64,000 nt of DNA from Martelella mediterranea DSM 17316 (GTDB lineage: Bacteria > Pseudomonadota > Alphaproteobacteria > Rhizobiales > Rhizobiaceae). The notes under the pieces are model-generated. The model had not been told where the DNA came from. It searched no databases and saw only the letters and a program-made list of their open reading frames with translations. Location of the stretch: positions 124,001-188,000 of the forward strand of contig NZ_CP020332.1 of NCBI RefSeq assembly GCF_002043005.1, given 5' to 3'. Shown here piece by piece: positions 1 to 64,000 of the stretch. A program made the translations under genes and the position numbers. Every line of letters starts with the position of its first letter. The first letter of the stretch is position 1.

Positions 1-99
1 GCGTATGACATCCGCAATTCACCACAACGGCCTCCTTGATGCAACATCAAAGGGAACAAAAGAGGCGGTTAGTCGCCGCTTTTGCCAATCCTGGGGCGC

Positions 100-3000
100 T
101 CATCTCCCAATAGAATGATACTGCGACTTCTCCTGCTCAAGACGAATTTCGCGCCGCTGTGTCCGTTCAATCTCGACACACCTGTCATAGGCCGTACAGA
201 TCTGGCGGGCATCACGATAGATCCTCGATCTTGCTTCTGGAGAAAGCTCCGGCATTGCGCGTGCGATCATATCTTGCGCCGGCACACCGCTGCTGTCGCC
301 AAAACGCGCGCTGATGTCATGAGCGACACCCCGCAGCTGGCCGATGGCTTCGCTGTCGTCGATCACGGCCCTTTCAAGTGCGCGACGTTCGTCAGAGCGC
401 TCCGGCAGACTGGACGCTTTTGCCAGGGCGGACAGCACATCTTTGGCGGCCGTCGACAGCCCGTCGATCGGCGCGGCCATCTGGCTCCGCAGCTTCCTCT
501 CAACCTCTTCAGCGCCTTTGATACTAACCTTGAGTGACCGGACAAAATCGCCGGCACTGCTGGTTGCAGGAAGCACGGCTGCAAGTGCCGTTTTCCGGTC
601 CTCATCGGGTCGGCCGAGAAAGTTGGTCTTGCCACGCAACTCACCAAGAGACGCCGGGTTCTCACGCATTGATCTGAGAACCTGACTGGCGTCTCCGTCG
701 CTCATCACCGCGGCAGACACCTTGTCGAGGATCGGGGCGGGATCGCGCCAGACCTTGCCCATGTTCTTGAGTGCGGATTGGCACAGCGACTTGGTGACGG
801 CCGCCTGATTGGCCGGATCACGGGCAACGGCTTCGACCGAGGCGGGCCATTGCGTCACGGCCGGAATAAGCGGAACATCGGGAAGGCGATAACGTGCCCG
901 TTCCTGTTCATAATCGGCCTCAAGGCCAGCATCGCGTCGCTCCGTGACCATGGCGGACGCAACATCAACGCGGCTCTTGTCGTCCGCGGCCAGCTGACCG
1001 ACATGCACGAGCTGCCAGTTTGCCTTGATGAAGGTCTGCGCCGATGGCGGAAGATGTGCGACAAGCGATTGTAGCTTGTCCTCATCCGGATCGCGTCCAA
1101 GAGACCGGACTTCAACCGGAGAAACCAGCGCTGCGATCTGTTCATTGAACATGACAAGATCGGTTGCGGACGACATCTGCGTCAGCTCAGTTTCGGCAGC
1201 CCGGAACCAGCGCCCACGCTTGCCGCTGTAGCCTTTGGTGTTGCGGTCCACCTCCGAAAGCCGGGAAAGCGCCTGACTGACCGCCGGCGTCAATTCGGGA
1301 ATCCTGATCTCCCTTTCGGCTTCAACAGGCCGCGCGCCGGCGGCAGGCGGGACATTCGGCGATACGTCAACGGCTTGCGGACGCGCAAGCGAAAGCCGTT
1401 CGGAAATTACCCTGAACCGTTCCGCAATATCCGAGAACCGTGACCGCATGGCATTGAGCGATCGACGCCAAAGATCGCGCAATTCGCCAATGTCCGGAAG
1501 ATCGCGCCGACGCACAAATGCTTCGCGTTCGAGCTGATAGTCGGGCGTATGCTCATAGGCCAGCGTTGAATCCTTGAGCCGGTCTAGCGACAGCGTGTCT
1601 AGCAGATTCCTGGTTTCAGGAAAGTCATTCCGGCCGGCATAAAGCGCCACCGTTTCGCGATGGCGCGAAAGCGCGACATAGGAAAGCTGCGCATCCATCA
1701 TCTGTGTGGCAAGCACATGCACCCGGTCGACAGTCGCCCCTTGAGACTTATGGATCGTGGTCGCGTAGCCATAATCAACGTTGTTGTAATGCTCATGGTT
1801 GACCGTAACGGCCCTGCCATTGTCGAGCCGAACATCAAGAATGCCGTCATTCGCCTTTTCCACGGTCGCCAGCATTCCGTTCTTGACGCCAAGGTCGCGA
1901 TCATTTTCCAGGAACAACAGCCGGTCGCCAACGGCAAAAGCGCGCGGGCCACGCACCGCGTCAAACGTCACTTCGTTTTGAAGCCCCCCGTGCTCCTTGA
2001 TGGTATGGCGTGCCAGCTCATTCAGACTGAACACTGCATCCTTGGTATGCGCCAGCATCAGCGTATCGGCGCCGGCACGCCAATCAGCTCCCCATGCACC
2101 AACCAATTCAGACATGGCATCATCACGATTGCCCTGGATATGAATGTGTCCGTTGTCGGCATAGGCTTGAAGCGCCGCGCGGCTGTCACCGCGACCGAAT
2201 GCCAGGGAAGCGTCCCGCATCCATGTTTCGCTTTGACGGCGCACCTCGGTCAGTTCGACAAACCCGGTATTATCCGCAATGGCGCGAAACGCAGCGCCAG
2301 CCTGAATAGGCTGAAGTTGCCGCGCATCTCCGACAAGAATAAGCTTGGCCTGTGCCGCGTTCACCGCGTTCACCAACATCGCCATGTCGTTCGATGAGAC
2401 CATTCCGGCCTCGTCCAGAACGAACACGTCGCCTTTCTGAAGGCGGCGTCTGTCTTGCTCCCATGACATGCGCCAGGACGCCAGCGTCCGGCTCTCGATA
2501 CCCGCAGATTCAGACAAGCCCTCGGCCGCCTTGCCGGCAAGCGCACCGCCAACAACACGCCGCCCCTGCCCTTCGTAAACCTGCCGCACGACATCCATCA
2601 CCGTGGATTTACCAGCACCGGCATAGCCGACCACCGTCGAAACGCCGCGATCGGACGTAACGGCGCGAACCACCATTGCCTGTTCGTCGGAAAGAGAAAA
2701 TCCATGCGATTTCGAGAATTCCGCCAGCGCCTTCTCGACGCGCCGCGGCGGTGCACCGAACGATTGATCCGTCGCGCGCTGACGGACGCCATCGATCATC
2801 CGCGCTTCCATCTGCAGGACTTCTCGCGTGGTCATCTTCTCCCGCTCAAGAAGCTTGTTCGTGAACGGGTCGCGGATTTCCTGGGAAAGCGTCACAAGGT
2901 TTTCGAGCGCACCGACCCGGAGGAAAAGCCCGGAAAATTCTTCAGAGGTTGACGCATACCGGTGGATGAACTTCGCAACATCGCGCTCATCGAAGACGGA

Positions 3001-3855
3001 TTTTTCCGCCGTGATCATTTTCAAAACAAGCGAAGGATCTTCCGCCAGCTTGCGGAAATTCTCATGCATGACCTGTTGGTGCTGCTGCACCATCTCGGTC
3101 TGAATGCCGCGCGCCTCCATGTCGTCAACGGCGGGACCGCGATGCGTCGTCGGCTCCAGCGGAATGTCCCGATCTTCAAAGCTGCGATGGTCGACCGTTG
3201 CGTCATAGCCATGCTCGACCAAATGACGATTGACCTCCTGTGACCAGGCTGCACGGATCTCAGGAAGCCGGTCCTTCCAACCCGCGAAGTGCTGATAGAC
3301 GATTTCCCCTTTTTGGCCCTCCACCTTTGGCGGCCTTCGGACCGGTTCACCATCACCATCAAGAACCGGAACCCGCTTTGGGCCAAAGCCTGTTTCTGTC
3401 AGTGGCCGCAACGCCACCATGATGTGAACATGCGGATTGCCTGTCGCATCATGATAGTTCCAGTCTGCGACCTGCCCACGCGCCGCAAACTGATTGCGCA
3501 CGAAATCACGAACCAGAGCCTTGTTCTGCTCTACGGACAACTCAACGGGCAGTGCGACGACGAACTCATGCGCGAGCTGTGCGTCATCGCGCTTTTCACT
3601 CGCTTCCACACGGTTCCAGAAACGCTCGGCAAACTCATGTGGCGAATATCGATCATCCCAGGCATGTATCCACTGCGGGGCACCTTCGGGCAACACGACT
3701 TCACTGTGGATGCAGCCCTTTTTTCGACTGTAGTCGGTAATCTCTCCGGAGCGCGCGACGTTCATATGTGTCGCATGGCGGTATGCAGCGGCAGCAACCG
3801 CACTCTGCCCTTTACCACGGGATATCTGATGAGCGCGCAAATGATAGATCGCCAT
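100..3855 (-). CDS. traA: Conjugative relaxase-helicase TraA
   Basis: Ti-plasmid-type TraA, which nicks oriT, stays bound to the transferred strand and unwinds it during conjugation. The N-terminal 240 residues are a MobA/MobL (MOBQ) relaxase: an AAYRHA segment with the likely catalytic Tyr near residue 24, and the metal-binding HVHIMV histidines. A RecD/TraI-like helicase follows, with Walker A GYAGAGKST near residue 410 and Walker B LDEAGM near 482. The long C-terminal part has no motif I recognise. I chose the ATG at 3855 (MAIYHLRAHQ) because family members begin there; an upstream in-frame ATG at 3912 would run through the candidate oriT. About 1251 aa, a normal length. It is transcribed away from traC-traD-traG, the usual rhizobial arrangement. 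Confidence 0.95.
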   Translation of the reverse strand: MAIYHLRAHQISRGKGQSAVAAAAYRHATHMNVARSGEITDYSRKKGCIHSEVVLPEGAPQWIHAWDDRYSPHEFAERFWNRVEASEKRDDAQLAHEFVVALPVELSVEQNKALVRDFVRNQFAARGQVADWNYHDATGNPHVHIMVALRPLTETGFGPKRVPVLDGDGEPVRRPPKVEGQKGEIVYQHFAGWKDRLPEIRAAWSQEVNRHLVEHGYDATVDHRSFEDRDIPLEPTTHRGPAVDDMEARGIQTEMVQQHQQVMHENFRKLAEDPSLVLKMITAEKSVFDERDVAKFIHRYASTSEEFSGLFLRVGALENLVTLSQEIRDPFTNKLLEREKMTTREVLQMEARMIDGVRQRATDQSFGAPPRRVEKALAEFSKSHGFSLSDEQAMVVRAVTSDRGVSTVVGYAGAGKSTVMDVVRQVYEGQGRRVVGGALAGKAAEGLSESAGIESRTLASWRMSWEQDRRRLQKGDVFVLDEAGMVSSNDMAMLVNAVNAAQAKLILVGDARQLQPIQAGAAFRAIADNTGFVELTEVRRQSETWMRDASLAFGRGDSRAALQAYADNGHIHIQGNRDDAMSELVGAWGADWRAGADTLMLAHTKDAVFSLNELARHTIKEHGGLQNEVTFDAVRGPRAFAVGDRLLFLENDRDLGVKNGMLATVEKANDGILDVRLDNGRAVTVNHEHYNNVDYGYATTIHKSQGATVDRVHVLATQMMDAQLSYVALSRHRETVALYAGRNDFPETRNLLDTLSLDRLKDSTLAYEHTPDYQLEREAFVRRRDLPDIGELRDLWRRSLNAMRSRFSDIAERFRVISERLSLARPQAVDVSPNVPPAAGARPVEAEREIRIPELTPAVSQALSRLSEVDRNTKGYSGKRGRWFRAAETELTQMSSATDLVMFNEQIAALVSPVEVRSLGRDPDEDKLQSLVAHLPPSAQTFIKANWQLVHVGQLAADDKSRVDVASAMVTERRDAGLEADYEQERARYRLPDVPLIPAVTQWPASVEAVARDPANQAAVTKSLCQSALKNMGKVWRDPAPILDKVSAAVMSDGDASQVLRSMRENPASLGELRGKTNFLGRPDEDRKTALAAVLPATSSAGDFVRSLKVSIKGAEEVERKLRSQMAAPIDGLSTAAKDVLSALAKASSLPERSDERRALERAVIDDSEAIGQLRGVAHDISARFGDSSGVPAQDMIARAMPELSPEARSRIYRDARQICTAYDRCVEIERTQRREIRLEQEKSQYHSIGR

Positions 3856-3874
3856 GGAACGGGCGTACCATCTT

Positions 3875-3903
3875 ACATTGTTGAAAACAATGTATAAGTG
3901 CGC
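3875..3903 (+). other. oriT: Candidate oriT with MOBQ-type nic site
   Basis: The traA/traC intergenic region carries a perfect 8-bp inverted repeat, ACATTGTT-GAA-AACAATGT (3875-3893), followed one base later by TAAGTGCGC (3895-3903). RSF1010-family (MOBQ) origins have the same architecture: an inverted repeat, then TAAGTGCG with the nick immediately 3' of that G. By analogy the cut would fall between 3902 and 3903. The position between a MOBQ relaxase gene and its divergent partners supports the call. The nick site is inferred from similarity only. Confidence 0.75.
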
Positions 3904-3907
3904 ATTT

Positions 3908-3927
3908 AACAAAACGATCGTTTTGTT
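3908..3927. promoter_or_regulatory. Perfect 20-bp palindrome beside oriT
   Basis: AACAAAACGATCGTTTTGTT is a perfect palindrome five bases downstream of the candidate nic site, in the divergent traA/traC promoter region. It could be an operator for a transfer regulator, or a binding site for a relaxosome accessory protein. Nothing in the sequence identifies the binding protein. Confidence 0.5.
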
Positions 3928-4064
3928 CGCATGACGGAGTGCGGCATCGGCTCCGCCGATTCATCTTAAACAGCATGGGCTCTTTTTCACGCATCATCGG
4001 TGTTTACAAACACAGAACATCTCTGCAATCTTCTCATCGTTTGATGCCGAAAAGGAGAAAGCAC

Positions 4065-4304
4065 ATGGCACGCGCAAAATCCCCTTCCGCGATCCGTGAC
4101 CAGATCAGAATTCTGCAAAAGCAGTTGCGCGAAGCTGAAGAAAAGGAGGCACTCAGGATTGGACAAATCGCCATGAAAGCAGGCGTTGAAACCCTTGATC
4201 TTTCGGAGAATGAACTTGAGGCGGCATTTGCCGAGATGGTTCATTCCTTTCGTTCCGGGCGGAAGAATGAGCAGCGACCTTCTGACGTTGCGCAGAACGC
4301 TTAG
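4065..4304 (+). CDS. traC: Conjugal transfer protein TraC
   Basis: 79-aa protein of the Ti-type TraC family, thought to be a relaxosome accessory protein that works with TraA and TraD at oriT. It is highly charged. An N-terminal coiled-coil-like helix (IRDQIRILQKQLREAEEKEALRIG in part, about residues 10-35) precedes the family-typical stretch of AMKAGVETLDL type and a basic end. The start at 4065 is supported by an AAGGAG ribosome site a few bases upstream; an earlier in-frame ATG at 3939 lacks this and would run through regulatory DNA. It overlaps traD by 38 nt in another frame, which indicates translational coupling. Confidence 0.85.
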   Translation: MARAKSPSAIRDQIRILQKQLREAEEKEALRIGQIAMKAGVETLDLSENELEAAFAEMVHSFRSGRKNEQRPSDVAQNA

Positions 4305-4521
4305 CAACCTGCAAAGCGAGTATAGAAAAATGCGCAAGCGCGAACGAAGCGAAGACACCCGTCACAAGATCGAGCTTGGCGGACTGGTCATCAAAGCAAG
4401 CCTCGGAGATGAGGACCGCGCCTACATTCTTGGCGTTCTGCTGACAGGAAATCGGAGAAAGGGTGACGCTCGACTTCGCGAACAAATGATCAAGCTGGGT
4501 CGCGAGGCGTTGCGCCAATGA
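4267..4521 (+). CDS. traD: Conjugal transfer protein TraD
   Basis: 84-aa small protein of the Ti-plasmid TraD type (not the F-plasmid TraD ATPase). The diagnostic part is the segment DTRHKIELGGLVIKAS followed by a second helix ending in a basic region, typical of this family, in which DxRxKIELGGL is conserved. Its exact role is not established; it is co-conserved with traC and traG and probably assists relaxosome assembly. I chose the ATG at 4267 because it gives the family length. It begins inside traC and its stop overlaps the traG start (ATGA at 4518), so the three genes form one operon. Confidence 0.8.
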   Translation: MSSDLLTLRRTLSNLQSEYRKMRKRERSEDTRHKIELGGLVIKASLGDEDRAYILGVLLTGNRRKGDARLREQMIKLGREALRQ

Positions 4522-6377
4522 TCACCAAACCCAGACGTTCCGAACTTGCTATTCTGCTCTATGCCGGTCTCTTCCTTGTGGACATTTCGGCACCTGTCTG
4601 GGTTTATTTTTTTGCGCTTCGTTCATGGAACGACACGAACGGATCGGCCTACCGCCTATCGGTTTCGCAGGCGATCGATTGCCTCAAATTCTGGTCCTCC
4701 GATCTTTGCCGAAGTCACTTCATTCAGGCACTCGGCTACGTCCCGGCCGATCTGGCTAAACTGCAATGGTTGTTGGCTGCCACGCTTGTGGCAGGCATCA
4801 TTGCCATTGCGATCGGCGGCTATATTGCTTTCCTCATGCCACCGGATAAATGGATCAAGTCCGGCCGGACTGTCGCAGGCATGCCCGAATTGCTACGGGC
4901 CGCAAAAGCCGAAAAGATCGACAAGAGGGACGGCCTTCATTGGTTCAATGGATGGCGGCTGGCGCTCGAACGCGAGGTGCGACACTTCATCATCTTTGGC
5001 TCCATTGGCAGCGGCAAGACACAGGCCATGATCGGGCTGATCGTCTCGGCGATCGCGCGACATGACAAGGTTCTCGTCTTCGATATCAAGGGAGACTTTA
5101 CCGAGAAGCTGCCTCCAACGATCAAGCCGGATGGTTCCAGGGTGCAGCCAATCATCATTGCTCCACAGGATCGGCGTTCCCATGTTTGGGATATCGCCAA
5201 GGATTTGCGCATTGCAGAGGATGCCGTTGAGCTGGCCACGCGACTGATCCCTGAATCAAGAGATCGGTTCTTTTCCAACTCGGCCCGTGCCGTGCTGGCC
5301 GCATGCACCATACGCTTGATGCATGAGAACCCTGGAAGGTGGACGTGGGCGGATCTGGTAGCCGAGACGCGCCGTGACCATCTTGAACTTCTTGAGGTCG
5401 CGCATCGCTATCACCCCGACGCGGTTCGCTTTCTGGATGCTGACTATCGACAAGTCGCCTCGACGCTTTCGACACTCACCGCTGATACGAACACGCTGCG
5501 TCTGCTGGCAACGGCGTGGGCGAATTATGAAGGTCTGGAACGTTTTTCGCTGCGCGACTGGCTGCTCTACAAAACAGATCGACGCACCGTCATCCTGCAG
5601 AAGTCCGGCCGGTTTTCTGACCAGTCTGACGGCTGGATCAGCGCGTTTTTGACCATTGCCTCCAGCATCGTGTCCGATCCGGAGCTTGGCGACGCCAAGC
5701 TCCGTCGCATCTGGTTTTTCGTCGACGAATTCGCCCAGCTGCCGAAGATCAGCCGGTTTTCCGCGCTACTGGATATCGGCCGATCGAAGGGGGTTTGCGT
5801 GTGCCTCGGCGTTCAGGATATTGCACAGATCCGTGACACCTATGGGCGCGAACGCGCCGACGCGTGGATGTCGATCGTCGGAACGAAGATCATCGCCAAG
5901 GTGAATTCGGGGCCGACCGCTCAGCGACTTGAAAGCGATGTCGGTCAGGCCACCGTGGTCTATAATCGTCGTGAGCCACGCGGAAACGGATTGGAATGGG
6001 TGCGCGACGAGCGGCGCGAGAACACGATTGAGCGCTCCGAATTCGAGACGCAGCTCGGGCCTCGCAAGAACGGCATCGATGTCCTCGTCACGGGCATTGG
6101 CGAGGACGTCTACAAGGTGCGCGTTCCCTATACAACCCTCGTCCATGCGCGCGATGCCCAAGCGCCGGCGCAATGGACCCTCGACCTTATCACCGTCAAC
6201 CGACTTGAAGGCGCCGCGGCCGACGACTACGCCGAGACTGACAAGAGTGACGAAGGCTATCCGAAAGATGCCATTGACGTTCTCAAGGGAATGGAGCCGA
6301 TCGGCAAGCCCAGGAACACATCTGTGGTGGAAGGCGACGCGATCGATTTGTTCGCTGGACAACTGCCGGGGATCTGA
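4518..6377 (+). CDS. traG: Type IV coupling protein TraG (VirD4/TrwB class)
   Basis: 619-aa membrane ATPase that links the relaxosome to the type IV secretion channel and pumps the DNA-relaxase complex. Two N-terminal membrane segments lie near residues 12-32 and 92-112. The cytoplasmic ATPase domain follows, with Walker A GSIGSGKTQ near 165 and Walker B WFFVDEFAQL near 402. The domain resembles the TrwB/TraD AAD-binding type more than classical TraG. It is translationally coupled to traD. None of the mating-pair genes (trb or virB) lie in this window, so the channel must be encoded outside it or supplied in trans. Confidence 0.9.
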   Translation: MITKPRRSELAILLYAGLFLVDISAPVWVYFFALRSWNDTNGSAYRLSVSQAIDCLKFWSSDLCRSHFIQALGYVPADLAKLQWLLAATLVAGIIAIAIGGYIAFLMPPDKWIKSGRTVAGMPELLRAAKAEKIDKRDGLHWFNGWRLALEREVRHFIIFGSIGSGKTQAMIGLIVSAIARHDKVLVFDIKGDFTEKLPPTIKPDGSRVQPIIIAPQDRRSHVWDIAKDLRIAEDAVELATRLIPESRDRFFSNSARAVLAACTIRLMHENPGRWTWADLVAETRRDHLELLEVAHRYHPDAVRFLDADYRQVASTLSTLTADTNTLRLLATAWANYEGLERFSLRDWLLYKTDRRTVILQKSGRFSDQSDGWISAFLTIASSIVSDPELGDAKLRRIWFFVDEFAQLPKISRFSALLDIGRSKGVCVCLGVQDIAQIRDTYGRERADAWMSIVGTKIIAKVNSGPTAQRLESDVGQATVVYNRREPRGNGLEWVRDERRENTIERSEFETQLGPRKNGIDVLVTGIGEDVYKVRVPYTTLVHARDAQAPAQWTLDLITVNRLEGAAADDYAETDKSDEGYPKDAIDVLKGMEPIGKPRNTSVVEGDAIDLFAGQLPGI

Positions 6378-6379
6378 AA

Positions 6380-6631
6380 ATGTCGGCGCAGTTTGACCTT
6401 TTTCCGACAGACGTGCTTTTGCGTCGCATCGAGCCGGCCACGAATAAGTGGCGGTTCTATCATCTCAGTATCGAGGGCGGCCTGTTCGGAGACTGGTGCC
6501 TTGTGCGCCGCTGGGGCCGGATCGGGACCAGCGGTCAACTGAAGCTTGATTGGTTCACCTCGGCCGGACAGGCCCATGATGCCCTTGGTGTTCTTGAGCA
6601 AAGCAAGCGCAAGCGCGGCTACCGCGACTGA
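6380..6631 (+). CDS. WGR-domain protein
   Basis: 83-aa protein that is essentially one WGR domain, including the name-giving motif in VRRWGRIGTSGQ near residues 43-54. WGR domains occur in PARP enzymes and in small proteins on alphaproteobacterial plasmids and probably bind nucleic acid. The gene starts 3 nt after traG stops, so it is the last gene of the tra operon here. Its function in transfer is not established. A GC-rich hairpin follows the stop codon. Confidence 0.8.
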   Translation: MSAQFDLFPTDVLLRRIEPATNKWRFYHLSIEGGLFGDWCLVRRWGRIGTSGQLKLDWFTSAGQAHDALGVLEQSKRKRGYRD

Positions 6632-6632
6632 G

Positions 6633-6647
6633 GCGCGAAACGCGCCC
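6633..6647 (+). terminator. Hairpin after the tra operon
   Basis: GGCGCG-AAA-CGCGCC, a perfect 6-bp stem, directly follows the WGR stop codon. There is no clear T-tract, so this is a possible weak or Rho-assisted terminator. Confidence 0.4.
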
Positions 6648-6723
6648 TTCGACGCGTGGTCCGCCTCCGGCAACCGCACCAGCATCAATCAGCCTACTGC
6701 GCAGTAGAGCGGCACCAATAAAA

Positions 6724-7065
6724 TCAGGAAGCTGTACTATGTTCGGGAACGTTCGATGCTGCCCCAGCGGACACCGCTGGAACAACCTGAATTTTAAGAT
6801 CGAGCGCTTTGGCCACTTTCATCAAAGTTGCCATTGTCGGGTTCCCGTTGCCGGAAAGCGCGCGTGAAAGACCTTCCCGAGAAAGCCCGGTGTCACGCGC
6901 CAATTGGCTCATATTGCGCGCCCGTGCAATGGTTCCAAGAACGACAGCGATATATTCAGGATCGTCTCCGCCTTCTTCCATCGCGGCATCCAGGAAGGCA
7001 GCAATGTCTTCGTTGGTTTTCAGGTAATCGGCCGCATCGAAACGGCTAAAAACTTCCTTTGCCAT
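6724..7065 (-). CDS. higA: HigA-family antitoxin (XRE-type HTH)
   Basis: 113-aa addiction-module antidote with a helix-turn-helix of the XRE type around residues 50-85 (ARNMSQLARDTGLSREGLSRAL), the pattern of the HigA/putative-addiction-module-antidote family. It should bind and neutralise the RelE-like toxin encoded just upstream and repress their shared promoter. The order is toxin first, as in HigBA systems; the gap to the toxin is 4 nt. The N-terminus (SRFDAADYLKTNEDI) matches antidotes paired with RelE/HigB killers. The pair probably stabilises the mobile element. Confidence 0.85.
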   Translation of the reverse strand: MAKEVFSRFDAADYLKTNEDIAAFLDAAMEEGGDDPEYIAVVLGTIARARNMSQLARDTGLSREGLSRALSGNGNPTMATLMKVAKALDLKIQVVPAVSAGAASNVPEHSTAS

Positions 7066-7069
7066 AGTT

Positions 7070-7366
7070 TCAATCCTTCCACTCGTCGGCCAGCATTTTT
7101 GCGGCCTTGATGTCCTTTTTCTGCGTCGACTTGTCGCCGCCGCAAAGCAAAACGATAATCAACTCGCCGCGCCTCATATAGTAAACTCGATATCCCTTGC
7201 CGTAGTGAATTCGAAGCTCGGAAATCCCCGATCCCACGGGCTCCACATCACCGGGATTGCCCATTGAAAGTCGCACGAGGCGAGCGGCGACCTTTGCGGC
7301 CACAGTTCGGTCTTTCAGGCTCGAAAGCCAGCGATCAAATGTTGCCGTTTTGATTAACTCGACCAT
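7070..7366 (-). CDS. higB: RelE/HigB-family toxin (addiction module killer)
   Basis: 98-aa toxin of the phage-derived Gp49-like/HigB family, predicted to be a ribosome-dependent mRNA interferase. Supporting segments are FDRWLSSLKD at the N-terminus, GNPGDVEPVGSGISELRIHYGKGYRVYY in the centre (strand-turn core with conserved Arg and Tyr), and LLCGGDKSTQKKDI near the C-terminus. I prefer the ATG at 7366 to one at 7384, because the upstream start would overlap the -10 box of a good promoter (TTGCAA-17-TATAGT). With the 7366 start the mRNA would be leaderless or nearly so. Confidence 0.85.
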   Translation of the reverse strand: MVELIKTATFDRWLSSLKDRTVAAKVAARLVRLSMGNPGDVEPVGSGISELRIHYGKGYRVYYMRRGELIIVLLCGGDKSTQKKDIKAAKMLADEWKD

Positions 7367-7372
7367 ACGCCT

Positions 7373-7413
7373 ACTATAGGTCACACCGAGCCGAATTGCA
7401 AACTATAAGTCAC
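7373..7413 (-). promoter_or_regulatory. higBA promoter with 12-bp direct repeats
   Basis: On the minus strand a -35 TTGCAA (7396-7401) and a -10 TATAGT (7373-7378) are 17 bp apart. The 12-mers ACTATAGGTCAC (7373-7384) and ACTATAAGTCAC (7402-7413), written on the plus strand, differ at one position and flank the promoter. That is a likely operator for HigA autoregulation. Confidence 0.55.
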
Positions 7414-7563
7414 AGCCTGCTCATGTTACGTGTTCGCGCAGCATTGCTCGATTTGTCGGTTCAATAGTTTTCCTGACTTCAAGCTTTCTATTTTGAAATG
7501 GCGCACGGAATCGCAGCTTCAGCGCTCAAAATATTCGGCTTTTCGAGTGTCGGCTAGAGACCA

Positions 7564-7582
7564 GGAAGGCTGACAGCCTTCC
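7564..7582 (-). terminator. Hairpin downstream of the 57-aa gene
   Basis: GGAAGGCTG-A-CAGCCTTCC is a perfect 9-bp inverted repeat 12 bases beyond the stop codon of the small gene at 7595-7768. It lacks a T-run but is well placed for transcript ending. Confidence 0.4.
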
Positions 7583-7594
7583 TTCAAACTGACC

Positions 7595-7768
7595 TCATTC
7601 GAGGTCAGCGTTCCAGGCTGCCATATTCTGCTCCAACTGAAGCTCCTCTGCCGCCACCTGCGCCTCCAGCTTTTCAAGTTCTGCTTCAGCATCCTGCCGC
7701 TCGCCCTTCGAGAAGTCGCAGTTCGTCAGCTCGGCGCGAAGTTCATTGATCTGATCGATAGTCGTCAT
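7595..7768 (-). CDS. Small coiled-coil protein (57 aa), unknown function
   Basis: A 57-aa reading frame starts with ATG at 7768 behind a good ribosome site (AAAAGGAGACGG, ending six bases from the start) and stops with TGA at 7595. The product is strongly acidic. After MTTIDQINELRAEL it contains one long predicted helix rich in Glu, Ala and Leu (AEAELEKLEAQVAAEELQLE, about residues 27-46) with heptad-like leucines, so it probably dimerises. I do not recognise the family. It lies between higBA and the Fic/VbhA pair, all on one strand, with hairpins on both sides. The Shine-Dalgarno site and codon pattern make it a credible gene. Confidence 0.6.
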   Translation of the reverse strand: MTTIDQINELRAELTNCDFSKGERQDAEAELEKLEAQVAAEELQLEQNMAAWNADLE

Positions 7769-7839
7769 GTTTCCGTCTCCTTTTGTTGACGGAAACCGGC
7801 CACCGGTGATCGCAGGGCAGTGTCAATGATCGCGAAGCG

Positions 7840-7911
7840 ACCGGCAAGGCCGGTGAATGGGGGTGCCGATTTTGTTGCTGCCCGCCGGGCAGCGGCAAAA
7901 TTGGGGGCACC
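7840..7911. repeat. Long GC-rich inverted repeats downstream of fic
   Basis: Two hairpins lie in the 276-nt gap between fic and the 57-aa gene. The first is ACCGGC-AAG-GCCGGT (7840-7854). The second is a long interrupted stem whose paired blocks are GGTGCC/GGCACC, ATTTTG/CAAAAT and CTGCCCG/CGGGCAG (7862-7911). They could end the fic transcript, or be a plasmid regulatory structure. The remainder of the gap shows no convincing gene. Confidence 0.5.
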
Positions 7912-8044
7912 GTTCGTCATTGACGCTGACTAAGGAGCCGTACGCTATCCCGGCAAAAAAAGAAGAGAACCGCGGCCCCAACGGCCGCGACCGAATCCGG
8001 CGTCCAGCCGGCAATCTACGCCGCGAGACCGCGAAGATGGGATT

Positions 8045-8959
8045 TTAGCCGCGGCCGTGCCCAAAGTCGTCGTCACGCCCCCTACCCTTTCGGGCGTTCG
8101 CGCGGGTCTTCTGTGGCGTTTCGAACGTCACATGCTGCCCTTGTTCGGGCAAAGGCCTTGGCAGGTCCTTTGTCTTGCCGACGAGAATATTCTGCTTGTC
8201 GTGCATCATGAAATCTGACCCGCCAACCCCGACCAGGACGCCATCATAGCGACGGCCAGGCTCGGTCGTTGCCATATAGCGATTTTGCCAATCAAAGCCT
8301 TGCGAGGTCAGAAATTTCTGTGCCTTCTCCAACGCCTGCACGCGTTCGGGATCAGAGATCTCGCGGAACAGGCGCTTGAAGGCATCGACATCGCCGCGTT
8401 CATGACCGGCAATACTGGCCTGCGCCATGCGCTCGGCCGACACGACATCAAAGTTAAGCTCGTGACCGGCGTTCTTCGCCAGCGCAGTCATGAACTCCCT
8501 CTGCGTCCGGCCATTGCCTTCGCGAAACGGATGGATCGAGTTGAGCCGATTGAAGTAAACTGCGGCCTGATCGGCAAACGTCTCCCGGTCGAGATCGCGC
8601 AGGAGGTCTTGACCGCGCAGGTCCTCGGAAAATCGGTCCAGCGCGCTGGGAATGGCCGGGCCGATCGCGAATTGCTCGCCGTCGATCTTCTGCATGGCCG
8701 GCATGGTCGCGACCGTGCCGTCAGAAAGCTGAACCCGCTCATCGCGGGTTCGCCCGGCCCATTCATAGACGTCCTGGAAAAGATGATGGTGAAGCGCTCT
8801 CAGGTGCCGAGCGTCGAAGGTCGGCTGCGGCCCGCCCCCAAGACGCAGTTCGATGAGACGGCCGGCAACACGTTCAGCCTCAACGGCAGAGAGTTTGTCG
8901 GGATCGGTTAAGCCATCGATGTTCTTGAGGGTGCCGTTTTCGTAAGCGTAGTTCGTCAT
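8045..8959 (-). CDS. Fic-domain AMPylating toxin (VbhT-like)
   Basis: 304-aa Fic protein. The catalytic motif HPFREGNGRTQR (around residues 140-152) matches HxFx(D/E)GNGRxxR of active Fic adenylyltransferases, which AMPylate target proteins; VbhT and FicT-type toxins modify topoisomerase subunits. After the Fic fold there is a small OB-like or KfrB-like segment (about residues 215-275) and an Arg-rich tail. The Bartonella VbhT BID secretion domain is absent. The gene overlaps the upstream antitoxin by 4 nt (ATGA), the classical layout. Fic/VbhA pairs are common beside conjugation genes and may act as addiction modules or relate to proteins delivered by type IV secretion. Confidence 0.9.
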   Translation of the reverse strand: MTNYAYENGTLKNIDGLTDPDKLSAVEAERVAGRLIELRLGGGPQPTFDARHLRALHHHLFQDVYEWAGRTRDERVQLSDGTVATMPAMQKIDGEQFAIGPAIPSALDRFSEDLRGQDLLRDLDRETFADQAAVYFNRLNSIHPFREGNGRTQREFMTALAKNAGHELNFDVVSAERMAQASIAGHERGDVDAFKRLFREISDPERVQALEKAQKFLTSQGFDWQNRYMATTEPGRRYDGVLVGVGGSDFMMHDKQNILVGKTKDLPRPLPEQGQHVTFETPQKTRANARKGRGRDDDFGHGRG

Positions 8960-9165
8960 CCGTTGGCGGCGCGAAACTCTTTCAGCATCGGAACGATATC
9001 GGTGGCCTCGATCTCGCCGCGAATGAAAGCCTTGAAAATGTGATCGGTGGCAGGATCGCGCTTCAGGCCTTCCATGGCATTGGAGTGATCGGCGCTGTTG
9101 ACCAGCCGGCGCCGCTTTTTCATCTCGGCATCGGAGATGCGCGCTTTCTCAAGGGTGCTCGCCAT
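8956..9165 (-). CDS. vbhA: VbhA-family antitoxin of the Fic toxin
   Basis: 69-aa antitoxin. The segment SADHSNAMEGLKRD holds the inhibitory (S/T)xxxEG motif (SNAMEG, near residue 28). In VbhA-type antitoxins its Glu enters the Fic active site and blocks productive ATP binding. The rest (IEATDIVPMLKEF) matches antitoxin-VbhA domains. A ribosome site AAGAAGGAAAAG precedes the ATG at 9165. It is expressed ahead of and coupled to the toxin, so repression should be immediate. Confidence 0.88.
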   Translation of the reverse strand: MASTLEKARISDAEMKKRRRLVNSADHSNAMEGLKRDPATDHIFKAFIRGEIEATDIVPMLKEFRAANG

Positions 9166-9372
9166 GGTCTTTTCCTTCTTAAGATCGGTGCGGTTTTACA
9201 GGCAGGCCGGTCTTCCTAGAATCTCTCAACCCTTGAACCGGCACGGTCCTGCTATGCACTCTCGCTCCTGGACGACAAATTCAGCGTAAGTCTATTGACC
9301 ACGCCAACTATACCAGAATCGGAAGAAGAATTCTCTTGTTTTTTTATATGTTTGACCCAGTTATCGGGTGCA

Positions 9373-9831
9373 TCAATCGTCTTTGCGGAGCCGCTTCGCA
9401 GGCAACGGAACGAACAGGTCATGAAACACGACCAGTGCCGTATCGGGCTCGACAGCGTAGCGGCCGTTCTTCGTGACTTTATAGAAGAGCCCCATTTCCT
9501 CGAGCACCACGCAGTTGCGCGGAACCGTAAACCGGCTGACGCCCAGGCGTTCCGCAAGAATTTGCAGGGGCAGGATTCCTCCGTCCAGCTGCGGATCGTA
9601 GATCAAGCCAATCAGGCTCACGCGCAACATCGGAAGCAGGTGCACGTAGCGGCTCGGCCGGTTCTCAATGGCGGTCGCAACCTTGAGAGCGTTAACACCT
9701 ACAGTTCCGGGCGGAATTTGCTCCAGAATCGGTGGTCCATCGAACCACACAAACGGGTCATGTGGCTGCGCACCCAGCCCCTTTATAATCTCTTCTCTTG
9801 TCATTCTCTCGCGACAGCTGTTCGAACCCAC
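9373..9831 (-). CDS. Predicted winged-helix protein, unrecognised family
   Basis: 152-aa protein. The middle (about residues 95-125, ILPLQILAERLGVSRFTVPRNCVVLEEMG) looks like a helix-turn-helix or winged helix followed by a wing-like strand, KVTKNGRYAVE, so it is probably DNA-binding. The N-terminal half has no motif I know. It could be a small transcriptional or replication regulator of the element. A second start, MTREEI at 9804, is possible. It is monocistronic, with gaps of about 200 nt on each side; the upstream gap (9832-10032) holds the inverted 7-mers TACCTAA (9935) and TTAGGTA (9974) and a strong hairpin, but no gene. Confidence 0.55.
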   Translation of the reverse strand: MGSNSCRERMTREEIIKGLGAQPHDPFVWFDGPPILEQIPPGTVGVNALKVATAIENRPSRYVHLLPMLRVSLIGLIYDPQLDGGILPLQILAERLGVSRFTVPRNCVVLEEMGLFYKVTKNGRYAVEPDTALVVFHDLFVPLPAKRLRKDD

Positions 9832-10000
9832 ATGGTGTTTCTTATATGTGCTTCAAGGCCCGATTGCCATTGTGATCCGGTGGGATGACGCCGAAAGAGC
9901 AAGGAGCGATTTGGCACTTTTCGCAAACCCATAATACCTAAAGTGAGGACAGAAGCGAAACAAGTGCGGACTATTAGGTACGTCGCGGATTTGCCGGAAC

Positions 10001-10025
10001 CGGCGCGGCGGTATCCGCCGCGCCG
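10001..10025 (-). terminator. Strong hairpin after the DUF736 gene
   Basis: CGGCGCGGCGG-TAT-CCGCCGCGCCG is a perfect 11-bp stem with a 3-nt loop, 7 nt beyond the DUF736 stop codon. No T-tract follows on the minus strand, so it may act as a Rho-assisted terminator or mRNA-stabilising end. Confidence 0.5.
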
Positions 10026-10032
10026 AGGGAGC

Positions 10033-10353
10033 TTAGCTCCAGGGGATCACGGTCATCAGATCATCATCGTCCTGGCCGGGAAACTTGCCGAGGTTTGCAC
10101 GGAACGCCCGGCTCGGGGTCGCAGCAGTCAGTTGCAGATACTCTTCACCGCTCTGGTTCGTCTGACGCCAGATGCCGCCAACCTCGATCTTCCGGCCTCG
10201 CGGAGATACGCCATACAAGCGGTAGACAGGCGCTTTCGGGTTCGTGCTGTTGAGCTCTTCGCCAGTGATGTCGAAGTCGAAGTCCAGTGCGGCGATGTTA
10301 CCCGCCAAAGTGCCGTTGTCGTTGAAGCGGATGAAGTTGATCAGGTCTGCCAT
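10033..10353 (-). CDS. DUF736-family protein
   Basis: 106-aa protein beginning MADLINFIRFNDNGTLAG. It follows the DUF736 layout: an early F..N/DG.L.G motif, a central YRLYG.....G..W strand pair, and a late YLQL..ATPSRAF..NLG segment before an acidic tail ending in VIPWS. DUF736 proteins are small beta-rich, OB-like proteins very common on rhizobial plasmids and integrative elements. Their role is unknown and may involve plasmid DNA metabolism. I chose the ATG at 10353 over 10422 because the homologous region begins there and a GGAGA site precedes it. Confidence 0.75.
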   Translation of the reverse strand: MADLINFIRFNDNGTLAGNIAALDFDFDITGEELNSTNPKAPVYRLYGVSPRGRKIEVGGIWRQTNQSGEEYLQLTAATPSRAFRANLGKFPGQDDDDLMTVIPWS

Positions 10354-10963
10354 TGGTATGTCTCCGTTGTTTGATCGAATTGACGGGGACGCCAACAAGG
10401 ACCGGGAAAAGGATGACTGCACCCTTCAGGGCCGCAGCGAAGCGAAGGGCGGCGCAGGACCGGAAAAGACGGAGGGTCCGCCGAAGGTGGAAGCCGTCTT
10501 TTTTGGACGGAGACGTTGCTGACAGACCCCGGGCCTTACAGTCCCATCGTCAATTGCTCGCAAACAACAACGGCTGGACATTCCTTCGCCATGGCAGCCC
10601 GCGTCAGCTTTGTGCAACAGGGTGTCGATACTGGCAAAGAACACAGTCTGCATGGACAACAAAGCACGAAACGGCCTGTCGCAGCGAATCCGAAAGGGGC
10701 TCTGTTCCTTCGATGCGAGGAAATTCCCGACACAACACGACGGAGACGGTCACCCCCGAAACGAAAATTGGGTCCTTCGTCAAAAACAGAATCTGAATAG
10801 GAGAGGAACAGACCGGGCCGATTGAGGGAGGCTGCCAGCGCGGTCACTCTTGGCTAAATATCGCCATTTTCGAGTTCGGCAAAGATGGTTTCAGGCAGGG
10901 CAAGACAGATCGTATAATCGGCGAAACTCGGTTGCCAATATTTATTTTGTCCATATTATTGGA
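10354..10963. other. Gene-poor gap between the DUF736 gene and arsR
   Basis: About 600 nt with no credible gene. Short open frames exist on both strands, but none has a ribosome site, a family resemblance or good codon use. The only clear structures are the inverted repeat at 10464-10502 and, at the right end, the arsR promoter with its operator. A TATAAT hexamer at 10913-10918 has no good -35 partner. This is probably the boundary between the plasmid-maintenance block and the arsenic island. Confidence 0.5.
10464..10502. terminator. Bidirectional terminator-like inverted repeat
   Basis: AAAAGACGG (10464-10472) and CCGTCTTTT (10494-10502) are perfect 9-bp arms around a GC-rich 21-nt loop. 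Runs of A and T lie at the outer ends, so the stem would be followed by U residues in either direction. Confidence 0.5.
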
Positions 10964-10965
10964 CA
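10932..10965 (+). promoter_or_regulatory. arsR promoter with overlapping ArsR operator
   Basis: The -35 TTGCCA (10932-10937) and -10 TATTAT (10954-10959) are 16 bp apart. The -10 is the exact centre of a perfect inverted repeat, TGTCCA-TATTAT-TGGACA (10948-10965). This fits repression by ArsR, released by arsenite. The predicted start of transcription falls at or next to the arsR ATG (10967), so the mRNA would be leaderless. Confidence 0.65.
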
Positions 10966-10966
10966 C

Positions 10967-11329
10967 ATGGAAATAAGCATCGTCACCGCGAGTTTTAGCG
11001 CGCTTTCCCAAGAGACCCGTCTTGAGGCGTTTCGTCTCCTTGTTCGCCATGAACCCGACGGGCTCCCTGCCGGGGAGATCGCACGTCAATTATCTGTACC
11101 GCACAACACCATGTCGGCACATCTTGCGGTGCTTTCACGGGCAGGATGGGTGATATCGCGCCGACAGAGCCGCTCAATCATCTATCGCGCCAATCTCGAG
11201 CACATGCAGGAAACTCTGCGTTTTCTGGTTCGCGACTGCTGCGCTGGCCACCCAGAAGTTTGCGAGCCGTTTTCGGCGGCTCTGAGTGAAGGTGGCCTCA
11301 ACGACAAAAGAAGGAGCGAGAACGCTTGA
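10967..11329 (+). CDS. arsR: ArsR-family arsenite-responsive repressor
   Basis: 120-aa winged-helix repressor. The recognition region is IARQLSVPHNTMSAHLAVLSRAGWV (about residues 42-66). The C-terminal cysteines in DCCAGHPEVC (two adjacent, one six later) match the As(III)-binding triad of the Acidithiobacillus-type ArsR rather than the CxC of plasmid R773. When arsenite binds, the repressor leaves the operator that overlaps its own -10 box. The ATG at 10967 fits the domain start; no Shine-Dalgarno precedes it, consistent with a leaderless message. It overlaps arsC by 4 nt. Confidence 0.92.
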   Translation: MEISIVTASFSALSQETRLEAFRLLVRHEPDGLPAGEIARQLSVPHNTMSAHLAVLSRAGWVISRRQSRSIIYRANLEHMQETLRFLVRDCCAGHPEVCEPFSAALSEGGLNDKRRSENA

Positions 11330-11739
11330 AAGCGATAATCTTTCACAATCCGGCATGCGGAACCTCCCGAAATACCCTAGCGATGATCGAGGCGTCGGGC
11401 GAAACCCCGACCGTGATAGAATACCTAAAGACCCCACCCAGTCGTGAACGGCTGATCGAGCTGATTTCGATGATGGCCATCACGCCAAGAGAGTTGCTGC
11501 GCCGCAAGGGAACGCCTTTTGAGGAACTCAATCTTGATGATCCGACGCTGAGTGATGATCAACTGATCGATGCAATGATGGCGCACCCGATCCTGATCAA
11601 TCGTCCAATTGTGGTGACAGAAAAAGGTGCGCGGTTATGCCGGCCTTCAGAGCGGGTCCTTGAACTGCTGGCAAACCCGGTGGCGGTGTTTACCAAGGAA
11701 GACGGCGATGTGTTACGCTTCGGCGGGGCAACTCAATGA
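11326..11739 (+). CDS. arsC: Arsenate reductase, glutaredoxin-dependent
   Basis: 137-aa ArsC of the thioredoxin-fold, glutaredoxin/GSH-dependent family. It reduces arsenate to arsenite in the cytoplasm so that ArsB can export it. The catalytic Cys sits in [11 protein letters not shown] (about residue 12), and the ILINRPIVV segment with its conserved Arg is present near residue 90. The start is TTG at 11326, overlapping the arsR stop (TTGA), with AAGGAGCGAG upstream. It is the second gene of arsR-arsC-arsH-arsB. A second, unrelated arsenate reductase type occurs nearby as a fusion (13939-14775). Confidence 0.92.
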
Positions 11740-12464
11740 GCGGGACTGAACGCCTCGATGACCTGCCGAATATCGATCCGGACAAGTTACGTCCAATTGA
11801 CGTCGATTTGCTGGCGGGGCCGGATGCGCCGCGCCATCCCCCCAGGATTCTGGTGCTCTACGGCTCGTTGCGCGAGCGCTCCTTTTCACGCCTGGCCTCC
11901 GAAGAGGCGATGAGACTATTGCGCTGGTACGGCTGCGAAGTGCGCACTTTCAAACCGTCGGGTCTACCTCTGCCTGACGATGCGGATTCCGGCCACCCGA
12001 AAGTCCAGGAGTTGCGCGACCTCGCCCAATGGTCCGAGGGCATGCTGTGGGTCAGCCCCGAGCGGCATGGCGCGATGACCGGCATCATGAAGACGCAGAT
12101 CGACTGGATACCGCTATCGCTGGGCGGTATCCGGCCCACCCAGGGCAAGACACTGGCGGTCATGGAGGTTTCGGGCGGCAGCCAGAGCTTCAATGCCGTC
12201 AACCAGATGCGAATCCTCGGGCGCTGGATGCGTATGATCACCATCCCCAATCAATCATCCGTACCCAAGGCCTTCACCGAGTTTGACGAAGCCGGGCGCA
12301 TGAAGCCTTCACCCCTCTACATGCGTATCGTCGATGTGTGTGAGGAACTTGTGAAGTTCACCTGGCTGACGCGCGGCAGGTCTGCCTATCTCACTGACCG
12401 TTATTCAGAGCGCGTCGAGAGTGCTGAGGAGCTCTCTCGACGCGTCAACCAGAACACGCACTGA
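11736..12464 (+). CDS. arsH: ArsH NADPH-dependent FMN reductase
   Basis: 242-aa ArsH flavoprotein. The flavodoxin-like core starts at [15 protein letters not shown] (about residues 38-52), the FMN phosphate-binding loop. [20 protein letters not shown] near residue 110 is characteristic of ArsH. Family members oxidise trivalent organoarsenicals such as methylarsenite and have NADPH:FMN or quinone reductase activity, giving resistance beyond inorganic arsenite. It overlaps arsC by ATGA and precedes arsB by 15 nt, so it is co-transcribed. Confidence 0.92.
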
Positions 12465-12479
12465 CGATAAGGTCTTTTC

Positions 12480-13793
12480 ATGTTGGCACTGGCTATTTTT
12501 GTCGTCACCCTGGTTCTGGTGATCTGGCAGCCGAAAGGTCTGGGGATTGGTTGGAGCGCGCTCGGCGGCGCTTTGGTGGCACTGCTGACGGGCGTGGTGC
12601 ATCCGGACGATATCGTCGTGGTATGGGATATCGTCTGGGATGCCACTTTCACTTTCGTGGCGCTGATTATCATTTCGCTGATCCTGGACGAAGCTGGGTT
12701 CTTCGCGTGGGCAGCGCTGAATGTGGCACGTTGGGGCAACGGACGCGGCCATTTGCTTTTCCCGCTTGTCGTTATACTGGGGGCGATCATTGCTGCGTTC
12801 TTTGCCAATGACGGCGCAGCCCTTCTGCTGACGCCCATTGTCATCGCTATTCTCCTGCGCCTGAATTTTGGGCCGCCGGCGGCGTTGGCCTTCATCATCG
12901 CGACCGGGTTCATCGCAGACACGGCAAGCCTGCCGCTGGTGATCTCCAACCTCGTCAATATCGTCAGTGCCAACTATTTTGATATCGGGTTCGACCGCTA
13001 CGCGGCGGTCATGGTCCCTGTGAATTTTGTTTCCCTGGCAGCAACACTGGCCGTGCTCTGGTTGGCATTCGGCCGTCGAATTCCCAAACACTACTCCGTC
13101 GAGAGCCTGGACCCGCCGCACATGGCCGTCAAGGATCCACTGGTCTTCCGGGCTGCGTTTCCCTTGCTGGCCGTGCTGCTTGCCGCCTATTTCGTGACGG
13201 CCCCGCTGGGCATTCCCATCGCGTTTGTGACAGGTACTGGCGCAGTTCTGCTCATGGCAATTGCCGGGCGCTGGTGGCAGGCCGGCCGCGGTGCAATCGT
13301 CTCCGTATCGGACGCGCTTCGCGGCGCCCCCTGGCAGATCGTTCTGTTCTCAATCGGCATGTATCTCGTCGTCTACGGGTTTGGCAATGCGGGGCTGACG
13401 AATTACGGCGCCCTGGCGATTGAGTGGTTGGCGCAACATGGTGAGTTTGTCGCCACGCTGGGCACCGGCGTGCTTTCCGCCATCGCAGCCTCCATCATGA
13501 ACAATATGCCCTCGACATTGGTCGGTGCATTGTCTATCGATCGGGCCAACGTGCCTGCGGCAACGCGGGAGTTGATGATCTACGCCAACGTCATTGGCAA
13601 TGATCTGGGGCCCAAATTCACCCCGATCGGCAGTCTCGCGACCTTGCTCTGGCTCCATGTGCTGGCCGGAAAGGGCTACAGGATTGGCTGGGGCCAGTAT
13701 ATGAAAATCGGTCTTCTGATAACACCGCCGGTATTGCTGGCAAGCCTGGTCGCCCTGGCTTTCTGGCTACCGGCTCTACCGCCATCGCCATAG
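12480..13793 (+). CDS. arsB: ArsB arsenite/H+ antiporter
   Basis: 437-aa inner-membrane protein of the ArsB/NhaD (ion transporter) superfamily with about 12 hydrophobic segments. Conserved stretches include [15 protein letters not shown] near residue 102 and [13 protein letters not shown] near 340. It extrudes As(III) and Sb(III) using the proton gradient; no ArsA ATPase gene is present, so it should act as a secondary carrier. It is the last gene of the ars operon. Large open frames on the opposite strand are shadows of this gene. Confidence 0.93.
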
Positions 13794-13938
13794 GTGCATC
13801 TTGGGTCATGGCGCGGTGAGTTTCGCTGCCTGGAAGTTGCCGTCGGCACGATGACGCTGTCGTAATAGCCGGTTGGTCGCCTGGCCAGAAGGCGAATCCT
13901 GCCCAAGACAGCGTGAAAGCGCCGCTCTTCGACAGTAT

Positions 13939-14775
13939 TCAGACTCGGGCCAGGCGCAGCCTACCGATATCGTCAACATGCTCCTGAAGGGCGGCGCGAT
14001 CGAGGGTCGGTCCCGGGAGTTGAGCGAAGGGTTGAATGCGCCGGCGCATGGCCTGATAGGTCTGGCGAAACAATTCGAGGCGTTCTTCATCGCTGAAAAC
14101 GCCCGCGGCAGGATCCGGGTGACCCCAATGCGCTGTAACCGGCTGTCCGGGCCAGACCGGGCATTCTTCATTGGCCGCCTGGTCGCACACAGTGAAAACG
14201 AAGTCCATTTGCGGCGCGGTCGGCTTCTGAAACTCGGCGATCGAGCTTGTCCCCAGTTCTGAAATCTCGTGTCCGTTTTCTTCAAGAACCTGCAGGGTCA
14301 AGGGATGGACCGCGCCATGTGACGATGTGCCTGCGGAATAGGCTGCAAACCGCTCAGGCGCGGTGTCACGCAGGATGACTTCGGCAAAGATTGACCGCGC
14401 TGAATTGCGCGTACAGACGAACAGGACATTATATCTGCGGTGATCGTTCGCGTCGAAATCTATCGTGCGATGGTCATTGTTTGTTCGGCCCCGACAACAA
14501 TCCTCCGAGAGGAAGCCTATCAGCGACTTCGCGCCGGATAGATCGGCGCTGTACAACAACGAGTTCCCGTCGCGATCCTGATGGACGAGACCCGCACGCC
14601 GCAGAACCGATAGATAGATAGAAAGCGTCGAGCGTTTATAGCCAAGTGTTTCGGCCAGTTCACCGGCTGCCACTGATTGCGGATATCGTCGAACCAGAAC
14701 GCGGAATACGTGGAGCCGTTCGGCGTGCCCGAGCGCATCGAGCATCCCGACCATGTCATCTATCATTACGTGCAT
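13939..14775 (-). CDS. ArsR - arsenate reductase (LMW-phosphatase type) fusion
   Basis: 278-aa two-domain protein. Residues 1-100 form an ArsR-type winged helix (LAETLGYKRSTLSIYLSVLRRAGLV) ending in EDCCRG, which retains two adjacent cysteines but not a third. Residues 115-250 form a low-molecular-weight protein-tyrosine-phosphatase-fold arsenate reductase, with P-loop FVCTRNSARS and the later HWGHPDPA segment. It would combine arsenic sensing and reduction in one chain; such fusions are known in alphaproteobacteria. The P-loop has Arg where the usual CTGNSARS has Gly. An inverted-repeat operator lies just upstream. The start may instead be the ATG at 14766. Confidence 0.88.
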   Translation of the reverse strand: MHVMIDDMVGMLDALGHAERLHVFRVLVRRYPQSVAAGELAETLGYKRSTLSIYLSVLRRAGLVHQDRDGNSLLYSADLSGAKSLIGFLSEDCCRGRTNNDHRTIDFDANDHRRYNVLFVCTRNSARSIFAEVILRDTAPERFAAYSAGTSSHGAVHPLTLQVLEENGHEISELGTSSIAEFQKPTAPQMDFVFTVCDQAANEECPVWPGQPVTAHWGHPDPAAGVFSDEERLELFRQTYQAMRRRIQPFAQLPGPTLDRAALQEHVDDIGRLRLARV

Positions 14776-14789
14776 GCCTCTTCAGTGCA

Positions 14790-14816
14790 GTCATAAGTCC
14801 GATTTATGCTTATGAC
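14790..14816 (-). promoter_or_regulatory. Operator-like inverted repeat upstream of the ArsR-ArsC fusion
   Basis: GTCATAAG (14790-14797) and CTTATGAC (14809-14816) are perfect 8-bp arms separated by 11 bp, 15 bases upstream of the fusion gene's first ATG. Size and position fit an ArsR-family autoregulatory operator. Its sequence differs from the TGTCCA operator of arsR at 10948-10965, so the two regulators probably do not cross-bind. Confidence 0.55.
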
Positions 14817-14851
14817 CGGAAGAGACAACGATTTTGTGTCAGCCGCAAGGT

Positions 14852-15559
14852 TTAGCCGAGGGCGTACCCTATTCCCCTGATTGTTCGGAGCGGGTAGTTC
14901 GTTTTCTTCTGGTTGAGCACCTTGCGCAGACGGCCGATATGCACATCCACACTGCGAATATCGACATCGCCTTTGCGCCGTCCGGCGCGTTCCAACAACT
15001 GTTCCCTGGTGAAGGGTCGTCCAGGACGACTCATGAAGGCCGCAAGCATGCGATATTCGGTTGGACCGAGATGCACGGGGCGTCCTTCGATATAGACCCG
15101 CAGCGCGTCTTCATCCAGAGCGATGCGCTCAAAGGTGAGGCAGGGCCTTACCTTTCCGGAATCGATACGACGAAGCTGGACATGGAGCCGCGCCGCCAGC
15201 TCTGATGAAGAGTAGGGTTTGGACAGGTAATCGTCTGCGCCCAGTTCAAGCCCCTTGACCTTGTCTTCCTCGCCGGAACTGCCGGACAGAATAATCAGCG
15301 GCATCTGCCTCGTGGCGCTGTCCTGTTTGAAGCTGCGGCACAGGTTGAAGCCATAATCATTCGGTGCGACCCAATTGAAAAGGACGATGTCCGGCCTCTC
15401 ATCTCTTGCCGCCTGCAGCGGCGTCTTGCCGTCCATCGCCACACACGCGGCATATCCGCTGTCCTGCAGTTGCCGGAACAGGGAGTCCCGTTCGACCATC
15501 CCGTTTTCGACCACGAGAATTCTGGGTTTCAGCAGATCGAGTGCTTTCTGCTTCAGCAT
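14852..15559 (-). CDS. PhoB-like OmpR-family regulator with degenerate receiver
   Basis: 235-aa protein aligning end to end with PhoB: receiver domain (residues 12-130) and C-terminal winged helix (about 140-233: GPTEYRMLAAF, VDVHIGRLRKVL, RGIGYALG). The receiver has lost key residues. PhoB DLILLDW reads DIVLFNW here (Asn codon at 15374-15376), and the acidic VVEDE pocket reads VVENG. The conserved Lys (LSKPYS) and Ser (ILSGSS) remain. It therefore probably cannot be phosphorylated normally and may be constitutive or differently triggered. It follows phoU and pstB on the same strand; no phoR is visible. Possible targets are phosphate-uptake genes. Confidence 0.85.
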   Translation of the reverse strand: MLKQKALDLLKPRILVVENGMVERDSLFRQLQDSGYAACVAMDGKTPLQAARDERPDIVLFNWVAPNDYGFNLCRSFKQDSATRQMPLIILSGSSGEEDKVKGLELGADDYLSKPYSSSELAARLHVQLRRIDSGKVRPCLTFERIALDEDALRVYIEGRPVHLGPTEYRMLAAFMSRPGRPFTREQLLERAGRRKGDVDIRSVDVHIGRLRKVLNQKKTNYPLRTIRGIGYALG

Positions 15560-15589
15560 GGCGGTTCCCGTCTTATTTGTTGACCCGTC

Positions 15590-16267
15590 TTATGTGTCGA
15601 TCGATCCGTCTGGCGCTTCGCGTCTGCTCATGAAAATCACTTCTTCGGCAATATTCGTGGCATGGTCACCGATACGCTCCAGGCTTTTGGCGGCAAACAG
15701 CAGATGGATATCGGACTTCAGTTTCGAGGTGTCTCGCCGGCTGCCCGCCAGAACAAGGTGAAACAGATCATCATGGAGGACATCGATACGCCTGTCGCCG
15801 CGCACCACCTTGTGCGCCAGGTCAACATCCCGGCGCACAAGGGCATCATTGGCATCTTCCAATGCTCCAAGAACCGCGGCATGCAGCTGTCTGAACAGTT
15901 CAGCTGCATCCGCCGATATCCGGGAGTTGCGGTCCGCAATGGCGCGTTTGGCGATATTCTTCGCATGATCCGCCGCGCGCTCAAGGTTTCCCGCGCTGTG
16001 CTCGATGGCGATGACCTGACGAAGGTCACCGGCCACCGGCTGATAGCGCACCAGTATATCCAGACAGCGGGCGCGGATTGTCTCCAATTCGCGGTCCACC
16101 ACCAGATCGTTTTCAACCACTTCACCGGCGCGCACCAGATCGTTGTCGAGAAGCACGTGGGCTGCGCTTGCAACCATGGCCTGAACATGTTCCGTCATGA
16201 TCAGGACGGCGGCGGACAGGTCACTCAGTGCCTGTTCAAAGGCTTGCAGTGTATGTCGCTTTTCCAT
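15590..16267 (-). CDS. phoU: Phosphate signalling protein PhoU
   Basis: 225-aa PhoU with the characteristic two repeats of a three-helix bundle; each repeat carries the metal-binding acidic motif, seen as ERAADHAKNIAK (about residue 95) and ERIGDHATNIAEE (about residue 200). PhoU restrains PstSCAB and modulates PhoR/PhoB signalling. Length is normal. It lies between pstB and the PhoB-like gene in one operon. Pho/Pst genes often accompany arsenic islands because arsenate enters through phosphate transporters. Confidence 0.93.
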   Translation of the reverse strand: MEKRHTLQAFEQALSDLSAAVLIMTEHVQAMVASAAHVLLDNDLVRAGEVVENDLVVDRELETIRARCLDILVRYQPVAGDLRQVIAIEHSAGNLERAADHAKNIAKRAIADRNSRISADAAELFRQLHAAVLGALEDANDALVRRDVDLAHKVVRGDRRIDVLHDDLFHLVLAGSRRDTSKLKSDIHLLFAAKSLERIGDHATNIAEEVIFMSRREAPDGSIDT

Positions 16268-16288
16268 TTGCTTCCTTTCGACATCTCA

Positions 16289-17152
16289 TCAACCGTAGCG
16301 CCCGGTGATGTAGTTCTCCGTGCGGGGATGCTGGGGATTATTGAAAATCTGGCTCGTTTCGCCGAATTCTGTCAGTTCGCCCAGATACATGAATGCCGTG
16401 CGGTGCGAGATGCGTGCCGCCTGCTGCATGTTGTGGGTGACGATCACGATGGTCACCGATTTCGCGAGTTCCTGGACCAGGTCCTCTACCTTGGCCGTCG
16501 CTATCGGATCAAGCGCCGATGTCGGCTCGTCCAGAAGCAGGATTTCCGGGTTCGGAGCCAGACCGCGTGCGATGCACAGACGCTGCTGCTGCCCGCCCGA
16601 AAGGTCGTAGGCCGAGCCATTGAGCTTGTCCTTGACCTCGTCCCAGATCGCGGCGCGCTTTAATGCGCTTTCCACCGCTTCGTCGATCACCTGGCGTTTG
16701 CTGATCCCGCGCACGCGCAAGCCGGCAGCCACGTTTTCGTAAATCGACTTGGGAAAGGGATTCGGTTTCTGGAACACCATGCCGATGCGCAGTCGCACCA
16801 GCACAGGATCGGCGTCGCGACCGACCAGGTTCTCGCCCTCCGGCTCCAGAATTACCCGCCCCTCATAGCGGTTGCCGGGGTAGAGATCGTGCATCCGGTT
16901 GAGTCTGCGCAGAAGGGTGGACTTGCCGCATCCCGAGGGGCCGATGATCGCCGTCACCTTACGGTCGAGGATCGGCATGCTGACACTCTTGATCGCCTGA
17001 AAGCCGTTGGCGTAGTAAAAGCTGAAATCCTCAATCCGGGCGCGTAGCGCGTCGCTCTCTGCCGCAGCTTTGATCGGAGGCGGCATGGCCGCCTCGCGTT
17101 CATCTTGAAGTCTGGTTTTCTCGATCTCGGGATCTGCTTTTTCGGCTGTCAT
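16289..17152 (-). CDS. pstB: Phosphate ABC transporter ATPase PstB
   Basis: 287-aa ABC ATPase of the PstB family. Walker [10 protein letters not shown] (about residue 70), Q-loop [16 protein letters not shown], signature LSGGQQQR (about 185) and Walker [14 protein letters not shown] are all present. The ATG at 17152 gives the usual short leader; longer in-frame sequence upstream is ISL3 DNA. Normally pstA, pstC and pstS precede this gene, but here the upstream DNA is replaced 14 nt before the start by an ISL3 element. The gene is thus an intact orphan whose promoter, if any, must come from the insertion sequence. Confidence 0.93.
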
Positions 17153-17166
17153 GTTGTCATCAATCA

Positions 17167-18854
17167 GGCTCTGCCTCAATCTGTGTGGCAGAACGGTAGC
17201 ATTCTCGCCCGCAACAATTCTGGACCAGCCCGGCCGTACATGGCGCGTTTGAGGGTTTTCAGGCGGTTGATCTGACCTTCCGCCTGGCCGTTGCTCCAAG
17301 GCATCTCGATTGCGTTTTTGACCGCATCGAAGTCCCGGTTCAAGGTGCGGGCGAAGCGCATGATGGGCGCCAGGTTGGTTTCGATCGCGTCGTCGATCCA
17401 TGCAGGGAGCGGGTCTGCTTGGCGGCCACGCATGATACCGTTGAACCGCATGGCGAGGCTGCGCATCGTTGCGAAGGCGGGAGAGCCGGTCTTGAGCGTG
17501 TCGACTTTCCGCGCCTGATCCGGGGTGAACTTTCCGCGCGGCTTGATGCACAGCGCGGCCGCGATGACCGGGGAGATCGCGTGCCCAGTTTCCGGGTCTC
17601 GGACTGGCTTAAGGATTTCGTGCTCTACCTTGGGGTCGCTCGCTTGCTGTTCGGCTCTGCGCCAACCCGCCAGCAGCCGCTGCAAATGCGACTGACTCCC
17701 CTCGTAACCACGCTCTTGGATCATATGGAACAGGGCGCTGCCAGTTCGAATGCCCTCCTTCCAGCTTTGGCTCAGGAACTCTTCAAAGTACCACGGCGAA
17801 GTTGGTTTCAAAGCGGCCCGCCTGCGGTCCGGTGGTGTTTCGAACTGCAGCCATTTCGCGATGCTACGACGCGGGAACCCTGTTCGTCGCCCGATCTCGC
17901 TGCAGGAAAGCCCTTGATTTCGGAGTGCATGAATGGTGGCGAAAATCTCTTCCCGAGACGTCCTGTGCGCAAGGCGTGACTTCAGAAGGTTGCCGGCGGC
18001 GGTGATGTTGTCGGCGTCGGACAGCAGCGCCCTGCCGGTCGCACGGCCATGAAGGTTCATTTGCTCCTCTATGGCCTGCCGCAGGTTTTGTACGATATGG
18101 AACCGGTCAGCGACTTGCTTCGCCTGCGGTGCCCCTTGCCGTGCGGCCTGGGCGTAAAGACCGCAGCGATCTCTACTGATCACTTCCACCTCGGGATGTC
18201 GCTTCAGCCAGTTGGTGCAGGTGACGACATCTCGATCCTCGAGAACATCGATGACCACGCGCCGCTCCAGATCGACAATGATCGTGCCGTAGGTCTGCGA
18301 CTTCCGCCAGCTCCAGTCGTCGATCCCGATGACTGTCGGCGGCGCGGCGGTGTCTTGAGCACGCTTCTTCAACTGCCTGAGCACTGTGTCATCGCTGATC
18401 CCAAGGCCCAAACGGTGCAAGAGCCGCTCGGCCGGCCGCCCGCCGGTCGCATGCCCAAGATGGCTGACAATCCCCCCGACACGCGAGGTGCGCCGCGCAT
18501 AAGGACGCGCAATCGAGGCGATCTGGTCCGAGAACGTCCGACGTGGGCAAGCGGGCGTCAAACATTGCCAACGGCAAACCCAGAGAGCCACCGTAACCCC
18601 GTCTCCATGGGCGGGGTAATCCTGCAGCCGCCGACGCCGCCATCCGTGACGTCGGCGTGAATGCAATCCACAGTCCGGGCAAATGCCGTTTGGTGTCAGA
18701 CTGCCCGATACAATCCACCCGCCGGAATCACTTCGCTCGACGCTTTGAACCGAAACTTCGCCCCCGGGCGACCAATGGTGCTTCGAACTCACAATTATCC
18801 CTCCTGAATTTTCCAGTTTCAGGATAGTTGCGCCACACAAAGTGAGGCAGAGCC
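17167..18854 (-). mobile_element. ISL3-family insertion sequence
   Basis: The element is bounded by imperfect inverted repeats that both begin GGCTCTGCCTCA and continue with a TGTGTGGC block: left at 17167-17190, right read inward from 18854. It encodes one ISL3-type transposase. The flanking octamers (ATCAATCA left, GATTAAAG right) do not match, so the expected 8-bp target duplication is missing. This, together with unrelated genes on the two sides (pstB and an IS66 fragment), suggests a deletion or recombination next to the element. Confidence 0.85.
17176..18792 (-). CDS. tnpA: ISL3-family transposase
   Basis: 538-aa transposase. An N-terminal zinc-finger-like segment ([13 protein letters not shown], then [11 protein letters not shown]) precedes the DDE catalytic domain: first Asp in [11 protein letters not shown], second in [11 protein letters not shown], and Glu in [17 protein letters not shown] near the end, which is diagnostic for ISL3. 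The GTG at 18792 is chosen because an AGGAGGG ribosome site stands a few bases upstream; an ATG further up at 18921 lies outside the inverted repeat. It appears intact. Confidence 0.92.
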
Positions 18855-19044
18855 GATTAAAGGGCAACGCGACAGCGGGTTTGACATCTGCCCGCCTTCT
18901 GGCGCATAGGGTCGACATCACGCTGTCGGATGGACGACGGGTCGTTGTCGAAGGGTCGACGGCGCTGTCATCGGTTGTCGGCCTCGTGCAGGGTCTGATG
19001 GCATGATCCCGGTTCCGAGCAATACGCGGGTGTGGCTCGCGGCC
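18855..19044 (+). pseudogene. IS66-family remnant (end of TnpA, start of TnpB)
   Basis: Immediately right of the ISL3 end, the plus strand encodes about 50 residues typical of the IS66 accessory protein TnpA C-terminus (VDITLSDGRRVVVEGS, then a final VVGLVQGLMA), stopping at 19004. An overlapping ATG (19003) starts MIPVPSNTRVWLAA, the conserved TnpB N-terminus. After about 14 residues the similarity ends abruptly and the sequence becomes the reverse strand of the nuoB-like remnant. The piece is therefore truncated on both sides. Confidence 0.75.
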
Positions 19045-19417
19045 TCTCCCACGGGTGCGGCGGCACGTCGGGGCGCTGGTCGGGGTCGCCCGCGTGCGCC
19101 GCCCGGCGGATCGCCTCTAGCGGGTCGTCCCCAGCCACCGTTTCACCGCGCTCGAACAGACGCGACCCCAGAGGCGACCCCTGCCACCAGACCGTACCGC
19201 GCGGGGCGGGAAGCTGGGCGTGCAGCCGCTCCAGCGCGCGCTTGTGCGCCGGCGCCACCTCTCCGGCCACCAGCAGCACGCGGGCGTGGCGCGAACTGTC
19301 CACCAGCCGCAGGCCGGGCCGGCGGCGCAGCGTCTCGACCCGCGCAAGGCCCCGTGCGCCGACGACCGGAAAGACCGGTACCTCGGCCCGGCGCGCCAGC
19401 GCGGTGAGCAGCCTCAT
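19045..19417 (-). pseudogene. Truncated NuoB-like complex I gene remnant
   Basis: From the ATG at 19417, which overlaps the nuoA stop, about 125 residues read as a NuoB-related protein (RHARVLLVAGEVAPAHKRAL, LHAQLPAPRGTVWW, PDVPPHPWE) before the frame runs into the IS66 fragment. The Fe-S cysteines of true NuoB are absent, so it is a NuoB-like accessory subunit of variant complex I operons or a degenerate copy. The C-terminal part is missing. The region is more GC-rich than its surroundings. It should not yield a functional product. Confidence 0.6.
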
Positions 19418-19743
19418 TGCCACCGGAACACCCCCTCGCGCCAGCCGTAGAGGATGCCGAGGAACATCCCCATCTTCGCCAGCGCCTTCGCCCCGGTCTC
19501 CACATAGGCCACGGCCTACGGATACATGAACATCATCTCCATCTCGAACGCGATGAAGAGCAGCGTCATCGGATAATAGCGCACATGGAACCGCTGCCAG
19601 GCATGGGCTTCCGGCTGGCCGCCCCCGAGAAAGGCCGCGCGCCCTGGCCATGTCGCTCCGTCCTGCGACCCGATCCGCTGCACCGCGAGCGCAAAGGCCA
19701 CGGCGAACAGCACAAGAATGAGTGGCATCGCAATCTCGGTCAT
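19414..19743 (-). pseudogene. nuoA: nuoA with an in-frame stop codon
   Basis: A 110-codon frame from the ATG at 19743 (behind AAGGAGGA) encodes NuoA, a three-helix membrane subunit of NADH:quinone oxidoreductase. The signature RYYPMTLLFIAFEMEMMF is present in pieces up to residue 75. The next codon is TAG at 19516-19518 where the family has Trp (MYP-W-AV), then the frame continues (AVAYVETGAKAL) to a normal end coupled to the next gene. A single G-to-A change explains it. With the truncated partner gene this is a decaying complex I operon. Confidence 0.8.
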
Positions 19744-19858
19744 CGTGCTGTCCTCCTTCACATCCCATGCGGCGTTTTTCCCGACGCTTTACCACCCTTT
19801 TCGCGAAGGATCATATCCTGCTGCAATCGCGCCTGCCTGCGCCAACCCGAAGCAACGC

Positions 19859-20740
19859 TCACGCCGCACAACGGTAGAAGCCGCGGAAGCCGGCGGTCAG
19901 GCCCGCGTCCAGCTCCAGCGTCAGGTCGGCTTCCTGCATGGTTCCGCCCGCGTTCAGGGCACCGCCACCCGGTGCGCTTACATGCATGGCAAGGCCGTCG
20001 GCGCGCGGCGCGGCGCCGGTCGCGATGTCGCCGTCCGAGGAAACGTCGAGGCGCACCAGATCGCCGCTGAGTTTCAACAGGCCGGCCATCCCGTCGCCAA
20101 CCGAACCGATCGCCAGAACCGCGGGACTGTCCGAGGTATAGGCGAAGGTGCAGATGGGGCCATCGGGGAACAGGCGGGCGATGTCCGCTTCCGTCATGAA
20201 CCCTGGATCGAGAACCGCGATATTGGCCGTGGAAAGCGCCTGCTCCAGGTTCATCACGTCCCCGGCGGGTGCTTCTTGCGATCCCGACACCACGCCCGAC
20301 GCCTCGATCTCGTCGACGAGATAACGCATCTCGGCGATTTCCTTGTCCTGGGCATAGACGATTTCATCGGCCAGCTTGCGCACGCGGACATCCTCGATAT
20401 TGGCCCGGCTCGACGTCATGATGGCGATGGAATGATGCGGGATCATCGCGCGCATGAAGCTGGTATCGCCCACCGTCACCTGGCTGCGCACCAGCCAGAG
20501 CGAGGCGGCGAAGGCAAGGACCGCGCCCGCGAAGATCGCGGCATTGATCGCCTTGCTGGAATACATCGACAACATGAATCCGAGCATGATGAAGGCCATT
20601 GTCGCGCCCATCAGGACCGCCATGTAGGCTCGCGTCTCCGACCAGAAGACATGCGCCCAGAGGTAGGTATTGAGATACATCAGAATGAACATCACGACCG
20701 TCGAGGTCGCGATCATTGCGGCAAATCTCCAATATGACAT
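19859..20740 (-). CDS. DUF305 membrane protein with extra C-terminal domain
   Basis: 293-aa protein. Four hydrophobic helices fill residues 5-85. A DUF305 segment follows (about 95-150) with the metal-ligand-like MIPHHSIAIMTS motif and paired acidic residues (EIVYAQDKEIAEMRYL). The C-terminal 120 residues are a beta-rich, likely periplasmic domain I do not recognise. DUF305 proteins are frequent in copper and silver resistance islands, where the His/Met motif suggests metal binding. A CueR-type promoter lies directly upstream (20770-20800), so the gene should be copper-induced independently of copA. Confidence 0.8.
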   Translation of the reverse strand: MSYWRFAAMIATSTVVMFILMYLNTYLWAHVFWSETRAYMAVLMGATMAFIMLGFMLSMYSSKAINAAIFAGAVLAFAASLWLVRSQVTVGDTSFMRAMIPHHSIAIMTSSRANIEDVRVRKLADEIVYAQDKEIAEMRYLVDEIEASGVVSGSQEAPAGDVMNLEQALSTANIAVLDPGFMTEADIARLFPDGPICTFAYTSDSPAVLAIGSVGDGMAGLLKLSGDLVRLDVSSDGDIATGAAPRADGLAMHVSAPGGGALNAGGTMQEADLTLELDAGLTAGFRGFYRCAA

Positions 20741-20769
20741 GAGTGACCTTTCAGATTCGCGTTAAAACA

Positions 20770-20800
20770 AGGTAACGACCTTCCAGCGCTGGAGGGTTCC
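20770..20800 (-). promoter_or_regulatory. CueR-type promoter of the DUF305 gene
   Basis: On the minus strand -35 GGAACC, 19-bp spacer, -10 TTACCT. The spacer holds the dyad ACCCTCC-AGCGCT-GGAAGGT. The -35 is weaker than at the other seven sites; the geometry is identical. Confidence 0.7.
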
Positions 20801-20833
20801 CAAGCTTTGGAAAGTCCAGATATGCGGCAGGCG

Positions 20834-21250
20834 TCAGGAATGGCGTCTGGTCGTGACCAGAAAGATGGTCGAAGCCGAACAGCTGATCAGCAAGAAACCG
20901 TTCAGCGCCTCAATCCCCGCCAGAAAGCGCAGATGACCTGTCGGATAGATGTCGCCCAGCCCAAGGGAAGAATAATTCACCACTGAGAAATAGAACACAT
21001 CCATGAACGAGTTCACGTCAGATTGCGCAAAACCGCCAATGCCCGTCGATTCGCCGATAAAGAAGCCGACCGCGTAGAGCCCTGCCTCGGCAATATGCGC
21101 GGCCGCCAGGACGTAAAGGGCGATCAACAGTGCACCTGTGCCGGTGATGTGCTTCCGGTCGGTAAGGTGCATGGCGAATGCCATCGCACGCGCATGCAGG
21201 CCGCCGCACAATCCGAAAAGAATGATGGCCAGCCCTGCAGCCAGTGTCAT
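20834..21250 (-). CDS. Two-helix potassium-channel-family protein
   Basis: 138-aa membrane protein with the 2TM ion-channel (PF07885-type) pore: helix, pore loop with SSLGLGDIYP in place of the usual T-x-G-Y/F-G-D filter, and a final helix (IEALNGFLLISCSASTIFL). Two further hydrophobic segments precede these. It starts 15 nt after cueR and is probably in the copA-cueR operon. The filter variant makes K+ selectivity uncertain. A role in membrane-potential or charge balance during copper export is possible but is my guess. Confidence 0.7.
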   Translation of the reverse strand: MTLAAGLAIILFGLCGGLHARAMAFAMHLTDRKHITGTGALLIALYVLAAAHIAEAGLYAVGFFIGESTGIGGFAQSDVNSFMDVFYFSVVNYSSLGLGDIYPTGHLRFLAGIEALNGFLLISCSASTIFLVTTRRHS

Positions 21251-21265
21251 ACGCGACTGTCCCTC

Positions 21266-21685
21266 TTAACCGGCTTCATTCAGCAGAGCGATTTCTTCCT
21301 CTTTCGCTGCAAGATCGGCCAGGATAGGGCAGTCGGGCCGGTGGTCTCCGGCGCAGGCATCGACGAGATGCGCAAGCGTCGCGCGCATCTCCGTCAACTC
21401 CGCGATCTTCCGGTCAATCCGATCAAGCTGCACTTCGGCGATCTGTTTGACCTCGGAGCTGGTGCGGTCGTCGTCCTCGTAGAGCTTCAGGAGATTGCGG
21501 CAATCCTCGATGCTGAAGCCGAGCGCGCGGGCGCGCCCGAGGAATGCCAGCTTGTGCACGTCGCGGTCGCGAAAGCTGCGATAGCCGTTGGCGCTGCGCA
21601 GCGGCTTGACCAGCCCGATATCCTCGTAATAGCGGATTGTCTTGGCCGGCAGGCCGGAGCGTTCCGCGACATCTCCGATGTTCAT
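21266..21685 (-). CDS. cueR: CueR, Cu(I)-responsive MerR-family activator
   Basis: 139-aa MerR regulator: N-terminal winged helix (IGDVAERSGLPAKTIRYYEDIGL), long dimerisation helix, and a metal-binding loop CAGDHRPDC near residue 115. The two cysteines seven residues apart match the CueR loop, which senses Cu(I), Ag(I) and Au(I). It should activate promoters with 19-bp spacers; eight such promoters are present in this window. The ATG at 21685 follows AAGGAGGA and lies 13 nt after copA, so cueR is likely under its own positive control through the copA promoter. Confidence 0.93.
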   Translation of the reverse strand: MNIGDVAERSGLPAKTIRYYEDIGLVKPLRSANGYRSFRDRDVHKLAFLGRARALGFSIEDCRNLLKLYEDDDRTSSEVKQIAEVQLDRIDRKIAELTEMRATLAHLVDACAGDHRPDCPILADLAAKEEEIALLNEAG

Positions 21686-21698
21686 CTCAAAATCCTCC

Positions 21699-24206
<2,508 letters not shown>

Positions 24207-24233
24207 GGCGGACTCCTGTCTGGATTTGTCCGA

Positions 24234-24264
24234 AAGATAGGGGTTCCACCTGATGGAAGGTCAA
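24234..24264 (-). promoter_or_regulatory. CueR-type promoter of copA
   Basis: Minus strand: -35 TTGACC (24259-24264), 19-bp spacer, -10 TATCTT (24234-24239). The spacer dyad is CCTTCC-ATCAGGT-GGAAC. The 19-bp spacing is the hallmark of MerR-family promoters, and the box closely resembles the E. coli copA site. Confidence 0.88.
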
Positions 24265-24292
24265 TAGGGTTCAAAAATATTCCATTCCGTCC

Positions 24293-24323
24293 TTGACCTT
24301 CCTGCGGTGGAAGACCTCACCTG
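24293..24323 (+). promoter_or_regulatory. CueR-type promoter of copZ
   Basis: Plus strand: -35 TTGACC (24293-24298), 19-bp spacer with CCTTCC-TGCGGT-GGAAG, then CACCTG as a poor -10. It is divergent from the copA promoter. copZ starts 24 nt beyond the -10. Confidence 0.75.
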
Positions 24324-24347
24324 AACTGGAATTCGAAGGAGATAGGC

Positions 24348-24554
24348 ATGACCAGATTGAGCGTACCGGACATGAGCTGCGGGCACTGCACCGCTGCAAT
24401 CGAGAAGGCGATCAAGGCAATTGATCCAACCGCCAGGGTTTCCTGTGACCTTGGGGCGCATATTGTCGAGGTGGAGAGCTTTCTAAGCGAGCGGGCCGTG
24501 TCCGAAGCAATTCGCGATGCCGGCTATGATGCAAAAACACCGGCAGCGACCTGA
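24348..24554 (+). CDS. copZ: CopZ-like copper chaperone (HMA domain)
   Basis: 68-aa single heavy-metal-associated domain with the Cu(I) motif MSCGHC (residues 9-14) and a beta-alpha-beta-beta-alpha-beta pattern ending DAGYDA. It should carry cytosolic Cu(I) to CopA and help load CueR. A ribosome site GAAGGAGATA precedes the ATG. It is transcribed divergently from copA. The stop codon lies inside the first copy of a 16-bp tandem repeat. Confidence 0.92.
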   Translation: MTRLSVPDMSCGHCTAAIEKAIKAIDPTARVSCDLGAHIVEVESFLSERAVSEAIRDAGYDAKTPAAT

Positions 24555-24576
24555 TACGAAAGCGACCTGATACGAA
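24545..24576. repeat. 16-bp tandem duplication across the copZ stop codon
   Basis: AGCGACCTGATACGAA occurs twice in direct succession (24545-24560 and 24561-24576). The first copy holds the copZ TGA stop. This looks like a recent slippage duplication without coding effect. Confidence 0.8.
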
Positions 24577-24577
24577 A

Positions 24578-24604
24578 AATGGCGCCGGCGGGTCCGGCGC
24601 CATT
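24578..24604 (-). terminator. Terminator between copZ and the dsbA operon
   Basis: An 11-bp perfect stem, AATGGCGCCGG / CCGGCGCCATT, with a 5-nt loop. On the minus strand it is followed by T residues (CCATTTTTCG), a good intrinsic terminator for the operon ending in dsbA. It may also stop copZ transcripts. Confidence 0.75.
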
Positions 24605-24629
24605 CCAACATCTGATCTGGCGAGCGAGA

Positions 24630-25358
24630 TCAGTCGCTTTCCCGTGTCTTGTCGACCAGAGCCTCCAGTTGATCCTGTTCGACAAAGCCGGGCACGAGGT
24701 CGTCTCCGATCACGAAAGACGGTGTTCCGTTAAAGCCGAGCGCCTGGGACAGGCGCATCGACTCGTCGATATGCTCCTGCACTTCGGGTTCGTCCATATC
24801 GGTACGAAGTCGTTTGACGTCGAGCCCGATCTCCTCGGCCAGGCGCATGACCGATGCTTCCTCGGCACGTTCTTCCATACCCATCAGCGCCCAGTGAAAC
24901 TCCTCGTATTTGTCCTGTTCCCTCGCGGCCAGGGCGGCTTTGGCCGCGAAGACAGACCCTTCGCTGAGAATGGGCCATTCGCGATAGACGAGCCGGACAT
25001 CCTGGTCGGCATCGAGCAGCCCCTGAACCTCGGACATGGCCCGTCTGCAGTAGGGACAGTTGTAGTCGAAGAATTCCACGACCGTGACATCGCCGTCGGG
25101 ATTTCCGAGGACCGGCGCGTTCGGATCATGTTCGAGCGACTGGCGCTGGTTCTTCAGAACGTCGGCAGCTGCGTCTGCCTGCGTAGCCGCCTGCTGCTGT
25201 TCGAGCAACTGCACGGCTTCCATGATGATCTGCGGGTTTTCCCGGATCGCTTCCAGCGCCAGTTCCTTGATCCGAGCATCGCTCAGATCTTGCGCGAAGC
25301 CGGCAATCGGCGCGATAGCCAGACCAAGCGCCAGGGCTGTGGTTTTCATCGGGTGCAT
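24630..25358 (-). CDS. Periplasmic DsbA-family thiol oxidoreductase
   Basis: 242-aa exported protein. A signal peptide (ALALGLAIAPIAGFA) is followed by a helical N-terminal extension (to about residue 70, Gln/Ala-rich) and a DsbA-like thioredoxin fold with the active site FDYNCPYCRRA near 103 and the cis-Pro loop GFNGTPSFVIG near 210. The extension resembles the trimerising stalk of ScsC/DsbG-like disulfide isomerases, so it may be an isomerase rather than a DsbA oxidase. It is last in the eight-gene copper operon and could service Cys residues of the cytochromes or repair copper-damaged proteins. Confidence 0.85.
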   Translation of the reverse strand: MHPMKTTALALGLAIAPIAGFAQDLSDARIKELALEAIRENPQIIMEAVQLLEQQQAATQADAAADVLKNQRQSLEHDPNAPVLGNPDGDVTVVEFFDYNCPYCRRAMSEVQGLLDADQDVRLVYREWPILSEGSVFAAKAALAAREQDKYEEFHWALMGMEERAEEASVMRLAEEIGLDVKRLRTDMDEPEVQEHIDESMRLSQALGFNGTPSFVIGDDLVPGFVEQDQLEALVDKTRESD

Positions 25359-25360
25359 TG

Positions 25361-25840
25361 TCAATTTCCTTCTCTCTGGGCTTCGGCGGCGCTGCGTTCG
25401 GCCTGAATCTGCCGTTGCCGATCCGGCCATGTGGATTTGATATAGGCGAGGATATTCCAGATCTGATCGTCGGTCAGTTGGTCGCCGAAACCGGGCATGC
25501 CGCTTTCAAAATCGACGCCCTGTGCGGCGAGGGCCGCCTTGCCGCCGAGCTTGGTGTAGTCGAAGAGCACGCTGTCAGAATGGTGCCATGTATGACCCGT
25601 TTCGTCATGCGGTGGGGCGGGCAACACGCCAGCCGGGCCCGGTGAATGCCAGTCGGGCTGACCCTCGAGATTCGCGCCGTGGCAGGAGGCGCAGTAGCCC
25701 TGGTAGAGGTCCTCGCCCTGCGCCAGATCGAAGTCTTCCGGAGCAGCACTGGTTTGGGTGCCGGCCTGCGTCATGAGCCAGGCACCTGCTGCCGCACCGG
25801 ACACCAGAATGACGGTCAGGATCAGGTATTTCCGCATCAT
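25361..25840 (-). CDS. c-type cytochrome, membrane-anchored
   Basis: 159-aa mono-haem cytochrome c. An uncleaved N-terminal anchor (LILTVILVSGAAAGAWL) precedes the haem site YCASCHGANLEGQ near residue 50 and the Met ligand region SGMPGFGDQLTDDQIWNILAY near 118. The C-terminal tail is charged. The ATG at 25840 overlaps the multicopper oxidase stop codon, so translation is coupled. It may take electrons from the oxidase or pass them to a terminal oxidase; the partner is not shown by the sequence. Confidence 0.88.
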   Translation of the reverse strand: MMRKYLILTVILVSGAAAGAWLMTQAGTQTSAAPEDFDLAQGEDLYQGYCASCHGANLEGQPDWHSPGPAGVLPAPPHDETGHTWHHSDSVLFDYTKLGGKAALAAQGVDFESGMPGFGDQLTDDQIWNILAYIKSTWPDRQRQIQAERSAAEAQREGN

Positions 25841-27228
25841 GTCACCTCGAGCCACGTCATCATGCCCGAAGCCGCATGGCTCAGCATATGACAGTGAAAC
25901 AGCCATTTTCCCGGGTTGTCGGCGACAAAGGCAATGGTCCGGGTCTCGCCGCCGAACATCAGCAGCGTATCGCGGAAGGGACCAAGGGCCGCGTCCTTGG
26001 TCACCTCGCGGAAATGCATCCCGTGCAGGTGCATTGCATGGGGGAAGGACGTGTCGTTGTAGATTTCCAGCTTGATCGTCTCACCCACGGGCACGCTCAC
26101 GAGCGGGGTGTCGGTCATCCCGATCGTCCCGTTGAAGGACCAGAACTGGTTTGCCTCGACCAACTGGCGAAAGCTCTTGCGTTCGCCGTCGAGGGTGGCG
26201 GCATCGAGTGTGCCCATTGCCCCGCCCTGCATATTGAGCCGCGCCGTTACCGCTTTTTCCATGCCGGATATGTCCATGCGTGGGTTCGGGGGCAGGGGAT
26301 GTGGCGACCCGCGCCGCGCCGCCGCCGCGCGGCCCGATACCGGAAACGCCACCTGTGAGACGCCCTCCTGATCCTCGACGCGCACAAGATGCGCTGTCTC
26401 GCCCGACGCCGCTGTGACGTCCACGATCAGATCGGCGCGCTGGCCCGGCCCAATGATCAGCACCTCACTTACTGGCTTGGGCTCGGACAGCGGCATGCCA
26501 TCAAGGGCCACGGTCCAGCCTTCCATCCCGAAAATCGAAAGAACGAATATCCGGGCGTTGGCGGCATTGATCAGCCGCAGCCGCAGGCGTTCGTTCTGCT
26601 TCACGTCCAGCGACAGATCAAAGCGCCCGTTGGTGGCGATGAAGTTGCCGCGCCGCCCGGCATGGCTGCGATCATGGCGTGACGTGAAGTCGGGGTCGAT
26701 CTGTGCCGTTTCGGGATCGAGAAGCCAGTCGTCGAGGATCAATACCTCCTCGCGGTCGATATCCGGCGCCTCGGGCTCTTCCACGATCAGCGCACCATAG
26801 AGTCCGCGCGCGACCTGCTCGGTTGACCGGTTGTGCGCGTGATACCAGTAGGTGCCGGCGTCCGGCACCACGAAATCATAGTCGAAACCCTGTCCCGGTT
26901 CGACAGCTGGCTGCGTCAGCCCGGGAACCCCGTCCATCGCGTTGTCGATGCGGATCCCGTGCCAATGAACCGAACTTGCCTGCGGCAGTTCGTTCAGGAA
27001 CGATCTCTGGATGCGGGCGCCTTGAGCCATCCGCAACTCGGGTCCCGGCATCGCGCCGTCATAGCCCCAGATTTCAGTCTTGGGATAGGTTGGGGGTGCA
27101 AGTTGGACGCGCGCGGGCCGGGCCTTGAGTTCGGCAAAGCGTGGCGTTGCAGCACGCGCCAGGGCCGGAACGGCCAGAGCCGCAATCGTCGCCGCGCCCT
27201 GCTCAAGAAATTCTCGCCGTGTCGTCAT
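25837..27228 (-). CDS. Multicopper oxidase (CueO/laccase-like), Tat-exported
   Basis: 463-aa multicopper oxidase. The Tat signal TTRREFLEQ begins at residue 2. All four copper-binding segments are present: HWHGIRI and YWYHAHNRS in the N-terminal cupredoxin, HAMHLHGMHF and HCHMLSHAASGMM in the C-terminal one; the last supplies the type 1 copper ligands. Such enzymes oxidise Cu(I) to less toxic Cu(II) in the periplasm. The ATG at 27228 fits the Tat signal. It stands between two cytochrome c genes, which suggests a haem-linked electron path in addition to O2. A second, divergent oxidase is at 62532. Confidence 0.92.
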   Translation of the reverse strand: MTTRREFLEQGAATIAALAVPALARAATPRFAELKARPARVQLAPPTYPKTEIWGYDGAMPGPELRMAQGARIQRSFLNELPQASSVHWHGIRIDNAMDGVPGLTQPAVEPGQGFDYDFVVPDAGTYWYHAHNRSTEQVARGLYGALIVEEPEAPDIDREEVLILDDWLLDPETAQIDPDFTSRHDRSHAGRRGNFIATNGRFDLSLDVKQNERLRLRLINAANARIFVLSIFGMEGWTVALDGMPLSEPKPVSEVLIIGPGQRADLIVDVTAASGETAHLVRVEDQEGVSQVAFPVSGRAAAARRGSPHPLPPNPRMDISGMEKAVTARLNMQGGAMGTLDAATLDGERKSFRQLVEANQFWSFNGTIGMTDTPLVSVPVGETIKLEIYNDTSFPHAMHLHGMHFREVTKDAALGPFRDTLLMFGGETRTIAFVADNPGKWLFHCHMLSHAASGMMTWLEVT

Positions 27229-27277
27229 CTTTTCCGTGTCCTTGAAATGTGCGGGGCGATACGCCGCCCCGCCCGTG

Positions 27278-28219
27278 TCAATCGATGGTTTTGCCGATAC
27301 TCGGCGTCCCCGCCAAAGCCCTGCCTTCCGGTACATCGCTGTCGAGAAGATAGATCGCCATCGCTTTCAAATCGGACTTTGAGAGGAACCGCGTTCCGTT
27401 CTGGACAACCTCACCCATGCTGCCGCCGAACACGTCTCCTGACGGGGTAACACCACTTTGCAGAGCATATGACAGATTGGCGACGGTCCATCCGCGATCT
27501 GCCAGATCGTCGGACAGGATTGATGGTGCCTTGTTTCCACCGGGCAGGTCGTCGTTGCCGGCAAAAACGGCATCTGGCATCCGGCCGCCCGCGAGGTTCC
27601 GACCGGTGTGACAGGCCCCGCAATGGGCGGCGCCGCGCACGAGTTGCCGGCCGCGGTTCCAGTCGACGCTCTTTCCTTCCACCGGTTCGGTCTGCGGATC
27701 ATGCATGAAAAGCGCACGCCATAGTTTCAGGCCCCAGCGTTGGTTGAACGGGAAACCGACATCGTGCGGTGGTGCGGGGTTGGTTACCGGTGCGACGGTC
27801 TGGAATGCTGCCCACATATCGGCGACGTCCTGATCGGAAAAATCCGCATAGAACGGATAGGTGAATGCCGGAAACAAGGGCTCGCCATCGGGCGAAACGC
27901 CCTGCCTGACAGTCATCGCGAAGTCAGACAGGCTCCAGTCTCCGATGCCGTGCTCGGGATCGGTGGTTATGTTCGGCGGGTAGAAGACGCCAAACGGGGT
28001 TTCGAGCGGGGCACCGCCCGCCAGCGGAGCGCCGCCATCCTCGAAATTCGTGTGACAGGCGATGCAACCGCTCGCGCGCGCCAGATAGGCACCGCGCTGG
28101 ACATCGCCGGTCAACTCGATCTCGGCGGGCGGTCGGCCAATCGGCCAAACCACCAACGCCGCGATTGCCGCCGTGCCGGAAAGGGCAAGGACGGCAACAC
28201 CTGCAAGAACCCGCCTCAT
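27278..28219 (-). CDS. Di-haem cytochrome c
   Basis: 313-aa exported cytochrome with an N-terminal signal or anchor (VLAGVAVLALSGTAAIAALVV) and two haem sites, ASGCIACHTNFEDGG near residue 53 and AAHCGACHTGRNLAGG near 200, each followed by its own helical domain. The pattern matches di-haem subunits of alcohol/gluconate dehydrogenase-type or thiosulfate-dehydrogenase-like cytochromes. In this operon it probably carries electrons between periplasmic donors and the respiratory chain. It starts 1 nt after the cytochrome c' frame ends. Confidence 0.85.
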   Translation of the reverse strand: MRRVLAGVAVLALSGTAAIAALVVWPIGRPPAEIELTGDVQRGAYLARASGCIACHTNFEDGGAPLAGGAPLETPFGVFYPPNITTDPEHGIGDWSLSDFAMTVRQGVSPDGEPLFPAFTYPFYADFSDQDVADMWAAFQTVAPVTNPAPPHDVGFPFNQRWGLKLWRALFMHDPQTEPVEGKSVDWNRGRQLVRGAAHCGACHTGRNLAGGRMPDAVFAGNDDLPGGNKAPSILSDDLADRGWTVANLSYALQSGVTPSGDVFGGSMGEVVQNGTRFLSKSDLKAMAIYLLDSDVPEGRALAGTPSIGKTID

Positions 28220-28220
28220 G

Positions 28221-28806
28221 TCATTTCACCTTCGCGCGGAAGCGGGTGTGACAGGACGAACAGGTGTCGCTGACCTTCGCGAAAACCGCGTTGGCGGGCA
28301 TCTCGGCCAGTTCTTCGCGCCCCATCGTGTCATCGGCCATCATGTCACCACTGCCCATCATCGAGTTGGCTCCCATCATGTCGGAGCCGCCCATCATGGC
28401 GCTTGTATTCGACTTGGTGTCCGACTGACTTGCGGGTGCGTTGTCAGCGGCAAGAGCCAGGCCTTCGGCGTATCTGTGCAACTCCTCGGCCAGGCCTGCA
28501 AAGCTCTCCCAATCGTTCCATATGGCGTCTTTCGCGACCGATGGCATGCCTGCGCTGCCGTCCGGGAACAGACGGGTCATGGCATCGCCAGCGTGCATGC
28601 CGATGGTTTCCGCAGCGTGCCGCACGGTATCAGCATCATACCCCGTCTCGCCGCTCATCATCGGGGCGACCGTGTTTCACGGCCTTGCCCATTGCCGACA
28701 TCGCGTCCATGCGCTCCTTCACGATACCGGTCGCGCCGCTATGGGCGAGCGCCGCCGATGCCACGCCGACAAGCACGGCGGAAGTGATAATCCCTGTAGG
28801 TTTCAT
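28221..28806 (-). pseudogene. Cytochrome c'-like gene with a frameshift
   Basis: Read together, two frames give a cytochrome c': signal peptide (TSAVLVGVASAALA) from the ATG at 28806, first helix (GIVKERMDAMSAMGKAVK), then after a one-base shift near 28674 the sequence PMMSGETGYDADTV through to the C-terminal haem site CSSCHTRFRAKVK. Removing one base there (GTGAAACACGG to GTGAAAACGG on the minus strand) restores a full four-helix protein. A Met-rich insert with repeated MMG/MMA motifs lies near residue 140, unusual for this family and possibly copper-binding. Either a true pseudogene or a sequencing error. Confidence 0.75.
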
Positions 28807-28807
28807 G

Positions 28808-29146
28808 TCATTGTCCTTCAAATCCTGATTTCGAGACGGGTCCGATCACGTGAGGAGGCCGGACCTTCGTGGTCGCGGCACGCCTGACGGGGTGTGCGCG
28901 CTCTGAATCCACCGTGATCGCCGCAAGTGCGCAGTCAATTCCCGGATGGCAATGTCCGAATGCCTCCTGGATGACAGTATGATCTTCGCCATGATCATCG
29001 TCGACCACGGCGTGCGTTGAGCTTGTCGCGGCGGGAGCAGAAGAATGGGCTTCAGCGCCCTGAGGGGTCAAGCCGAATGCGAAAAGCGCGCAGAGAATCA
29101 TCGCGCGTAGCAAGCCGACAGGTTCGATTTTGCGTCTTTCGTTCAA
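28808..29146 (-). CDS. Small secreted His-containing protein, unknown function
   Basis: 112-aa protein with a signal peptide (AMILCALFAFGLTPQGAEA) and a mature part containing several His residues and a GHCHPGIDCALAAI segment with two cysteines, ending in a Pro-rich tail. I do not recognise the family with confidence; the layout resembles small DUF2946-like secreted proteins of copper clusters. Its stop overlaps the cytochrome c' operon and its start overlaps the preceding cytochrome stop (29143-29146), so it is co-transcribed with the CueR-controlled operon. Periplasmic metal binding is plausible. Confidence 0.6.
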   Translation of the reverse strand: MNERRKIEPVGLLRAMILCALFAFGLTPQGAEAHSSAPAATSSTHAVVDDDHGEDHTVIQEAFGHCHPGIDCALAAITVDSERAHPVRRAATTKVRPPHVIGPVSKSGFEGQ

Positions 29147-29601
29147 AAGATGCCGTTTTCCTTCTGAAGCTCACGAATGTAACGCGTGATCATTTTCACG
29201 TCGCCATCGGTCACACCCTCCACCGCCGGCATGTTGCCGAAGTTCCAGTGATGCGCACGGACGCCGTTTTTTGCCGCGAGGACGAATGCCATGTCGGAGT
29301 GATGGTTTGGCTCATAGGTCTTGTGTACAAGCGGTGGGGCGACGCCGTTCTGGCCCGCCGCATTCGCACCATGACACTCGGCGCATTTGGCGTCGAACGC
29401 CCGCTTTCCGATCTGCGCGTCCGCCGACAGTTCGGCGGGAAGCGCCACCTCGACGATCGGTGCGCCCTCGGCCAGGGTGCTGGTATCGGGCGGAATCATC
29501 GAATGGCCCGTGCCTTGCGTCGCCCGTTGCGTCGCATTCCAGTAGACCGCAAACCCCCCGACGAGAAAGAAGGCGACGATCGCCAGCAATGTCTTGTTCA
29601 T
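29143..29601 (-). CDS. c-type cytochrome, membrane-anchored
   Basis: 152-aa mono-haem cytochrome c: N-terminal anchor (LLAIVAFFLVGGFAVYW), haem site KCAECHGANAAGQNG near residue 73, and a NMPAVEGVTDGDV Met-ligand region near 125. It contains a His-rich loop (YEPNHHSDMAF). It resembles small cytochromes fused or paired with oxidases. It is the second gene of the copper operon, after the L,D-transpeptidase. The haem would need the Ccm machinery, part of which is encoded at 36567-40774. Confidence 0.88.
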   Translation of the reverse strand: MNKTLLAIVAFFLVGGFAVYWNATQRATQGTGHSMIPPDTSTLAEGAPIVEVALPAELSADAQIGKRAFDAKCAECHGANAAGQNGVAPPLVHKTYEPNHHSDMAFVLAAKNGVRAHHWNFGNMPAVEGVTDGDVKMITRYIRELQKENGIF

Positions 29602-29634
29602 ACTTTTCTTGCCCCTCGCAACCGAATGCTTCGG

Positions 29635-30210
29635 TCAAATAAGTTTGACCTGTGTACCAACCGGCGATCTGTCGAAAACCCCGACAATTTGTTCGTTATA
29701 AAGGCCGATACAGCCATTCGACGATTTGCGACCGATCTTGCGCGTGTCGTTGGTGCCGTGAATGCGATAGTACTGCCAACTCAGGTGCATGGCACGAATA
29801 CCCAGCGGATTGTCCGGCCCGGGCGCCACATAGCGCGGCAGCGTCGGATCGCGCTCGATCATCGAGGGTGTCGGCGCCCAATCGGGGGCCTCATCCTTGA
29901 AGACCACTTCGGTATAACCGCGGCGTGTCAGCTCGTCGGACAACGGCACCGAGGTGGGATAGATACGCATCTCCCCATCGGCAGTCCAATGCTGGAGCAC
30001 CCTGGTGTTCGTGTCCGAGAGCAGGATGCCTTTGCCAAGGCTGTCGAAGTGATCCTGCCAAGCGTGTAGCCGGAAGGAAGACATGTTGCGCCTCACCACG
30101 GACGCTTCCTCCGCCCGAAGGAGTGTTGGGGTCGCCAGCGCGATAACACCGCTGGCACCCGCCGCCAGAAATCCGCGCCGGTTGAGGGGCTTTTCGCCAT
30201 TTTTTATCAT
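29635..30210 (-). CDS. Tat-exported YkuD (L,D-transpeptidase-like) protein
   Basis: 191-aa protein with a twin-arginine signal (NRRGFLAAGASGVIAL) and a YkuD domain: the His of HGTNDTRKIG and nucleophile Cys of SSNGCIGLYNE near residue 168. L,D-transpeptidases cross-link peptidoglycan or attach proteins to it and are copper-sensitive at the Cys. The usual SHGC(I/V)R has Gly in place of Arg here, so activity may be altered. It is the first gene behind a CueR-type promoter and may help remodel the envelope under copper stress. Confidence 0.88.
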   Translation of the reverse strand: MIKNGEKPLNRRGFLAAGASGVIALATPTLLRAEEASVVRRNMSSFRLHAWQDHFDSLGKGILLSDTNTRVLQHWTADGEMRIYPTSVPLSDELTRRGYTEVVFKDEAPDWAPTPSMIERDPTLPRYVAPGPDNPLGIRAMHLSWQYYRIHGTNDTRKIGRKSSNGCIGLYNEQIVGVFDRSPVGTQVKLI

Positions 30211-30248
30211 AACCTGCTCTCACATCTATTTCTTGCCTGTTTTAGCGG

Positions 30249-30279
30249 GATAAACCACCTTCCAGCACCGGAAGGTCAA
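30249..30279 (-). promoter_or_regulatory. CueR-type promoter of the cytochrome/oxidase operon
   Basis: Minus strand: -35 TTGACC (30274-30279), 19-bp spacer, -10 TTTATC (30249-30254). The dyad ACCTTCC-GGTGCT-GGAAGGT is perfect over 7-bp arms, the best of the eight sites. It drives eight genes down to 24630. Confidence 0.88.
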
Positions 30280-30326
30280 GCAGATGCCCCCTGACAAGAC
30301 CGTGATTTTTGTATCGGTTTGTATCG

Positions 30327-30357
30327 TTGACCTTCCGGCGCAGGAAGGCTTTAGCCC
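30327..30357 (+). promoter_or_regulatory. CueR-type promoter of the scs/CDF operon
   Basis: Plus strand: -35 TTGACC (30327-30332), 19-bp spacer with CCTTCC-GGCGCA-GGAAGG, -10 TAGCCC (30352-30357). It is divergent from the previous site, 47 bp away, and drives the seven genes 30388-36530. Confidence 0.82.
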
Positions 30358-30387
30358 ATCTCCTGTATGCTTGGAGATGCAACGAAA

Positions 30388-30675
30388 ATGAATGAATCTG
30401 AAACTCCTGTTGAGAAATCGAGCACGATGCCGGTGATGAAATACGCCATGTGGGCCTGCTGCGCGGTAATGCTGCTTCCAATCGCAGCGTTCGTGATGAC
30501 GGGGGGACTTGCGGGCGGATTGACCTCCGGGCTCTACGTCTTCGCACCTCTGCTTTTGTGCGTCGCCGCACATTTGATCATGCATCAGATGATGGGAAAA
30601 TCATGCCATGATACGAAGAGCGAGCGGACCGATGATGTTGCGATCCAGGTGGATCAAAAAGTAGCCGCCAATTAG
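30388..30675 (+). CDS. DUF2933-like small membrane protein
   Basis: 95-aa protein with two hydrophobic helices (about residues 17-37 and 42-65), the second ending in LLLCVAAHLIMHQMMG. This matches the LLLCVGMHFFMHGG end of the DUF2933 protein at 54605, so the two are relatives. The C-terminal Cys, His and Met residues could bind copper. I chose the ATG at 30388 because the ATG at 30367 lies about where transcription should begin, while GGAGATG precedes the later one. First gene of the CueR-controlled plus-strand operon. Confidence 0.65.
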   Translation: MNESETPVEKSSTMPVMKYAMWACCAVMLLPIAAFVMTGGLAGGLTSGLYVFAPLLLCVAAHLIMHQMMGKSCHDTKSERTDDVAIQVDQKVAAN

Positions 30676-30681
30676 GCCGGG

Positions 30682-30912
30682 GTGAGATTGGGTATCGTTC
30701 GCCGTCTTCTGCCGCTTTGGGCGATGCTCTTACTTGGCGCCTGCGCCCAGACCATCGCGCAATGCGAGCGAAGCGGTGATGTCCGGCTCTCTTCGAGCGG
30801 TCAGGTGGCCGACCTGCCTGCAGGTTGTGAGGTAAAGGAAATAACGGGCAGTGGGCTGGCAGTGCTTGAATGTCGGGACGGCAGGGAGGGCTTCGCCTTC
30901 GCTTTGGAATAG
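30682..30912 (+). CDS. Small predicted lipoprotein, unknown function
   Basis: 76-aa protein starting at GTG (30682), 6 nt after the previous gene. A lipobox LLLGAC (about residues 16-21) follows a hydrophobic signal, so it should be lipidated, as lgt in this same island would allow. The mature part is about 55 residues with two cysteines (AGCEV, LECRD). No family recognised. It lies between the DUF2933-like gene and a DsbA-like gene; a role in periplasmic thiol or copper handling is guesswork. Confidence 0.6.
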   Translation: MRLGIVRRLLPLWAMLLLGACAQTIAQCERSGDVRLSSSGQVADLPAGCEVKEITGSGLAVLECRDGREGFAFALE

Positions 30913-30930
30913 TTGTGAAGGTGACGGGAT

Positions 30931-31701
30931 ATGATTGAAGGACGGCGGAATACATTGGCAGTTCTTGCGACTGTTGCGGCCGCCTACGCCGGGTTTTGGT
31001 ATTTTCCGGAACTCGGTTCGACCGAACTCAACTTCGAGGACGTTCAATACCCGCGGGGCTTTCGCAGGCTGTCCGCCAGCGAAAGCTCGAGCGGCTTCGA
31101 TCTCTTCATCGGAATGAACGCCATGGGTCCGGATAGTCTGGCGGATGCCGAAGCGCGGGTCAGGGCAGATATCTGCGGTGCGCTCTACGGCGATGACCTG
31201 TCTGCAACACAGCGCGTTCCGGTGGCGTTTTTTACAGAGTATTATTGCCCTTATTGCCGTGTTCAGACCAGGACGCTTGCGGCGCTCGATGCACGTCCCG
31301 ACAGCAACCTGCGTGCCATCTGGCACGAATTGCCGCTTCTCGGGCAATCGTCGGAGGTCGCGGCCAAGGCGGCGCTGGCGGCGAAACGCCAGGGTGCCTA
31401 TGTCGCATTTCATGAACGGCTCATGAAATCCTCGTTTGTGGCGACACCGGAATATTTACAGGCTTTGGCGCGAGACATCGGTGTCGATCACCAACGTCTG
31501 ATTACCGACATGCGAAGCGCCCCTGTTACCGAAGAATTGGAAAACAGTGCTGCTCTCGCACGGGTATTCGGCATTTTTGGAACGCCCGCCCTGATAATCG
31601 GGCGAACGATCATCCAGGGCCAGATCGATGAGAAGACCATTCTGCGTGTTGCCGAGATGGAAATCGAGGAAGATTGGACGTCCCAGTGTCAGACAGCGTG
31701 A
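30931..31701 (+). CDS. DsbA-family protein, ScsC-like partner of ScsB
   Basis: 256-aa periplasmic thioredoxin-fold protein with an N-terminal anchor (LAVLATVAAAYAGFWYF), active site FFTEYYCPYCRVQ near residue 109, and the cis-Pro loop GIFGTPALIIG near 222. The stop codon overlaps the start of the ScsB/DsbD-type gene (TGATG), which strongly suggests that it is the substrate of that reductase, as ScsC is for ScsB in the suppressor-of-copper-sensitivity systems. It may reduce or isomerise disulfides wrongly formed by copper. Confidence 0.82.
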   Translation: MIEGRRNTLAVLATVAAAYAGFWYFPELGSTELNFEDVQYPRGFRRLSASESSSGFDLFIGMNAMGPDSLADAEARVRADICGALYGDDLSATQRVPVAFFTEYYCPYCRVQTRTLAALDARPDSNLRAIWHELPLLGQSSEVAAKAALAAKRQGAYVAFHERLMKSSFVATPEYLQALARDIGVDHQRLITDMRSAPVTEELENSAALARVFGIFGTPALIIGRTIIQGQIDEKTILRVAEMEIEEDWTSQCQTA

Positions 31702-33815
31702 TGAACAAATTCTCGCGGCTTTTCGTCGCAAAGCTGATTCTGCTGGTCTGCCTCGGTTTTCTCGGCGCGGGGCTGGCCAGTATGTCGAACGCCGCCGAAT
31801 CCGGGAGCTTTTCCAACCCGGCTCTCGAGGCGCGTCTGATCGCAGCCGAAAACGGAGTCGGCCCGAACGCGACGTCCCTGTCCGCCGGGCTGCATCTGGA
31901 GTTGGGCGAGGGCTGGAAGACCTATTGGCGGTCCCCGGGCGAGGTCGGCATCCCGCCCTCGATCGACTGGGCGGGATCGGAGAATGTGGAAGAGGTCGAA
32001 TTGCTCTGGCCCGCCCCGGAACGGTTCACGGCCTTCGGGATCGAGAATTTCGGATATCACGACGAGGTCGTATTTCCGCTGCGTATCGCATTGTCCGACC
32101 CCGGCGCGCCGGTGCGATTGAACGCCAATGTCACGCTTCTGACCTGCTCGACCGTTTGCGTCCCGCAGGAGTTCACACTGACCCTGTCGCTGCCACGAGC
32201 CAGCGGAATCGACGCGGATGCGGCGGCGCTCATCTCGGCCTATGCCGAAAAGGTGCCGGAGGAGGGGGCTGAGAGCGGTATCTCGATCCAGTCGGCCTAT
32301 CTCGACCCGGACATGACCGCCCTGACGCTGGTCGCACACAGTGAGCGTCCCTTCGCGGGCCCGGATGTCTTTCCCGAACTGGGCGCGGGCACGGCATTCG
32401 GCAAGCCGGATATTCGTCTGGGCGACGGGGGCCGTCTGCTCTGGGCCCGATTGCCCGTTCTGAGCGCGGCCGCGGATCTGCCCGATCTGCGGATCACCGT
32501 GACCGATGGCGACCGTGCGGCCAGCCTGTTCACGGAGTTGGCCGATGCAGCACCGCAGCCGCCCTTCGCCCTGGACCGCGTGCTGCCGGGTCTGGCGGAA
32601 CTGGCCTGGATCGCCGCAATCGCCTTCCTCGGCGGTCTTGTCCTGAACGTCATGCCCTGCGTGCTGCCGGTGCTCTCCATCAAGCTGTCCTCGGCGATGA
32701 AGAGCCGCGACCAGGGCGTGGGCCGTATTCGCAAGGGGTTTGCCGTCTCCGCACTCGGCGTTCTGGCGTTCATGTGGTCGCTCGCCGCTTTGACCCTCGC
32801 GGCGCGCGGTCTGGGGATGACCGTGGGCTGGGGGCTGCAATTCCAGAACCCCGTATTCTTGGCGGTGATGTTCATTGTCCTGGCCGTGTTTTCCGCCAAC
32901 CTTTTCGGGGCATTCGAAATCGAGCTGCCGTCTTCCTTGCAGACCCGGCTCGCCCGCGCCGGCGGTGGCAAAGGCTATAGCGGCGACTTTGCGACAGGTG
33001 CCTTTGCCGCCATCCTCGCGACACCCTGTTCGGCGCCGTTCCTGGGCACGGCTGTTGCCTTTGCGCTGGCCGGGCGGCTGCTCGATATCGCGGTGATCTT
33101 CACGGCCCTGGGGATCGGTCTGGCCTTGCCCTATCTCATCGTTGCCGCGTTTCCGGCGGCGATCTCGCGCCTGCCGAAACCGGGCCGCTGGATGCTGTGG
33201 CTGAAGATCCTGCTGGGGCTGGCATTGGCGGGCACAGCCGGCTGGCTGTTCTGGGTGCTGATCGGTGTCGGTGGCATGACGTCCGCGCTTGCGGTTCTGA
33301 CAGCCAGCGCAGTCCTCGTCGTGATTCTGTCTTTCAGTCGCCTGGCCGCAGGTGCTCGCTTGTCCGGGGCTGCGGCCACGGGCGCGTTGGCCATCTTCCT
33401 GGCGGGATTCCTTTCTGCGGCCGGCACGCCGAACGCCAAGCCGGCGACGGACTGGGCCGCATTCGACCGTCGAGAAATTCCGAAGCTCGTGTCGCGCGGA
33501 GAGGTGGTTTTCGTGGATGTGACCGCCGATTGGTGTCTCACCTGCAAGGCCAACAAGGCGCTCGTGCTTGACCGCGCGCCGGTTCGAACGGCCCTTCGCG
33601 CGCCGGGCGTGACGGCGATGCAGGCCGATTGGACCCGGCCCGACGAGGCAATCTCGCGCTATCTGGAGACCTTCGACCGCTACGGTATTCCGTTCAACGC
33701 TGTCTATGGACCCGGCGCTCCCGAGGGTATCGTCCTGCCCGAGCTCCTGTCGTCCGAAGCGGTTCTATCAGCGCTCGAGAAGGCGGCGGAGCGCGCGGTG
33801 GCGTCGGGCGGATAG
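31701..33815 (+). CDS. scsB: ScsB/DsbD-type transmembrane thiol-disulfide reductase
   Basis: 704-aa protein that moves electrons from cytosolic thioredoxin to periplasmic thiol proteins. A signal peptide is followed by an N-terminal periplasmic domain of ScsB type (LHLELGEGWKTYWRSPG, then ENFGYHDEVVFPL), eight membrane helices with the two redox cysteines in MPCVLPVLS (about residue 320) and TPCSAPFLGT (about 445), and a C-terminal thioredoxin domain with DWCLTCKANK near 612. It is coupled to the preceding DsbA-like gene. It could also feed CcmG (38206), linking this operon to cytochrome assembly. Confidence 0.88.
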   Translation: MNKFSRLFVAKLILLVCLGFLGAGLASMSNAAESGSFSNPALEARLIAAENGVGPNATSLSAGLHLELGEGWKTYWRSPGEVGIPPSIDWAGSENVEEVELLWPAPERFTAFGIENFGYHDEVVFPLRIALSDPGAPVRLNANVTLLTCSTVCVPQEFTLTLSLPRASGIDADAAALISAYAEKVPEEGAESGISIQSAYLDPDMTALTLVAHSERPFAGPDVFPELGAGTAFGKPDIRLGDGGRLLWARLPVLSAAADLPDLRITVTDGDRAASLFTELADAAPQPPFALDRVLPGLAELAWIAAIAFLGGLVLNVMPCVLPVLSIKLSSAMKSRDQGVGRIRKGFAVSALGVLAFMWSLAALTLAARGLGMTVGWGLQFQNPVFLAVMFIVLAVFSANLFGAFEIELPSSLQTRLARAGGGKGYSGDFATGAFAAILATPCSAPFLGTAVAFALAGRLLDIAVIFTALGIGLALPYLIVAAFPAAISRLPKPGRWMLWLKILLGLALAGTAGWLFWVLIGVGGMTSALAVLTASAVLVVILSFSRLAAGARLSGAAATGALAIFLAGFLSAAGTPNAKPATDWAAFDRREIPKLVSRGEVVFVDVTADWCLTCKANKALVLDRAPVRTALRAPGVTAMQADWTRPDEAISRYLETFDRYGIPFNAVYGPGAPEGIVLPELLSSEAVLSALEKAAERAVASGG

Positions 33816-33869
33816 GGCGCGCTCTTCATGTGGGGAGGCATCAATAAACTGCCACGGAAAGGAGGTTCG

Positions 33870-34814
33870 ATGAGTTCCGAAACAGAATTCCATATTCGTG
33901 GACACGGATCGCACATGCCGACAAGCGGGCGGGGTATGGTCATCTCGGCCTGGCTGACCGGCGTCTATTTCATCATTGAGCTTGGTATCGGGCTCTGGAC
34001 CGGATCGATCGCTGTCCTGTCGGATGCATTCCACACGTTTTCCGCCGTGGGCGGAATCCTCGTCGCCGTGGGCGCGGCCCGGCTTTCCCGGCGGCCTGCC
34101 GATGCAACATTCAGCTTTGGCTGGTACCGCTCCGAAATCCTCGGCGCGCTGGTGAATGGCGGGTTCCTGGCCGGAATGGCCTTCGTCGTTATCTATATGG
34201 CCGCGATGCGGCTGAACGCGCCCATCGACCTGCCGACAGGGCCAATGCTGCTTGCTGCAGCCGGGGGTCTTGTGACGGAGTTCATTTCGCTTGGCCTCAT
34301 CTGGAAACAGAGCCGGAGCGACATGAACGTGCGCGGCGCGCTCTGGCACATCATCCAGACCTTCGTGGGCAGCCTGCTCATCATCGTCACGGCGCTGGTG
34401 ATCCGCTTTACCGGTTTCCTGATGATCGACCCACTTCTGGGCATGGCTTTCGGCTTCGTGCTGCTCTGGGCCAGCTGGGGCATCCTGCGGGATGCGGCGC
34501 GGCTCTTGATGGAGGCAGCGCCGAGCGAGATAGATTTGAACTCGGTGATCGCGGATCTGGAAGCGCTCGACGGTGTGCACGACGCGCATCATGTCCACGC
34601 ATGGACATTGACCAGCGGGCGGAACGTGTTTTCGGCGCACCTTCGCGTGGGTGACGGCGTGGACCCGCAGGCGGTGCAACGACGGGCGCACCGCTTGCTG
34701 CGCCGCGATCACGGCTTCTTCTTCGTAACGCTCCAGACTGAAACCGAGTGTCTGGACGAGTCGGGTGCCGAGACGATCGATATCACCTCGGGCCATCAGG
34801 TCGGCCATGTCTGA
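33870..34814 (+). CDS. Cation diffusion facilitator (CzcD/ZitB-like) exporter
   Basis: 314-aa CDF transporter: six membrane helices with the metal-site residues in helix 2 (LSDAFHTFSAVGG, Asp and His) and helix 5, then a cytoplasmic domain (DGVHDAHHVHAWTLTSG) typical of CDF dimers. CDF proteins export Zn, Co, Cd or Fe against protons. The HxxxD-type order differs slightly from canonical HxxxD/DxxxD zinc sites, so the metal is uncertain. The start at 33870 follows AAAGGAGG. It is the fifth gene of the copper-inducible operon. Confidence 0.88.
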   Translation: MSSETEFHIRGHGSHMPTSGRGMVISAWLTGVYFIIELGIGLWTGSIAVLSDAFHTFSAVGGILVAVGAARLSRRPADATFSFGWYRSEILGALVNGGFLAGMAFVVIYMAAMRLNAPIDLPTGPMLLAAAGGLVTEFISLGLIWKQSRSDMNVRGALWHIIQTFVGSLLIIVTALVIRFTGFLMIDPLLGMAFGFVLLWASWGILRDAARLLMEAAPSEIDLNSVIADLEALDGVHDAHHVHAWTLTSGRNVFSAHLRVGDGVDPQAVQRRAHRLLRRDHGFFFVTLQTETECLDESGAETIDITSGHQVGHV

Positions 34815-35583
34815 CGGTTCGCTCCGCTTGTGGCTGGCACGCAAGCTGATCGGGCGCATCGTCGCCCGGGCGGCGGGGCGCGGCCTTGCCACGCGCGGCC
34901 TGCGCGACACGGAGGGGTGCGAGATCCGTTGGCTGACGCCCGAAATCGAGGCATTCGTGGTGGCGATGACCGCGGAAACCGTCCGCCTTCGCCCCCATGC
35001 GCAGCAGGCAGAGCTTCCGACTTTCGGTAGCCGGCTGATGGTGGAAATGGCGATCTGGACGATTGCAGCCGACCGCAGCCTGCGCGCTTGTGGCATCGCG
35101 CCCGAGACCGCGCGACAGGTGGTCGCCGATCTCGGCTGGGACATCTACCGGCGGATGCTGGCGCTCAGCGCATTGCCCGTGCGCCTGCTCACCCGCGATT
35201 CCGGCCGTCGGCTGCGCTGGACCATCCGCGCGCTGCTGGTGTTTCCCTTCGCGCCCTCCGGTGCGCCGGGTTACGCCGTTCGGGTCAGCCGGGACGGGGA
35301 CGACCTGTTCACGCATTTCACCCATTGCCCGCCGCAGAGCTTCGTGCGCCGCATCGCCCGGGCGGAGGACGATCCTGAGTCGCTGGAGTCGTTCCGGCAG
35401 AGCTGGTGCCGCTACGACTGGCCCGGTGCCGACGTCATCGCCGGGGATGGCCAGCGCGGTCACTATCGCCGCCGGCGTACTCTGTCCCATGGCGACCCGG
35501 TCTGCGACATGTGCTGGATCGGGAACGCGAGCCGCGACGCAATAAGTGGCCAGGAGGACCGCGACGAGCCGGCGGCGTCCTGA
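34807..35583 (+). CDS. Possible L-2-amino-thiazoline-4-carboxylate hydrolase-like protein
   Basis: 258-aa cytosolic protein. The C-terminal half (THCPPQSF, SWCRYDWPGADVIAGDG, RRTLSHGDPVCDMCW) resembles the ATC-hydrolase family, whose members end in a conserved R.RTL..GD..CD segment. That activity would yield cysteine from a thiazoline; whether this protein does so is not known. Several Cys and His residues make metal binding an alternative. The start at 34807 lies inside the end of the CDF gene (8-nt overlap), so it is translated with it. Confidence 0.55.
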   Translation: MSDGSLRLWLARKLIGRIVARAAGRGLATRGLRDTEGCEIRWLTPEIEAFVVAMTAETVRLRPHAQQAELPTFGSRLMVEMAIWTIAADRSLRACGIAPETARQVVADLGWDIYRRMLALSALPVRLLTRDSGRRLRWTIRALLVFPFAPSGAPGYAVRVSRDGDDLFTHFTHCPPQSFVRRIARAEDDPESLESFRQSWCRYDWPGADVIAGDGQRGHYRRRRTLSHGDPVCDMCWIGNASRDAISGQEDRDEPAAS

Positions 35584-35615
35584 GAGCGTGAACGAGAGAG
35601 GATCAGAACCGACCC

Positions 35616-36530
35616 ATGCGCACCATCCTGTTACTGCTTCTCATCACCTTCTCGGAGGCGACAATCGGCGTCTTCGTCAAGCTGACAGGCGGTCTGATCC
35701 CGATCCACACGGTGAATTTCTACGCCATCCTCACGGCCGCGCTGTTCCTCATGATTCTGATGCCGTTCGCAACCGGGAACCCGCTTCGCGTTCCGTGGAA
35801 GAACCTCAAGGACACCGCCATCATCGGTATGCTGATCGCCACCCAGATCAGCGTCTTCAATTACGCCATGACCCTGGTGCCGATTGCCAACGCGGTCATT
35901 TTCTGGAGTATCGCGCCGTTCTTCACCTTCATATTCTCGGCGCTGTTTCTCGATGAGAAAGCAAGCTGGGGTCACTACCTGACCTTCGCGGTCGCCATCA
36001 TGGGCATTGTTCTCGCGAAACCGCTGGAGGGCGGATACATGGTCGGAAATCTTGTCGCGCTTGCCGATGGGGCGATCTATGCCGCGATGATCACCTACAT
36101 GCGCCACGAAGGCAAATCCGAGACCGGTAACGACATCGCCTGGTCCATGCTTGTTGCCGCCCTCGTGCTGTCGCCGGTGCTGGTGATCTTCGGACCCGGC
36201 GACATCATGGCAATGACAGTCAATGAGCGGATCGGCATTGCTGCTCCGGCCGGGCTCTGGGCGCTGATGCTGGGACTGGTCTCTACCGGGTTCGCCTATT
36301 TCGGCATCTCGCTTGTGCTGAAGACGCTGAACGCCAACGTCTATTCGCTGGTCGACATCATCGTATCGCCGGTGGTTGCGGCAACGCTGGGCTTTCTCGT
36401 ATTCGGAGAGGTCCCGGCGACGGGCATGATCTATGGCGGCGCGTTGCTTCTGACGGCCGGGTTCGTCCTGACCCGTCTGACCACCCGGGACGATCCAAAC
36501 CTTGCGGCGCATCCCTGTCAGTGCACCTGA
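35616..36530 (+). CDS. DMT-superfamily (EamA) transporter
   Basis: 304-aa membrane protein with about ten helices arranged as two EamA repeats (first near residues 1-140, second 150-290; the repeat-end motif appears as PIANAVIFWSIAPFFTFIFSALFLDE and SLVDIIVSPVVAATLGFLVFGE). It exports small metabolites, often amino acids or similar compounds; the substrate cannot be told. It is the last gene of the plus-strand copper operon and converges with ccmI. Confidence 0.85.
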   Translation: MRTILLLLLITFSEATIGVFVKLTGGLIPIHTVNFYAILTAALFLMILMPFATGNPLRVPWKNLKDTAIIGMLIATQISVFNYAMTLVPIANAVIFWSIAPFFTFIFSALFLDEKASWGHYLTFAVAIMGIVLAKPLEGGYMVGNLVALADGAIYAAMITYMRHEGKSETGNDIAWSMLVAALVLSPVLVIFGPGDIMAMTVNERIGIAAPAGLWALMLGLVSTGFAYFGISLVLKTLNANVYSLVDIIVSPVVAATLGFLVFGEVPATGMIYGGALLLTAGFVLTRLTTRDDPNLAAHPCQCT

Positions 36531-36566
36531 TCGCATTGGCAGGGAAACCATAGCGCTGTTTCGGCC

Positions 36567-37736
36567 TCAGCCGGGCAGCTCTGACATCGCCTGCCGGATT
36601 TCCTGCGCACGCGGGTCGTCGGGAGGCAGGGTCTCGGCGAGCCTGTTGGCGGTCAGATATGCCTCCCGCGCCTTCGCCGCCTCACCGAGGACGCGATAGG
36701 CGTTGCCCAGTCGCATCCAGCCATCCAGGTCATCAGGGTCGTCCCGCAGCCGCTCGGCCAGCCGCTCAACCATCGAGCGAATAAAGGCGGCCCTGTCGTC
36801 CTCGCTCATGTCCGCTGCGGCGGCGACATCGCCCGCGGTGGGGCCCGGCGTATCGCCGCCAGCCGTGGGCGCGAATGCCGCGAGGCTGACCGGCTCGCGG
36901 CCGAGCGTCTCGCCGATGCTGTTGGCCTGCGCGACGAACGCCTCCATCCAGGGCGCGGGGCCATTGGCCGCGTCCAGCCGGGCAATCAGCAGATCGTGGG
37001 CCTCCGCGCCGTCGCCCGCCTGATCGAGCGCGATGGCCTCGTAGTACGTGGCCGCCGGATTGGACGGATCCATGTCGCGTGCCCGTCCGATGGCCGCGCG
37101 GGCCGCGGGCGTCACGATCCCGTCATCCGCGGCGATCAGCGCCTCGGCGTATTGCGACAGGATGGCCGAACTGGCATCCGGGCGCTCGGTCACGTTCTCC
37201 ATGGCGGATACCGCATCCCTGTAGCGGCCCATGCGCATGTAGGTTTGGCCAAGCAACATCCACCCCTCGGTCGGGCCACCGCCCGGATCGCTTTGCAGGC
37301 GCTCCAGCAAACGTACCGTCAACCCGGCGATTTCAACCTGCTGGTTTCGCTCCGCCTCACGCTCGGCGAACGCGATGCTCGGCATGTCGGGCGATCCCAG
37401 TTGCAGGTAGAGCGCTGCCGCGGCCACAGGCACCGTCAAGGCGGTCGCCCAGACGACGACGCCGGCGGAGCGACCCGACATGGCCGGCCGCGCGCGTTGG
37501 CCTTTCCGTTCCAGCGACAGGATACGCCGCTTGATCTCGATCCGGGCGGCGCGGGCTTCCTCCGGCGAGATCAGGCCGCGTTCCGCATCGGCGTCCACCT
37601 CCCGCAGCTGATCGGAGAGGATGGAAATGGAGCCGTCGGTTCGGTCGGAAACCTTCGATCCGAAGGACCGCAGTGGAAGCAGCAGGAAACCTGCGGCAAG
37701 CAGCGCCAGAAACGCAAAGACAATCCAGAGCATCAC
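36567..37736 (-). CDS. ccmI: CcmI (CycH) apocytochrome chaperone
   Basis: 389-aa protein: two N-terminal membrane helices (IVFAFLALLAAGFLLLPL and VVVWATALTVPVAAAALYL) flanking a cytoplasmic Leu-zipper-like loop (QLREVDADAERGLISPEEARAAR), then a periplasmic TPR region with several repeats. CcmI binds the C-terminus of apocytochromes c and presents them to the CcmF-CcmH haem ligase. It overlaps ccmH by 4 nt and is the last of ccmF-ccmG-ccmH-ccmI. Confidence 0.88.
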   Translation of the reverse strand: MMLWIVFAFLALLAAGFLLLPLRSFGSKVSDRTDGSISILSDQLREVDADAERGLISPEEARAARIEIKRRILSLERKGQRARPAMSGRSAGVVVWATALTVPVAAAALYLQLGSPDMPSIAFAEREAERNQQVEIAGLTVRLLERLQSDPGGGPTEGWMLLGQTYMRMGRYRDAVSAMENVTERPDASSAILSQYAEALIAADDGIVTPAARAAIGRARDMDPSNPAATYYEAIALDQAGDGAEAHDLLIARLDAANGPAPWMEAFVAQANSIGETLGREPVSLAAFAPTAGGDTPGPTAGDVAAAADMSEDDRAAFIRSMVERLAERLRDDPDDLDGWMRLGNAYRVLGEAAKAREAYLTANRLAETLPPDDPRAQEIRQAMSELPG

Positions 37737-38209
37737 GGCTCATTCCTTTCGCGCTGCGCCAACAGTTCGGAAACCCGGCGCTCTTCTTCGGCGCTCAGGC
37801 CTGCCTTCGCCTTGCGCCGACCGGACCTGGCAAGGACCGCGACCACACCGCCGGCCCCCAGCAAAAAGAGTGCGAGCGGCGTCAACCAAAGAGCATAGGT
37901 TTCCGGTTTGAATGGCGGTTTCAACAGGACATAATCGCCATAGCGCGCCTGAATGTAATCCAGCACCTGCTGATCGGTGTCTCCGGCAACCAGCCTTTCA
38001 CGGACCAGCAGCCGCAGATCGCGCGCAACGCCCGCGTTCGAGCTGTCGATGTCCTGGTTCTGGCAGACCACACAGCGCAAGTCTTTGGAGATCTCTCTCG
38101 CACGGGTCTCAAGGATCGGATCAGCCAGCATTTCGTCGGGTTCGACGGCATGGGAGGCAAGCGGCAAGGCGATCACGATCAGGATCGTCAGCACGACAAT
38201 TCGGATCAT
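37733..38209 (-). CDS. ccmH: CcmH cytochrome c maturation thiol protein
   Basis: 158-aa protein with a signal peptide, the redox motif LRCVVCQNQDIDSSNA near residue 45, and a C-terminal membrane anchor (LTPLALFLLGAGGVVAVLA). CcmH reduces the disulfide of the apocytochrome CxxCH site before haem attachment, with CcmG as its reductant. The ATG at 38209 overlaps the ccmG stop (ATGA). Confidence 0.93.
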   Translation of the reverse strand: MIRIVVLTILIVIALPLASHAVEPDEMLADPILETRAREISKDLRCVVCQNQDIDSSNAGVARDLRLLVRERLVAGDTDQQVLDYIQARYGDYVLLKPPFKPETYALWLTPLALFLLGAGGVVAVLARSGRRKAKAGLSAEEERRVSELLAQRERNEP

Positions 38210-38769
38210 GTTCCCGCTCCTGTTGCAGCACGTGCCTGCGCGAGCGCGGTTGCGAACTTCTCTTCCGCCTCTGCGCCGACGACCGGGCCGACATAGCGGA
38301 AAAGAACCGTGCCGTTGCCCGAGACGATGAAGGTTTCCGGCACGCCTGAAATGCCCCACTCGATCCCGGCGCGGCCGTTCAGATCGGATCCGATCCGCTC
38401 ATAGGGGTTGCCCAGGTTCTCCAGCCAGGCGCGCGCGTCCTCGGGCTTGTCCTTGTAGTTGATGCCCATGAGTCGCACGCCGCCCTGTTCGACCATTCGG
38501 GTCAGGACCGCATGTTCGGCCCGGCAGGGGACGCACCAGGAGGCGAAGACATTGACCACGACCGGCGCAGGATTGTCCGTCAGGTCCGCCCGTGACAGGC
38601 CGGGCACACCCACGTGATCCACCGGCGCCAGATCGAATTCCGGTGCCGGCTGAGAGATCAGCACCGACGGGATCGCGTTCGGGTCGCGGCTTGGATTGAG
38701 GCCCCAGAGAAAGAAACCGCCGACAATCAGCGCAATCAGGATCGGCAGGGCGGCGAGGGCTCGGGTCAT
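38206..38769 (-). CDS. ccmG: CcmG/DsbE thioredoxin-like protein
   Basis: 187-aa membrane-anchored thioredoxin-fold protein: anchor LPILIALIVGGFFLWGL, active site FASWCVPCRAEH near residue 82, and the GVPETFIV cis-Pro loop near 145. It keeps CcmH and apocytochrome cysteines reduced and is itself reduced by a DsbD/CcdA-type protein; ScsB at 31701 is a candidate donor. It starts 4 nt after ccmF ends. Confidence 0.93.
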   Translation of the reverse strand: MTRALAALPILIALIVGGFFLWGLNPSRDPNAIPSVLISQPAPEFDLAPVDHVGVPGLSRADLTDNPAPVVVNVFASWCVPCRAEHAVLTRMVEQGGVRLMGINYKDKPEDARAWLENLGNPYERIGSDLNGRAGIEWGISGVPETFIVSGNGTVLFRYVGPVVGAEAEEKFATALAQARAATGAGT

Positions 38770-38773
38770 GGAC

Positions 38774-40774
38774 TTACTCCGCCGGCGTTGCTTGTGGTTT
38801 CGGAATAGTAGCGCGGCGCGGCGCACCGACCCGCAGGCGCCGATCCGAAAGCGACAGACCGCCGCCCAGCACCAGAAGCGCCGCCCCGATCCAGATGAAA
38901 TTGACCAGCGGCTCGTAGAGGATTCGCAAGGTCCAGGCCCCAGATTGCGCCGCGCCCTCCGCGGCCGGCTCGGCCAGCGAGGCGTAGAGGTCGCCCGCCA
39001 GCGTCGAGCGGATGGCAGATTCGGTGGTCGTGCTCTGGGCGACCGGATAGAAACGGCGCTCGGGGTAGAGTGTCGTGACGGGTGCACCATCGCGCGTGAC
39101 CACCAGCGTGCCGCGGTCGGCGACATAGTTCGGACCCTGCACCCTTTGGACACCGTCGAAGCGCACGTCGAAACCTGCGATCTCGGTCACGGCGCCGGAT
39201 TGGACGAAAACAATTTTCTCGGATTTCCAGGCGCTCGACCCGACGAAGCCGAAGACCGCCACGGCAAGTCCCGCGTGTGCCAGCGTCATGCCGTGGGCCG
39301 CGCGGGGCAGGTTGCGCGCCCTCCGAACAGCCTGCGCGAACGGCACATCGAAGAGTCTGATCCGGGCCGCCCATTCCCGCAATGTCGCCAGAAGGAGCCA
39401 GGTGGCTATCGCGATTGGAAGATAGGCCAGGGCGGGCCCGCCCTCGGTCAGGTACCAGACCGCAAGTGCGGCCAGCCCTGACAGCAGCGCGACAAAGCGC
39501 AGGCGCTGGAATACCCCCTTCAGGTCGGCGCGTTTCCACGACAGGAGCGGCCCGACGGCCATGATCGCCAGCAACGGCAGCATGATCGGTATGAAGGACG
39601 CGTTGAAGAACGGTGGTCCGACCGAAATCTTCTGATCGGCCAGGGCTTCGGTGAACAGCGGATAGAGCGTGCCGACCAGCACGGTTCCGGTGGCCACGAC
39701 CAGCAGCAGGTTGTTGATCAAGAGGCCACCCTCGCGACTGATCGGCGCGAAGAGGCCGCCGCCTTCCATCGACGGGGCGCGCCAGGCATAGAGCGCGAGC
39801 GAGCCGCCGATGGAGAGGCCCAGCAGGCCGAGAATGTAGAGGCCTCGTTCGGGATCGACGGCGAAGGCGTGGACGGATGTCAGAAGGCCCGACCGGACGA
39901 TGAACGTGCCCAGCAGAGACAGCGAGAATGTCAGGATGGCCAGCAGGATCGTCCAGCTTTTGAAGGCATCGCGCTTTTCGGTGACGATGGCCGAATGCAA
40001 CAGCGCCGTGCCCAGAAGCCAGGGCATGAAGCTGACATTCTCCACCGGATCCCAGAACCACCAACCGCCCCAGCCCAGTTCGTAGTAGGCCCACCATGAT
40101 CCGAGCGCGATGCCCGCCGTCAGGCTCATCCAAGCCGCCAGCGTCCACGGCCTGACCCAGCGGGCCCAGGCCGCGTCGACACGGCCCTCGATCAGTGCGG
40201 CAACCGCGAAGGAGAAGACGATCGAGAACCCGACATACCCGAAATAGAGAAGCGGCGGATGCATCGCCAGCCCCACATCCTGCAGCAGCGGATTGAGGTC
40301 GTTGCCATCCAGCGGCGGCGGGAACACACGTTCGAACGGGTTGGAGGTCAGCAGCAGGAAGGATAGGAATCCCGTGCTGATCCAGGCTTGCACGGACAGG
40401 GTCCGCGCCTTCAGCGCATCGGGAATGTTCGTCCCGAGCAGGGCGACACCTGCGCCGAAAGCCGCGAGGATCAGCACCCAGAGCAGCAGAGACCCCTCAT
40501 GGCTTCCCCAGGTCCCTGCGATCTTGTAGAGCATCGGCTTGAGCGAATGCGAGTTCTCGACGACATTCGCCACCGTGAAATCGCTGACCATGAAGGAGCG
40601 CATGAGGGCGGCGAACGCGATACCGATGAAAACCAGCTGAGCGAGCGCCGATGTCCGCGCACTCCGCATCCAGACCAGATCGCCGCGCGAGGCGCCGAGG
40701 ATCGGTAGAACGCTTTGCACCAGGGCAATGATCAGCGCCAGTGCCAGCGCGAATTGTCCGATTTCAGGTGTCAT
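38774..40774 (-). CDS. ccmF: CcmF haem lyase subunit
   Basis: 666-aa membrane protein with about 15 helices. The tryptophan-rich WWD-type motif appears in WWAYYELGWGGWWFWDPVENVSF near residue 225 (in pieces), with the flanking conserved His residues. CcmF transfers haem from CcmE to reduced apocytochrome together with CcmH. The gene begins 33 nt after a CueR-type promoter, unusual for ccm genes. ccmA, ccmB, ccmC, ccmD and ccmE are not in this window and must be supplied by the host. Confidence 0.93.
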   Translation of the reverse strand: MTPEIGQFALALALIIALVQSVLPILGASRGDLVWMRSARTSALAQLVFIGIAFAALMRSFMVSDFTVANVVENSHSLKPMLYKIAGTWGSHEGSLLLWVLILAAFGAGVALLGTNIPDALKARTLSVQAWISTGFLSFLLLTSNPFERVFPPPLDGNDLNPLLQDVGLAMHPPLLYFGYVGFSIVFSFAVAALIEGRVDAAWARWVRPWTLAAWMSLTAGIALGSWWAYYELGWGGWWFWDPVENVSFMPWLLGTALLHSAIVTEKRDAFKSWTILLAILTFSLSLLGTFIVRSGLLTSVHAFAVDPERGLYILGLLGLSIGGSLALYAWRAPSMEGGGLFAPISREGGLLINNLLLVVATGTVLVGTLYPLFTEALADQKISVGPPFFNASFIPIMLPLLAIMAVGPLLSWKRADLKGVFQRLRFVALLSGLAALAVWYLTEGGPALAYLPIAIATWLLLATLREWAARIRLFDVPFAQAVRRARNLPRAAHGMTLAHAGLAVAVFGFVGSSAWKSEKIVFVQSGAVTEIAGFDVRFDGVQRVQGPNYVADRGTLVVTRDGAPVTTLYPERRFYPVAQSTTTESAIRSTLAGDLYASLAEPAAEGAAQSGAWTLRILYEPLVNFIWIGAALLVLGGGLSLSDRRLRVGAPRRATIPKPQATPAE

Positions 40775-40806
40775 GTCGATTCCTCGTCAATCTCTCGTTT
40801 TGGCGG

Positions 40807-40837
40807 TGCATGCCGCCTTCCCGGACTGGAACGTCAA
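40807..40837 (-). promoter_or_regulatory. CueR-type promoter of ccmFGHI
   Basis: Minus strand: -35 TTGACG (40832-40837), 19-bp spacer, -10 CATGCA (40807-40812). The spacer has GTTCC-AGTCCG-GGAAGG. One base differs from TTGACC. It stands directly in front of ccmF. Confidence 0.78.
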
Positions 40838-40902
40838 GTCCGGTATCGGCACCCGGTCTCACATTGCCGTTAGTTGGATCATTGCCGTTTACCCGGTCCG
40901 GC

Positions 40903-41916
40903 CTACGGCATTACGGCGAACTGATGGGCGGTACTGTTCGTGGCAATCGTCTGGCGAAGCTCCAGCGTCTCGGGATCGAGAATCCACAGTTCCGGCTTGC
41001 CGGCACTGCTCACCAGCAAGGCATCCTCAACGCGCGCCATGTGGTAAGGTTCAGGTCCGACGTTGACTTCCAGGCGTTCACCGGTCGACCGGTCGACACG
41101 CACAACGAGATTGCGTTCACGCGCGCTCGACCAGATCGCGTCCGGGTCAACCGCTACGCCATGCAATTCTCCGCCGATGTCGAACCTGTCGAGGATCTCG
41201 CCGCTGTCGGCATCGACGATGGAAACGGTTCCGTTGTCGGATTCGCTGACGATCAGTTGACGGGTATCGGCATCGAGCTGGATGTGCTTGGGTGGCCCCT
41301 GCAGCTTGAAATTTCGCGTCACGATCCCGTCCTCCGGATCAAGCACACTGATCGTTGCGTTGCCGGCGTTGGAGACAAGGAAGTTTCCGGTCTTCGGATC
41401 GGCGACCGCATATTCCGGAATCGGGCCGGTGGCGACCGTCGCGGTGACCTGGCCACTCTCAAGGTCAATTACCGAAACAGCATCGAGCCCGGGGTGGGTC
41501 ACGGCGGCAAACCGTTCATCCGACGAAATCCCGACATGGTGAACGATGCCCGGCACCTCGATTCGGCGCCGAATTTCGCGACTGTCAGCGTCAACCAGCG
41601 TTACCAGACTTACCGCGTCCGGCTTGGCCGTGTTTCCACCCCCGTGATGGGCCGCGTGCTCCTCTTCCGAGACGGCGGCCGGCTTGGCCACATCGCCGGG
41701 TGTGGATTCCGACAGGCTGCCGGCCACCAGTATGCCCCGTTCGGGCGCACCGGCGAGACCGTGGACGTTATCGAGCCCTTCGATGCGACCCATCTCATTG
41801 AAGGATCGATCCAGATGAAGCACTGTTCCGAGCTCGCCTTCGGGGATGTAGACGTCGGCAATCGCGGCGCTGCCGGTCATCAAGACCGCACTGAGTGTCA
41901 GGGTCGTGATGCGCAT
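40903..41916 (-). CDS. Periplasmic YncE-like beta-propeller protein
   Basis: 337-aa exported protein with a signal peptide (TLSAVLMTGSAAIA) and repeated propeller blades (VSVIDLESGQVTATV, ISVLDPEDGIV, VSIVDADSGEILDRF). This is the YncE/cytochrome-d1-like seven-bladed fold, without a haem motif. A His-rich loop (EEEHAAHHGGG) near residue 85 could bind copper. The function of YncE proteins is unsettled, with DNA or metal binding proposed. It lies alone between the ccmF promoter and the SHOCT-kinase-regulator group. Confidence 0.75.
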   Translation of the reverse strand: MRITTLTLSAVLMTGSAAIADVYIPEGELGTVLHLDRSFNEMGRIEGLDNVHGLAGAPERGILVAGSLSESTPGDVAKPAAVSEEEHAAHHGGGNTAKPDAVSLVTLVDADSREIRRRIEVPGIVHHVGISSDERFAAVTHPGLDAVSVIDLESGQVTATVATGPIPEYAVADPKTGNFLVSNAGNATISVLDPEDGIVTRNFKLQGPPKHIQLDADTRQLIVSESDNGTVSIVDADSGEILDRFDIGGELHGVAVDPDAIWSSARERNLVVRVDRSTGERLEVNVGPEPYHMARVEDALLVSSAGKPELWILDPETLELRQTIATNSTAHQFAVMP

Positions 41917-42139
41917 GATGTATTTCCTTTCATGGGTGTAATTGCGTCTATCGAGAACGTACGGACGGGATTGCGACTATCAAGACAGCCTCGCGGCCTT
42001 TCATGTAAGCGTTTGTCGCAATGCCGGAGCCTGTTACAGTGAGAGACAATTTTTTCGTGTAAAGACGGGCAAACACCGACGTGCCGGGCTGACGAGGACT
42101 CCGACCGGCACTTTCAGTACCGGTCCGGTTCCGTACACA

Positions 42140-42454
42140 TCATCGTTTTCGGGCCTCCAGTTTGGCCAGCCGCCGCTCGAATTCATCCTCGTCGATTTCG
42201 CCGCGGGCATAGCGTTCACGAAGGACATCCATCGCAGTCTGACCATTCCCGGTGTCGGAGCGGTTGGAAAAGCCGCGAACCGCAAGAAAAATCAGACCGA
42301 TGATAAGTGCCCAGAAAATCACCATCATCAGGCCTCCAAAGATACCGTGCCCACCCCACATCATGTGGCCGGAGCCATCGTAGATATCGGCCATGCCCGG
42401 CGTTGCGACGAAGAGGAGCGATCCTGCAGAGATGACTGAGCCGTTGAGTTTCAT
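42140..42454 (-). CDS. SHOCT-domain membrane protein
   Basis: 104-aa protein with a signal or first helix, a short periplasmic His/Met segment (SGHMMWGGHG), a second helix (GGLMMVIFWALIIGLIFLAV) and a C-terminal SHOCT domain (LRERYARGEIDEDEFERRL), a short motif thought to mediate oligomerisation. Such proteins are frequent in copper clusters. It overlaps the histidine kinase stop by 4 nt, so it belongs to the two-component operon. Confidence 0.82.
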   Translation of the reverse strand: MKLNGSVISAGSLLFVATPGMADIYDGSGHMMWGGHGIFGGLMMVIFWALIIGLIFLAVRGFSNRSDTGNGQTAMDVLRERYARGEIDEDEFERRLAKLEARKR

Positions 42455-43860
42455 GTCGTTGTCCTTTCCTGTTTCAGGGGTTCCGGTCCCAGCGGCAGCG
42501 TCACGGTCGCCACGAGGCCGCCTTCTGCCCGGTTGGTGAGGCCAATGTCCCCGCCATGCGCCCGGACGATCGTCCGGGCGATGGACAGTCCAAGTCCGGT
42601 GCCGCCGGTCTCTCTCGAGCGGGATTTCTCAAGCCTGAAATAGGGCTCGAAGACCTGTTCAAGCTCGCCGTCCGGTATACCGGGGCCATTGTCAGCGACG
42701 CGGATAATGGCGTGATCGTCCTCGCGTCCATAGCTGACATCAACCATTCCGCCATAGCGTTCGGCATTGTCGATGAGGTTGCGAAGCGCGCGCCGGACTG
42801 ATTGCGACCGCAAGCGCAGGTGAATGGTTTCGCCCTCCTTCAGAGAAAAACCGTTCAGCATATCGGCGCGGAGTTGACCCAGAAACGCGCCCATTTCGAC
42901 GGTCTCGTAGTCTTCCGAGCTTGTGATCCCGCGCGCGAAGGAAAGCGTCGAGTCCACCATCTCCTGCATCTCCTCGATTGAGGTTATGAGGCTGTCGCGT
43001 GTTTCCCGCTCGTCGACCATCTCCGAGCGAACGCGGAGTGCCGTGAGAGGCGAGCGCAGGTCATGTCCAAGGGCCGCGAGAAGCCGGGTCCGGTCCGCGA
43101 GGAAGCGGGTCAGCCGGGCCTGCATCCGGTTGAATGTCCGGGTCAGGTCGCGCACCTCGGCGGGTCCGATCAAGGGCAGTGGTCTGACATTTTCGCCGCG
43201 CCCGAGACTGTCGGCGGCACGGGACACGCGCAAGAGCGGGCCAGTCAGACGGGTCAGAAGAAACCAGCAGGCGGCAACAAGAATAATGGCAGCCGTGAGC
43301 CCGAAGCTCAGGAAAGAGGCCCAGGGCCATTGCAGGGGCGGGCGCTCGAACCGCGTGCCGACATTGAGCCACTGTCCGCCCGTCAGGGCGATGGACAGCT
43401 GCATCTCGATGGCCGACAGATCGCCCCGCATCATCGCCAGATGCATTTCCGCCATCTCGGGCGCCATATGCGGCATCGGAAGGATGCCGTGATCGACCTC
43501 GTGCACCTCCACGCGAATTTCACGGTTGTCCTTGGCTCCGAGAAGACCACGCACTCTTGCCTCGATAGCACCGCTGTCCGCGTGGCTGTCGTGATCGACG
43601 GTCGGTGTATCAGACAGGTCAAAGCGCACCAGCGGTGAATTCGCCGCGCGCAGAATGGCCGGTTCCAGCGTTGCCGGCGCTTCCTCGATCAACCGCGCGA
43701 CGTTCGCGGCCCGCCCCGCTGCCTCGAAGCCGAGCGCGGCCCGCACGGCCAGGCCGCGCTCGTCAACGAACAACCAGAGGCTGACCGCTTGGGCGGCGGC
43801 GAGTGCCGCGATGATTAACAGGACCAGTTGGCCGCGCAGACTGTCAAAGAAGCGCCACAT
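42451..43860 (-). CDS. Sensor histidine kinase, likely metal-responsive
   Basis: 469-aa membrane kinase: helix near residues 10-30, periplasmic sensor region (31-185), second helix (about 190-212), HAMP, H-box ALGHDLRSPLTALR near 263 and HATPase_c (NLIDNAERYGG, DNGPGIPD, GTGLGLSI). The periplasmic part has many His, Met and Asp (SHADSG, HEVDHGILPMPHMAPEMAEMH), which suggests Cu or Ag sensing as in CusS/CopS. The ATG at 43860 overlaps the regulator stop (ATGA). It should phosphorylate the adjacent regulator. Confidence 0.9.
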   Translation of the reverse strand: MWRFFDSLRGQLVLLIIAALAAAQAVSLWLFVDERGLAVRAALGFEAAGRAANVARLIEEAPATLEPAILRAANSPLVRFDLSDTPTVDHDSHADSGAIEARVRGLLGAKDNREIRVEVHEVDHGILPMPHMAPEMAEMHLAMMRGDLSAIEMQLSIALTGGQWLNVGTRFERPPLQWPWASFLSFGLTAAIILVAACWFLLTRLTGPLLRVSRAADSLGRGENVRPLPLIGPAEVRDLTRTFNRMQARLTRFLADRTRLLAALGHDLRSPLTALRVRSEMVDERETRDSLITSIEEMQEMVDSTLSFARGITSSEDYETVEMGAFLGQLRADMLNGFSLKEGETIHLRLRSQSVRRALRNLIDNAERYGGMVDVSYGREDDHAIIRVADNGPGIPDGELEQVFEPYFRLEKSRSRETGGTGLGLSIARTIVRAHGGDIGLTNRAEGGLVATVTLPLGPEPLKQERTTT

Positions 43861-44582
43861 CAATCCAACTCCGTCACATCGGCGGCAAGGCAATATCCGC
43901 CACCGCGCACGGTCGTGATCAGCCGGGGCCTGGATGGATCGGCCTCGATCTTTCTGCGAAGGCGGCTGATCTGATTGTCGATCGTCCGATCGAGCGGGGA
44001 GGCCGCGCGCCCTGCAGTGAGATCGAGAAGCTGATCACGGTTGAGGACGAGGCGGGGCCGTTCGAGCAAGACAACCAGAAGCTTGAGTTCCGAACCGGTG
44101 AGATCGATTTGCGCACCGTTTTCATCGGTCAACAACCGGCTGTCGGTATCGAGAGTCCATTGTGCGAATGCGATGCGTCTTCCCGAGAGTTTTCCGGCAT
44201 AGGTCTCGGGCAGGGATGAACGCCGCAGGATGGCCTTGATCCGCGCAAGCAGCTCTCGCGGATTGAATGGTTTGGCCAGATAGTCGTCCGCGCCGATTTC
44301 GAGCCCGACGATGCGATCCGTCTCTTCGCCAAGCGCCGTCAGCATCAGGATCGGTACGCCACCCGTGGATGACAGACGGCGGCAGACCGACAGCCCGTCC
44401 TCGCCGGGCATCATGACATCCAGAACGATCAGATCGTACTGACCCATCGCGAGCTTGGCGTCCATCTCGACCGCATCCCGCGCCGAGGTCGCACGCAGGC
44501 CGTTCTTCTCCAGATAGCGCGAAACCGAGTCTCGGATTTCGCGATGATCGTCGACGACGAGGATATGAGGCTGATCGTTCAT
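43860..44582 (-). CDS. OmpR-family response regulator
   Basis: 240-aa regulator with an intact receiver (VVDDHREIRD, phosphoacceptor in LIVLDVMMPGEDG near residue 55, Lys in LAKPFNP) and a winged-helix DNA-binding domain. Unlike the PhoB-like protein at 14852, all phosphorylation residues are present. The start at 44582 fits the receiver; upstream in-frame sequence is promoter DNA. It is divergent from the Met-rich EF-hand gene, whose upstream region contains matching direct repeats, so that gene is a probable target. Confidence 0.9.
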   Translation of the reverse strand: MNDQPHILVVDDHREIRDSVSRYLEKNGLRATSARDAVEMDAKLAMGQYDLIVLDVMMPGEDGLSVCRRLSSTGGVPILMLTALGEETDRIVGLEIGADDYLAKPFNPRELLARIKAILRRSSLPETYAGKLSGRRIAFAQWTLDTDSRLLTDENGAQIDLTGSELKLLVVLLERPRLVLNRDQLLDLTAGRAASPLDRTIDNQISRLRRKIEADPSRPRLITTVRGGGYCLAADVTELD

Positions 44583-44626
44583 GTTCTTCCTTCTAACGGT
44601 TGCCGCATTGGTTTCCCGAAGAGATT

Positions 44627-44642
44627 TGTCACGAAATGTAAC
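44627..44642. promoter_or_regulatory. Direct repeats, candidate response-regulator site
   Basis: TGTCAC (44627-44632) and TGTAAC (44637-44642) repeat with a 10-bp period in the divergent region between the regulator and the EF-hand gene. OmpR-family regulators bind such one-turn direct repeats. Confidence 0.45.
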
Positions 44643-44752
44643 AGGGGCGGCGCTTGTGACACGGCGATACAATACCGTTGTTTCCTCGCATTTCATCACG
44701 GCCTAACGCTGCCATATGAAATCTATCGAAACCGAAACATGAGGAGATAACG

Positions 44753-45340
44753 ATGACCCGCAAAACCCTGCTCGCAGCGACCGTTTTGGCCGCAACTGCA
44801 ATCGGAGGAGCCGCGATCGCGGATTCCAATCACGGACATGGGGGCCAGTCCGGCCCGAAGGATCGCGCTGGCATGATGCAGGGCGGTTCCGGAATGATGG
44901 GCAACATGGGCGGCATGTCCGATATGATGGGCATGATGAAGCGCATGCACGGCCAGATGATGGGCGGCGGCATGATGGGCGGAATGGGTCCGATGGGCGG
45001 CGGAATGATGCAGATGTTCGACGCTGACGGCGACGGCACGGTGACGCCCGAGGAAATGCGCGCCGGACTGCAGGCCAAGCTGACCGAATACGACAGCGAC
45101 GGTGACGGCACCCTGTCTATCGAGGAATTCGAGGCGCTGCACAGCGCGATGATCCGCGAGATGATGGTGGATCGCTTCCAGCATCTGGATGCCGATGGCG
45201 ACGGCGCCATCACAGCCGAAGAAATGGCGGCGCCGGCCGACAAGATGGAGCGCATGCAGAAGATGCGCGACGCAATGGGGCAGATGCAGCCCGGCGAGAG
45301 CCCCGGCATGGGCGACGGCGACATGATGAACAACGATTGA
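44753..45340 (+). CDS. Secreted Met-rich EF-hand protein
   Basis: 195-aa exported protein. A signal peptide (LLAATVLAATAIGGAAIA) is followed by a Met/Gly-rich segment of about 60 residues with many MMG/GGM motifs (residues 40-90) and three EF-hand-like loops (DADGDGTVTPEE, DSDGDGTLSIEE, DADGDGAITAEE). The EF hands should bind Ca2+; the Met motifs look like Cu(I) or Ag(I) ligands as in CopK/PcoE-type periplasmic buffers. AGGAGATAACG precedes the ATG. It is transcribed away from the two-component operon. Confidence 0.82.
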   Translation: MTRKTLLAATVLAATAIGGAAIADSNHGHGGQSGPKDRAGMMQGGSGMMGNMGGMSDMMGMMKRMHGQMMGGGMMGGMGPMGGGMMQMFDADGDGTVTPEEMRAGLQAKLTEYDSDGDGTLSIEEFEALHSAMIREMMVDRFQHLDADGDGAITAEEMAAPADKMERMQKMRDAMGQMQPGESPGMGDGDMMNND

Positions 45341-45350
45341 GCGCTTTCGG

Positions 45351-45372
45351 GCGTCGGCCTATGGGCCGACGC
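45351..45372 (+). terminator. Hairpin after the EF-hand gene
   Basis: GCGTCGGCC and GGCCGACGC form a perfect 9-bp stem with a 4-nt loop, 10 nt after the stop codon. No T-run follows. Confidence 0.55.
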
Positions 45373-45443
45373 TCGTATCCGGCACCGAGGCACGGTTTGC
45401 GAAACGGTGCTGACCTTCCCCTGCTTTGACGGAGGCAGACCTC

Positions 45444-45536
45444 ATGAGCCTTGAAATGATGACCGTTTTGCTGGTTCTCGCGACAACTGCGATCATGCGG
45501 GGACGGCTCAAACCGATCAGGCAGTCGTTCGAATAA
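45444..45536 (+). CDS. 30-aa hydrophobic peptide
   Basis: A very short frame, MSLEMMTVLLVLATTAIMRG and ten more residues, starts with ATG at 45444 behind GGAGG and ends with TAA at 45536. It has one hydrophobic stretch (residues 5-18) and a basic C-terminus, the look of a small single-pass membrane peptide. It lies 15 nt before the DUF302 gene and may be co-transcribed with it. No family is recognisable at this length. Confidence 0.45.
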   Translation: MSLEMMTVLLVLATTAIMRGRLKPIRQSFE

Positions 45537-45551
45537 CCGAAGGAGATTGAA

Positions 45552-45938
45552 ATGAATTATACCTATGACCGCTCACTCATAGGCGTCAGCATCGACGACG
45601 CGGAAATGCGCGTTCGCGCCGCCCTAGCTGATCGGGGTTTCGGTGTTCTTACCGAAATCGACGTCAAGATGACGATGAAGCAGAAGATCGACGTCGATAT
45701 GGACGGCTATCGCATCCTTGGCGCCTGCAATCCGCAAATGGCCCACAAGGCGATCGGGATCGAACCGCGCGTGGGCGCGATGTTGCCATGCAACGTTATC
45801 CTGCGCGAAACGGACGGCGGCACCGAGATCAGCGCCATCGATCCGGTGGCGTCAATGCAGGCAATCGACAACGATCAGCTCCATGAAGTCGCGTGCGAGG
45901 TGCGCGACATGCTGCGCGAGGCCGTCGATGCTGCATGA
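45552..45938 (+). CDS. DUF302-family protein
   Basis: 128-aa protein with the complete DUF302 pattern: an alternating strand start (YTYDRSLIGVSIDDAEMRVRAALADRGFGVLTEIDV), the central YRILGACNPQMAHKAI segment with its conserved Cys, and MLPCNVILRE with a second Cys. The two cysteines lie in conserved positions, and DUF302 proteins often occur in copper and heavy-metal clusters; the biochemical role is unknown. AAGGAGATTG precedes the ATG. Confidence 0.88.
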   Translation: MNYTYDRSLIGVSIDDAEMRVRAALADRGFGVLTEIDVKMTMKQKIDVDMDGYRILGACNPQMAHKAIGIEPRVGAMLPCNVILRETDGGTEISAIDPVASMQAIDNDQLHEVACEVRDMLREAVDAA

Positions 45939-45949
45939 TCGCCATATCG

Positions 45950-45980
45950 TTGACCTTCCGGTCACTGGAGGGCGTATGCA
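45950..45980 (+). promoter_or_regulatory. CueR-type promoter of the membrane protein/VTT/lgt group
   Basis: Plus strand: -35 TTGACC (45950-45955), 19-bp spacer with CCTTCC-GGTCACT-GGAGGG, -10 TATGCA (45975-45980). It begins 12 nt after the DUF302 gene ends and 46 nt before the next start. Confidence 0.85.
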
Positions 45981-46025
45981 TCGGGGAATCGGGTTCGAAC
46001 CCCAGTAACCGGGAGACAAGGCGGT

Positions 46026-46466
46026 ATGGTGGCTGACAGCATCCAGGATACAGAAGAATCCCCAACCTTCGGCGAGGGCTTCTGGGGGCCTGGCGCTGTG
46101 GGTGCCGTCTTGTTTCTGATCGCCGCTCCGGTGCATCTACTGGTGCCCCATCAGATATCGGTGGCGATCGCCGCGGTAACGTTGGCGCTGATCGGCGGAG
46201 CCTACATCGGATTTGGTGCGACCGCCAATTCGCTGAAACGCTTTTTGGCGGAACTGGCGGTCGCAGCCCTGTTCGCGGCGACCGCGCTGGCCGGATTGCT
46301 CTGGGCTCCATTGGCCTTGCCTGTCGGGTTCGCCGCACATGCCGCGTGGGATCTTCTGCATCACAACAGGGTGTTCGGCGCGCCGGTCCCGCGATGGTAC
46401 ATTCCGTTCTGCGTCGTCTTCGAGCTGTTGGCGGCAGCTTTTCTCTTCGTGCTGTATGTGCCGTGA
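46026..46466 (+). CDS. Four-helix integral membrane protein, unknown function
   Basis: 146-aa protein with four hydrophobic helices (about residues 23-41, 45-64, 74-92, 120-143). A conserved-looking AAHAAWDLLHHNRVFG segment with three His lies between helices 3 and 4, and PHQI near helix 1. The His cluster may bind metal or haem. I do not recognise the family with confidence (some similarity to DUF6010-like proteins). It directly follows a CueR-type promoter and overlaps the VTT gene. Confidence 0.65.
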   Translation: MVADSIQDTEESPTFGEGFWGPGAVGAVLFLIAAPVHLLVPHQISVAIAAVTLALIGGAYIGFGATANSLKRFLAELAVAALFAATALAGLLWAPLALPVGFAAHAAWDLLHHNRVFGAPVPRWYIPFCVVFELLAAAFLFVLYVP

Positions 46467-47158
46467 GGCCGGGAATACCACGGTTCGTGTTCGGGCGAAC
46501 CGCACAATTGGTTGCTGCGGCACTGCTAATCTTCGCCATCGTCGCCCTGGCCTTGGGTCCGCTCGCCGACGTCATCGAGAGCTTCGACGGCGAGAGAATC
46601 TCCGGCTGGATCGAGGCTGCCGGCATATGGGGACCGATCCTCATCGTCTCGCTCATGACGATCGCGATCGTCGCGACGCCTATTCCGAGCGCACCGATCG
46701 CATTGGCGGCCGGTGCCGCCTACGGGCATACTTTGGGGACCGTTTACATCGTTGCCGGAGCCGAACTCGGCGCACTTGTCGCATTCGGATTGGCGAGGGT
46801 CCTCGGGCGCGACGTGCTCGTCGGATGGCTTGGCGACAAGGTGGATGCAGGCTGGCTCGGCTCTCAGAACGCTTTGACTTTCACCGTCTTCGCCAGCCGT
46901 CTGATGCCGTTCATCTCATTCGACATTGTCAGCTACGCGGCCGGGTTGAGCCGCCTTCACTTCTGGCGTTTCGCACTCGCCACGCTTGCGGGGATCATCC
47001 CGGCCAGCTTTGTGCTCGCCCATTTAGGCAACGAGGCGGTCAGTGGGCCTTCTTCCCGCGCAATCTGGGCCGCGATCGGGCTGGGAGCGTTGACGTTTGC
47101 ACCTCTTCTGATTGTCGCCGTCAGGGACTGGAAAAAGCACCGGATGACCCATGACTGA
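46463..47158 (+). CDS. VTT-domain (TVP38/DedA-like) membrane protein
   Basis: 231-aa membrane protein with the TVP38/TMEM64 core: AIVATPIPSAPIALAAGAAYG near residue 78 and FTVFASRLMPFISFDIVSYAAGLSRL near 140, the family's re-entrant-helix signature. DedA/VTT proteins flip or scramble lipids and some affect metal tolerance. The start is a GTG at 46463 overlapping the previous stop; the ATG upstream (46346) lies inside the preceding gene. Copper-inducible by position. Confidence 0.82.
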   Translation: MRPGIPRFVFGRTAQLVAAALLIFAIVALALGPLADVIESFDGERISGWIEAAGIWGPILIVSLMTIAIVATPIPSAPIALAAGAAYGHTLGTVYIVAGAELGALVAFGLARVLGRDVLVGWLGDKVDAGWLGSQNALTFTVFASRLMPFISFDIVSYAAGLSRLHFWRFALATLAGIIPASFVLAHLGNEAVSGPSSRAIWAAIGLGALTFAPLLIVAVRDWKKHRMTHD

Positions 47159-47263
47159 TCGCCGAAAATCTCGCCTGCCGTTTCGTCGACAGGCTTCCTA
47201 TCACCTCCGGCGCGCAGCCGCCGTGGCCAATCAACCGCAAACACCAGATCAGGACCTACAGAT

Positions 47264-48187
47264 ATGTTGACCGCCGCAATTCCATTTCCCAACATCGGCC
47301 CCGATCTTTTCTCTATCGAGATCGGCGGGTTCACGTTGGCGCTGCGCTGGTATGCGCTCGCTTACATCGTCGGTATCCTGATCGGCTGGCGCATCTGCGT
47401 CGCTGCCGTTGCGCGCCCTGCGCTGTGGCCCGCTGCCGGGCCGCCACTTGATCGCCGTCAGATCGAAGACCTGCTGACCTGGATCATTATCGGCGTGATC
47501 GCTGGTGGCCGACTGGGTTTCGTGCTGTTCTACCAGCCCGAATATTACCTGGCCAATCCGCTGGAAATACTCATGATCTGGCAGGGCGGCATGTCCTTCC
47601 ACGGCGGGTTCCTCGGCGTCGCCGTTGCTGGCCTGGCATATTGTATTCGTCAGAACGCATCCATGCTGAGCACGACCGATCTTCTGGCCATCGCTACACC
47701 ACCGGGGCTGTTTCTGGGGCGGATTGCGAATTTCATCAACAACGAACTCTGGGGGCGGCCCACGGACGTGCCTTGGGCCGTGATCTTTCCGGGCGAGGTC
47801 GCCCAGACCTGTCCGGGCATCACCTCGATATGTGCCCGCCACCCCTCGCAGCTTTATGAAGGTCTGCTCGAAGGGCTGCTGCTCGGGTTCATCCTTCTTT
47901 ACCTCGCCTGGCGCCGGGGCTGGCTCAGGATGCCCGGCGCGCTGACAGGTGTTTTCCTGACCGGCTACGGTCTTGCCAGAAGCTTTGTCGAGTTGTTCCG
48001 GCAGCCCGACATGCAGTTCGTGACCTCCGACAATCCGATCGGCCATGCCCTGCACTTCGGCGATTGGGGGCTGACGATGGGACAGGTTCTTTCTGCGCCA
48101 ATGATCCTGGTCGGGCTGGCGCTGATCCTTCGAGCGGTGAACGGATCCGGGGGCGCAACCGGGCAACGATCGAAAAAAACTGCCTGA
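47264..48187 (+). CDS. lgt: Prolipoprotein diacylglyceryl transferase
   Basis: 307-aa inner-membrane enzyme that lipidates the Cys of lipobox proteins. The signature [16 protein letters not shown] (about residue 145) with Arg, Asn and Glu is present, along with HGGFLG near 102 and the conserved [15 protein letters not shown] near 228. Length and about seven helices are normal. A copy on a mobile island is probably additional to the host's essential gene and may serve the lipoproteins encoded here, for example at 30682. Confidence 0.93.
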
Positions 48188-48225
48188 CCTCGGCAGCGAT
48201 CTGCAACTGGTGATTGGGAAATAGG

Positions 48226-48987
48226 ATGGCCGCAAAGTCACTTATGAATCGATTGGCGGCACCCATGAACTCGATCGTCCGTGGTACCGGGTCGATGCGA
48301 AGGTGGCGGAAAACGAAGTTTATGGGTCCAGTAATGAGACAATACGTCGGGCAAATGGGGGCATGGAATCTCACCGTTCTTGCCATCATAATTGCCTCTT
48401 GGGTCATATATAGATATTTTGCACCAAGTAACTGGCGGGAGTGGGCCAGTGCCGGGATCGTGCAAGCGTTTATCATTTCACTTTACGCCGAAATGTACGG
48501 CTTCCCTCTTACAGTATACCTTGCTGTTCGATTTTTCGGAATGGACAGGGGCGATCTCACGACCAACTTGTGGTCAAGCCTTCTGGGCTTCGACGAGGCC
48601 ATGGTTCTTGCAATGCTATTAGGCTATGCGCTCGCGCTGGTCGGCATTTGCCTCATAGTGGGAGGTTGGCGCGAACTCTACAGGAATCGAAAGAAAGGTA
48701 CCCTTGCGACGGGTCGCCTTTATAAATTTGTCCGGCACCCTCAATATTTGGGTCTGTTTATCGTCCTATTTGGAGAGGGAGTGGTGCATTGGCCAACACT
48801 ACTATCTGTTTCTTTGCTCCCGTTCATCATGTTCTTTTACATAGCATTGGCGAAAAGGGAGGAGGAGACTCTGGAACGATTGTTCGGCAAACAATATGCG
48901 CTGTATAAGCAGGATGTTCCTGCGTTTGTTCCGCGTTGGGATCAGCTTCGAGACGCTGTGATGATATGGATTTTGTTCCGAGACTAA
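48226..48987 (+). CDS. Isoprenylcysteine methyltransferase-like membrane protein
   Basis: 253-aa membrane protein. The C-terminal half has the PEMT/ICMT-type pattern (TGRLYKFVRHPQYLGLFIVLFGE, then EEETLERLFGKQYALYKQDVPAF), and the middle contains EMYGFPLTVYL. The paralogue at 54874 shows the same blocks. Members methylate small or lipid substrates; here the substrate is unknown. The true start is uncertain (48226, or an internal ATG at 48322). Base composition is visibly more AT-rich than the neighbours, and the gene's end abuts a truncated gene, so it looks like a separately inserted piece. Confidence 0.7.
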   Translation: MAAKSLMNRLAAPMNSIVRGTGSMRRWRKTKFMGPVMRQYVGQMGAWNLTVLAIIIASWVIYRYFAPSNWREWASAGIVQAFIISLYAEMYGFPLTVYLAVRFFGMDRGDLTTNLWSSLLGFDEAMVLAMLLGYALALVGICLIVGGWRELYRNRKKGTLATGRLYKFVRHPQYLGLFIVLFGEGVVHWPTLLSVSLLPFIMFFYIALAKREEETLERLFGKQYALYKQDVPAFVPRWDQLRDAVMIWILFRD

Positions 48988-48994
48988 ACGACAG

Positions 48995-49789
48995 ATGCGA
49001 CCGCCCCAGCCATTCGGCGGAGCAGATGTTCTGGTCTGCGAGTCCACCTATGGCAACCGGTCCCATTCCGACGTGGACCCAGAAGCCGAACTGGCACCGA
49101 TCCTCAAACGCACCTTTGCCCGCGGCGGCACGGTGCTGATCCCGTCCTTTGCCGTCGGACGGGTGCAGGGGCTGATGCTGCACATTGCGCGATTGATGGA
49201 GCGCGGCGATATTCCCTATGTCCCGGTGTTCCTCAACAGCCCGATGGCGGTGAATGCGACCGAGATCTATCACCGTCATCACGCCGAGCACCACGTCAGC
49301 CGCGAAGACTGCATTGCGATGTTCGAGATCGCCAAGAGGGTAAACACGGTCGAGCAATCCAAGGAGCTGAACACGCGCCAGGGCCCGATGATCATCGTCT
49401 CCGCCAGCGGAATGCTGACCGGCGGGCGTATCCTGCACCATCTGGCCAGCTTCGGCGGCGATCGGCGGAACGCGATCTTGCTCTCCGGTTTCCAGGCCGG
49501 TGGCACGCGCGGCGCGGCGCTGGCCGGAGGCGCGCGGACATTGCGCATGTTCGGACGGGAGTTCCCGATCGAGGCCGAAGTGGTTCAGCTCCAGTCCTTT
49601 TCCGGACATGCCGATGCCGATGAGATCCTGCGCTGGATGTCCGCCGGTCCCGCCCCCGAGATGACCTATCTCACCCATGGGGAACCTGTCGCCGCCGATA
49701 CCCTGCGATTTCGCGTCGAACACGAGCTAGGGCGATCCGTGCGCGTGCCCGAACATCTCGAACCCGTCTACCTGGACAGGCCGCGATGA
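48995..49789 (+). pseudogene. Beta-CASP metallo-beta-lactamase, N-terminally truncated
   Basis: 264 residues match the C-terminal half of bacterial beta-CASP nucleases of the YsnF/CPSF73 type: VLVCESTYGNRSH, GTVLIPSFAVGR, SASGMLTGGRILHHL, LLSGFQAGGTRG, LQSFSGHADADEI and LTHGEP. The metal-binding HxHxDH segment that should stand some 150 residues earlier is absent; the frame begins where family members are already in mid-domain. It should therefore be inactive as a nuclease unless the missing part is supplied. It overlaps the phosphorylase gene by ATGA. Confidence 0.8.
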
Positions 49790-51294
49790 CCGAAACGCTT
49801 GCCCTCGTTTCCTCCGGCATCGACACCTACCGGCAGCCGGTCGTCTATATGCAAGAAGACTGTCACATCTGCCGTTCCGAGGGGTTTGCTGCCCAGACAC
49901 GCATACGGATCGACCTGAAGGACCGCTGGATCATCGCGACCCTGAATGTCGTCGGCCGCGGAGCATGGCTTGCCGTGGACCAGGCGGCATTGTCCGTTTC
50001 CGCCTGGGCCGCGCTTGGCGCTGAGATTGGAGACGACGCCGCTTTCTCGCACCCTGAACCGCCCGCTTCCGCGTCTATGATCCGGGCGAAAGCCTATGGC
50101 GAAAGACTGGATCAGGCCGGTTTCGCAGGAATCGTCAGCGACACTCTCAACAGTCGGCTTTCGGATCTCGACCTTGCCGCCTTCGTGACCGCCTGCGCCG
50201 GCGACAGGCTGAACGAGGCCGAAACCGTGGCGCTGACCCGCGCCATGAAGGAAGCAGGGCAGACGCTCGACTGGGGGCAGCACACTGTCCTCGATAAGCA
50301 TTGCGTCGGCGGATTGCCGGGCAACCGCACGACACCCATCGTCGTCGCCATCGTCGCGGCGGCGGGGTATCTGTTCCCCAAGACGTCCAGCAGGGCGATC
50401 ACCTCGCCGGCGGGGACGGCCGACACGATGGAGGTCATGGCGCCCGTCGCGCTTGACGCCGCCGCGCTGCGCCGGGTGGTCGAAGCCGAGGGCGGTTGCC
50501 TCGTCTGGGGTGGCGGGCTCGCCCTCAGTCCTGCCGACGATCATTTCATCCGTGTCGAACGCCCCCTCGATTTCGACTCCACCGATCAACTCGTTGCGAG
50601 CGTACTGTCGAAAAAGGCGGCCGCCGGTGCCACCCATGTTCTGATCGACATGCCGGTCGGACCAACGGCCAAGGTGCGGTCTGCCGGAGCGGCGGAGGCT
50701 CTCGGGATACGGCTGTCTTCGGTGGCCAAGGCCTTGGGTCTGAACCTGGCGCTGCATATCAGCGACGGCATGGCTCCTGTGGGACGCGGCATCGGCCCGG
50801 CATTGGAAGCCATGGACGTGCTGGCGGTTCTGCGGCGCGCGCCGGACGCGCCTGTCGATCTGCGCGCACGGGCGCTGGATCTGGCCGGACATCTTCTAGA
50901 CCTGGCACCGGACGCCGTTGTGGGGCAGGGTCGGGTCCGCGCGCAGTCGTTTCTCGATAGTGGTGCAGCGGAGGCAAAGTTCATGGCAATTTGCGCGGCG
51001 CAGGGCGGTTTCCGCGAACCCGGAACCGCAGCGCAGCAGATCGAAATACGCGCCCCCCATGCGGGCCAGTTGACCGCCATCGACAACCGACGCATCGCAC
51101 GCATCGCCAAGCTGGCCGGTGCCCCGCGTCAGAAGAGCGCAGGCGTCCGCCTTCTGGTGCGGATCGGGGATCATATGGACAAGGGCCAGCCGCTCTATGA
51201 ACTCCATGCCGAGACACCAGGCGAACTGGCCTATGCCCTGGCCTATGCCGAGTCCCAGACCGGCGTGCTGACGCTGTCCGAGGCAGTGTCATGA
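49786..51294 (+). CDS. Thymidine/AMP phosphorylase-family enzyme
   Basis: 502-aa protein of the thymidine phosphorylase superfamily, in the branch with an N-terminal extension (about 90 residues) shared with archaeal AMP phosphorylases. Supporting motifs are the phosphate-binding KHCVGGLPGNRTTP near residue 167, TSPAGTADTMEVMAPV near 205 and SDGMAPVGRGIGPALEA near 325. It could release a base and form ribose-phosphate from nucleotides or nucleosides. It is coupled to the nuclease remnant upstream and the PRPP-synthetase-like gene downstream, a cassette also known from other proteobacteria. Confidence 0.88.
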   Translation: MTETLALVSSGIDTYRQPVVYMQEDCHICRSEGFAAQTRIRIDLKDRWIIATLNVVGRGAWLAVDQAALSVSAWAALGAEIGDDAAFSHPEPPASASMIRAKAYGERLDQAGFAGIVSDTLNSRLSDLDLAAFVTACAGDRLNEAETVALTRAMKEAGQTLDWGQHTVLDKHCVGGLPGNRTTPIVVAIVAAAGYLFPKTSSRAITSPAGTADTMEVMAPVALDAAALRRVVEAEGGCLVWGGGLALSPADDHFIRVERPLDFDSTDQLVASVLSKKAAAGATHVLIDMPVGPTAKVRSAGAAEALGIRLSSVAKALGLNLALHISDGMAPVGRGIGPALEAMDVLAVLRRAPDAPVDLRARALDLAGHLLDLAPDAVVGQGRVRAQSFLDSGAAEAKFMAICAAQGGFREPGTAAQQIEIRAPHAGQLTAIDNRRIARIAKLAGAPRQKSAGVRLLVRIGDHMDKGQPLYELHAETPGELAYALAYAESQTGVLTLSEAVS

Positions 51295-52238
51295 TCCTTG
51301 TCGCGTTTCCCGAGATGAGGCCGCTTGCCGAAGACCTGGCACTCGCGCTTGGGGCGGACCTGCTCGCTCTCGGCTGGCACCACTTCCCCGATGGCGAAAG
51401 CCTGATTTCGCTGCCCGGCGATCTGGACGGGGCCGATGTGGCATTTCTGGCGACTTTGCGCGATCCCGATCGCCTTGCCCTGCCCTTGCGCTTCGCCGCG
51501 GCGACGGCGCGCGAGATGGGCGCGCGTCGCGTCGGATTGATCGCGCCTTATCTTGGCTACATGCGGCAGGACCATCGCTTCGAGCGCGGGCAGGCGGTAA
51601 GCGCACCGCTGTTCGCGCAATTCCTGGGGGAAAGTTTCGACTGGCTGGTGACCGTGGATCCGCATCTGCACCGCATCGCGCGGCTGCAAAATGTCTTCCC
51701 GATGCCTGCCATTCGCGCCGTATCCGCCCCGCTGCTTGCGACCTGGATCAGCACGAACCTGCCAGACGCCGTTCTTCTGGGCCCTGACAGCGAAAGCCAA
51801 CAATGGGTGGCTGAGGTGGCCCGGCTGGCCGGACGGCCCTATGAGGTCTTGCGCAAGGTGAGATCCGGTGACCGCAGTGTCGATGTCAGTGTGCCCGAAA
51901 GCGCGGCGCTGCGCGAAGGCACACCGATGATCCTCGACGACATCGCGTCTTCGGGGTCCACGATGGCTCGTGCCGTCGAAAGGTTGCTTGCGGCCGGAAC
52001 CGCCGCGCCTGTCTGCCTGGCTATCCATGCGGTCTTTGCGCACGGCGCTCAGGACGCCATTCTGTCGGCTGGTGCGGCAAGGATCATCACCACCGACACC
52101 ATACCCCATCCAACGAATGCGATCGGAATTGCCGGTTTATTGGCCGAAGCGATCCTTTCTGTGGTGACAGCCCTTGACCTTCCAGTTGCCGGAACAATTA
52201 GGCTGGACCCGAATCACGCCGAGAGGACAACCGAATGA
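51291..52238 (+). CDS. prs: Ribose-phosphate pyrophosphokinase-like protein
   Basis: 315-aa PRPP-synthetase family member. Evidence is the N-terminal HHFPDGESL near residue 31, the [23 protein letters not shown] block near 85, the TVDPHLHR metal site near 120 and the PRPP loop [13 protein letters not shown] near 214 (usual consensus DDxxxTGxT). It would form PRPP from ribose 5-phosphate and ATP, or use a related ribose phosphate from the phosphorylase upstream. The gene's last 60 nt contain the CueR-type promoter of the next gene, whose ATG overlaps its stop. Confidence 0.85.
52174..52204 (+). promoter_or_regulatory. CueR-type promoter inside prs, for the CopB-like ATPase
   Basis: Plus strand: -35 TTGACC (52174-52179), 19-bp spacer with CCTTCC-AGTTGCC-GGAAC, -10 TAGGCT (52199-52204). 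It lies within the last codons of prs, 31 nt before the ATPase start. Confidence 0.85.
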
Positions 52239-54589
52239 ACGACCAAGTAAGCCATGCTTCACATGAAACCGAATCCAACATTTACGCCTGCCCGATGCAC
52301 CCTGAGGTACGGCAGAACGGTCCGGGCGATTGCCCGAAATGCGGGATGCATCTTGTGCCCGAGGCGGAGCTCGACAGCCATGCCGGGCATGATCACCACG
52401 GTCATGACCATAACGCTGGTGCCGCCCCGGCGGACGGCAGATACGATACCGTCCCGGAGGGCTATGACGGCGCCGTCTACACCTGTCCGATGCACCCGCA
52501 GGTTCGCCAGGTCGAGCACGGCTCCTGCCCGATCTGCGGAATGGGGCTGGAGCTTGAGTCCGGGGTCCCGATGGACGACGGCCCGAACCCCGAACTGGTG
52601 GATTTCACCCGGCGTTTCTGGGTTGGCACGGTACTGACCATTCCGCTTCTGATCCTCACCATGGGTCCCTATCTCGGCTTCCCGGAAGTGCGAGAGATTC
52701 TCGGCGAGCGCGCAACCCTCTGGATCGAGTTGGTTCTCGGAACCCCGGTTGTTCTTTGGTGCGGCTGGCCGTTTCTGGTTCGGGGCTGGAATTCGTTCCG
52801 GACGATGAATCTCAACATGTTCTCCCTGATCGGTATGGGGGTAATCGCGGCCTGGCTCTTCAGCGTCGTCGCCGTTCTGGCACCCGGCATATTCCCGGAC
52901 GGATTTCGCGACGCCGAAGGTCATGTCGGCGTCTATTTCGAGGCGGCGGCGGTGATCGTGACGCTTGTGCTGCTTGGCCAGGTGATGGAATTGCGCGCCC
53001 GTGAAGGCACTGGCAAGGCGATCCGCGCGCTTCTCGACATGGCGGCAAAGACCGCGCGGGTCATCCGGGACGACGGATCCGAAGAGGAGATTCCGCTGGA
53101 GGATGTGCAGGTCGGCGACCGGCTGCGCGTGCGTCCCGGAGACAAGGTGCCGGTAGATGGCGTGGTTCTGGAAGGCCGGTCCTCAGTCGACGAAAGCATG
53201 ATCTCCGGAGAACCCGTGCCAGTCGAGAAGACCGAGGGCGACCCGTTGACCGGTGCCACCATCAACGGCACCGGCAGCCTCGTGATGGAGGCGACGCGGG
53301 TCGGATCCGACACGATGCTGGCGCAGATCGTCGAGATGGTCTCCAACGCGCAACGGTCGCGCGCACCGATCCAGAAGTATGCCGACAAAGTGGCGGGATA
53401 TTTCGTTCCGGCCGTGATCGGTATCGCGCTCCTGTCCTTCATCGCATGGGCGATCTGGGGGCCCGCGCCTGCGCTGTCCTACGCATTGATCTCGGCTGTC
53501 GCCGTGTTGATCATCGCCTGTCCCTGTGCGCTCGGCCTCGCCACGCCGATGTCGATCATGACGGCGACGGGGCGGGGGGCCCAGGCCGGGGTACTTATCA
53601 AGAACGCCGAGGCGCTGGAGCGGTTCGAGAAGGTCGATACCCTGATCGTCGACAAGACCGGCACGTTGACGATGGGCAAGCCGCAGCTTGTCGCCGTCCT
53701 GCCGCAACCCGGTCACGACGAGGCCGAGGTCCTGCGTCTCGCCGCATCGCTGGAGCGCGGATCGGAACACCCGCTTGCCGAGGCCATCGTGCGCGGCGCG
53801 GAAGAGCGCGATGTGAAGATGGCGAATGCCGACGACTTCGAGGCGGTCACCGGCAAGGGCGTCAAGGGGGTCGTCGACGGCAAAGCGGTCGCGCTCGGCA
53901 ATCTGGCGATGATCCGGGACCTTGGCCTTGAGGCGGGCGACCTGACCGCCAAGGCAAATGCCCGTCGCGACGAGGGCGAGACAGTAATGTTCGTGGTGCT
54001 GGATGGCAAGATCGCCGGTCTTGTCGGGGTCGCTGACCCGGTGAAGGAAACCACACCCGCCGCCATCAAGGATCTGCATGAATTGGGGTTCCGCGTTATC
54101 ATGGCGACCGGAGACAACGAACGCACGGCCAAGGCCATCGGCGCGCGTCTGGGCATAGACGAGATCCGGGCCGATGTGCTGCCGGAGGACAAGGCACGGA
54201 TCATCAAGGAATTGCAGCAGCAGGGCCGCAAGGTCGCGATGGCCGGCGATGGCGTCAATGACGCACCGGCCTTGGCACAGGCCGATGTCGGCATTGCCAT
54301 GGGCACCGGGGCCGATGTGGCCATCGAAAGCGCGGGCATCACACTGGTCAAGGGCAACCTCGACGGTATCGTGCGCGCACGGCGGCTCGCACGGGCCACC
54401 ATGCGTAATATCCGGCAGAACCTGTTCTTCGCGCTGATCTACAACGCCTCTGGCGTGCCTGTCGCGGCGGGGGTGCTGTTTCCGTTCTTCGGCATCCTCA
54501 TCAGCCCGATGTTTGCCGCCTTCGCCATGAGCGCCTCGTCGATCTCGGTGGTGCTCAATTCGCTGCGCCTTCGCGGCGCAAAGATCTAG
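52235..54589 (+). CDS. copB: CopB-like heavy-metal P1B-type ATPase
   Basis: 784-aa metal-exporting ATPase. Two N-terminal heavy-metal-binding (HMBD) segments, YACPMHPEV...CPKCGM (residues 9-37) and YTCPMHPQV...CPICGM (about 86-110), flank a His-rich stretch ([11 protein letters not shown]). Membrane motif [10 protein letters not shown] (about 430), TGEP-type loop, DKTGT (about 473) and [10 protein letters not shown] are present. Unlike the CopA at 21699 it has no CxxC HMA domains, so it may prefer Cu(II) or Ag(I). It starts 31 nt after a CueR-type promoter. Confidence 0.93.
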
Positions 54590-54604
54590 AAAGGAAGCCA
54601 CAAC

Positions 54605-54874
54605 GTGACCCATCAACCTGATCCATCACATGTTAATCAAAGTCAATCGGAGCATGCCCCCCGCCCGCCCTCATTCTGGCGATCACGCGCCGGCATCTAT
54701 CTGATCGTTGCGCTGGCAGTTGGCGGCCTTCTCCTGGGTTACGAGCACCGGGTGCACATCCTGAGCAGCGGATTGCTGATCTGGCTGCCATTGCTGCTTT
54801 GCGTTGGAATGCACTTCTTTATGCACGGCGGTCATGGAGGCCACGGCGGGCACGGTAAGGGAGACGACCAGTAA
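54605..54874 (+). CDS. DUF2933 membrane protein
   Basis: 89-aa protein with two hydrophobic helices (about residues 28-45 and 52-70), ending LLLCVGMHFFMHGGHGGHGGHG before a charged tail. The Cys, Met and His-Gly-rich end is a likely copper-binding site; DUF2933 proteins regularly accompany copper ATPases and multicopper oxidases. The start is GTG at 54605 after GGAAGCC. It is related to the protein at 30388. Its stop overlaps the next start (TAATG). Confidence 0.85.
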   Translation: MTHQPDPSHVNQSQSEHAPRPPSFWRSRAGIYLIVALAVGGLLLGYEHRVHILSSGLLIWLPLLLCVGMHFFMHGGHGGHGGHGKGDDQ

Positions 54875-55527
54875 TGACCGATGCAGGTGCTTCCTATGGA
54901 CTCTGGCTGCTAGTATTTATCAATTCGGCGGTGTTCATCATTTTCGCCTTCAGTTTCTTCAAGCCGCAGACAAAACGCGACTGGCGCAGTTTTGGAGCGT
55001 TCAGCGCCTTTGTCGTAGCTCTCTTCACCGAGATGTATGGGTTCCCGTTGACCATCTTCTTTCTTTCCGGCTGGCTGCAATCGACCTGGCCGGAGGTAGA
55101 CTGGTTTGCCCACGACAGCGGACATCTCCCCGAAATGATGTTCGGCTGGCAATCGAACCCGCATTTCGGGCCGTTCCACCTCCTGAGCTTCGTCTTTATC
55201 GGCGGCGGCTTCTGGCTCATATCCGTGGCATGGTACCATCTGTGGAACGCGCAGCGTCAGGGGTTGCTTGCGACGACAGGCCCCTATGCCCGCATTCGCC
55301 ATCCCCAGTATGTGGGGTTCGTGCTGATCATGCTGGGCTTTCTCGTGCAATGGCCGACCCTCCTGACGCTCGCGATGTTCCCGGTGCTGGTCTGGATGTA
55401 CGCACGGCTTGCCCGCGGCGAGGAGGGGGACAGTCGCGCCCGTTTTGGCGAAAGCTGGGACAGGTATGCCAGCCGGGTTCCGGCTTTCATACCAAACGTC
55501 AACACTCTGCAGAATGTTGAACGCTGA
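54874..55527 (+). CDS. Isoprenylcysteine methyltransferase-like membrane protein
   Basis: 217-aa membrane protein with about six helices and the ICMT-type C-terminal pattern (TGPYARIRHPQYVGFVLIMLGF, then EEGDSRARFGESWDRYASRVPAF). The EMYGFPLTI motif in the N-terminal half and the QWPTLLTL segment match the protein at 48226, so the two are paralogues. Genes of this type accompany copper ATPases in many proteobacteria; the methyl acceptor is unknown. It is coupled to the DUF2933 gene. Confidence 0.83.
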   Translation: MTDAGASYGLWLLVFINSAVFIIFAFSFFKPQTKRDWRSFGAFSAFVVALFTEMYGFPLTIFFLSGWLQSTWPEVDWFAHDSGHLPEMMFGWQSNPHFGPFHLLSFVFIGGGFWLISVAWYHLWNAQRQGLLATTGPYARIRHPQYVGFVLIMLGFLVQWPTLLTLAMFPVLVWMYARLARGEEGDSRARFGESWDRYASRVPAFIPNVNTLQNVER

Positions 55528-55609
55528 TTGGAAGCGAAAGCCGATCTGATGTGCTATTTGCGTGCCTAAAACATCTTTGGAAGACTGCAAACATACGGTA
55601 TCTGAAACC

Positions 55610-56317
55610 ATGATGAAAAAACCCGCCCTTCTGCGGCGCGTACTAATCATAGGAACGTCCGTGCTGACGGGATACCTGCTGCTTGCTTCGTGTGCCGAGT
55701 GGTCGGAGATGCACCGCTACAACCGAGCGCTGGGGGATCTTTCACTGCTGCTCATCGTTGCTGCAATGGCGATTGGGCCGCTCGCACGCTTGTCGTCTAC
55801 GCCCTTTTTACGGAAGCTTATGCCGTACCGACGCGAGCTCGGTATTTATGCGGTTCTGGCGGCGACGGTGCATACCATCATAATACTGATCGGCTGGGTC
55901 GAGCTTGATTTTGCACGGCTGTTCGGTTTTGAGTATCACCCCCAACTGCAACGCTACGTGATGCTTCAGCACGGGTTTGCGCTGGCCAATGTGGTTGGGA
56001 TCGCGGCACTGCTCTACGGCTTTGTGCTTGCCGGTACGTCGAATAATTTCAGCCAAAGGGTACTTGGCACGTCCGTGTGGAAATACATCCAGCAGGGCGC
56101 TTATGTTCTGTGGTGGCTGGCAGTGCTGCACACGGCCTATTTCTTGTTCTTTCATTTTCTTGATTTCCACCGCCAAATGCCTGAGCCAAACTGGGCGCGA
56201 TGGCCGTTCGTTGCCCTTGTGGCGTCAGTTATCGCTCTGCAAGGGGCCGCCGTTGTAGTCACATGGCGTTCGCAAACTTCCCGGCGGATCTACGGCGCAC
56301 CCTCGCAACGGGAGTAG
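55610..56317 (+). CDS. Ferric-reductase-like haem membrane protein
   Basis: 235-aa protein with about six helices of the ferric reductase-like transmembrane domain: conserved His in TVHTIIILIGW near residue 90, LQHGFALANVVGIAALL near 125 and LHTAYFLFFHFLDFHRQ near 170, which could bind haem as in YedZ/MsrQ or Nox-type domains. No flavin domain is attached. It may pass electrons to a periplasmic partner, for instance a copper or methionine-sulfoxide reductase. The start could also be the GTG at 55562. It is 82 nt behind the methyltransferase. Confidence 0.72.
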   Translation: MMKKPALLRRVLIIGTSVLTGYLLLASCAEWSEMHRYNRALGDLSLLLIVAAMAIGPLARLSSTPFLRKLMPYRRELGIYAVLAATVHTIIILIGWVELDFARLFGFEYHPQLQRYVMLQHGFALANVVGIAALLYGFVLAGTSNNFSQRVLGTSVWKYIQQGAYVLWWLAVLHTAYFLFFHFLDFHRQMPEPNWARWPFVALVASVIALQGAAVVVTWRSQTSRRIYGAPSQRE

Positions 56318-56425
56318 TCGCGATTTCATCAGACGCCCAGGGTCGGGACTTCTGGCGGCCTGAAACCGATCGGGTGGGCATGCGCAGAGGCGTAACGACC
56401 TAAAAAGCAACCAAGGCAGATCGAA

Positions 56426-57769
56426 ATGCAGAAACACGATAAAAACCGCGATGGGAACGACGGCTACCGTGAAGGCTCGATCAGCCTTGGCGGAGCTGTT
56501 GCCATGGGCACGGGCGTGATGATCGGTGCGGGCATCTTTGCCCTGACCGGACAAATCGCCCAGCTGGCTGGACCACTATTTCCACTCGCGTTCATCGCTG
56601 GTGCCATCGTGACCAGCTTCAGCGCTTACAGCTACATCAAGATGTCGAACGCCTGGCCCTCGGCAGGGGGCATCGCGATGATCCTTCAGAAATGCTATGG
56701 ATCGGGGGCGGTCGCGGCGGGAGCGGCGCTCTTGATGGCGCTCAGCATGGTGATCGCGGAAAGCCTCGTCGCACGGACATTCGCCACTTATGTCTTGCGG
56801 CCTTTGGATATCACGGGCGGGCCACTTGTGCCCGTTCTGGCGGTTGCCGTGATCGTGTTCGCATTCTTGGTCAACATCGCAGGAAACCGCTCCGTCGGGC
56901 TATTCTCTCTAGTCATGGCGGCGATCAAGATCGGGGGCATCGCGCTGTTCGGTATCGCAGCACTCTGGTCAAGCGGGTTTCAGTTCGCCGCCGCGTCAGA
57001 AACGGCCGAGACCTTTGGAGTGACAGGCTTCATCGCGTCCGTTGCGCTGGCGATCCTTGCCTTCAAGGGCTTTACCACGATCACCAACAGCGGCGGCGAA
57101 ATCACCGATCCCCACCGCAATGTGGGCCGCACTATCATGCTGTCCATCGCGATCTGCGTGGTGGTCTACCTGCTTGTGGCCTTTGGCGTGGGCGCGAGCC
57201 TGACAATCGACGAAATCATCGCCGCGCGCGACTATTCGCTGGCCCAGGCGGCTGAGCCCGCACTCGGGCAGGTCGGCTTTTACTTGACGGTCGTGTTGGC
57301 GGCCGTGGCCACAGCATCCGGCGTGCTGGCCAGCGTTTTCGCAGTGTCGCGGATGCTGACCATGCTGACGGAGATGAAAATGATCCCGCACAGCCATTTT
57401 GGCATGTCCGGGGCTGTCCAGCGGCATATGCTGGTCTATACAGTCGTTATCGCCTCGACGCTGGCCGTGCTCTTTGATTTGGGACGGATCGCATCCCTTG
57501 GTGCCTTCTTTTACCTCGTCATGGACATGATCATACATTGGGGCGTGTTCCGCTATCGTCGAACCGAAGTTGGCGCCTCCAGTATCGTGCTTTTGTCTGC
57601 GCTCTCTCTCGATGCAATTGTATTGGCAGCTTTCACCGTAATGAAGCTTCAAAGTGATCCAATGATCGTTCTGTATGCGGCTGTCGGAATGATCGCTGTC
57701 TTCGCTTTCGAGCGCGTTTACTTGTCGCGATGGTTGGCACCTCAGGCCGCGCATTCCCACGGTGAATAG
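56426..57769 (+). CDS. APC-superfamily amino-acid permease
   Basis: 447-aa transporter with twelve hydrophobic segments. The first helix carries the unwound substrate motif GTGVMIGAGIFALTG (about residue 27), and KGFTTITNSGGEITDP near 210 is typical of APC amino-acid/polyamine/cation permeases. The substrate cannot be predicted. No CueR-type site is visible before it, so it may not be part of the copper regulon. A weak GATCGAAATG region precedes the start. Confidence 0.87.
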   Translation: MQKHDKNRDGNDGYREGSISLGGAVAMGTGVMIGAGIFALTGQIAQLAGPLFPLAFIAGAIVTSFSAYSYIKMSNAWPSAGGIAMILQKCYGSGAVAAGAALLMALSMVIAESLVARTFATYVLRPLDITGGPLVPVLAVAVIVFAFLVNIAGNRSVGLFSLVMAAIKIGGIALFGIAALWSSGFQFAAASETAETFGVTGFIASVALAILAFKGFTTITNSGGEITDPHRNVGRTIMLSIAICVVVYLLVAFGVGASLTIDEIIAARDYSLAQAAEPALGQVGFYLTVVLAAVATASGVLASVFAVSRMLTMLTEMKMIPHSHFGMSGAVQRHMLVYTVVIASTLAVLFDLGRIASLGAFFYLVMDMIIHWGVFRYRRTEVGASSIVLLSALSLDAIVLAAFTVMKLQSDPMIVLYAAVGMIAVFAFERVYLSRWLAPQAAHSHGE

Positions 57770-57949
57770 CCAGCCATCATCTAGCCCTGAAGGAATGCGA
57801 TGCCTTGTGCACCGATTGCGATCAATCTGAGATCGGCGGTGCAAAAGTCGGCCACGGAAGCGGCGGAATAATTCGGTCGCGGGCGGCGTAAAAACCGGCC
57901 ACCTATTTTCCTTCTGCAATGAGCGCAGGAGGGACAGAGGATTTACACC

Positions 57950-58640
57950 GTGGATCTTTATCTGAAGGTTCGCCTGGCGGTCTCGGAAGGGATGAGCCGA
58001 CGTCAGGCAGCCAAACACTTCAACATATCCCGCGACAGCGTAGCGAAGATGCTGACGTATTCGACGCCTCCTGGCTATCAGCGACAATCACCAGTCCGGC
58101 GACCGAAGCTGGACGCGTTCGTTTCGACGATCGACCACTGGTTGGCTGAAGACGCGAAGGTACCGCGCAAACAGCGCCATACGGCCAAGCGTGTGTTTGA
58201 CCGGCTTCGCGACGAATGCGGGTTCACCGGCGGCTATACGATCATCAAGGATTATATCCGCGAGCGGGAACAGCGTCGCCAGGAAGTGTTCGTGCCGCTT
58301 TCTCATCCGCCCGGCCATGCGCAGGCTGATTTCGGTGAGGCGACGGTGGTGATCGGCGGTATCGAGCAGAAAGCCCGGTTCTTTGTGCTCGATCTTCCGC
58401 ATAGCGACGGCTGCTACGTGCGGGCTTATCCGGCGGCGGTGGCCGAGGCCTGGGTCGATGGCCACGTCCATGCGTTCGCCTTCTTCGGGGCCGTGCCGCA
58501 GTCGATCGTTTATGACAATGACCGCTGCCTTGTGGCGAGTATCCTGCCTGACGGCACGCGCAAGCGGGCGACACTGTTCAGCGGGTTCCTGTCCCATTAT
58601 CTGATCCGGGATCGCTATGGCCGCCCCGGAAAGGGCAATG
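57950..58640 (+). pseudogene. istA: istA 5' part (IS21 transposase, interrupted)
   Basis: About 230 residues of IstA: N-terminal helix-turn-helix (EGMSRRQAAKHFNISRDSVAKML) and the first part of the DDE catalytic domain, with Asp in HAQADFGEATVV and in SIVYDNDRC. The frame is cut after GRPGKGND by the IS110 element. The remaining catalytic Glu is on the far side (60253 region), so neither half can be active alone. Confidence 0.9.
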
Positions 58641-58756
58641 ACACGGATGAGATCGAATAGCCCCTTCGACAGAAATTGTGGTATTTTCTTCAGGCCCACG
58701 GGCGACCACGTGGTGAACGGCCGGGCATGAGGTTCAAGCCCTGCGGCGCAGCCAGA

Positions 58757-59986
58757 TCATCGTCGCTCCTCATTTGTGGCGTCCGTGGGTTTTGAGCGGG
58801 CCCCTCGTTGTCGCCATCCGTCGGTCATTCGCCGATATGCGCCTTCGGCCTGCTGAGCGCGGTTGCGCTCCTCCCGGCGACGTTGCGTGATGTTGTAGTC
58901 ATAGCCGGCACCTTTCTGGCCGCGTCTCGGCGGATGTCCGGCGCGCAGTTCGAGGTCACGAAGTTTCTTGGCATGTAGCGAGGGGCGAACCCAGCTGTAG
59001 TCTTCACCTTTGGTCAGCAGGTGCCAGATGATTACTGCCAGCTTACGGGCAACCGCCACTGCGGCAATGTGATTGCCGCGTTTGCTCCGCACGCGCTCGT
59101 AGAAGGCACGCAACGGCCCTGGACTTCGCACGGTCTGCCAGGCCGCTTCGACAAGTAAATGGCGGGCATTTGCGCGTCCGCGTTTGGTGATCCGACCATG
59201 ATGGGCGGGGCCATCACCAGATTGATGGACGCTTGGATTGAGACCGATATAGGCAACCAGCTTGTCGGGGTTGTCAAAACGCTCGATTTTGCCGATCGCC
59301 GCCATCAATCCGACAGCAACCACCATGTCGATGCCCGGGATCGTCATCAATCGTGTCACGTTCGGATCGGACAAGGCGGCGCGTGCAATGTCACGTTCCA
59401 CTCCCTTCAGTGCATCGGACTGGCGGTCGTATTCCTCGACGTGCCGTTCAATGGCCTCCCGCTCGTCGTCCGGTAGATACTGGGCCCGCAGCCAGATCCG
59501 CCCCTTGCCGCCGAAGAGATCGGCAAATGGGCAGGGTGGAATCAGGTTCGCGTGCAGGATCGACTGGACGATCGATTTTAGACGGGTCCGTTGCCGGACA
59601 AGTTGCGTTCGGCGCGTCACCTGACGTCGGCGAGCCAAGGCTGCCGCGTCCGGGATCCAGACCTCCGGCAGGAAGCCGGCGGCGTAGAGTTGCGCCAGGA
59701 CGCGCGCGTCGATCGCGTCAGTCTTGATCTTCGCCTTGGCGATCAGATGGACCTGCAACGGATTTGCCACGGCCACCCTTGCCACGCGCGGAGCGAGAAT
59801 CTCCACAACCGCGGTCGCATTGCCGGTCGCTTCCACCACGACATGATCCGACGGCAGAAGTGTTCTGGCAAAGTCTTCCAGATGCTCCCGCGTCATGCCG
59901 ATCCGGCCAAGTCGCTTGGTTTCTCCATCTTCAAGGGCCACCGCTTCGGCGAAGACGCGGTGGATATCCATGCCGATGATGCGCAT
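58757..59986 (-). CDS. IS110-family DEDD transposase/recombinase
   Basis: 409-aa recombinase. The N-terminal RuvC-like DEDD domain begins RIIGMDIHRVF and includes VVVEATGNATAV near residue 60 and KTDAIDARVLAQLY near 92. The C-terminal transposase_20 domain holds IPGIDMVVAVGLMAAIG near 230, with the catalytic Ser region in QSGDGPAHHGRITKRGRANAR near 268. The ATG at 59986 follows a good GGAGGTAG site. The gene appears intact, so the element may be active. Confidence 0.93.
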   Translation of the reverse strand: MRIIGMDIHRVFAEAVALEDGETKRLGRIGMTREHLEDFARTLLPSDHVVVEATGNATAVVEILAPRVARVAVANPLQVHLIAKAKIKTDAIDARVLAQLYAAGFLPEVWIPDAAALARRRQVTRRTQLVRQRTRLKSIVQSILHANLIPPCPFADLFGGKGRIWLRAQYLPDDEREAIERHVEEYDRQSDALKGVERDIARAALSDPNVTRLMTIPGIDMVVAVGLMAAIGKIERFDNPDKLVAYIGLNPSVHQSGDGPAHHGRITKRGRANARHLLVEAAWQTVRSPGPLRAFYERVRSKRGNHIAAVAVARKLAVIIWHLLTKGEDYSWVRPSLHAKKLRDLELRAGHPPRRGQKGAGYDYNITQRRREERNRAQQAEGAYRRMTDGWRQRGARSKPTDATNEERR

Positions 59987-60238
59987 ATCTACCTCCTTTG
60001 CTATGTCATCCCTCTTCTCAGGAACTGGCGGGCTACACGGCAACTACGGATCCGCGCTCGCAGCGCATTCGGGTAAGCCGCAGGGGCGACCATATAAAGG
60101 CTCGGGCTCGCAGCCCATGTCTTTCGCTCGGCCTGCCCGCACTCGCGTGCTCCCGACGCCCCACATCCCGAATGGTCTCACCATAGCGCCTGCCACCGAA
60201 GTGCGGCAAAGATATCGAGGCGTCAGCGTGATCATGCC
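59987..60238 (-). ncRNA. Candidate bridge RNA region of the IS110 element
   Basis: The 252 nt between the left (upstream) end of the IS110 element and its recombinase gene is non-coding. In IS110-group elements this position encodes the structured bridge (seeker) RNA that pairs with donor and target DNA. The region is GC-rich with possible stems. I cannot fold it or locate the guide loops with certainty. The call rests on position and family only. Confidence 0.35.
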
Positions 60239-61043
60239 AGATAAGGGCAACGTCGAGGGCCTTGTCGGTTATGCCCGGCGTAACTTCATGGTCCCCATCC
60301 CGCAGTTTGCGACCTTTGATGCGTTCAATGCCTTTCTGGAAGAACAGTGCCGCAAGCGCCAGCGCGACAGGCTGCGCGGTGAGAGCGAGACGATCGGTGA
60401 ACGGCTGCAGCGTGATCTGGCTGCCATGCAGCCCTTGCCAGCGTCGCCCTTCGATGCCTGCGATCAGGCCAGTGCCAAGGTCACGGCACAGTCTCTCGTT
60501 CGCTACAAGACGAACGATTATTCCGTACCCGCCGCCTACGGTCATCAGGACGTTTGGATCCGAGGCTATGTCGATGAGGTCGTGATCGGTTGCCGCAGCG
60601 AGGTCATCGCTCGCCATCCCCGAAGCTGGGATCGGGAGGATGTCATCTTCGACCCTGTTCATTACCTGCCGCTGATCGAACAGAAGATCAATGCGCTGGA
60701 TCAGGCGGCCCCTTTGCAGGGCTGGGATCTGCCGGAGGAATTCGCCACACTGTGCCGCCTGATGGAAGGCCGCATGGCAAAACATGGCAGGCGGGAATAC
60801 GTGCAGGTACTTCGACTGCTGGAAAACTTCGATATGGCCGACCTGCATGCGGCGGTGAAGCAGGCCATTCATCTCGGCGCGATCGGCTTCGACGCCGTCA
60901 AACATCTGATTCTTTGCCGGGTGGAGCGCCGGCCGCCGCGACTGGATCTATCGATCTATCCCTACCTGCCGAGAGCAACCGTCGAGACGACATCGGCGAA
61001 GGCGTATATGGGCCTCCTGTCATCGGGGGAAGGGAGAAGCGGC
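60239..61043 (+). pseudogene. istA: istA 3' part, reading into istB
   Basis: The remainder of IstA, from KGNVEGLVGYARRNFMVP (catalytic Glu in VEGL) through the conserved CRKRQRDRLRG, VRYKTNDYSVPAAYG and YVDEVVIG regions to YPYLPRATVETTSA. There is no stop codon before the istB ATG, and the two are in the same frame (linker LLSSGEGRSG). Because the 5' half is separated by IS110 this half is not expected to be expressed as IstA. Confidence 0.88.
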
Positions 61044-61802
61044 ATGAGCACCGAAGCACCTGATATCCTGCTTGCCCACTACCTCAAGAGCCTGAAGCTG
61101 CCAACATTCCAACGGGAGTATCAGAAACTGGCCCGGCTTTGCGCCACCGAGGGCGTCGATCATATCGGATACCTTACCCGGCTTGCCGAACGTGAGATGA
61201 TCGAACGGGATCGTCGCAAGGTCGAGCGGCGTATCAAGGCAGCCAAATTCCCGGTCGTCAAAAGTCTCGACAGTTTCGATTTTGCCGCCATCCCGAAGCT
61301 CAACAAGATGCAGGTTCTGGAACTTGCCCGCTGCGAATGGATCGAGCGTCGCGAGAACGTCATCGCTCTCGGCCCCAGTGGAACCGGCAAGACGCACATA
61401 GCGCTCGCCCTGGGCCTTGCCGCCTGCCAGAAGGGCCTGTCCGTTTGCTTCACCACAGCCGCTGCCCTGGTCAGTGAGATGATGGAAGCCCGTGACGAGC
61501 GGCGTCTCTTACGTTTCCAAAAGCAGATGGCAGGATGCAAGCTGCTGATCATCGACGAACTCGGCTTCGTGCCGCTCTCCAAGACCGGCGCAGAACTGCT
61601 GTTCGAGCTGATCTCGCAACGCTATGAACGGGGCGCCACCCTGTTCACCAGCAATCTGCCCTTTGACGAATGGACCGAAATTCTGGGTTCGGAGCGACTG
61701 ACCGGCGCTCTGCTCGACCGTGTCACCCATCACGTCAACATTCTCGAAATGAACGGCGACAGCTATCGTCTCGCCCAAAGCCGCGCCCGAAAGGCCGGCT
61801 GA
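61044..61802 (+). CDS. istB: IstB, IS21 helper ATPase
   Basis: 252-aa AAA+ ATPase that helps IstA in IS21 transposition. Walker A ALGPSGTGKTHIA near residue 112 and Walker B LLIIDELGF near 170 are intact, and the N-terminus LLAHYLKSLKLPTFQREY is typical. GGGAGAAGC gives a ribosome site before the ATG. It is downstream of the broken istA and could act for other IS21 copies in the cell. Confidence 0.92.
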   Translation: MSTEAPDILLAHYLKSLKLPTFQREYQKLARLCATEGVDHIGYLTRLAEREMIERDRRKVERRIKAAKFPVVKSLDSFDFAAIPKLNKMQVLELARCEWIERRENVIALGPSGTGKTHIALALGLAACQKGLSVCFTTAAALVSEMMEARDERRLLRFQKQMAGCKLLIIDELGFVPLSKTGAELLFELISQRYERGATLFTSNLPFDEWTEILGSERLTGALLDRVTHHVNILEMNGDSYRLAQSRARKAG

Positions 61803-62095
61803 AACCCTTCAGAAAATCGCAACGCCGGTATGAGGCCCCCGCTCGGGCTACGCCCTCCCGCGGGCCTCATACCGGCGTCCAAAGTGGCCGACTTTTGCTC
61901 CGCCCCGTGGCCGGTTTTTACGCCGCCGTTGACAAGGGAACAGGTTCGATCGTACAAGGCCCGTCGTGTCGGCGCCGGCGAAACGAAGCGACCACGGCGC
62001 CAGAGAGCAATAGCCATGACCCCGGTGCAATGTGTCGCGCCGGGGTCGACCATGATCGTCTTGATGGCGTTTCCGCCCGGGATTACTATTCGACT

Positions 62096-62467
62096 ATGTT
62101 CGTGCTCGCTTCGTACATCATGCGGATTGTTGCTGTTGTCACAGTGGTTCTGTCGATGACAGCCATGTCGTGGGCACAGATGTCCGGCGATGGCAGTCTC
62201 GTGCAGCACCATAAGGCGCATCAGGTCAGCGCGGATGCTACGGTTTCGATGACCGGGCACGGACCCGAGAACAAGAAGACCGGGCTGCACCACAACACGC
62301 TTTGCGCAACCGCGTGCGCCCTTGCTGGAACATTTCCAACGGCCTTGGACTTTAACTACCCACTTAGCTTAGAGCTGAAGTCTACGCCATTTAACGATAT
62401 AGGCCGGCCTTCCTTCGGCCCCGAGCCGGGCCGCCGCCCTCCAAAATCCAACCCGATCCTCGCCTGA
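62096..62467 (+). CDS. Small secreted protein upstream of multicopper oxidase
   Basis: 123-aa protein with a signal peptide (IMRIVAVVTVVLSMTAMSWA). The mature part contains His residues (LVQHHKAHQ, TGHGPENK) and a GLHHNTLCATACALAG segment with two Cys, then a Pro/Arg-rich tail. Its arrangement is like that of the secreted protein at 28808, which also stands in a multicopper-oxidase operon. Family not recognised with certainty. The start may be the ATG at 62120. It ends 64 nt before the oxidase and is probably co-transcribed. Confidence 0.55.
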   Translation: MFVLASYIMRIVAVVTVVLSMTAMSWAQMSGDGSLVQHHKAHQVSADATVSMTGHGPENKKTGLHHNTLCATACALAGTFPTALDFNYPLSLELKSTPFNDIGRPSFGPEPGRRPPKSNPILA

Positions 62468-62531
62468 AGCTCCGCCTTGTTGGGCGGAAATGTACAGTCG
62501 CGCCTTCGCGCGCAAAGATCGGATAATTGGA

Positions 62532-63992
62532 ATGACTATCACCTTGAACCGCCGTGGCTTTCTCACGGCGACAGCCGCACTTGCGGCATCCACTGCTTTC
62601 CCTTTTGCAAGTCAGGGCCAAGAACCTGTCCGCCGACTCGTCGCCTCCACTCGTACGATCGAGGTCAATGGAAAGACCGCCTCCGTCTATGGCATTTCCG
62701 GCCCAGATGGGCGGCAGGGGCTTACCCTCGATCCCGGCGAACGTTTCGCACTCACCCTCGAAAACAGCCTGGACGTCGAGACTATAATTCACTGGCATGG
62801 ACAGCTTCCCCCCAACGCGCAGGACGGGGTCCCCGACATGCCGATGCCCAAACTCGCTAGTGGCGAAATCCGGTCCTATGATTTCGAACCTCTGGCAGGA
62901 ACCCATTGGATGCACAGCCACGTGCCGATCCAGGAGATGAACCTGCTTGCCGCCCCTCTCATCGTCCGCAGCGTAGAGGACGTAGCTGAGGATCGGCAGG
63001 AGGTTGTTATGTTCCTTCACGATTTTTCCTTCAAGAACCCTGAAACGATCCTCGAAGAGATTACCAGCGGAACCGGGCATGGGGATATGAGCCACGGTTC
63101 ATCGATGCCGATGGATCATGGCGGCATGGATATGGAGCGAATGGACATGAGCGACATGGAGAGCATGTCCACGATGGCCATGGACCTCAACGATTTCGAT
63201 TTCGACGCGTACCTCGTCAATGATCGGACCCTGGACGATCCCGAACTCGTGCATGTCGAACGCCGAGGACGGGTTAAGCTGCGCATCATTAACGGGTCTT
63301 CGGCGACGTCCTTCTGGATCGATACCGGAGTTGATGGGCGCCTAGTAGCAGTCGATGGCCACAAGGTCGCTCCCATCACCGGACGTCGGTTCGGCCTTGC
63401 TATGGGACAGCGTCTCGACATCGACCTTGATCTGCCCACAGAGTCCCGGGCGTTCCCCATTCTGGCGCTGCGCGAAGGTGAGCGGGAACGCACCGGTCTG
63501 ATCCTCGCACCGCGAGGAGCAGCAGTCCCGACGATGTCAGGAATGAGCGATACTGCTGCCCCGGCGTTCGACGTCGATTTCTCGCAAGAGGCAGCTTTAC
63601 AGGCTCTCGACCCTCTGCCCGAACGGACGGTTTCCAATAGTCGGATGGTGATGCTGGAAGGGACCATGTCCCCCTATGTCTGGACCATCGACGGTCGCGG
63701 CTGGGGCGAACATGAACCGATCGTCGCCAAAAGCGGTGAGCGTGTCGAACTCACTTTCCACAACATGTCGATGATGGGCCACCCGATGCACCTGCATGGC
63801 CACGCCTTTCAAGTCGTGGGTCACGGATCGCGTCGTTTTTGGGGCGCGGTGCGCGACACAGTTTACGTGCCGCCGATGGCGAGCGTGACAATCGCCATTG
63901 ATGCGGGCGAAGCGGCAAGGTGGATGCTCCATTGTCACCATATGCCTCACCTCTCAACGGGCATGATGACCGAATTCCGCGTCGAGACTTGA
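62532..63992 (+). CDS. Multicopper oxidase, CopA/PcoA-like, Tat-exported
   Basis: 486-aa multicopper oxidase. A Tat signal (TLNRRGFLTATAALAAS) leads to two cupredoxin halves with all copper motifs: HWHGQLPP, HWMHSHV, HPMHLHGHAFQ and HCHHMPHLSTGMM. A Met/His/Asp-rich insert (MSHGSSMPMDHGGMDMERMDM) near residue 195 resembles the Cu(I)-binding Met-rich regions of CueO and PcoA. It probably oxidises Cu(I) in the periplasm. It differs clearly from the oxidase at 25837. The ATG at 62532 fits the Tat signal. Confidence 0.92.
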   Translation: MTITLNRRGFLTATAALAASTAFPFASQGQEPVRRLVASTRTIEVNGKTASVYGISGPDGRQGLTLDPGERFALTLENSLDVETIIHWHGQLPPNAQDGVPDMPMPKLASGEIRSYDFEPLAGTHWMHSHVPIQEMNLLAAPLIVRSVEDVAEDRQEVVMFLHDFSFKNPETILEEITSGTGHGDMSHGSSMPMDHGGMDMERMDMSDMESMSTMAMDLNDFDFDAYLVNDRTLDDPELVHVERRGRVKLRIINGSSATSFWIDTGVDGRLVAVDGHKVAPITGRRFGLAMGQRLDIDLDLPTESRAFPILALREGERERTGLILAPRGAAVPTMSGMSDTAAPAFDVDFSQEAALQALDPLPERTVSNSRMVMLEGTMSPYVWTIDGRGWGEHEPIVAKSGERVELTFHNMSMMGHPMHLHGHAFQVVGHGSRRFWGAVRDTVYVPPMASVTIAIDAGEAARWMLHCHHMPHLSTGMMTEFRVET

Positions 63993-64000
63993 GCCGAAAC

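Follow-up and report, generated by a model that had tools for sequence, protein, structure and literature searches.

Can one copper sensor serve a whole copper-defence island through operators of more than one length? The question is raised by a 64,000-nt stretch of Martelella mediterranea DSM 17316 (hereafter the window), in which the initial annotation had read eight CueR-type promoters as one motif with exactly 19 bp between -35 and -10. All eight CueR-like sites are present where it had placed them (Table 1). Sites were scored against TTGACCTTCC plus GGAAGG, with the -35 included and the arms at N6 or N7 (maximum 16), and at least 14/16 was reached at seven places in the window, whereas 200 dinucleotide shuffles averaged 0.07 such places and never had more than one. 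Because of this difference, chance is ruled out for these seven sites, and the check set in advance, whether matches are as frequent in random DNA, has a negative answer. At the eighth site (20770), the dyad is conserved but the -35 is weak; a place at 45410 scoring 13 was not taken as a site. A scan for the plain dyad with three mismatches was barely above its shuffles (40 vs. a mean of 34.1 and 38 vs. 33.6, no clear excess) and was dropped for the dyad-plus--35 score; the site signal resides in the dyad and the -35 combined. Of seven further stretches taken from this genome (128 kb), four had one place of at least 14/16 each, these having been chosen because each held a pattern match from the genome scan, and three had none. 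Over the whole genome there are 3 N7 matches when up to one mismatch is allowed, 1 of them in the window, and 10 N6 places when up to two are allowed, 4 of them in the window, which makes up 1.1% of the genome; at three mismatches, N6 is at control level (69 vs. 64 in the reversed control). Judged by reading the ORFs, a copper ATPase and a copZ/copA pair lie downstream of other good N7 sites elsewhere in this genome.

Each of the eight sites precedes and points into a gene or operon, with 55-76 bp from the -35 to the start codon. Over all loci, the median of this distance is 56-70 bp for copA, copZ, the second ATPase, DUF2933, the transpeptidase and ccmF, and 45 bp (N7) or 27 bp (N6) at DUF6010. 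By contiguity, 35 genes lie downstream of the sites, where roughly 30 had first been proposed, the reach of the operons being predicted; the unusual targets named at the outset (ccmFGHI, the L,D-transpeptidase, the CDF exporter and lgt) would belong to the putative regulon. The island, found in marine bacteria, is plasmid-borne and recurs, sites included, in Roseobacter-group genomes, and it appears to be passed between bacterial orders as a unit for copper defence that brings its own regulator. Site statistics, orientation and conservation make a predicted multi-operon CueR-type regulon in one mobile island well supported.

Table 1 Predicted CueR-type sites, genes and operons of the island, in window coordinates (sites are given as -35, spacer in bp and -10 where these are read)
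Feature	Position	Strand	Remarks
DUF305 membrane protein	19859..20740	-	CopM-like region, under the CopM cut-off
N6 site CCCTCC-AGCGCT-GGAAGG	20770..20800	-	before DUF305 gene; -35 GGAACC; -10 TTACCT/TACCTT at 19 or 20 bp; layout III
Ion channel gene behind cueR	20834..21250	-	PF07885
cueR, 139 aa, CAGDHRPDC metal loop	21266..21685	-	TIGR02044
copA, Cu(I) P-type ATPase	21699..24206	-	
N7 site TTGACC-19-TATCTT	24234..24264	-	before copA; layout I
N6 site TTGACC-19-CACCTG	24293..24323	+	before copZ; layout II
copZ, small HMA chaperone	24348..24554	+	annotated in relatives as heavy-metal-associated domain protein
L,D-transpeptidase, cytochromes c, multicopper oxidase, ScsC/DsbA-type operon	24630..30210	-	
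N6 site	30249..30279	-	before L,D-transpeptidase/cytochrome/multicopper oxidase operon; -10 probably off 19 bp; layout III
N6 site TTGACC-19-TAGCCC	30327..30357	+	before DUF2933-DsbA-DsbD-CDF operon; layout II
DUF2933, small lipoprotein-like, DsbA, DsbD, CDF, hypothetical, EamA	30388..36530	+	small ORF by reading only
ccmF, ccmG, ccmH, ccmI	36567..40774	-	
N6 site TTGACG-19-CATGCA	40807..40837	-	before ccmFGHI; layout II
Two-component system	42451..44582	-	best scores to OmpR/EnvZ models, under their cut-offs; no CueR-type dyad in front
N7 site TTGACC-19-TATGCA	45950..45980	+	before DUF6010-VTT-lgt; layout I
DUF6010, VTT, lgt, methyltransferase, shortened beta-CASP protein, thymidine/AMP-phosphorylase-like, PRPP-synthase-like	46026..52238	+	
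N7 site TTGACC-19-TAGGCT	52174..52204	+	before HMBD-type copper ATPase, within end of preceding gene; layout I
Second copper ATPase with HMBD domains	52235..54589	+	

The main point, absent from the initial annotation, is that the window dyads fall into two classes, CCTTCC-N7-GGAAGG before the copper pumps and CCTTCC-N6-GGAAGG before several envelope operons, which differ by 1 bp. The published odd geometry (N7, the 21-bp census motif) is matched by three of the eight sites and missed by five. Thus, instead of one motif there are two dyad lengths, both conserved, and probably three layouts of the promoter. The 19-bp spacing is supported at six of the eight sites, the remaining two being 30249, where the conserved -10-like A of the transpeptidase promoters stands 2 bp further down (21 of 22 sites), and 20770, where the -10 is readable at either of two positions. 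The key -10 A stands at 19 bp in 38/38 copA N7, 18/18 copZ N6, 28/30 DUF2933 and 6/6 ccmF sites; these -10 counts left out sites not starting with TTGA, CTGA or TCGA (1 of 23 for the transpeptidase and 1 of 31 for DUF2933 N6). Since the -10 is held at 19 bp in three N6 groups (copZ, DUF2933 and ccmF), only the downstream arm has shifted there. N6 promoters have -10 elements that would count as poor in E. coli, although, according to the available text of one study, the -7T is missing from most Alphaproteobacterial promoters (PMC8407463).

Among related loci (the best 80 of 538 found, 1.55 Mb), matches of at least 14/16 number 127 for N7 and 113 for N6, with none in either reversed control, and 16 N6 matches reach the full 16/16. 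At N8 there were no matches (control 0), and N5 was not above its control (3 vs. 6). N3 and N4 exceed theirs (21 vs. 0 and 7 vs. 1), these matches coming from 8 and 1 distinct sequences. The odd matches at N3, N4, N5, N10 and N11 are partly G runs. Sorting by gene was done over 88 loci (the window, 7 plasmid loci and the best 80 of 538) by counting distinct 40-mers, omitting score-13 matches without an adjacent known gene and excluding L024, which repeats the window. Copper pumps carry N7: 36 of 38 distinct copA sites, with two scored N6 (a tie in L063, and in L033 a site in a G run, N6 14 vs. N7 13), all 8 sites of the second ATPase and both sites found before cueR. N6 is found at all 23 L,D-transpeptidase sites, at 31 DUF2933 sites (2 more scored N5) and at all 6 ccmF sites, with no N7 at any of the three; dyads of at least 11/12 occur in 5 of 20 distinct ccmF promoters and 7 of 27 distinct DUF305 promoters (the window's counted), the latter all N6 with 0/27 in the reversed control. 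The sorting is no strict compartment split, as the DUF6010-lgt operon is of envelope type yet mostly N7 (5 N7, and 2 N6 of score 13), and among the 41 distinct sites of copZ, whose product is cytoplasmic, 18 are N6, the others being 21 N7, 1 N5 and 1 N8.

Judged from these sequences, the split is kept across many related bacteria. Over 21 CopA clusters (90% identity), copA is N7 in 19 and N6 in 2 (the tie and G-run sites), the second ATPase N7 in 5, and N6 is found for the transpeptidase in 8, DUF2933 in 12 and ccmF in 4. On a CopA tree, from which 17 duplicates had been removed along with 12 of the 80 labelled loci (those whose CopA was too short, was not found or lay at least 400 bp from the site), the copZ class label changes about three times, one change resting on the ambiguous site of L065; therefore, many rows are repeats of few events. 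Fourteen of 79 CueR-bearing loci have no N6 site. Beyond this genome, the matches listed from 387 alphaproteobacterial genomes include 13 N6 places, 1 N5 and 1 N8, against 18 reversed-control matches over all four lengths together; by eye from the ORFs, 7 of these 13 N6 places precede copper-type genes, five of them secreted or envelope, and 6 look like background. In 397 Pseudomonadota genomes, 10 N6 places lay outside this genome vs. 4 in the control, one of the ten outside Alphaproteobacteria.

The island CueR passes the NCBIfam equivalog TIGR02044 (162.3 bits, cut-off 147.4), and its residues 1-126 were aligned with E. coli CueR (1q05), including the two metal-binding cysteines seven residues apart (CAGDHRPDC with CPGDDSADC). 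Its gene had been placed in the middle and lies near the left end of the stretch. With this match and the recurrence of the island, the proposed CueR reading is plausible, shorn of its single motif and universal 19 bp. A chromosomal CueR, 57% identical and also above the cut-off, could contribute to control. One CueR gene over 120 bits was found in 76 of 79 CueR-bearing loci (best 80 of 538). A CueR subtype explaining N6 was sought among 50 distinct CueR proteins, where four positions differ in frequency and no class-specific insertion was seen; the N6+/N6- labels used there ignored copA sites and score-13 copZ sites.

What the sequences themselves establish is that the sites exist, fall into two classes that sort by gene and are conserved, and that both classes occur together in genomes offering few candidate regulators. 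On this basis, we propose that a Cu(I)-responsive CueR, encoded behind copA, would occupy the -35/-10 spacer of about eight promoters and activate them by DNA distortion, as in the published MerR/CueR mechanism. N7 operators would control the Cu(I) ATPases and the DUF6010-lgt operon, and N6 operators the greater part of the envelope genes, namely those for the oxidase, the cytochromes and their maturation, the disulfide proteins, the L,D-transpeptidase and DUF305, with copZ under either. At copZ, DUF2933 and ccmF, the promoter would keep its 19 bp with the downstream arm moved up by 1 bp; at the transpeptidase and DUF305 promoters, the -10 seems placed elsewhere. CueR would bind both dyad lengths and copper would induce both sets, and the shorter dyad may shift either the affinity or the balance between the off and on states; the two sets would then respond at different copper levels. 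We consider it likely that the island is a self-contained plasmid-borne CueR regulon with one CueR and two operator dyad lengths.

It is unlikely, in our judgement, that N6 is read by a second regulator, either another MerR-type protein or the island response regulator, which would give two overlapping regulons. B-DNA turns by about 34 degrees per bp, which is the angle by which one half-site is turned against the other when their distance changes by 1 bp; in addition, a published census, in its available text, holds the centre-to--35 distance fixed within a MerR subfamily (PMC5045206). Candidates also exist: immediately left of the window there is another MerR-type gene (41% identical, under all NCBIfam cut-offs), 45 of 46 genomes have at least two CueR-like matches at 1e-12, and a response-regulator homologue at 1e-50 was found in 13 of 14 genomes checked. 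However, the annotated plasmid islands have one cueR each, save two in L021, and a CueR-type dyad of at least 11/12 stood before the response regulator in none of 32 distinct promoters (control 0). Both N6 and N7 are present in Defluviimonas salinarum (G406), which has one close CueR (75%), its next MerR-type matches being 31-33% identical, together with the response regulator (79%), and in a Roseovarius MAG (G390), which has one intact CueR (90%) and no response-regulator homologue at 1e-50, although it also carries another CueR-like frame that is interrupted by one stop (59% over residues 42-116). Because the former has a single close CueR and the latter is without a close response regulator, the two genomes jointly argue that one CueR would read both classes; neither is clean alone.

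Degenerate, partly decayed CueR sites, giving only repression or weak basal control and no real activation, seem to us a very improbable account of N6. The weak -10 elements, the two of five window N6 sites without a clear 19-bp fit, and the repress-only CueR control suggested by Permina et al. for a Vibrio cytochrome gene (PMC1526738) would fit it, but N6 dyads, of which 16 reach the full score, are kept over strongly diverged islands, and decay should yield N5 and N8 too, neither of which exceeds control; N3 and N4 do, but with few sequences behind them. A quite conceivable reading, although we would not call it probable, is that of an ordinary large CueR regulon in which CueR tolerates 6 or 7 bp, the distance is neutral and the sorting by gene reflects inheritance rather than function, the class of each operon perhaps having been set a single time and passed on since. 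The presence of both classes at copZ, the rarely changing label on the tree and the DUF6010-lgt operon agree with this; nevertheless, moving the arm while the -10 stays at 19 bp requires more than one indel, and the N6 places before copper-type genes in other genomes speak against neutrality. We advance only tentatively, as somewhat doubtful, the stronger form of our proposal, in which a 7-bp centre would address copper-efflux promoters and a 6-bp centre most envelope copper-defence promoters, the 1-bp difference setting the balance of repression and activation so that two response curves would come from one sensor; such a strict split does not hold for the DUF6010-lgt operon or copZ.

MerR-family activators are the textbook case of exact spacing. 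If the one-CueR regulon with two dyad lengths is true, a second half-site distance within one regulon, with 19 bp held in three N6 groups, would make dyad length and promoter spacing separable, and the DNA-distortion model would become directly testable on natural promoters. A CueR census with one fixed geometry, as the available text of one describes (PMC5045206), would miss the N6 part of such regulons, and a limited literature search found no description of an N6 CueR class. The E. coli CueR regulon (copA, cueO) shares with the island a TIGR02044 CueR, the 19-bp spacer, the CCTTCC...GGAAGG operator, and a Cu(I) ATPase and multicopper oxidase as targets, but it has few targets and is chromosome-borne, whereas the island has about eight promoters and an oxidase operon with an N6 operator; the published CueR signal, ACCTTCCC-(5)-TGGAAGGT, is N7 (PMC1526738). 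Pseudomonas aeruginosa also has several separate promoters under one CueR, copZ and copA included; the available text gives five DNA sequences bound by this CueR and lists 11 genes (PMC7922089), with no cytochrome maturation, L,D-transpeptidase or lgt among them. Because of these 11 genes, it is fair, if unproven, to call the island one of the largest CueR regulons, as initially suggested. HmrR, the alphaproteobacterial CueR orthologue, is usually the second gene in an ATPase-regulator operon, also on Sinorhizobium plasmids, and its operator, ACCTTCCAG-(3)-CTGGAAGG, is N7 as well; unlike the island, HmrR/ActP is described in the available text with no N6 class or envelope operons (PMC1526738). 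The MerR mer operator of proteobacteria differs in half-site and metal and has one dyad length per family branch, but its dyad also lies between -35 and -10 in a 19-bp spacer and, at 7-4-7 (PMC1526738), is of even length like the N6 class.

All eight CueR-type promoters that the initial annotation had proposed in the window were found, each pointing into the next gene or operon, with 55-76 bp between the -35 and the start codon. When sites were scored (maximum 16) by TTGACCTTCC followed after 6 or 7 bp by GGAAGG, seven places in the window reached at least 14, against a mean of 0.07 and a maximum of 1 in 200 dinucleotide shuffles. The eighth place, the DUF305 site, has a poor -35 and a dyad of 11/12; of 27 distinct DUF305 promoters, including that of the window, 7 had such a dyad, and the reversed control gave none. 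Judged by these sequence matches, the predicted CueR-type sites in the window are real, and the large CueR regulon claimed for them, which would comprise 35 genes by contiguity, is plausible.

The spacer had been described as "N6/7", and both lengths do occur, CCTTCC-N7-GGAAGG (N7) and CCTTCC-N6-GGAAGG (N6), but they form two classes and not the single motif as which they had been treated. Among the best 80 of 538 loci found around related L,D-transpeptidases in GTDB genomes, with the identical DNA read backwards as the control, matches of at least 14 numbered 113 for a 6-bp centre and 127 for a 7-bp centre (control 0 for each). Other lengths gave 21 matches at 3 bp (control 0), 7 at 4 bp (control 1), 3 at 5 bp (below the control of 6), none at 8 or 9 bp (controls 0 and 0), 3 at 10 bp (control 0), and 1 at 11 bp (control 0); those at 3 and 4 bp derive from 8 and 1 distinct sequences, some being runs of G. 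Distinct sites were assigned to genes over 88 loci, namely the window, 7 plasmid loci, and the 80 related loci. Grouping by CopA at 90% identity gave 21 clusters, in which copA had N7 in 19 and N6 in 2, and the second ATPase had N7 in 5; N6 stood at the transpeptidase in 8, at DUF2933 in 12, and at ccmF in 4, and copZ had N7 in 13 and N6 in 9. The predicted sites are thus sorted by operon, and not strictly by compartment, because the DUF6010-lgt operon is mostly N7.

Coordinates of features and numbers of distinct sites by dyad centre over 88 loci (unprefixed numbers, window positions; L, related island loci; G390, a Roseovarius MAG; C3, own genome)
Feature	Coordinates	N7	N6	Other
copA	24234 (N7 site)	36	2 as scored (tie in L063; run of G in L033)	
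Second ATPase	52174 (N7 site)	8		
cueR	21266-21685 (-) (gene)	2		
DUF6010	45950 (N7 site)	5	2	
copZ	24293 (N6 site)	21	18	1 N5, 1 N8
L,D-transpeptidase	30249 (N6 site)		23	
DUF2933	30327 (N6 site)		31	2 N5
ccmF	40807 (N6 site)		6	
DUF305	20770 (N6 site)			
No assigned gene (12 sites)		3	8	1 N5
Other genes (few sites)				incl. two N8 assigned to kinase gene
Cytochrome c' gene	28221-28806			
Its homologue	L017:7680-8273			
Two-component system	42451-44582			
beta-CASP nuclease-like gene	48995-49789			
Its homologue	L023:8583-9965			
Phosphorylase-like and PRPP-synthase-like genes	49786-52238			
Arsenic operon	L024:5507-8333			
CueR/CadR-like MerR gene	C3:119832-120209			
Interrupted CueR-like frame	G390:C2:365948-366172			
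Two cueR genes	L021:3581-4009; L021:20984-21403			
Site before one of them	L021:3524			

N7 promoters have two bases between the right arm and a good -10, whose second position is A in 38/38 copA sites. The N6 promoters of copZ, DUF2933, and ccmF have three bases after the right arm and a -10 that still starts 19 bp from the -35; therefore, one base has been lost from the centre while the -35/-10 distance is unchanged. Their -10 keeps the second-position A (18/18, 28/30, and 6/6, respectively) and mostly has no final T (present in 0/18, 3/30, and 0/6), which is found in only 12/38 copA sites; -10 elements without this T are common in Alphaproteobacteria, according to the available part of one report (PMC8407463). 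At transpeptidase promoters the conserved A lies two bases further downstream in 21/22, the dyad being mostly followed by TSGTT, and DUF305 promoters have much of this layout in common. The notion of one uniform 19-bp motif was therefore mistaken, as there are two centre lengths and the sequences do not support a 19-bp spacing at the transpeptidase and DUF305 sites.

The island cueR product matches the CueR model and keeps both cysteines, and a single CueR gene above 120 bits was found in 76 of 79 CueR-bearing loci. The N6 sites might instead belong to a second CueR-like protein or to the island's response regulator. Defluviimonas salinarum carries both N6 and N7 with one CueR (75% identity), its next MerR-type matches being 31 and 33% identical, which speaks against a second CueR-like reader, although the island's response regulator is also present. 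The Roseovarius MAG, where N6 stands before the transpeptidase and copZ genes and N7 before those of copA and the second ATPase, has one intact CueR (90% identity) and no homologue of this response regulator at 1e-50, which speaks against the response regulator as reader. A further CueR-like frame in this MAG (59% across residues 42-116) is broken by one stop and may be a pseudogene or reflect an error in the sequence. Neither genome alone disposes of every alternative. Comparison of 50 distinct CueR sequences from loci with and without N6 showed neither an insertion specific to one class nor a fixed difference. Most simply, one CueR probably uses both N6 and N7, although 45 of 46 genomes have at least two CueR-like matches at 1e-12.

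Other regulators were also observed. A second MerR gene of CueR/CadR-like type, with 41% identity to cueR, lies left of the window and stays below every NCBIfam cut-off. For the two-component system of the island, the best-scoring models are OmpR/EnvZ (below cut-offs) and not CusRS/CopRS, although it lies in a copper island, and no CueR-type dyad precedes it. A Roseovarius indicus plasmid has two cueR genes in two adjoining copper clusters, with an N7 site directly before one of them.

By general B-DNA values, shortening the dyad by 1 bp moves the half-sites one base-pair step closer together and turns them by about 34 degrees towards each other. MerR-type activators untwist and distort the spacer, bringing the -35 and -10 into register, as described in the available part of a census (PMC5045206). 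Either the active, contracted CueR may fit N6 better, which would alter the on/off ratio at these promoters, or CueR may bind N6 more weakly, so that N6 would act as a late promoter.

The window runs from base 124001 to base 188000 of a 258.6-kb contig, one of four in a genome of 5.69 Mb. The best named match of the island was a Martelella lutilitoris plasmid (100% across the 24.9 kb compared), and an identical L,D-transpeptidase occurred in 2 of 12 other species of the genus searched. CP070277.1 and NZ_CP066787.1, assigned to a Dysgonomonadaceae bacterium and M. lutilitoris and both from cold seep, have the same length (166,348 bp) and match the query with 100% identity across 80% and 100% of its length, respectively, likely owing to a mixed culture or an assembly mix-up. 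On the Martelella plasmid, an arsenic operon (arsR-type regulator, arsC, arsH, and transporter) adjoins the copper island. The window's cytochrome c' gene is apparently split or frameshifted relative to a 594-bp homologue in Dinoroseobacter shibae. Its beta-CASP nuclease-like gene has a shortened start (795 bp versus 1383 bp in Paracoccus aerodenitrificans) and a different preceding gene, as if recombination had fused two operons; in both organisms, thymidine/AMP-phosphorylase-like and PRPP-synthase-like genes are closely linked to the second copper ATPase.

Beyond the island, the exact N7 form predominates among the matches listed for 387 alphaproteobacterial genomes; N6 is rare, with 13 places outside the M. 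mediterranea genome among those matches, 7 of which lie before island-like cytochrome c, small His-rich secreted proteins, or copZ (genes judged by eye). Exact N6 was near background in 397 Pseudomonadota genomes (10 places versus 4 control matches). The own genome has two other good N7 sites, one before a copper ATPase gene and one before a copZ/copA pair (ORFs read by eye).

In the literature searched, we found no published description of an N6 CueR class, which is a weak negative. The available part of a larger census describes a 21-bp CueR motif and the requirement that its centre lie 7 bp from the -35, all other sites being discarded; N6 sites would therefore be missed (PMC5045206). CueR sites before cytochrome genes have already been proposed in Vibrio (PMC1526738); thus, cytochromes as CueR targets are not new in kind. 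The published CueR signal, ACCTTCCC-(5)-TGGAAGGT, and HmrR signal, ACCTTCCAG-(3)-CTGGAAGG, are both N7, and regulation is reported to suffer when one base is inserted into or deleted from such spacers (PMC1526738). The uniform 19-bp motif was wrong in an interesting way, and the "N6/7" detail is itself the finding.
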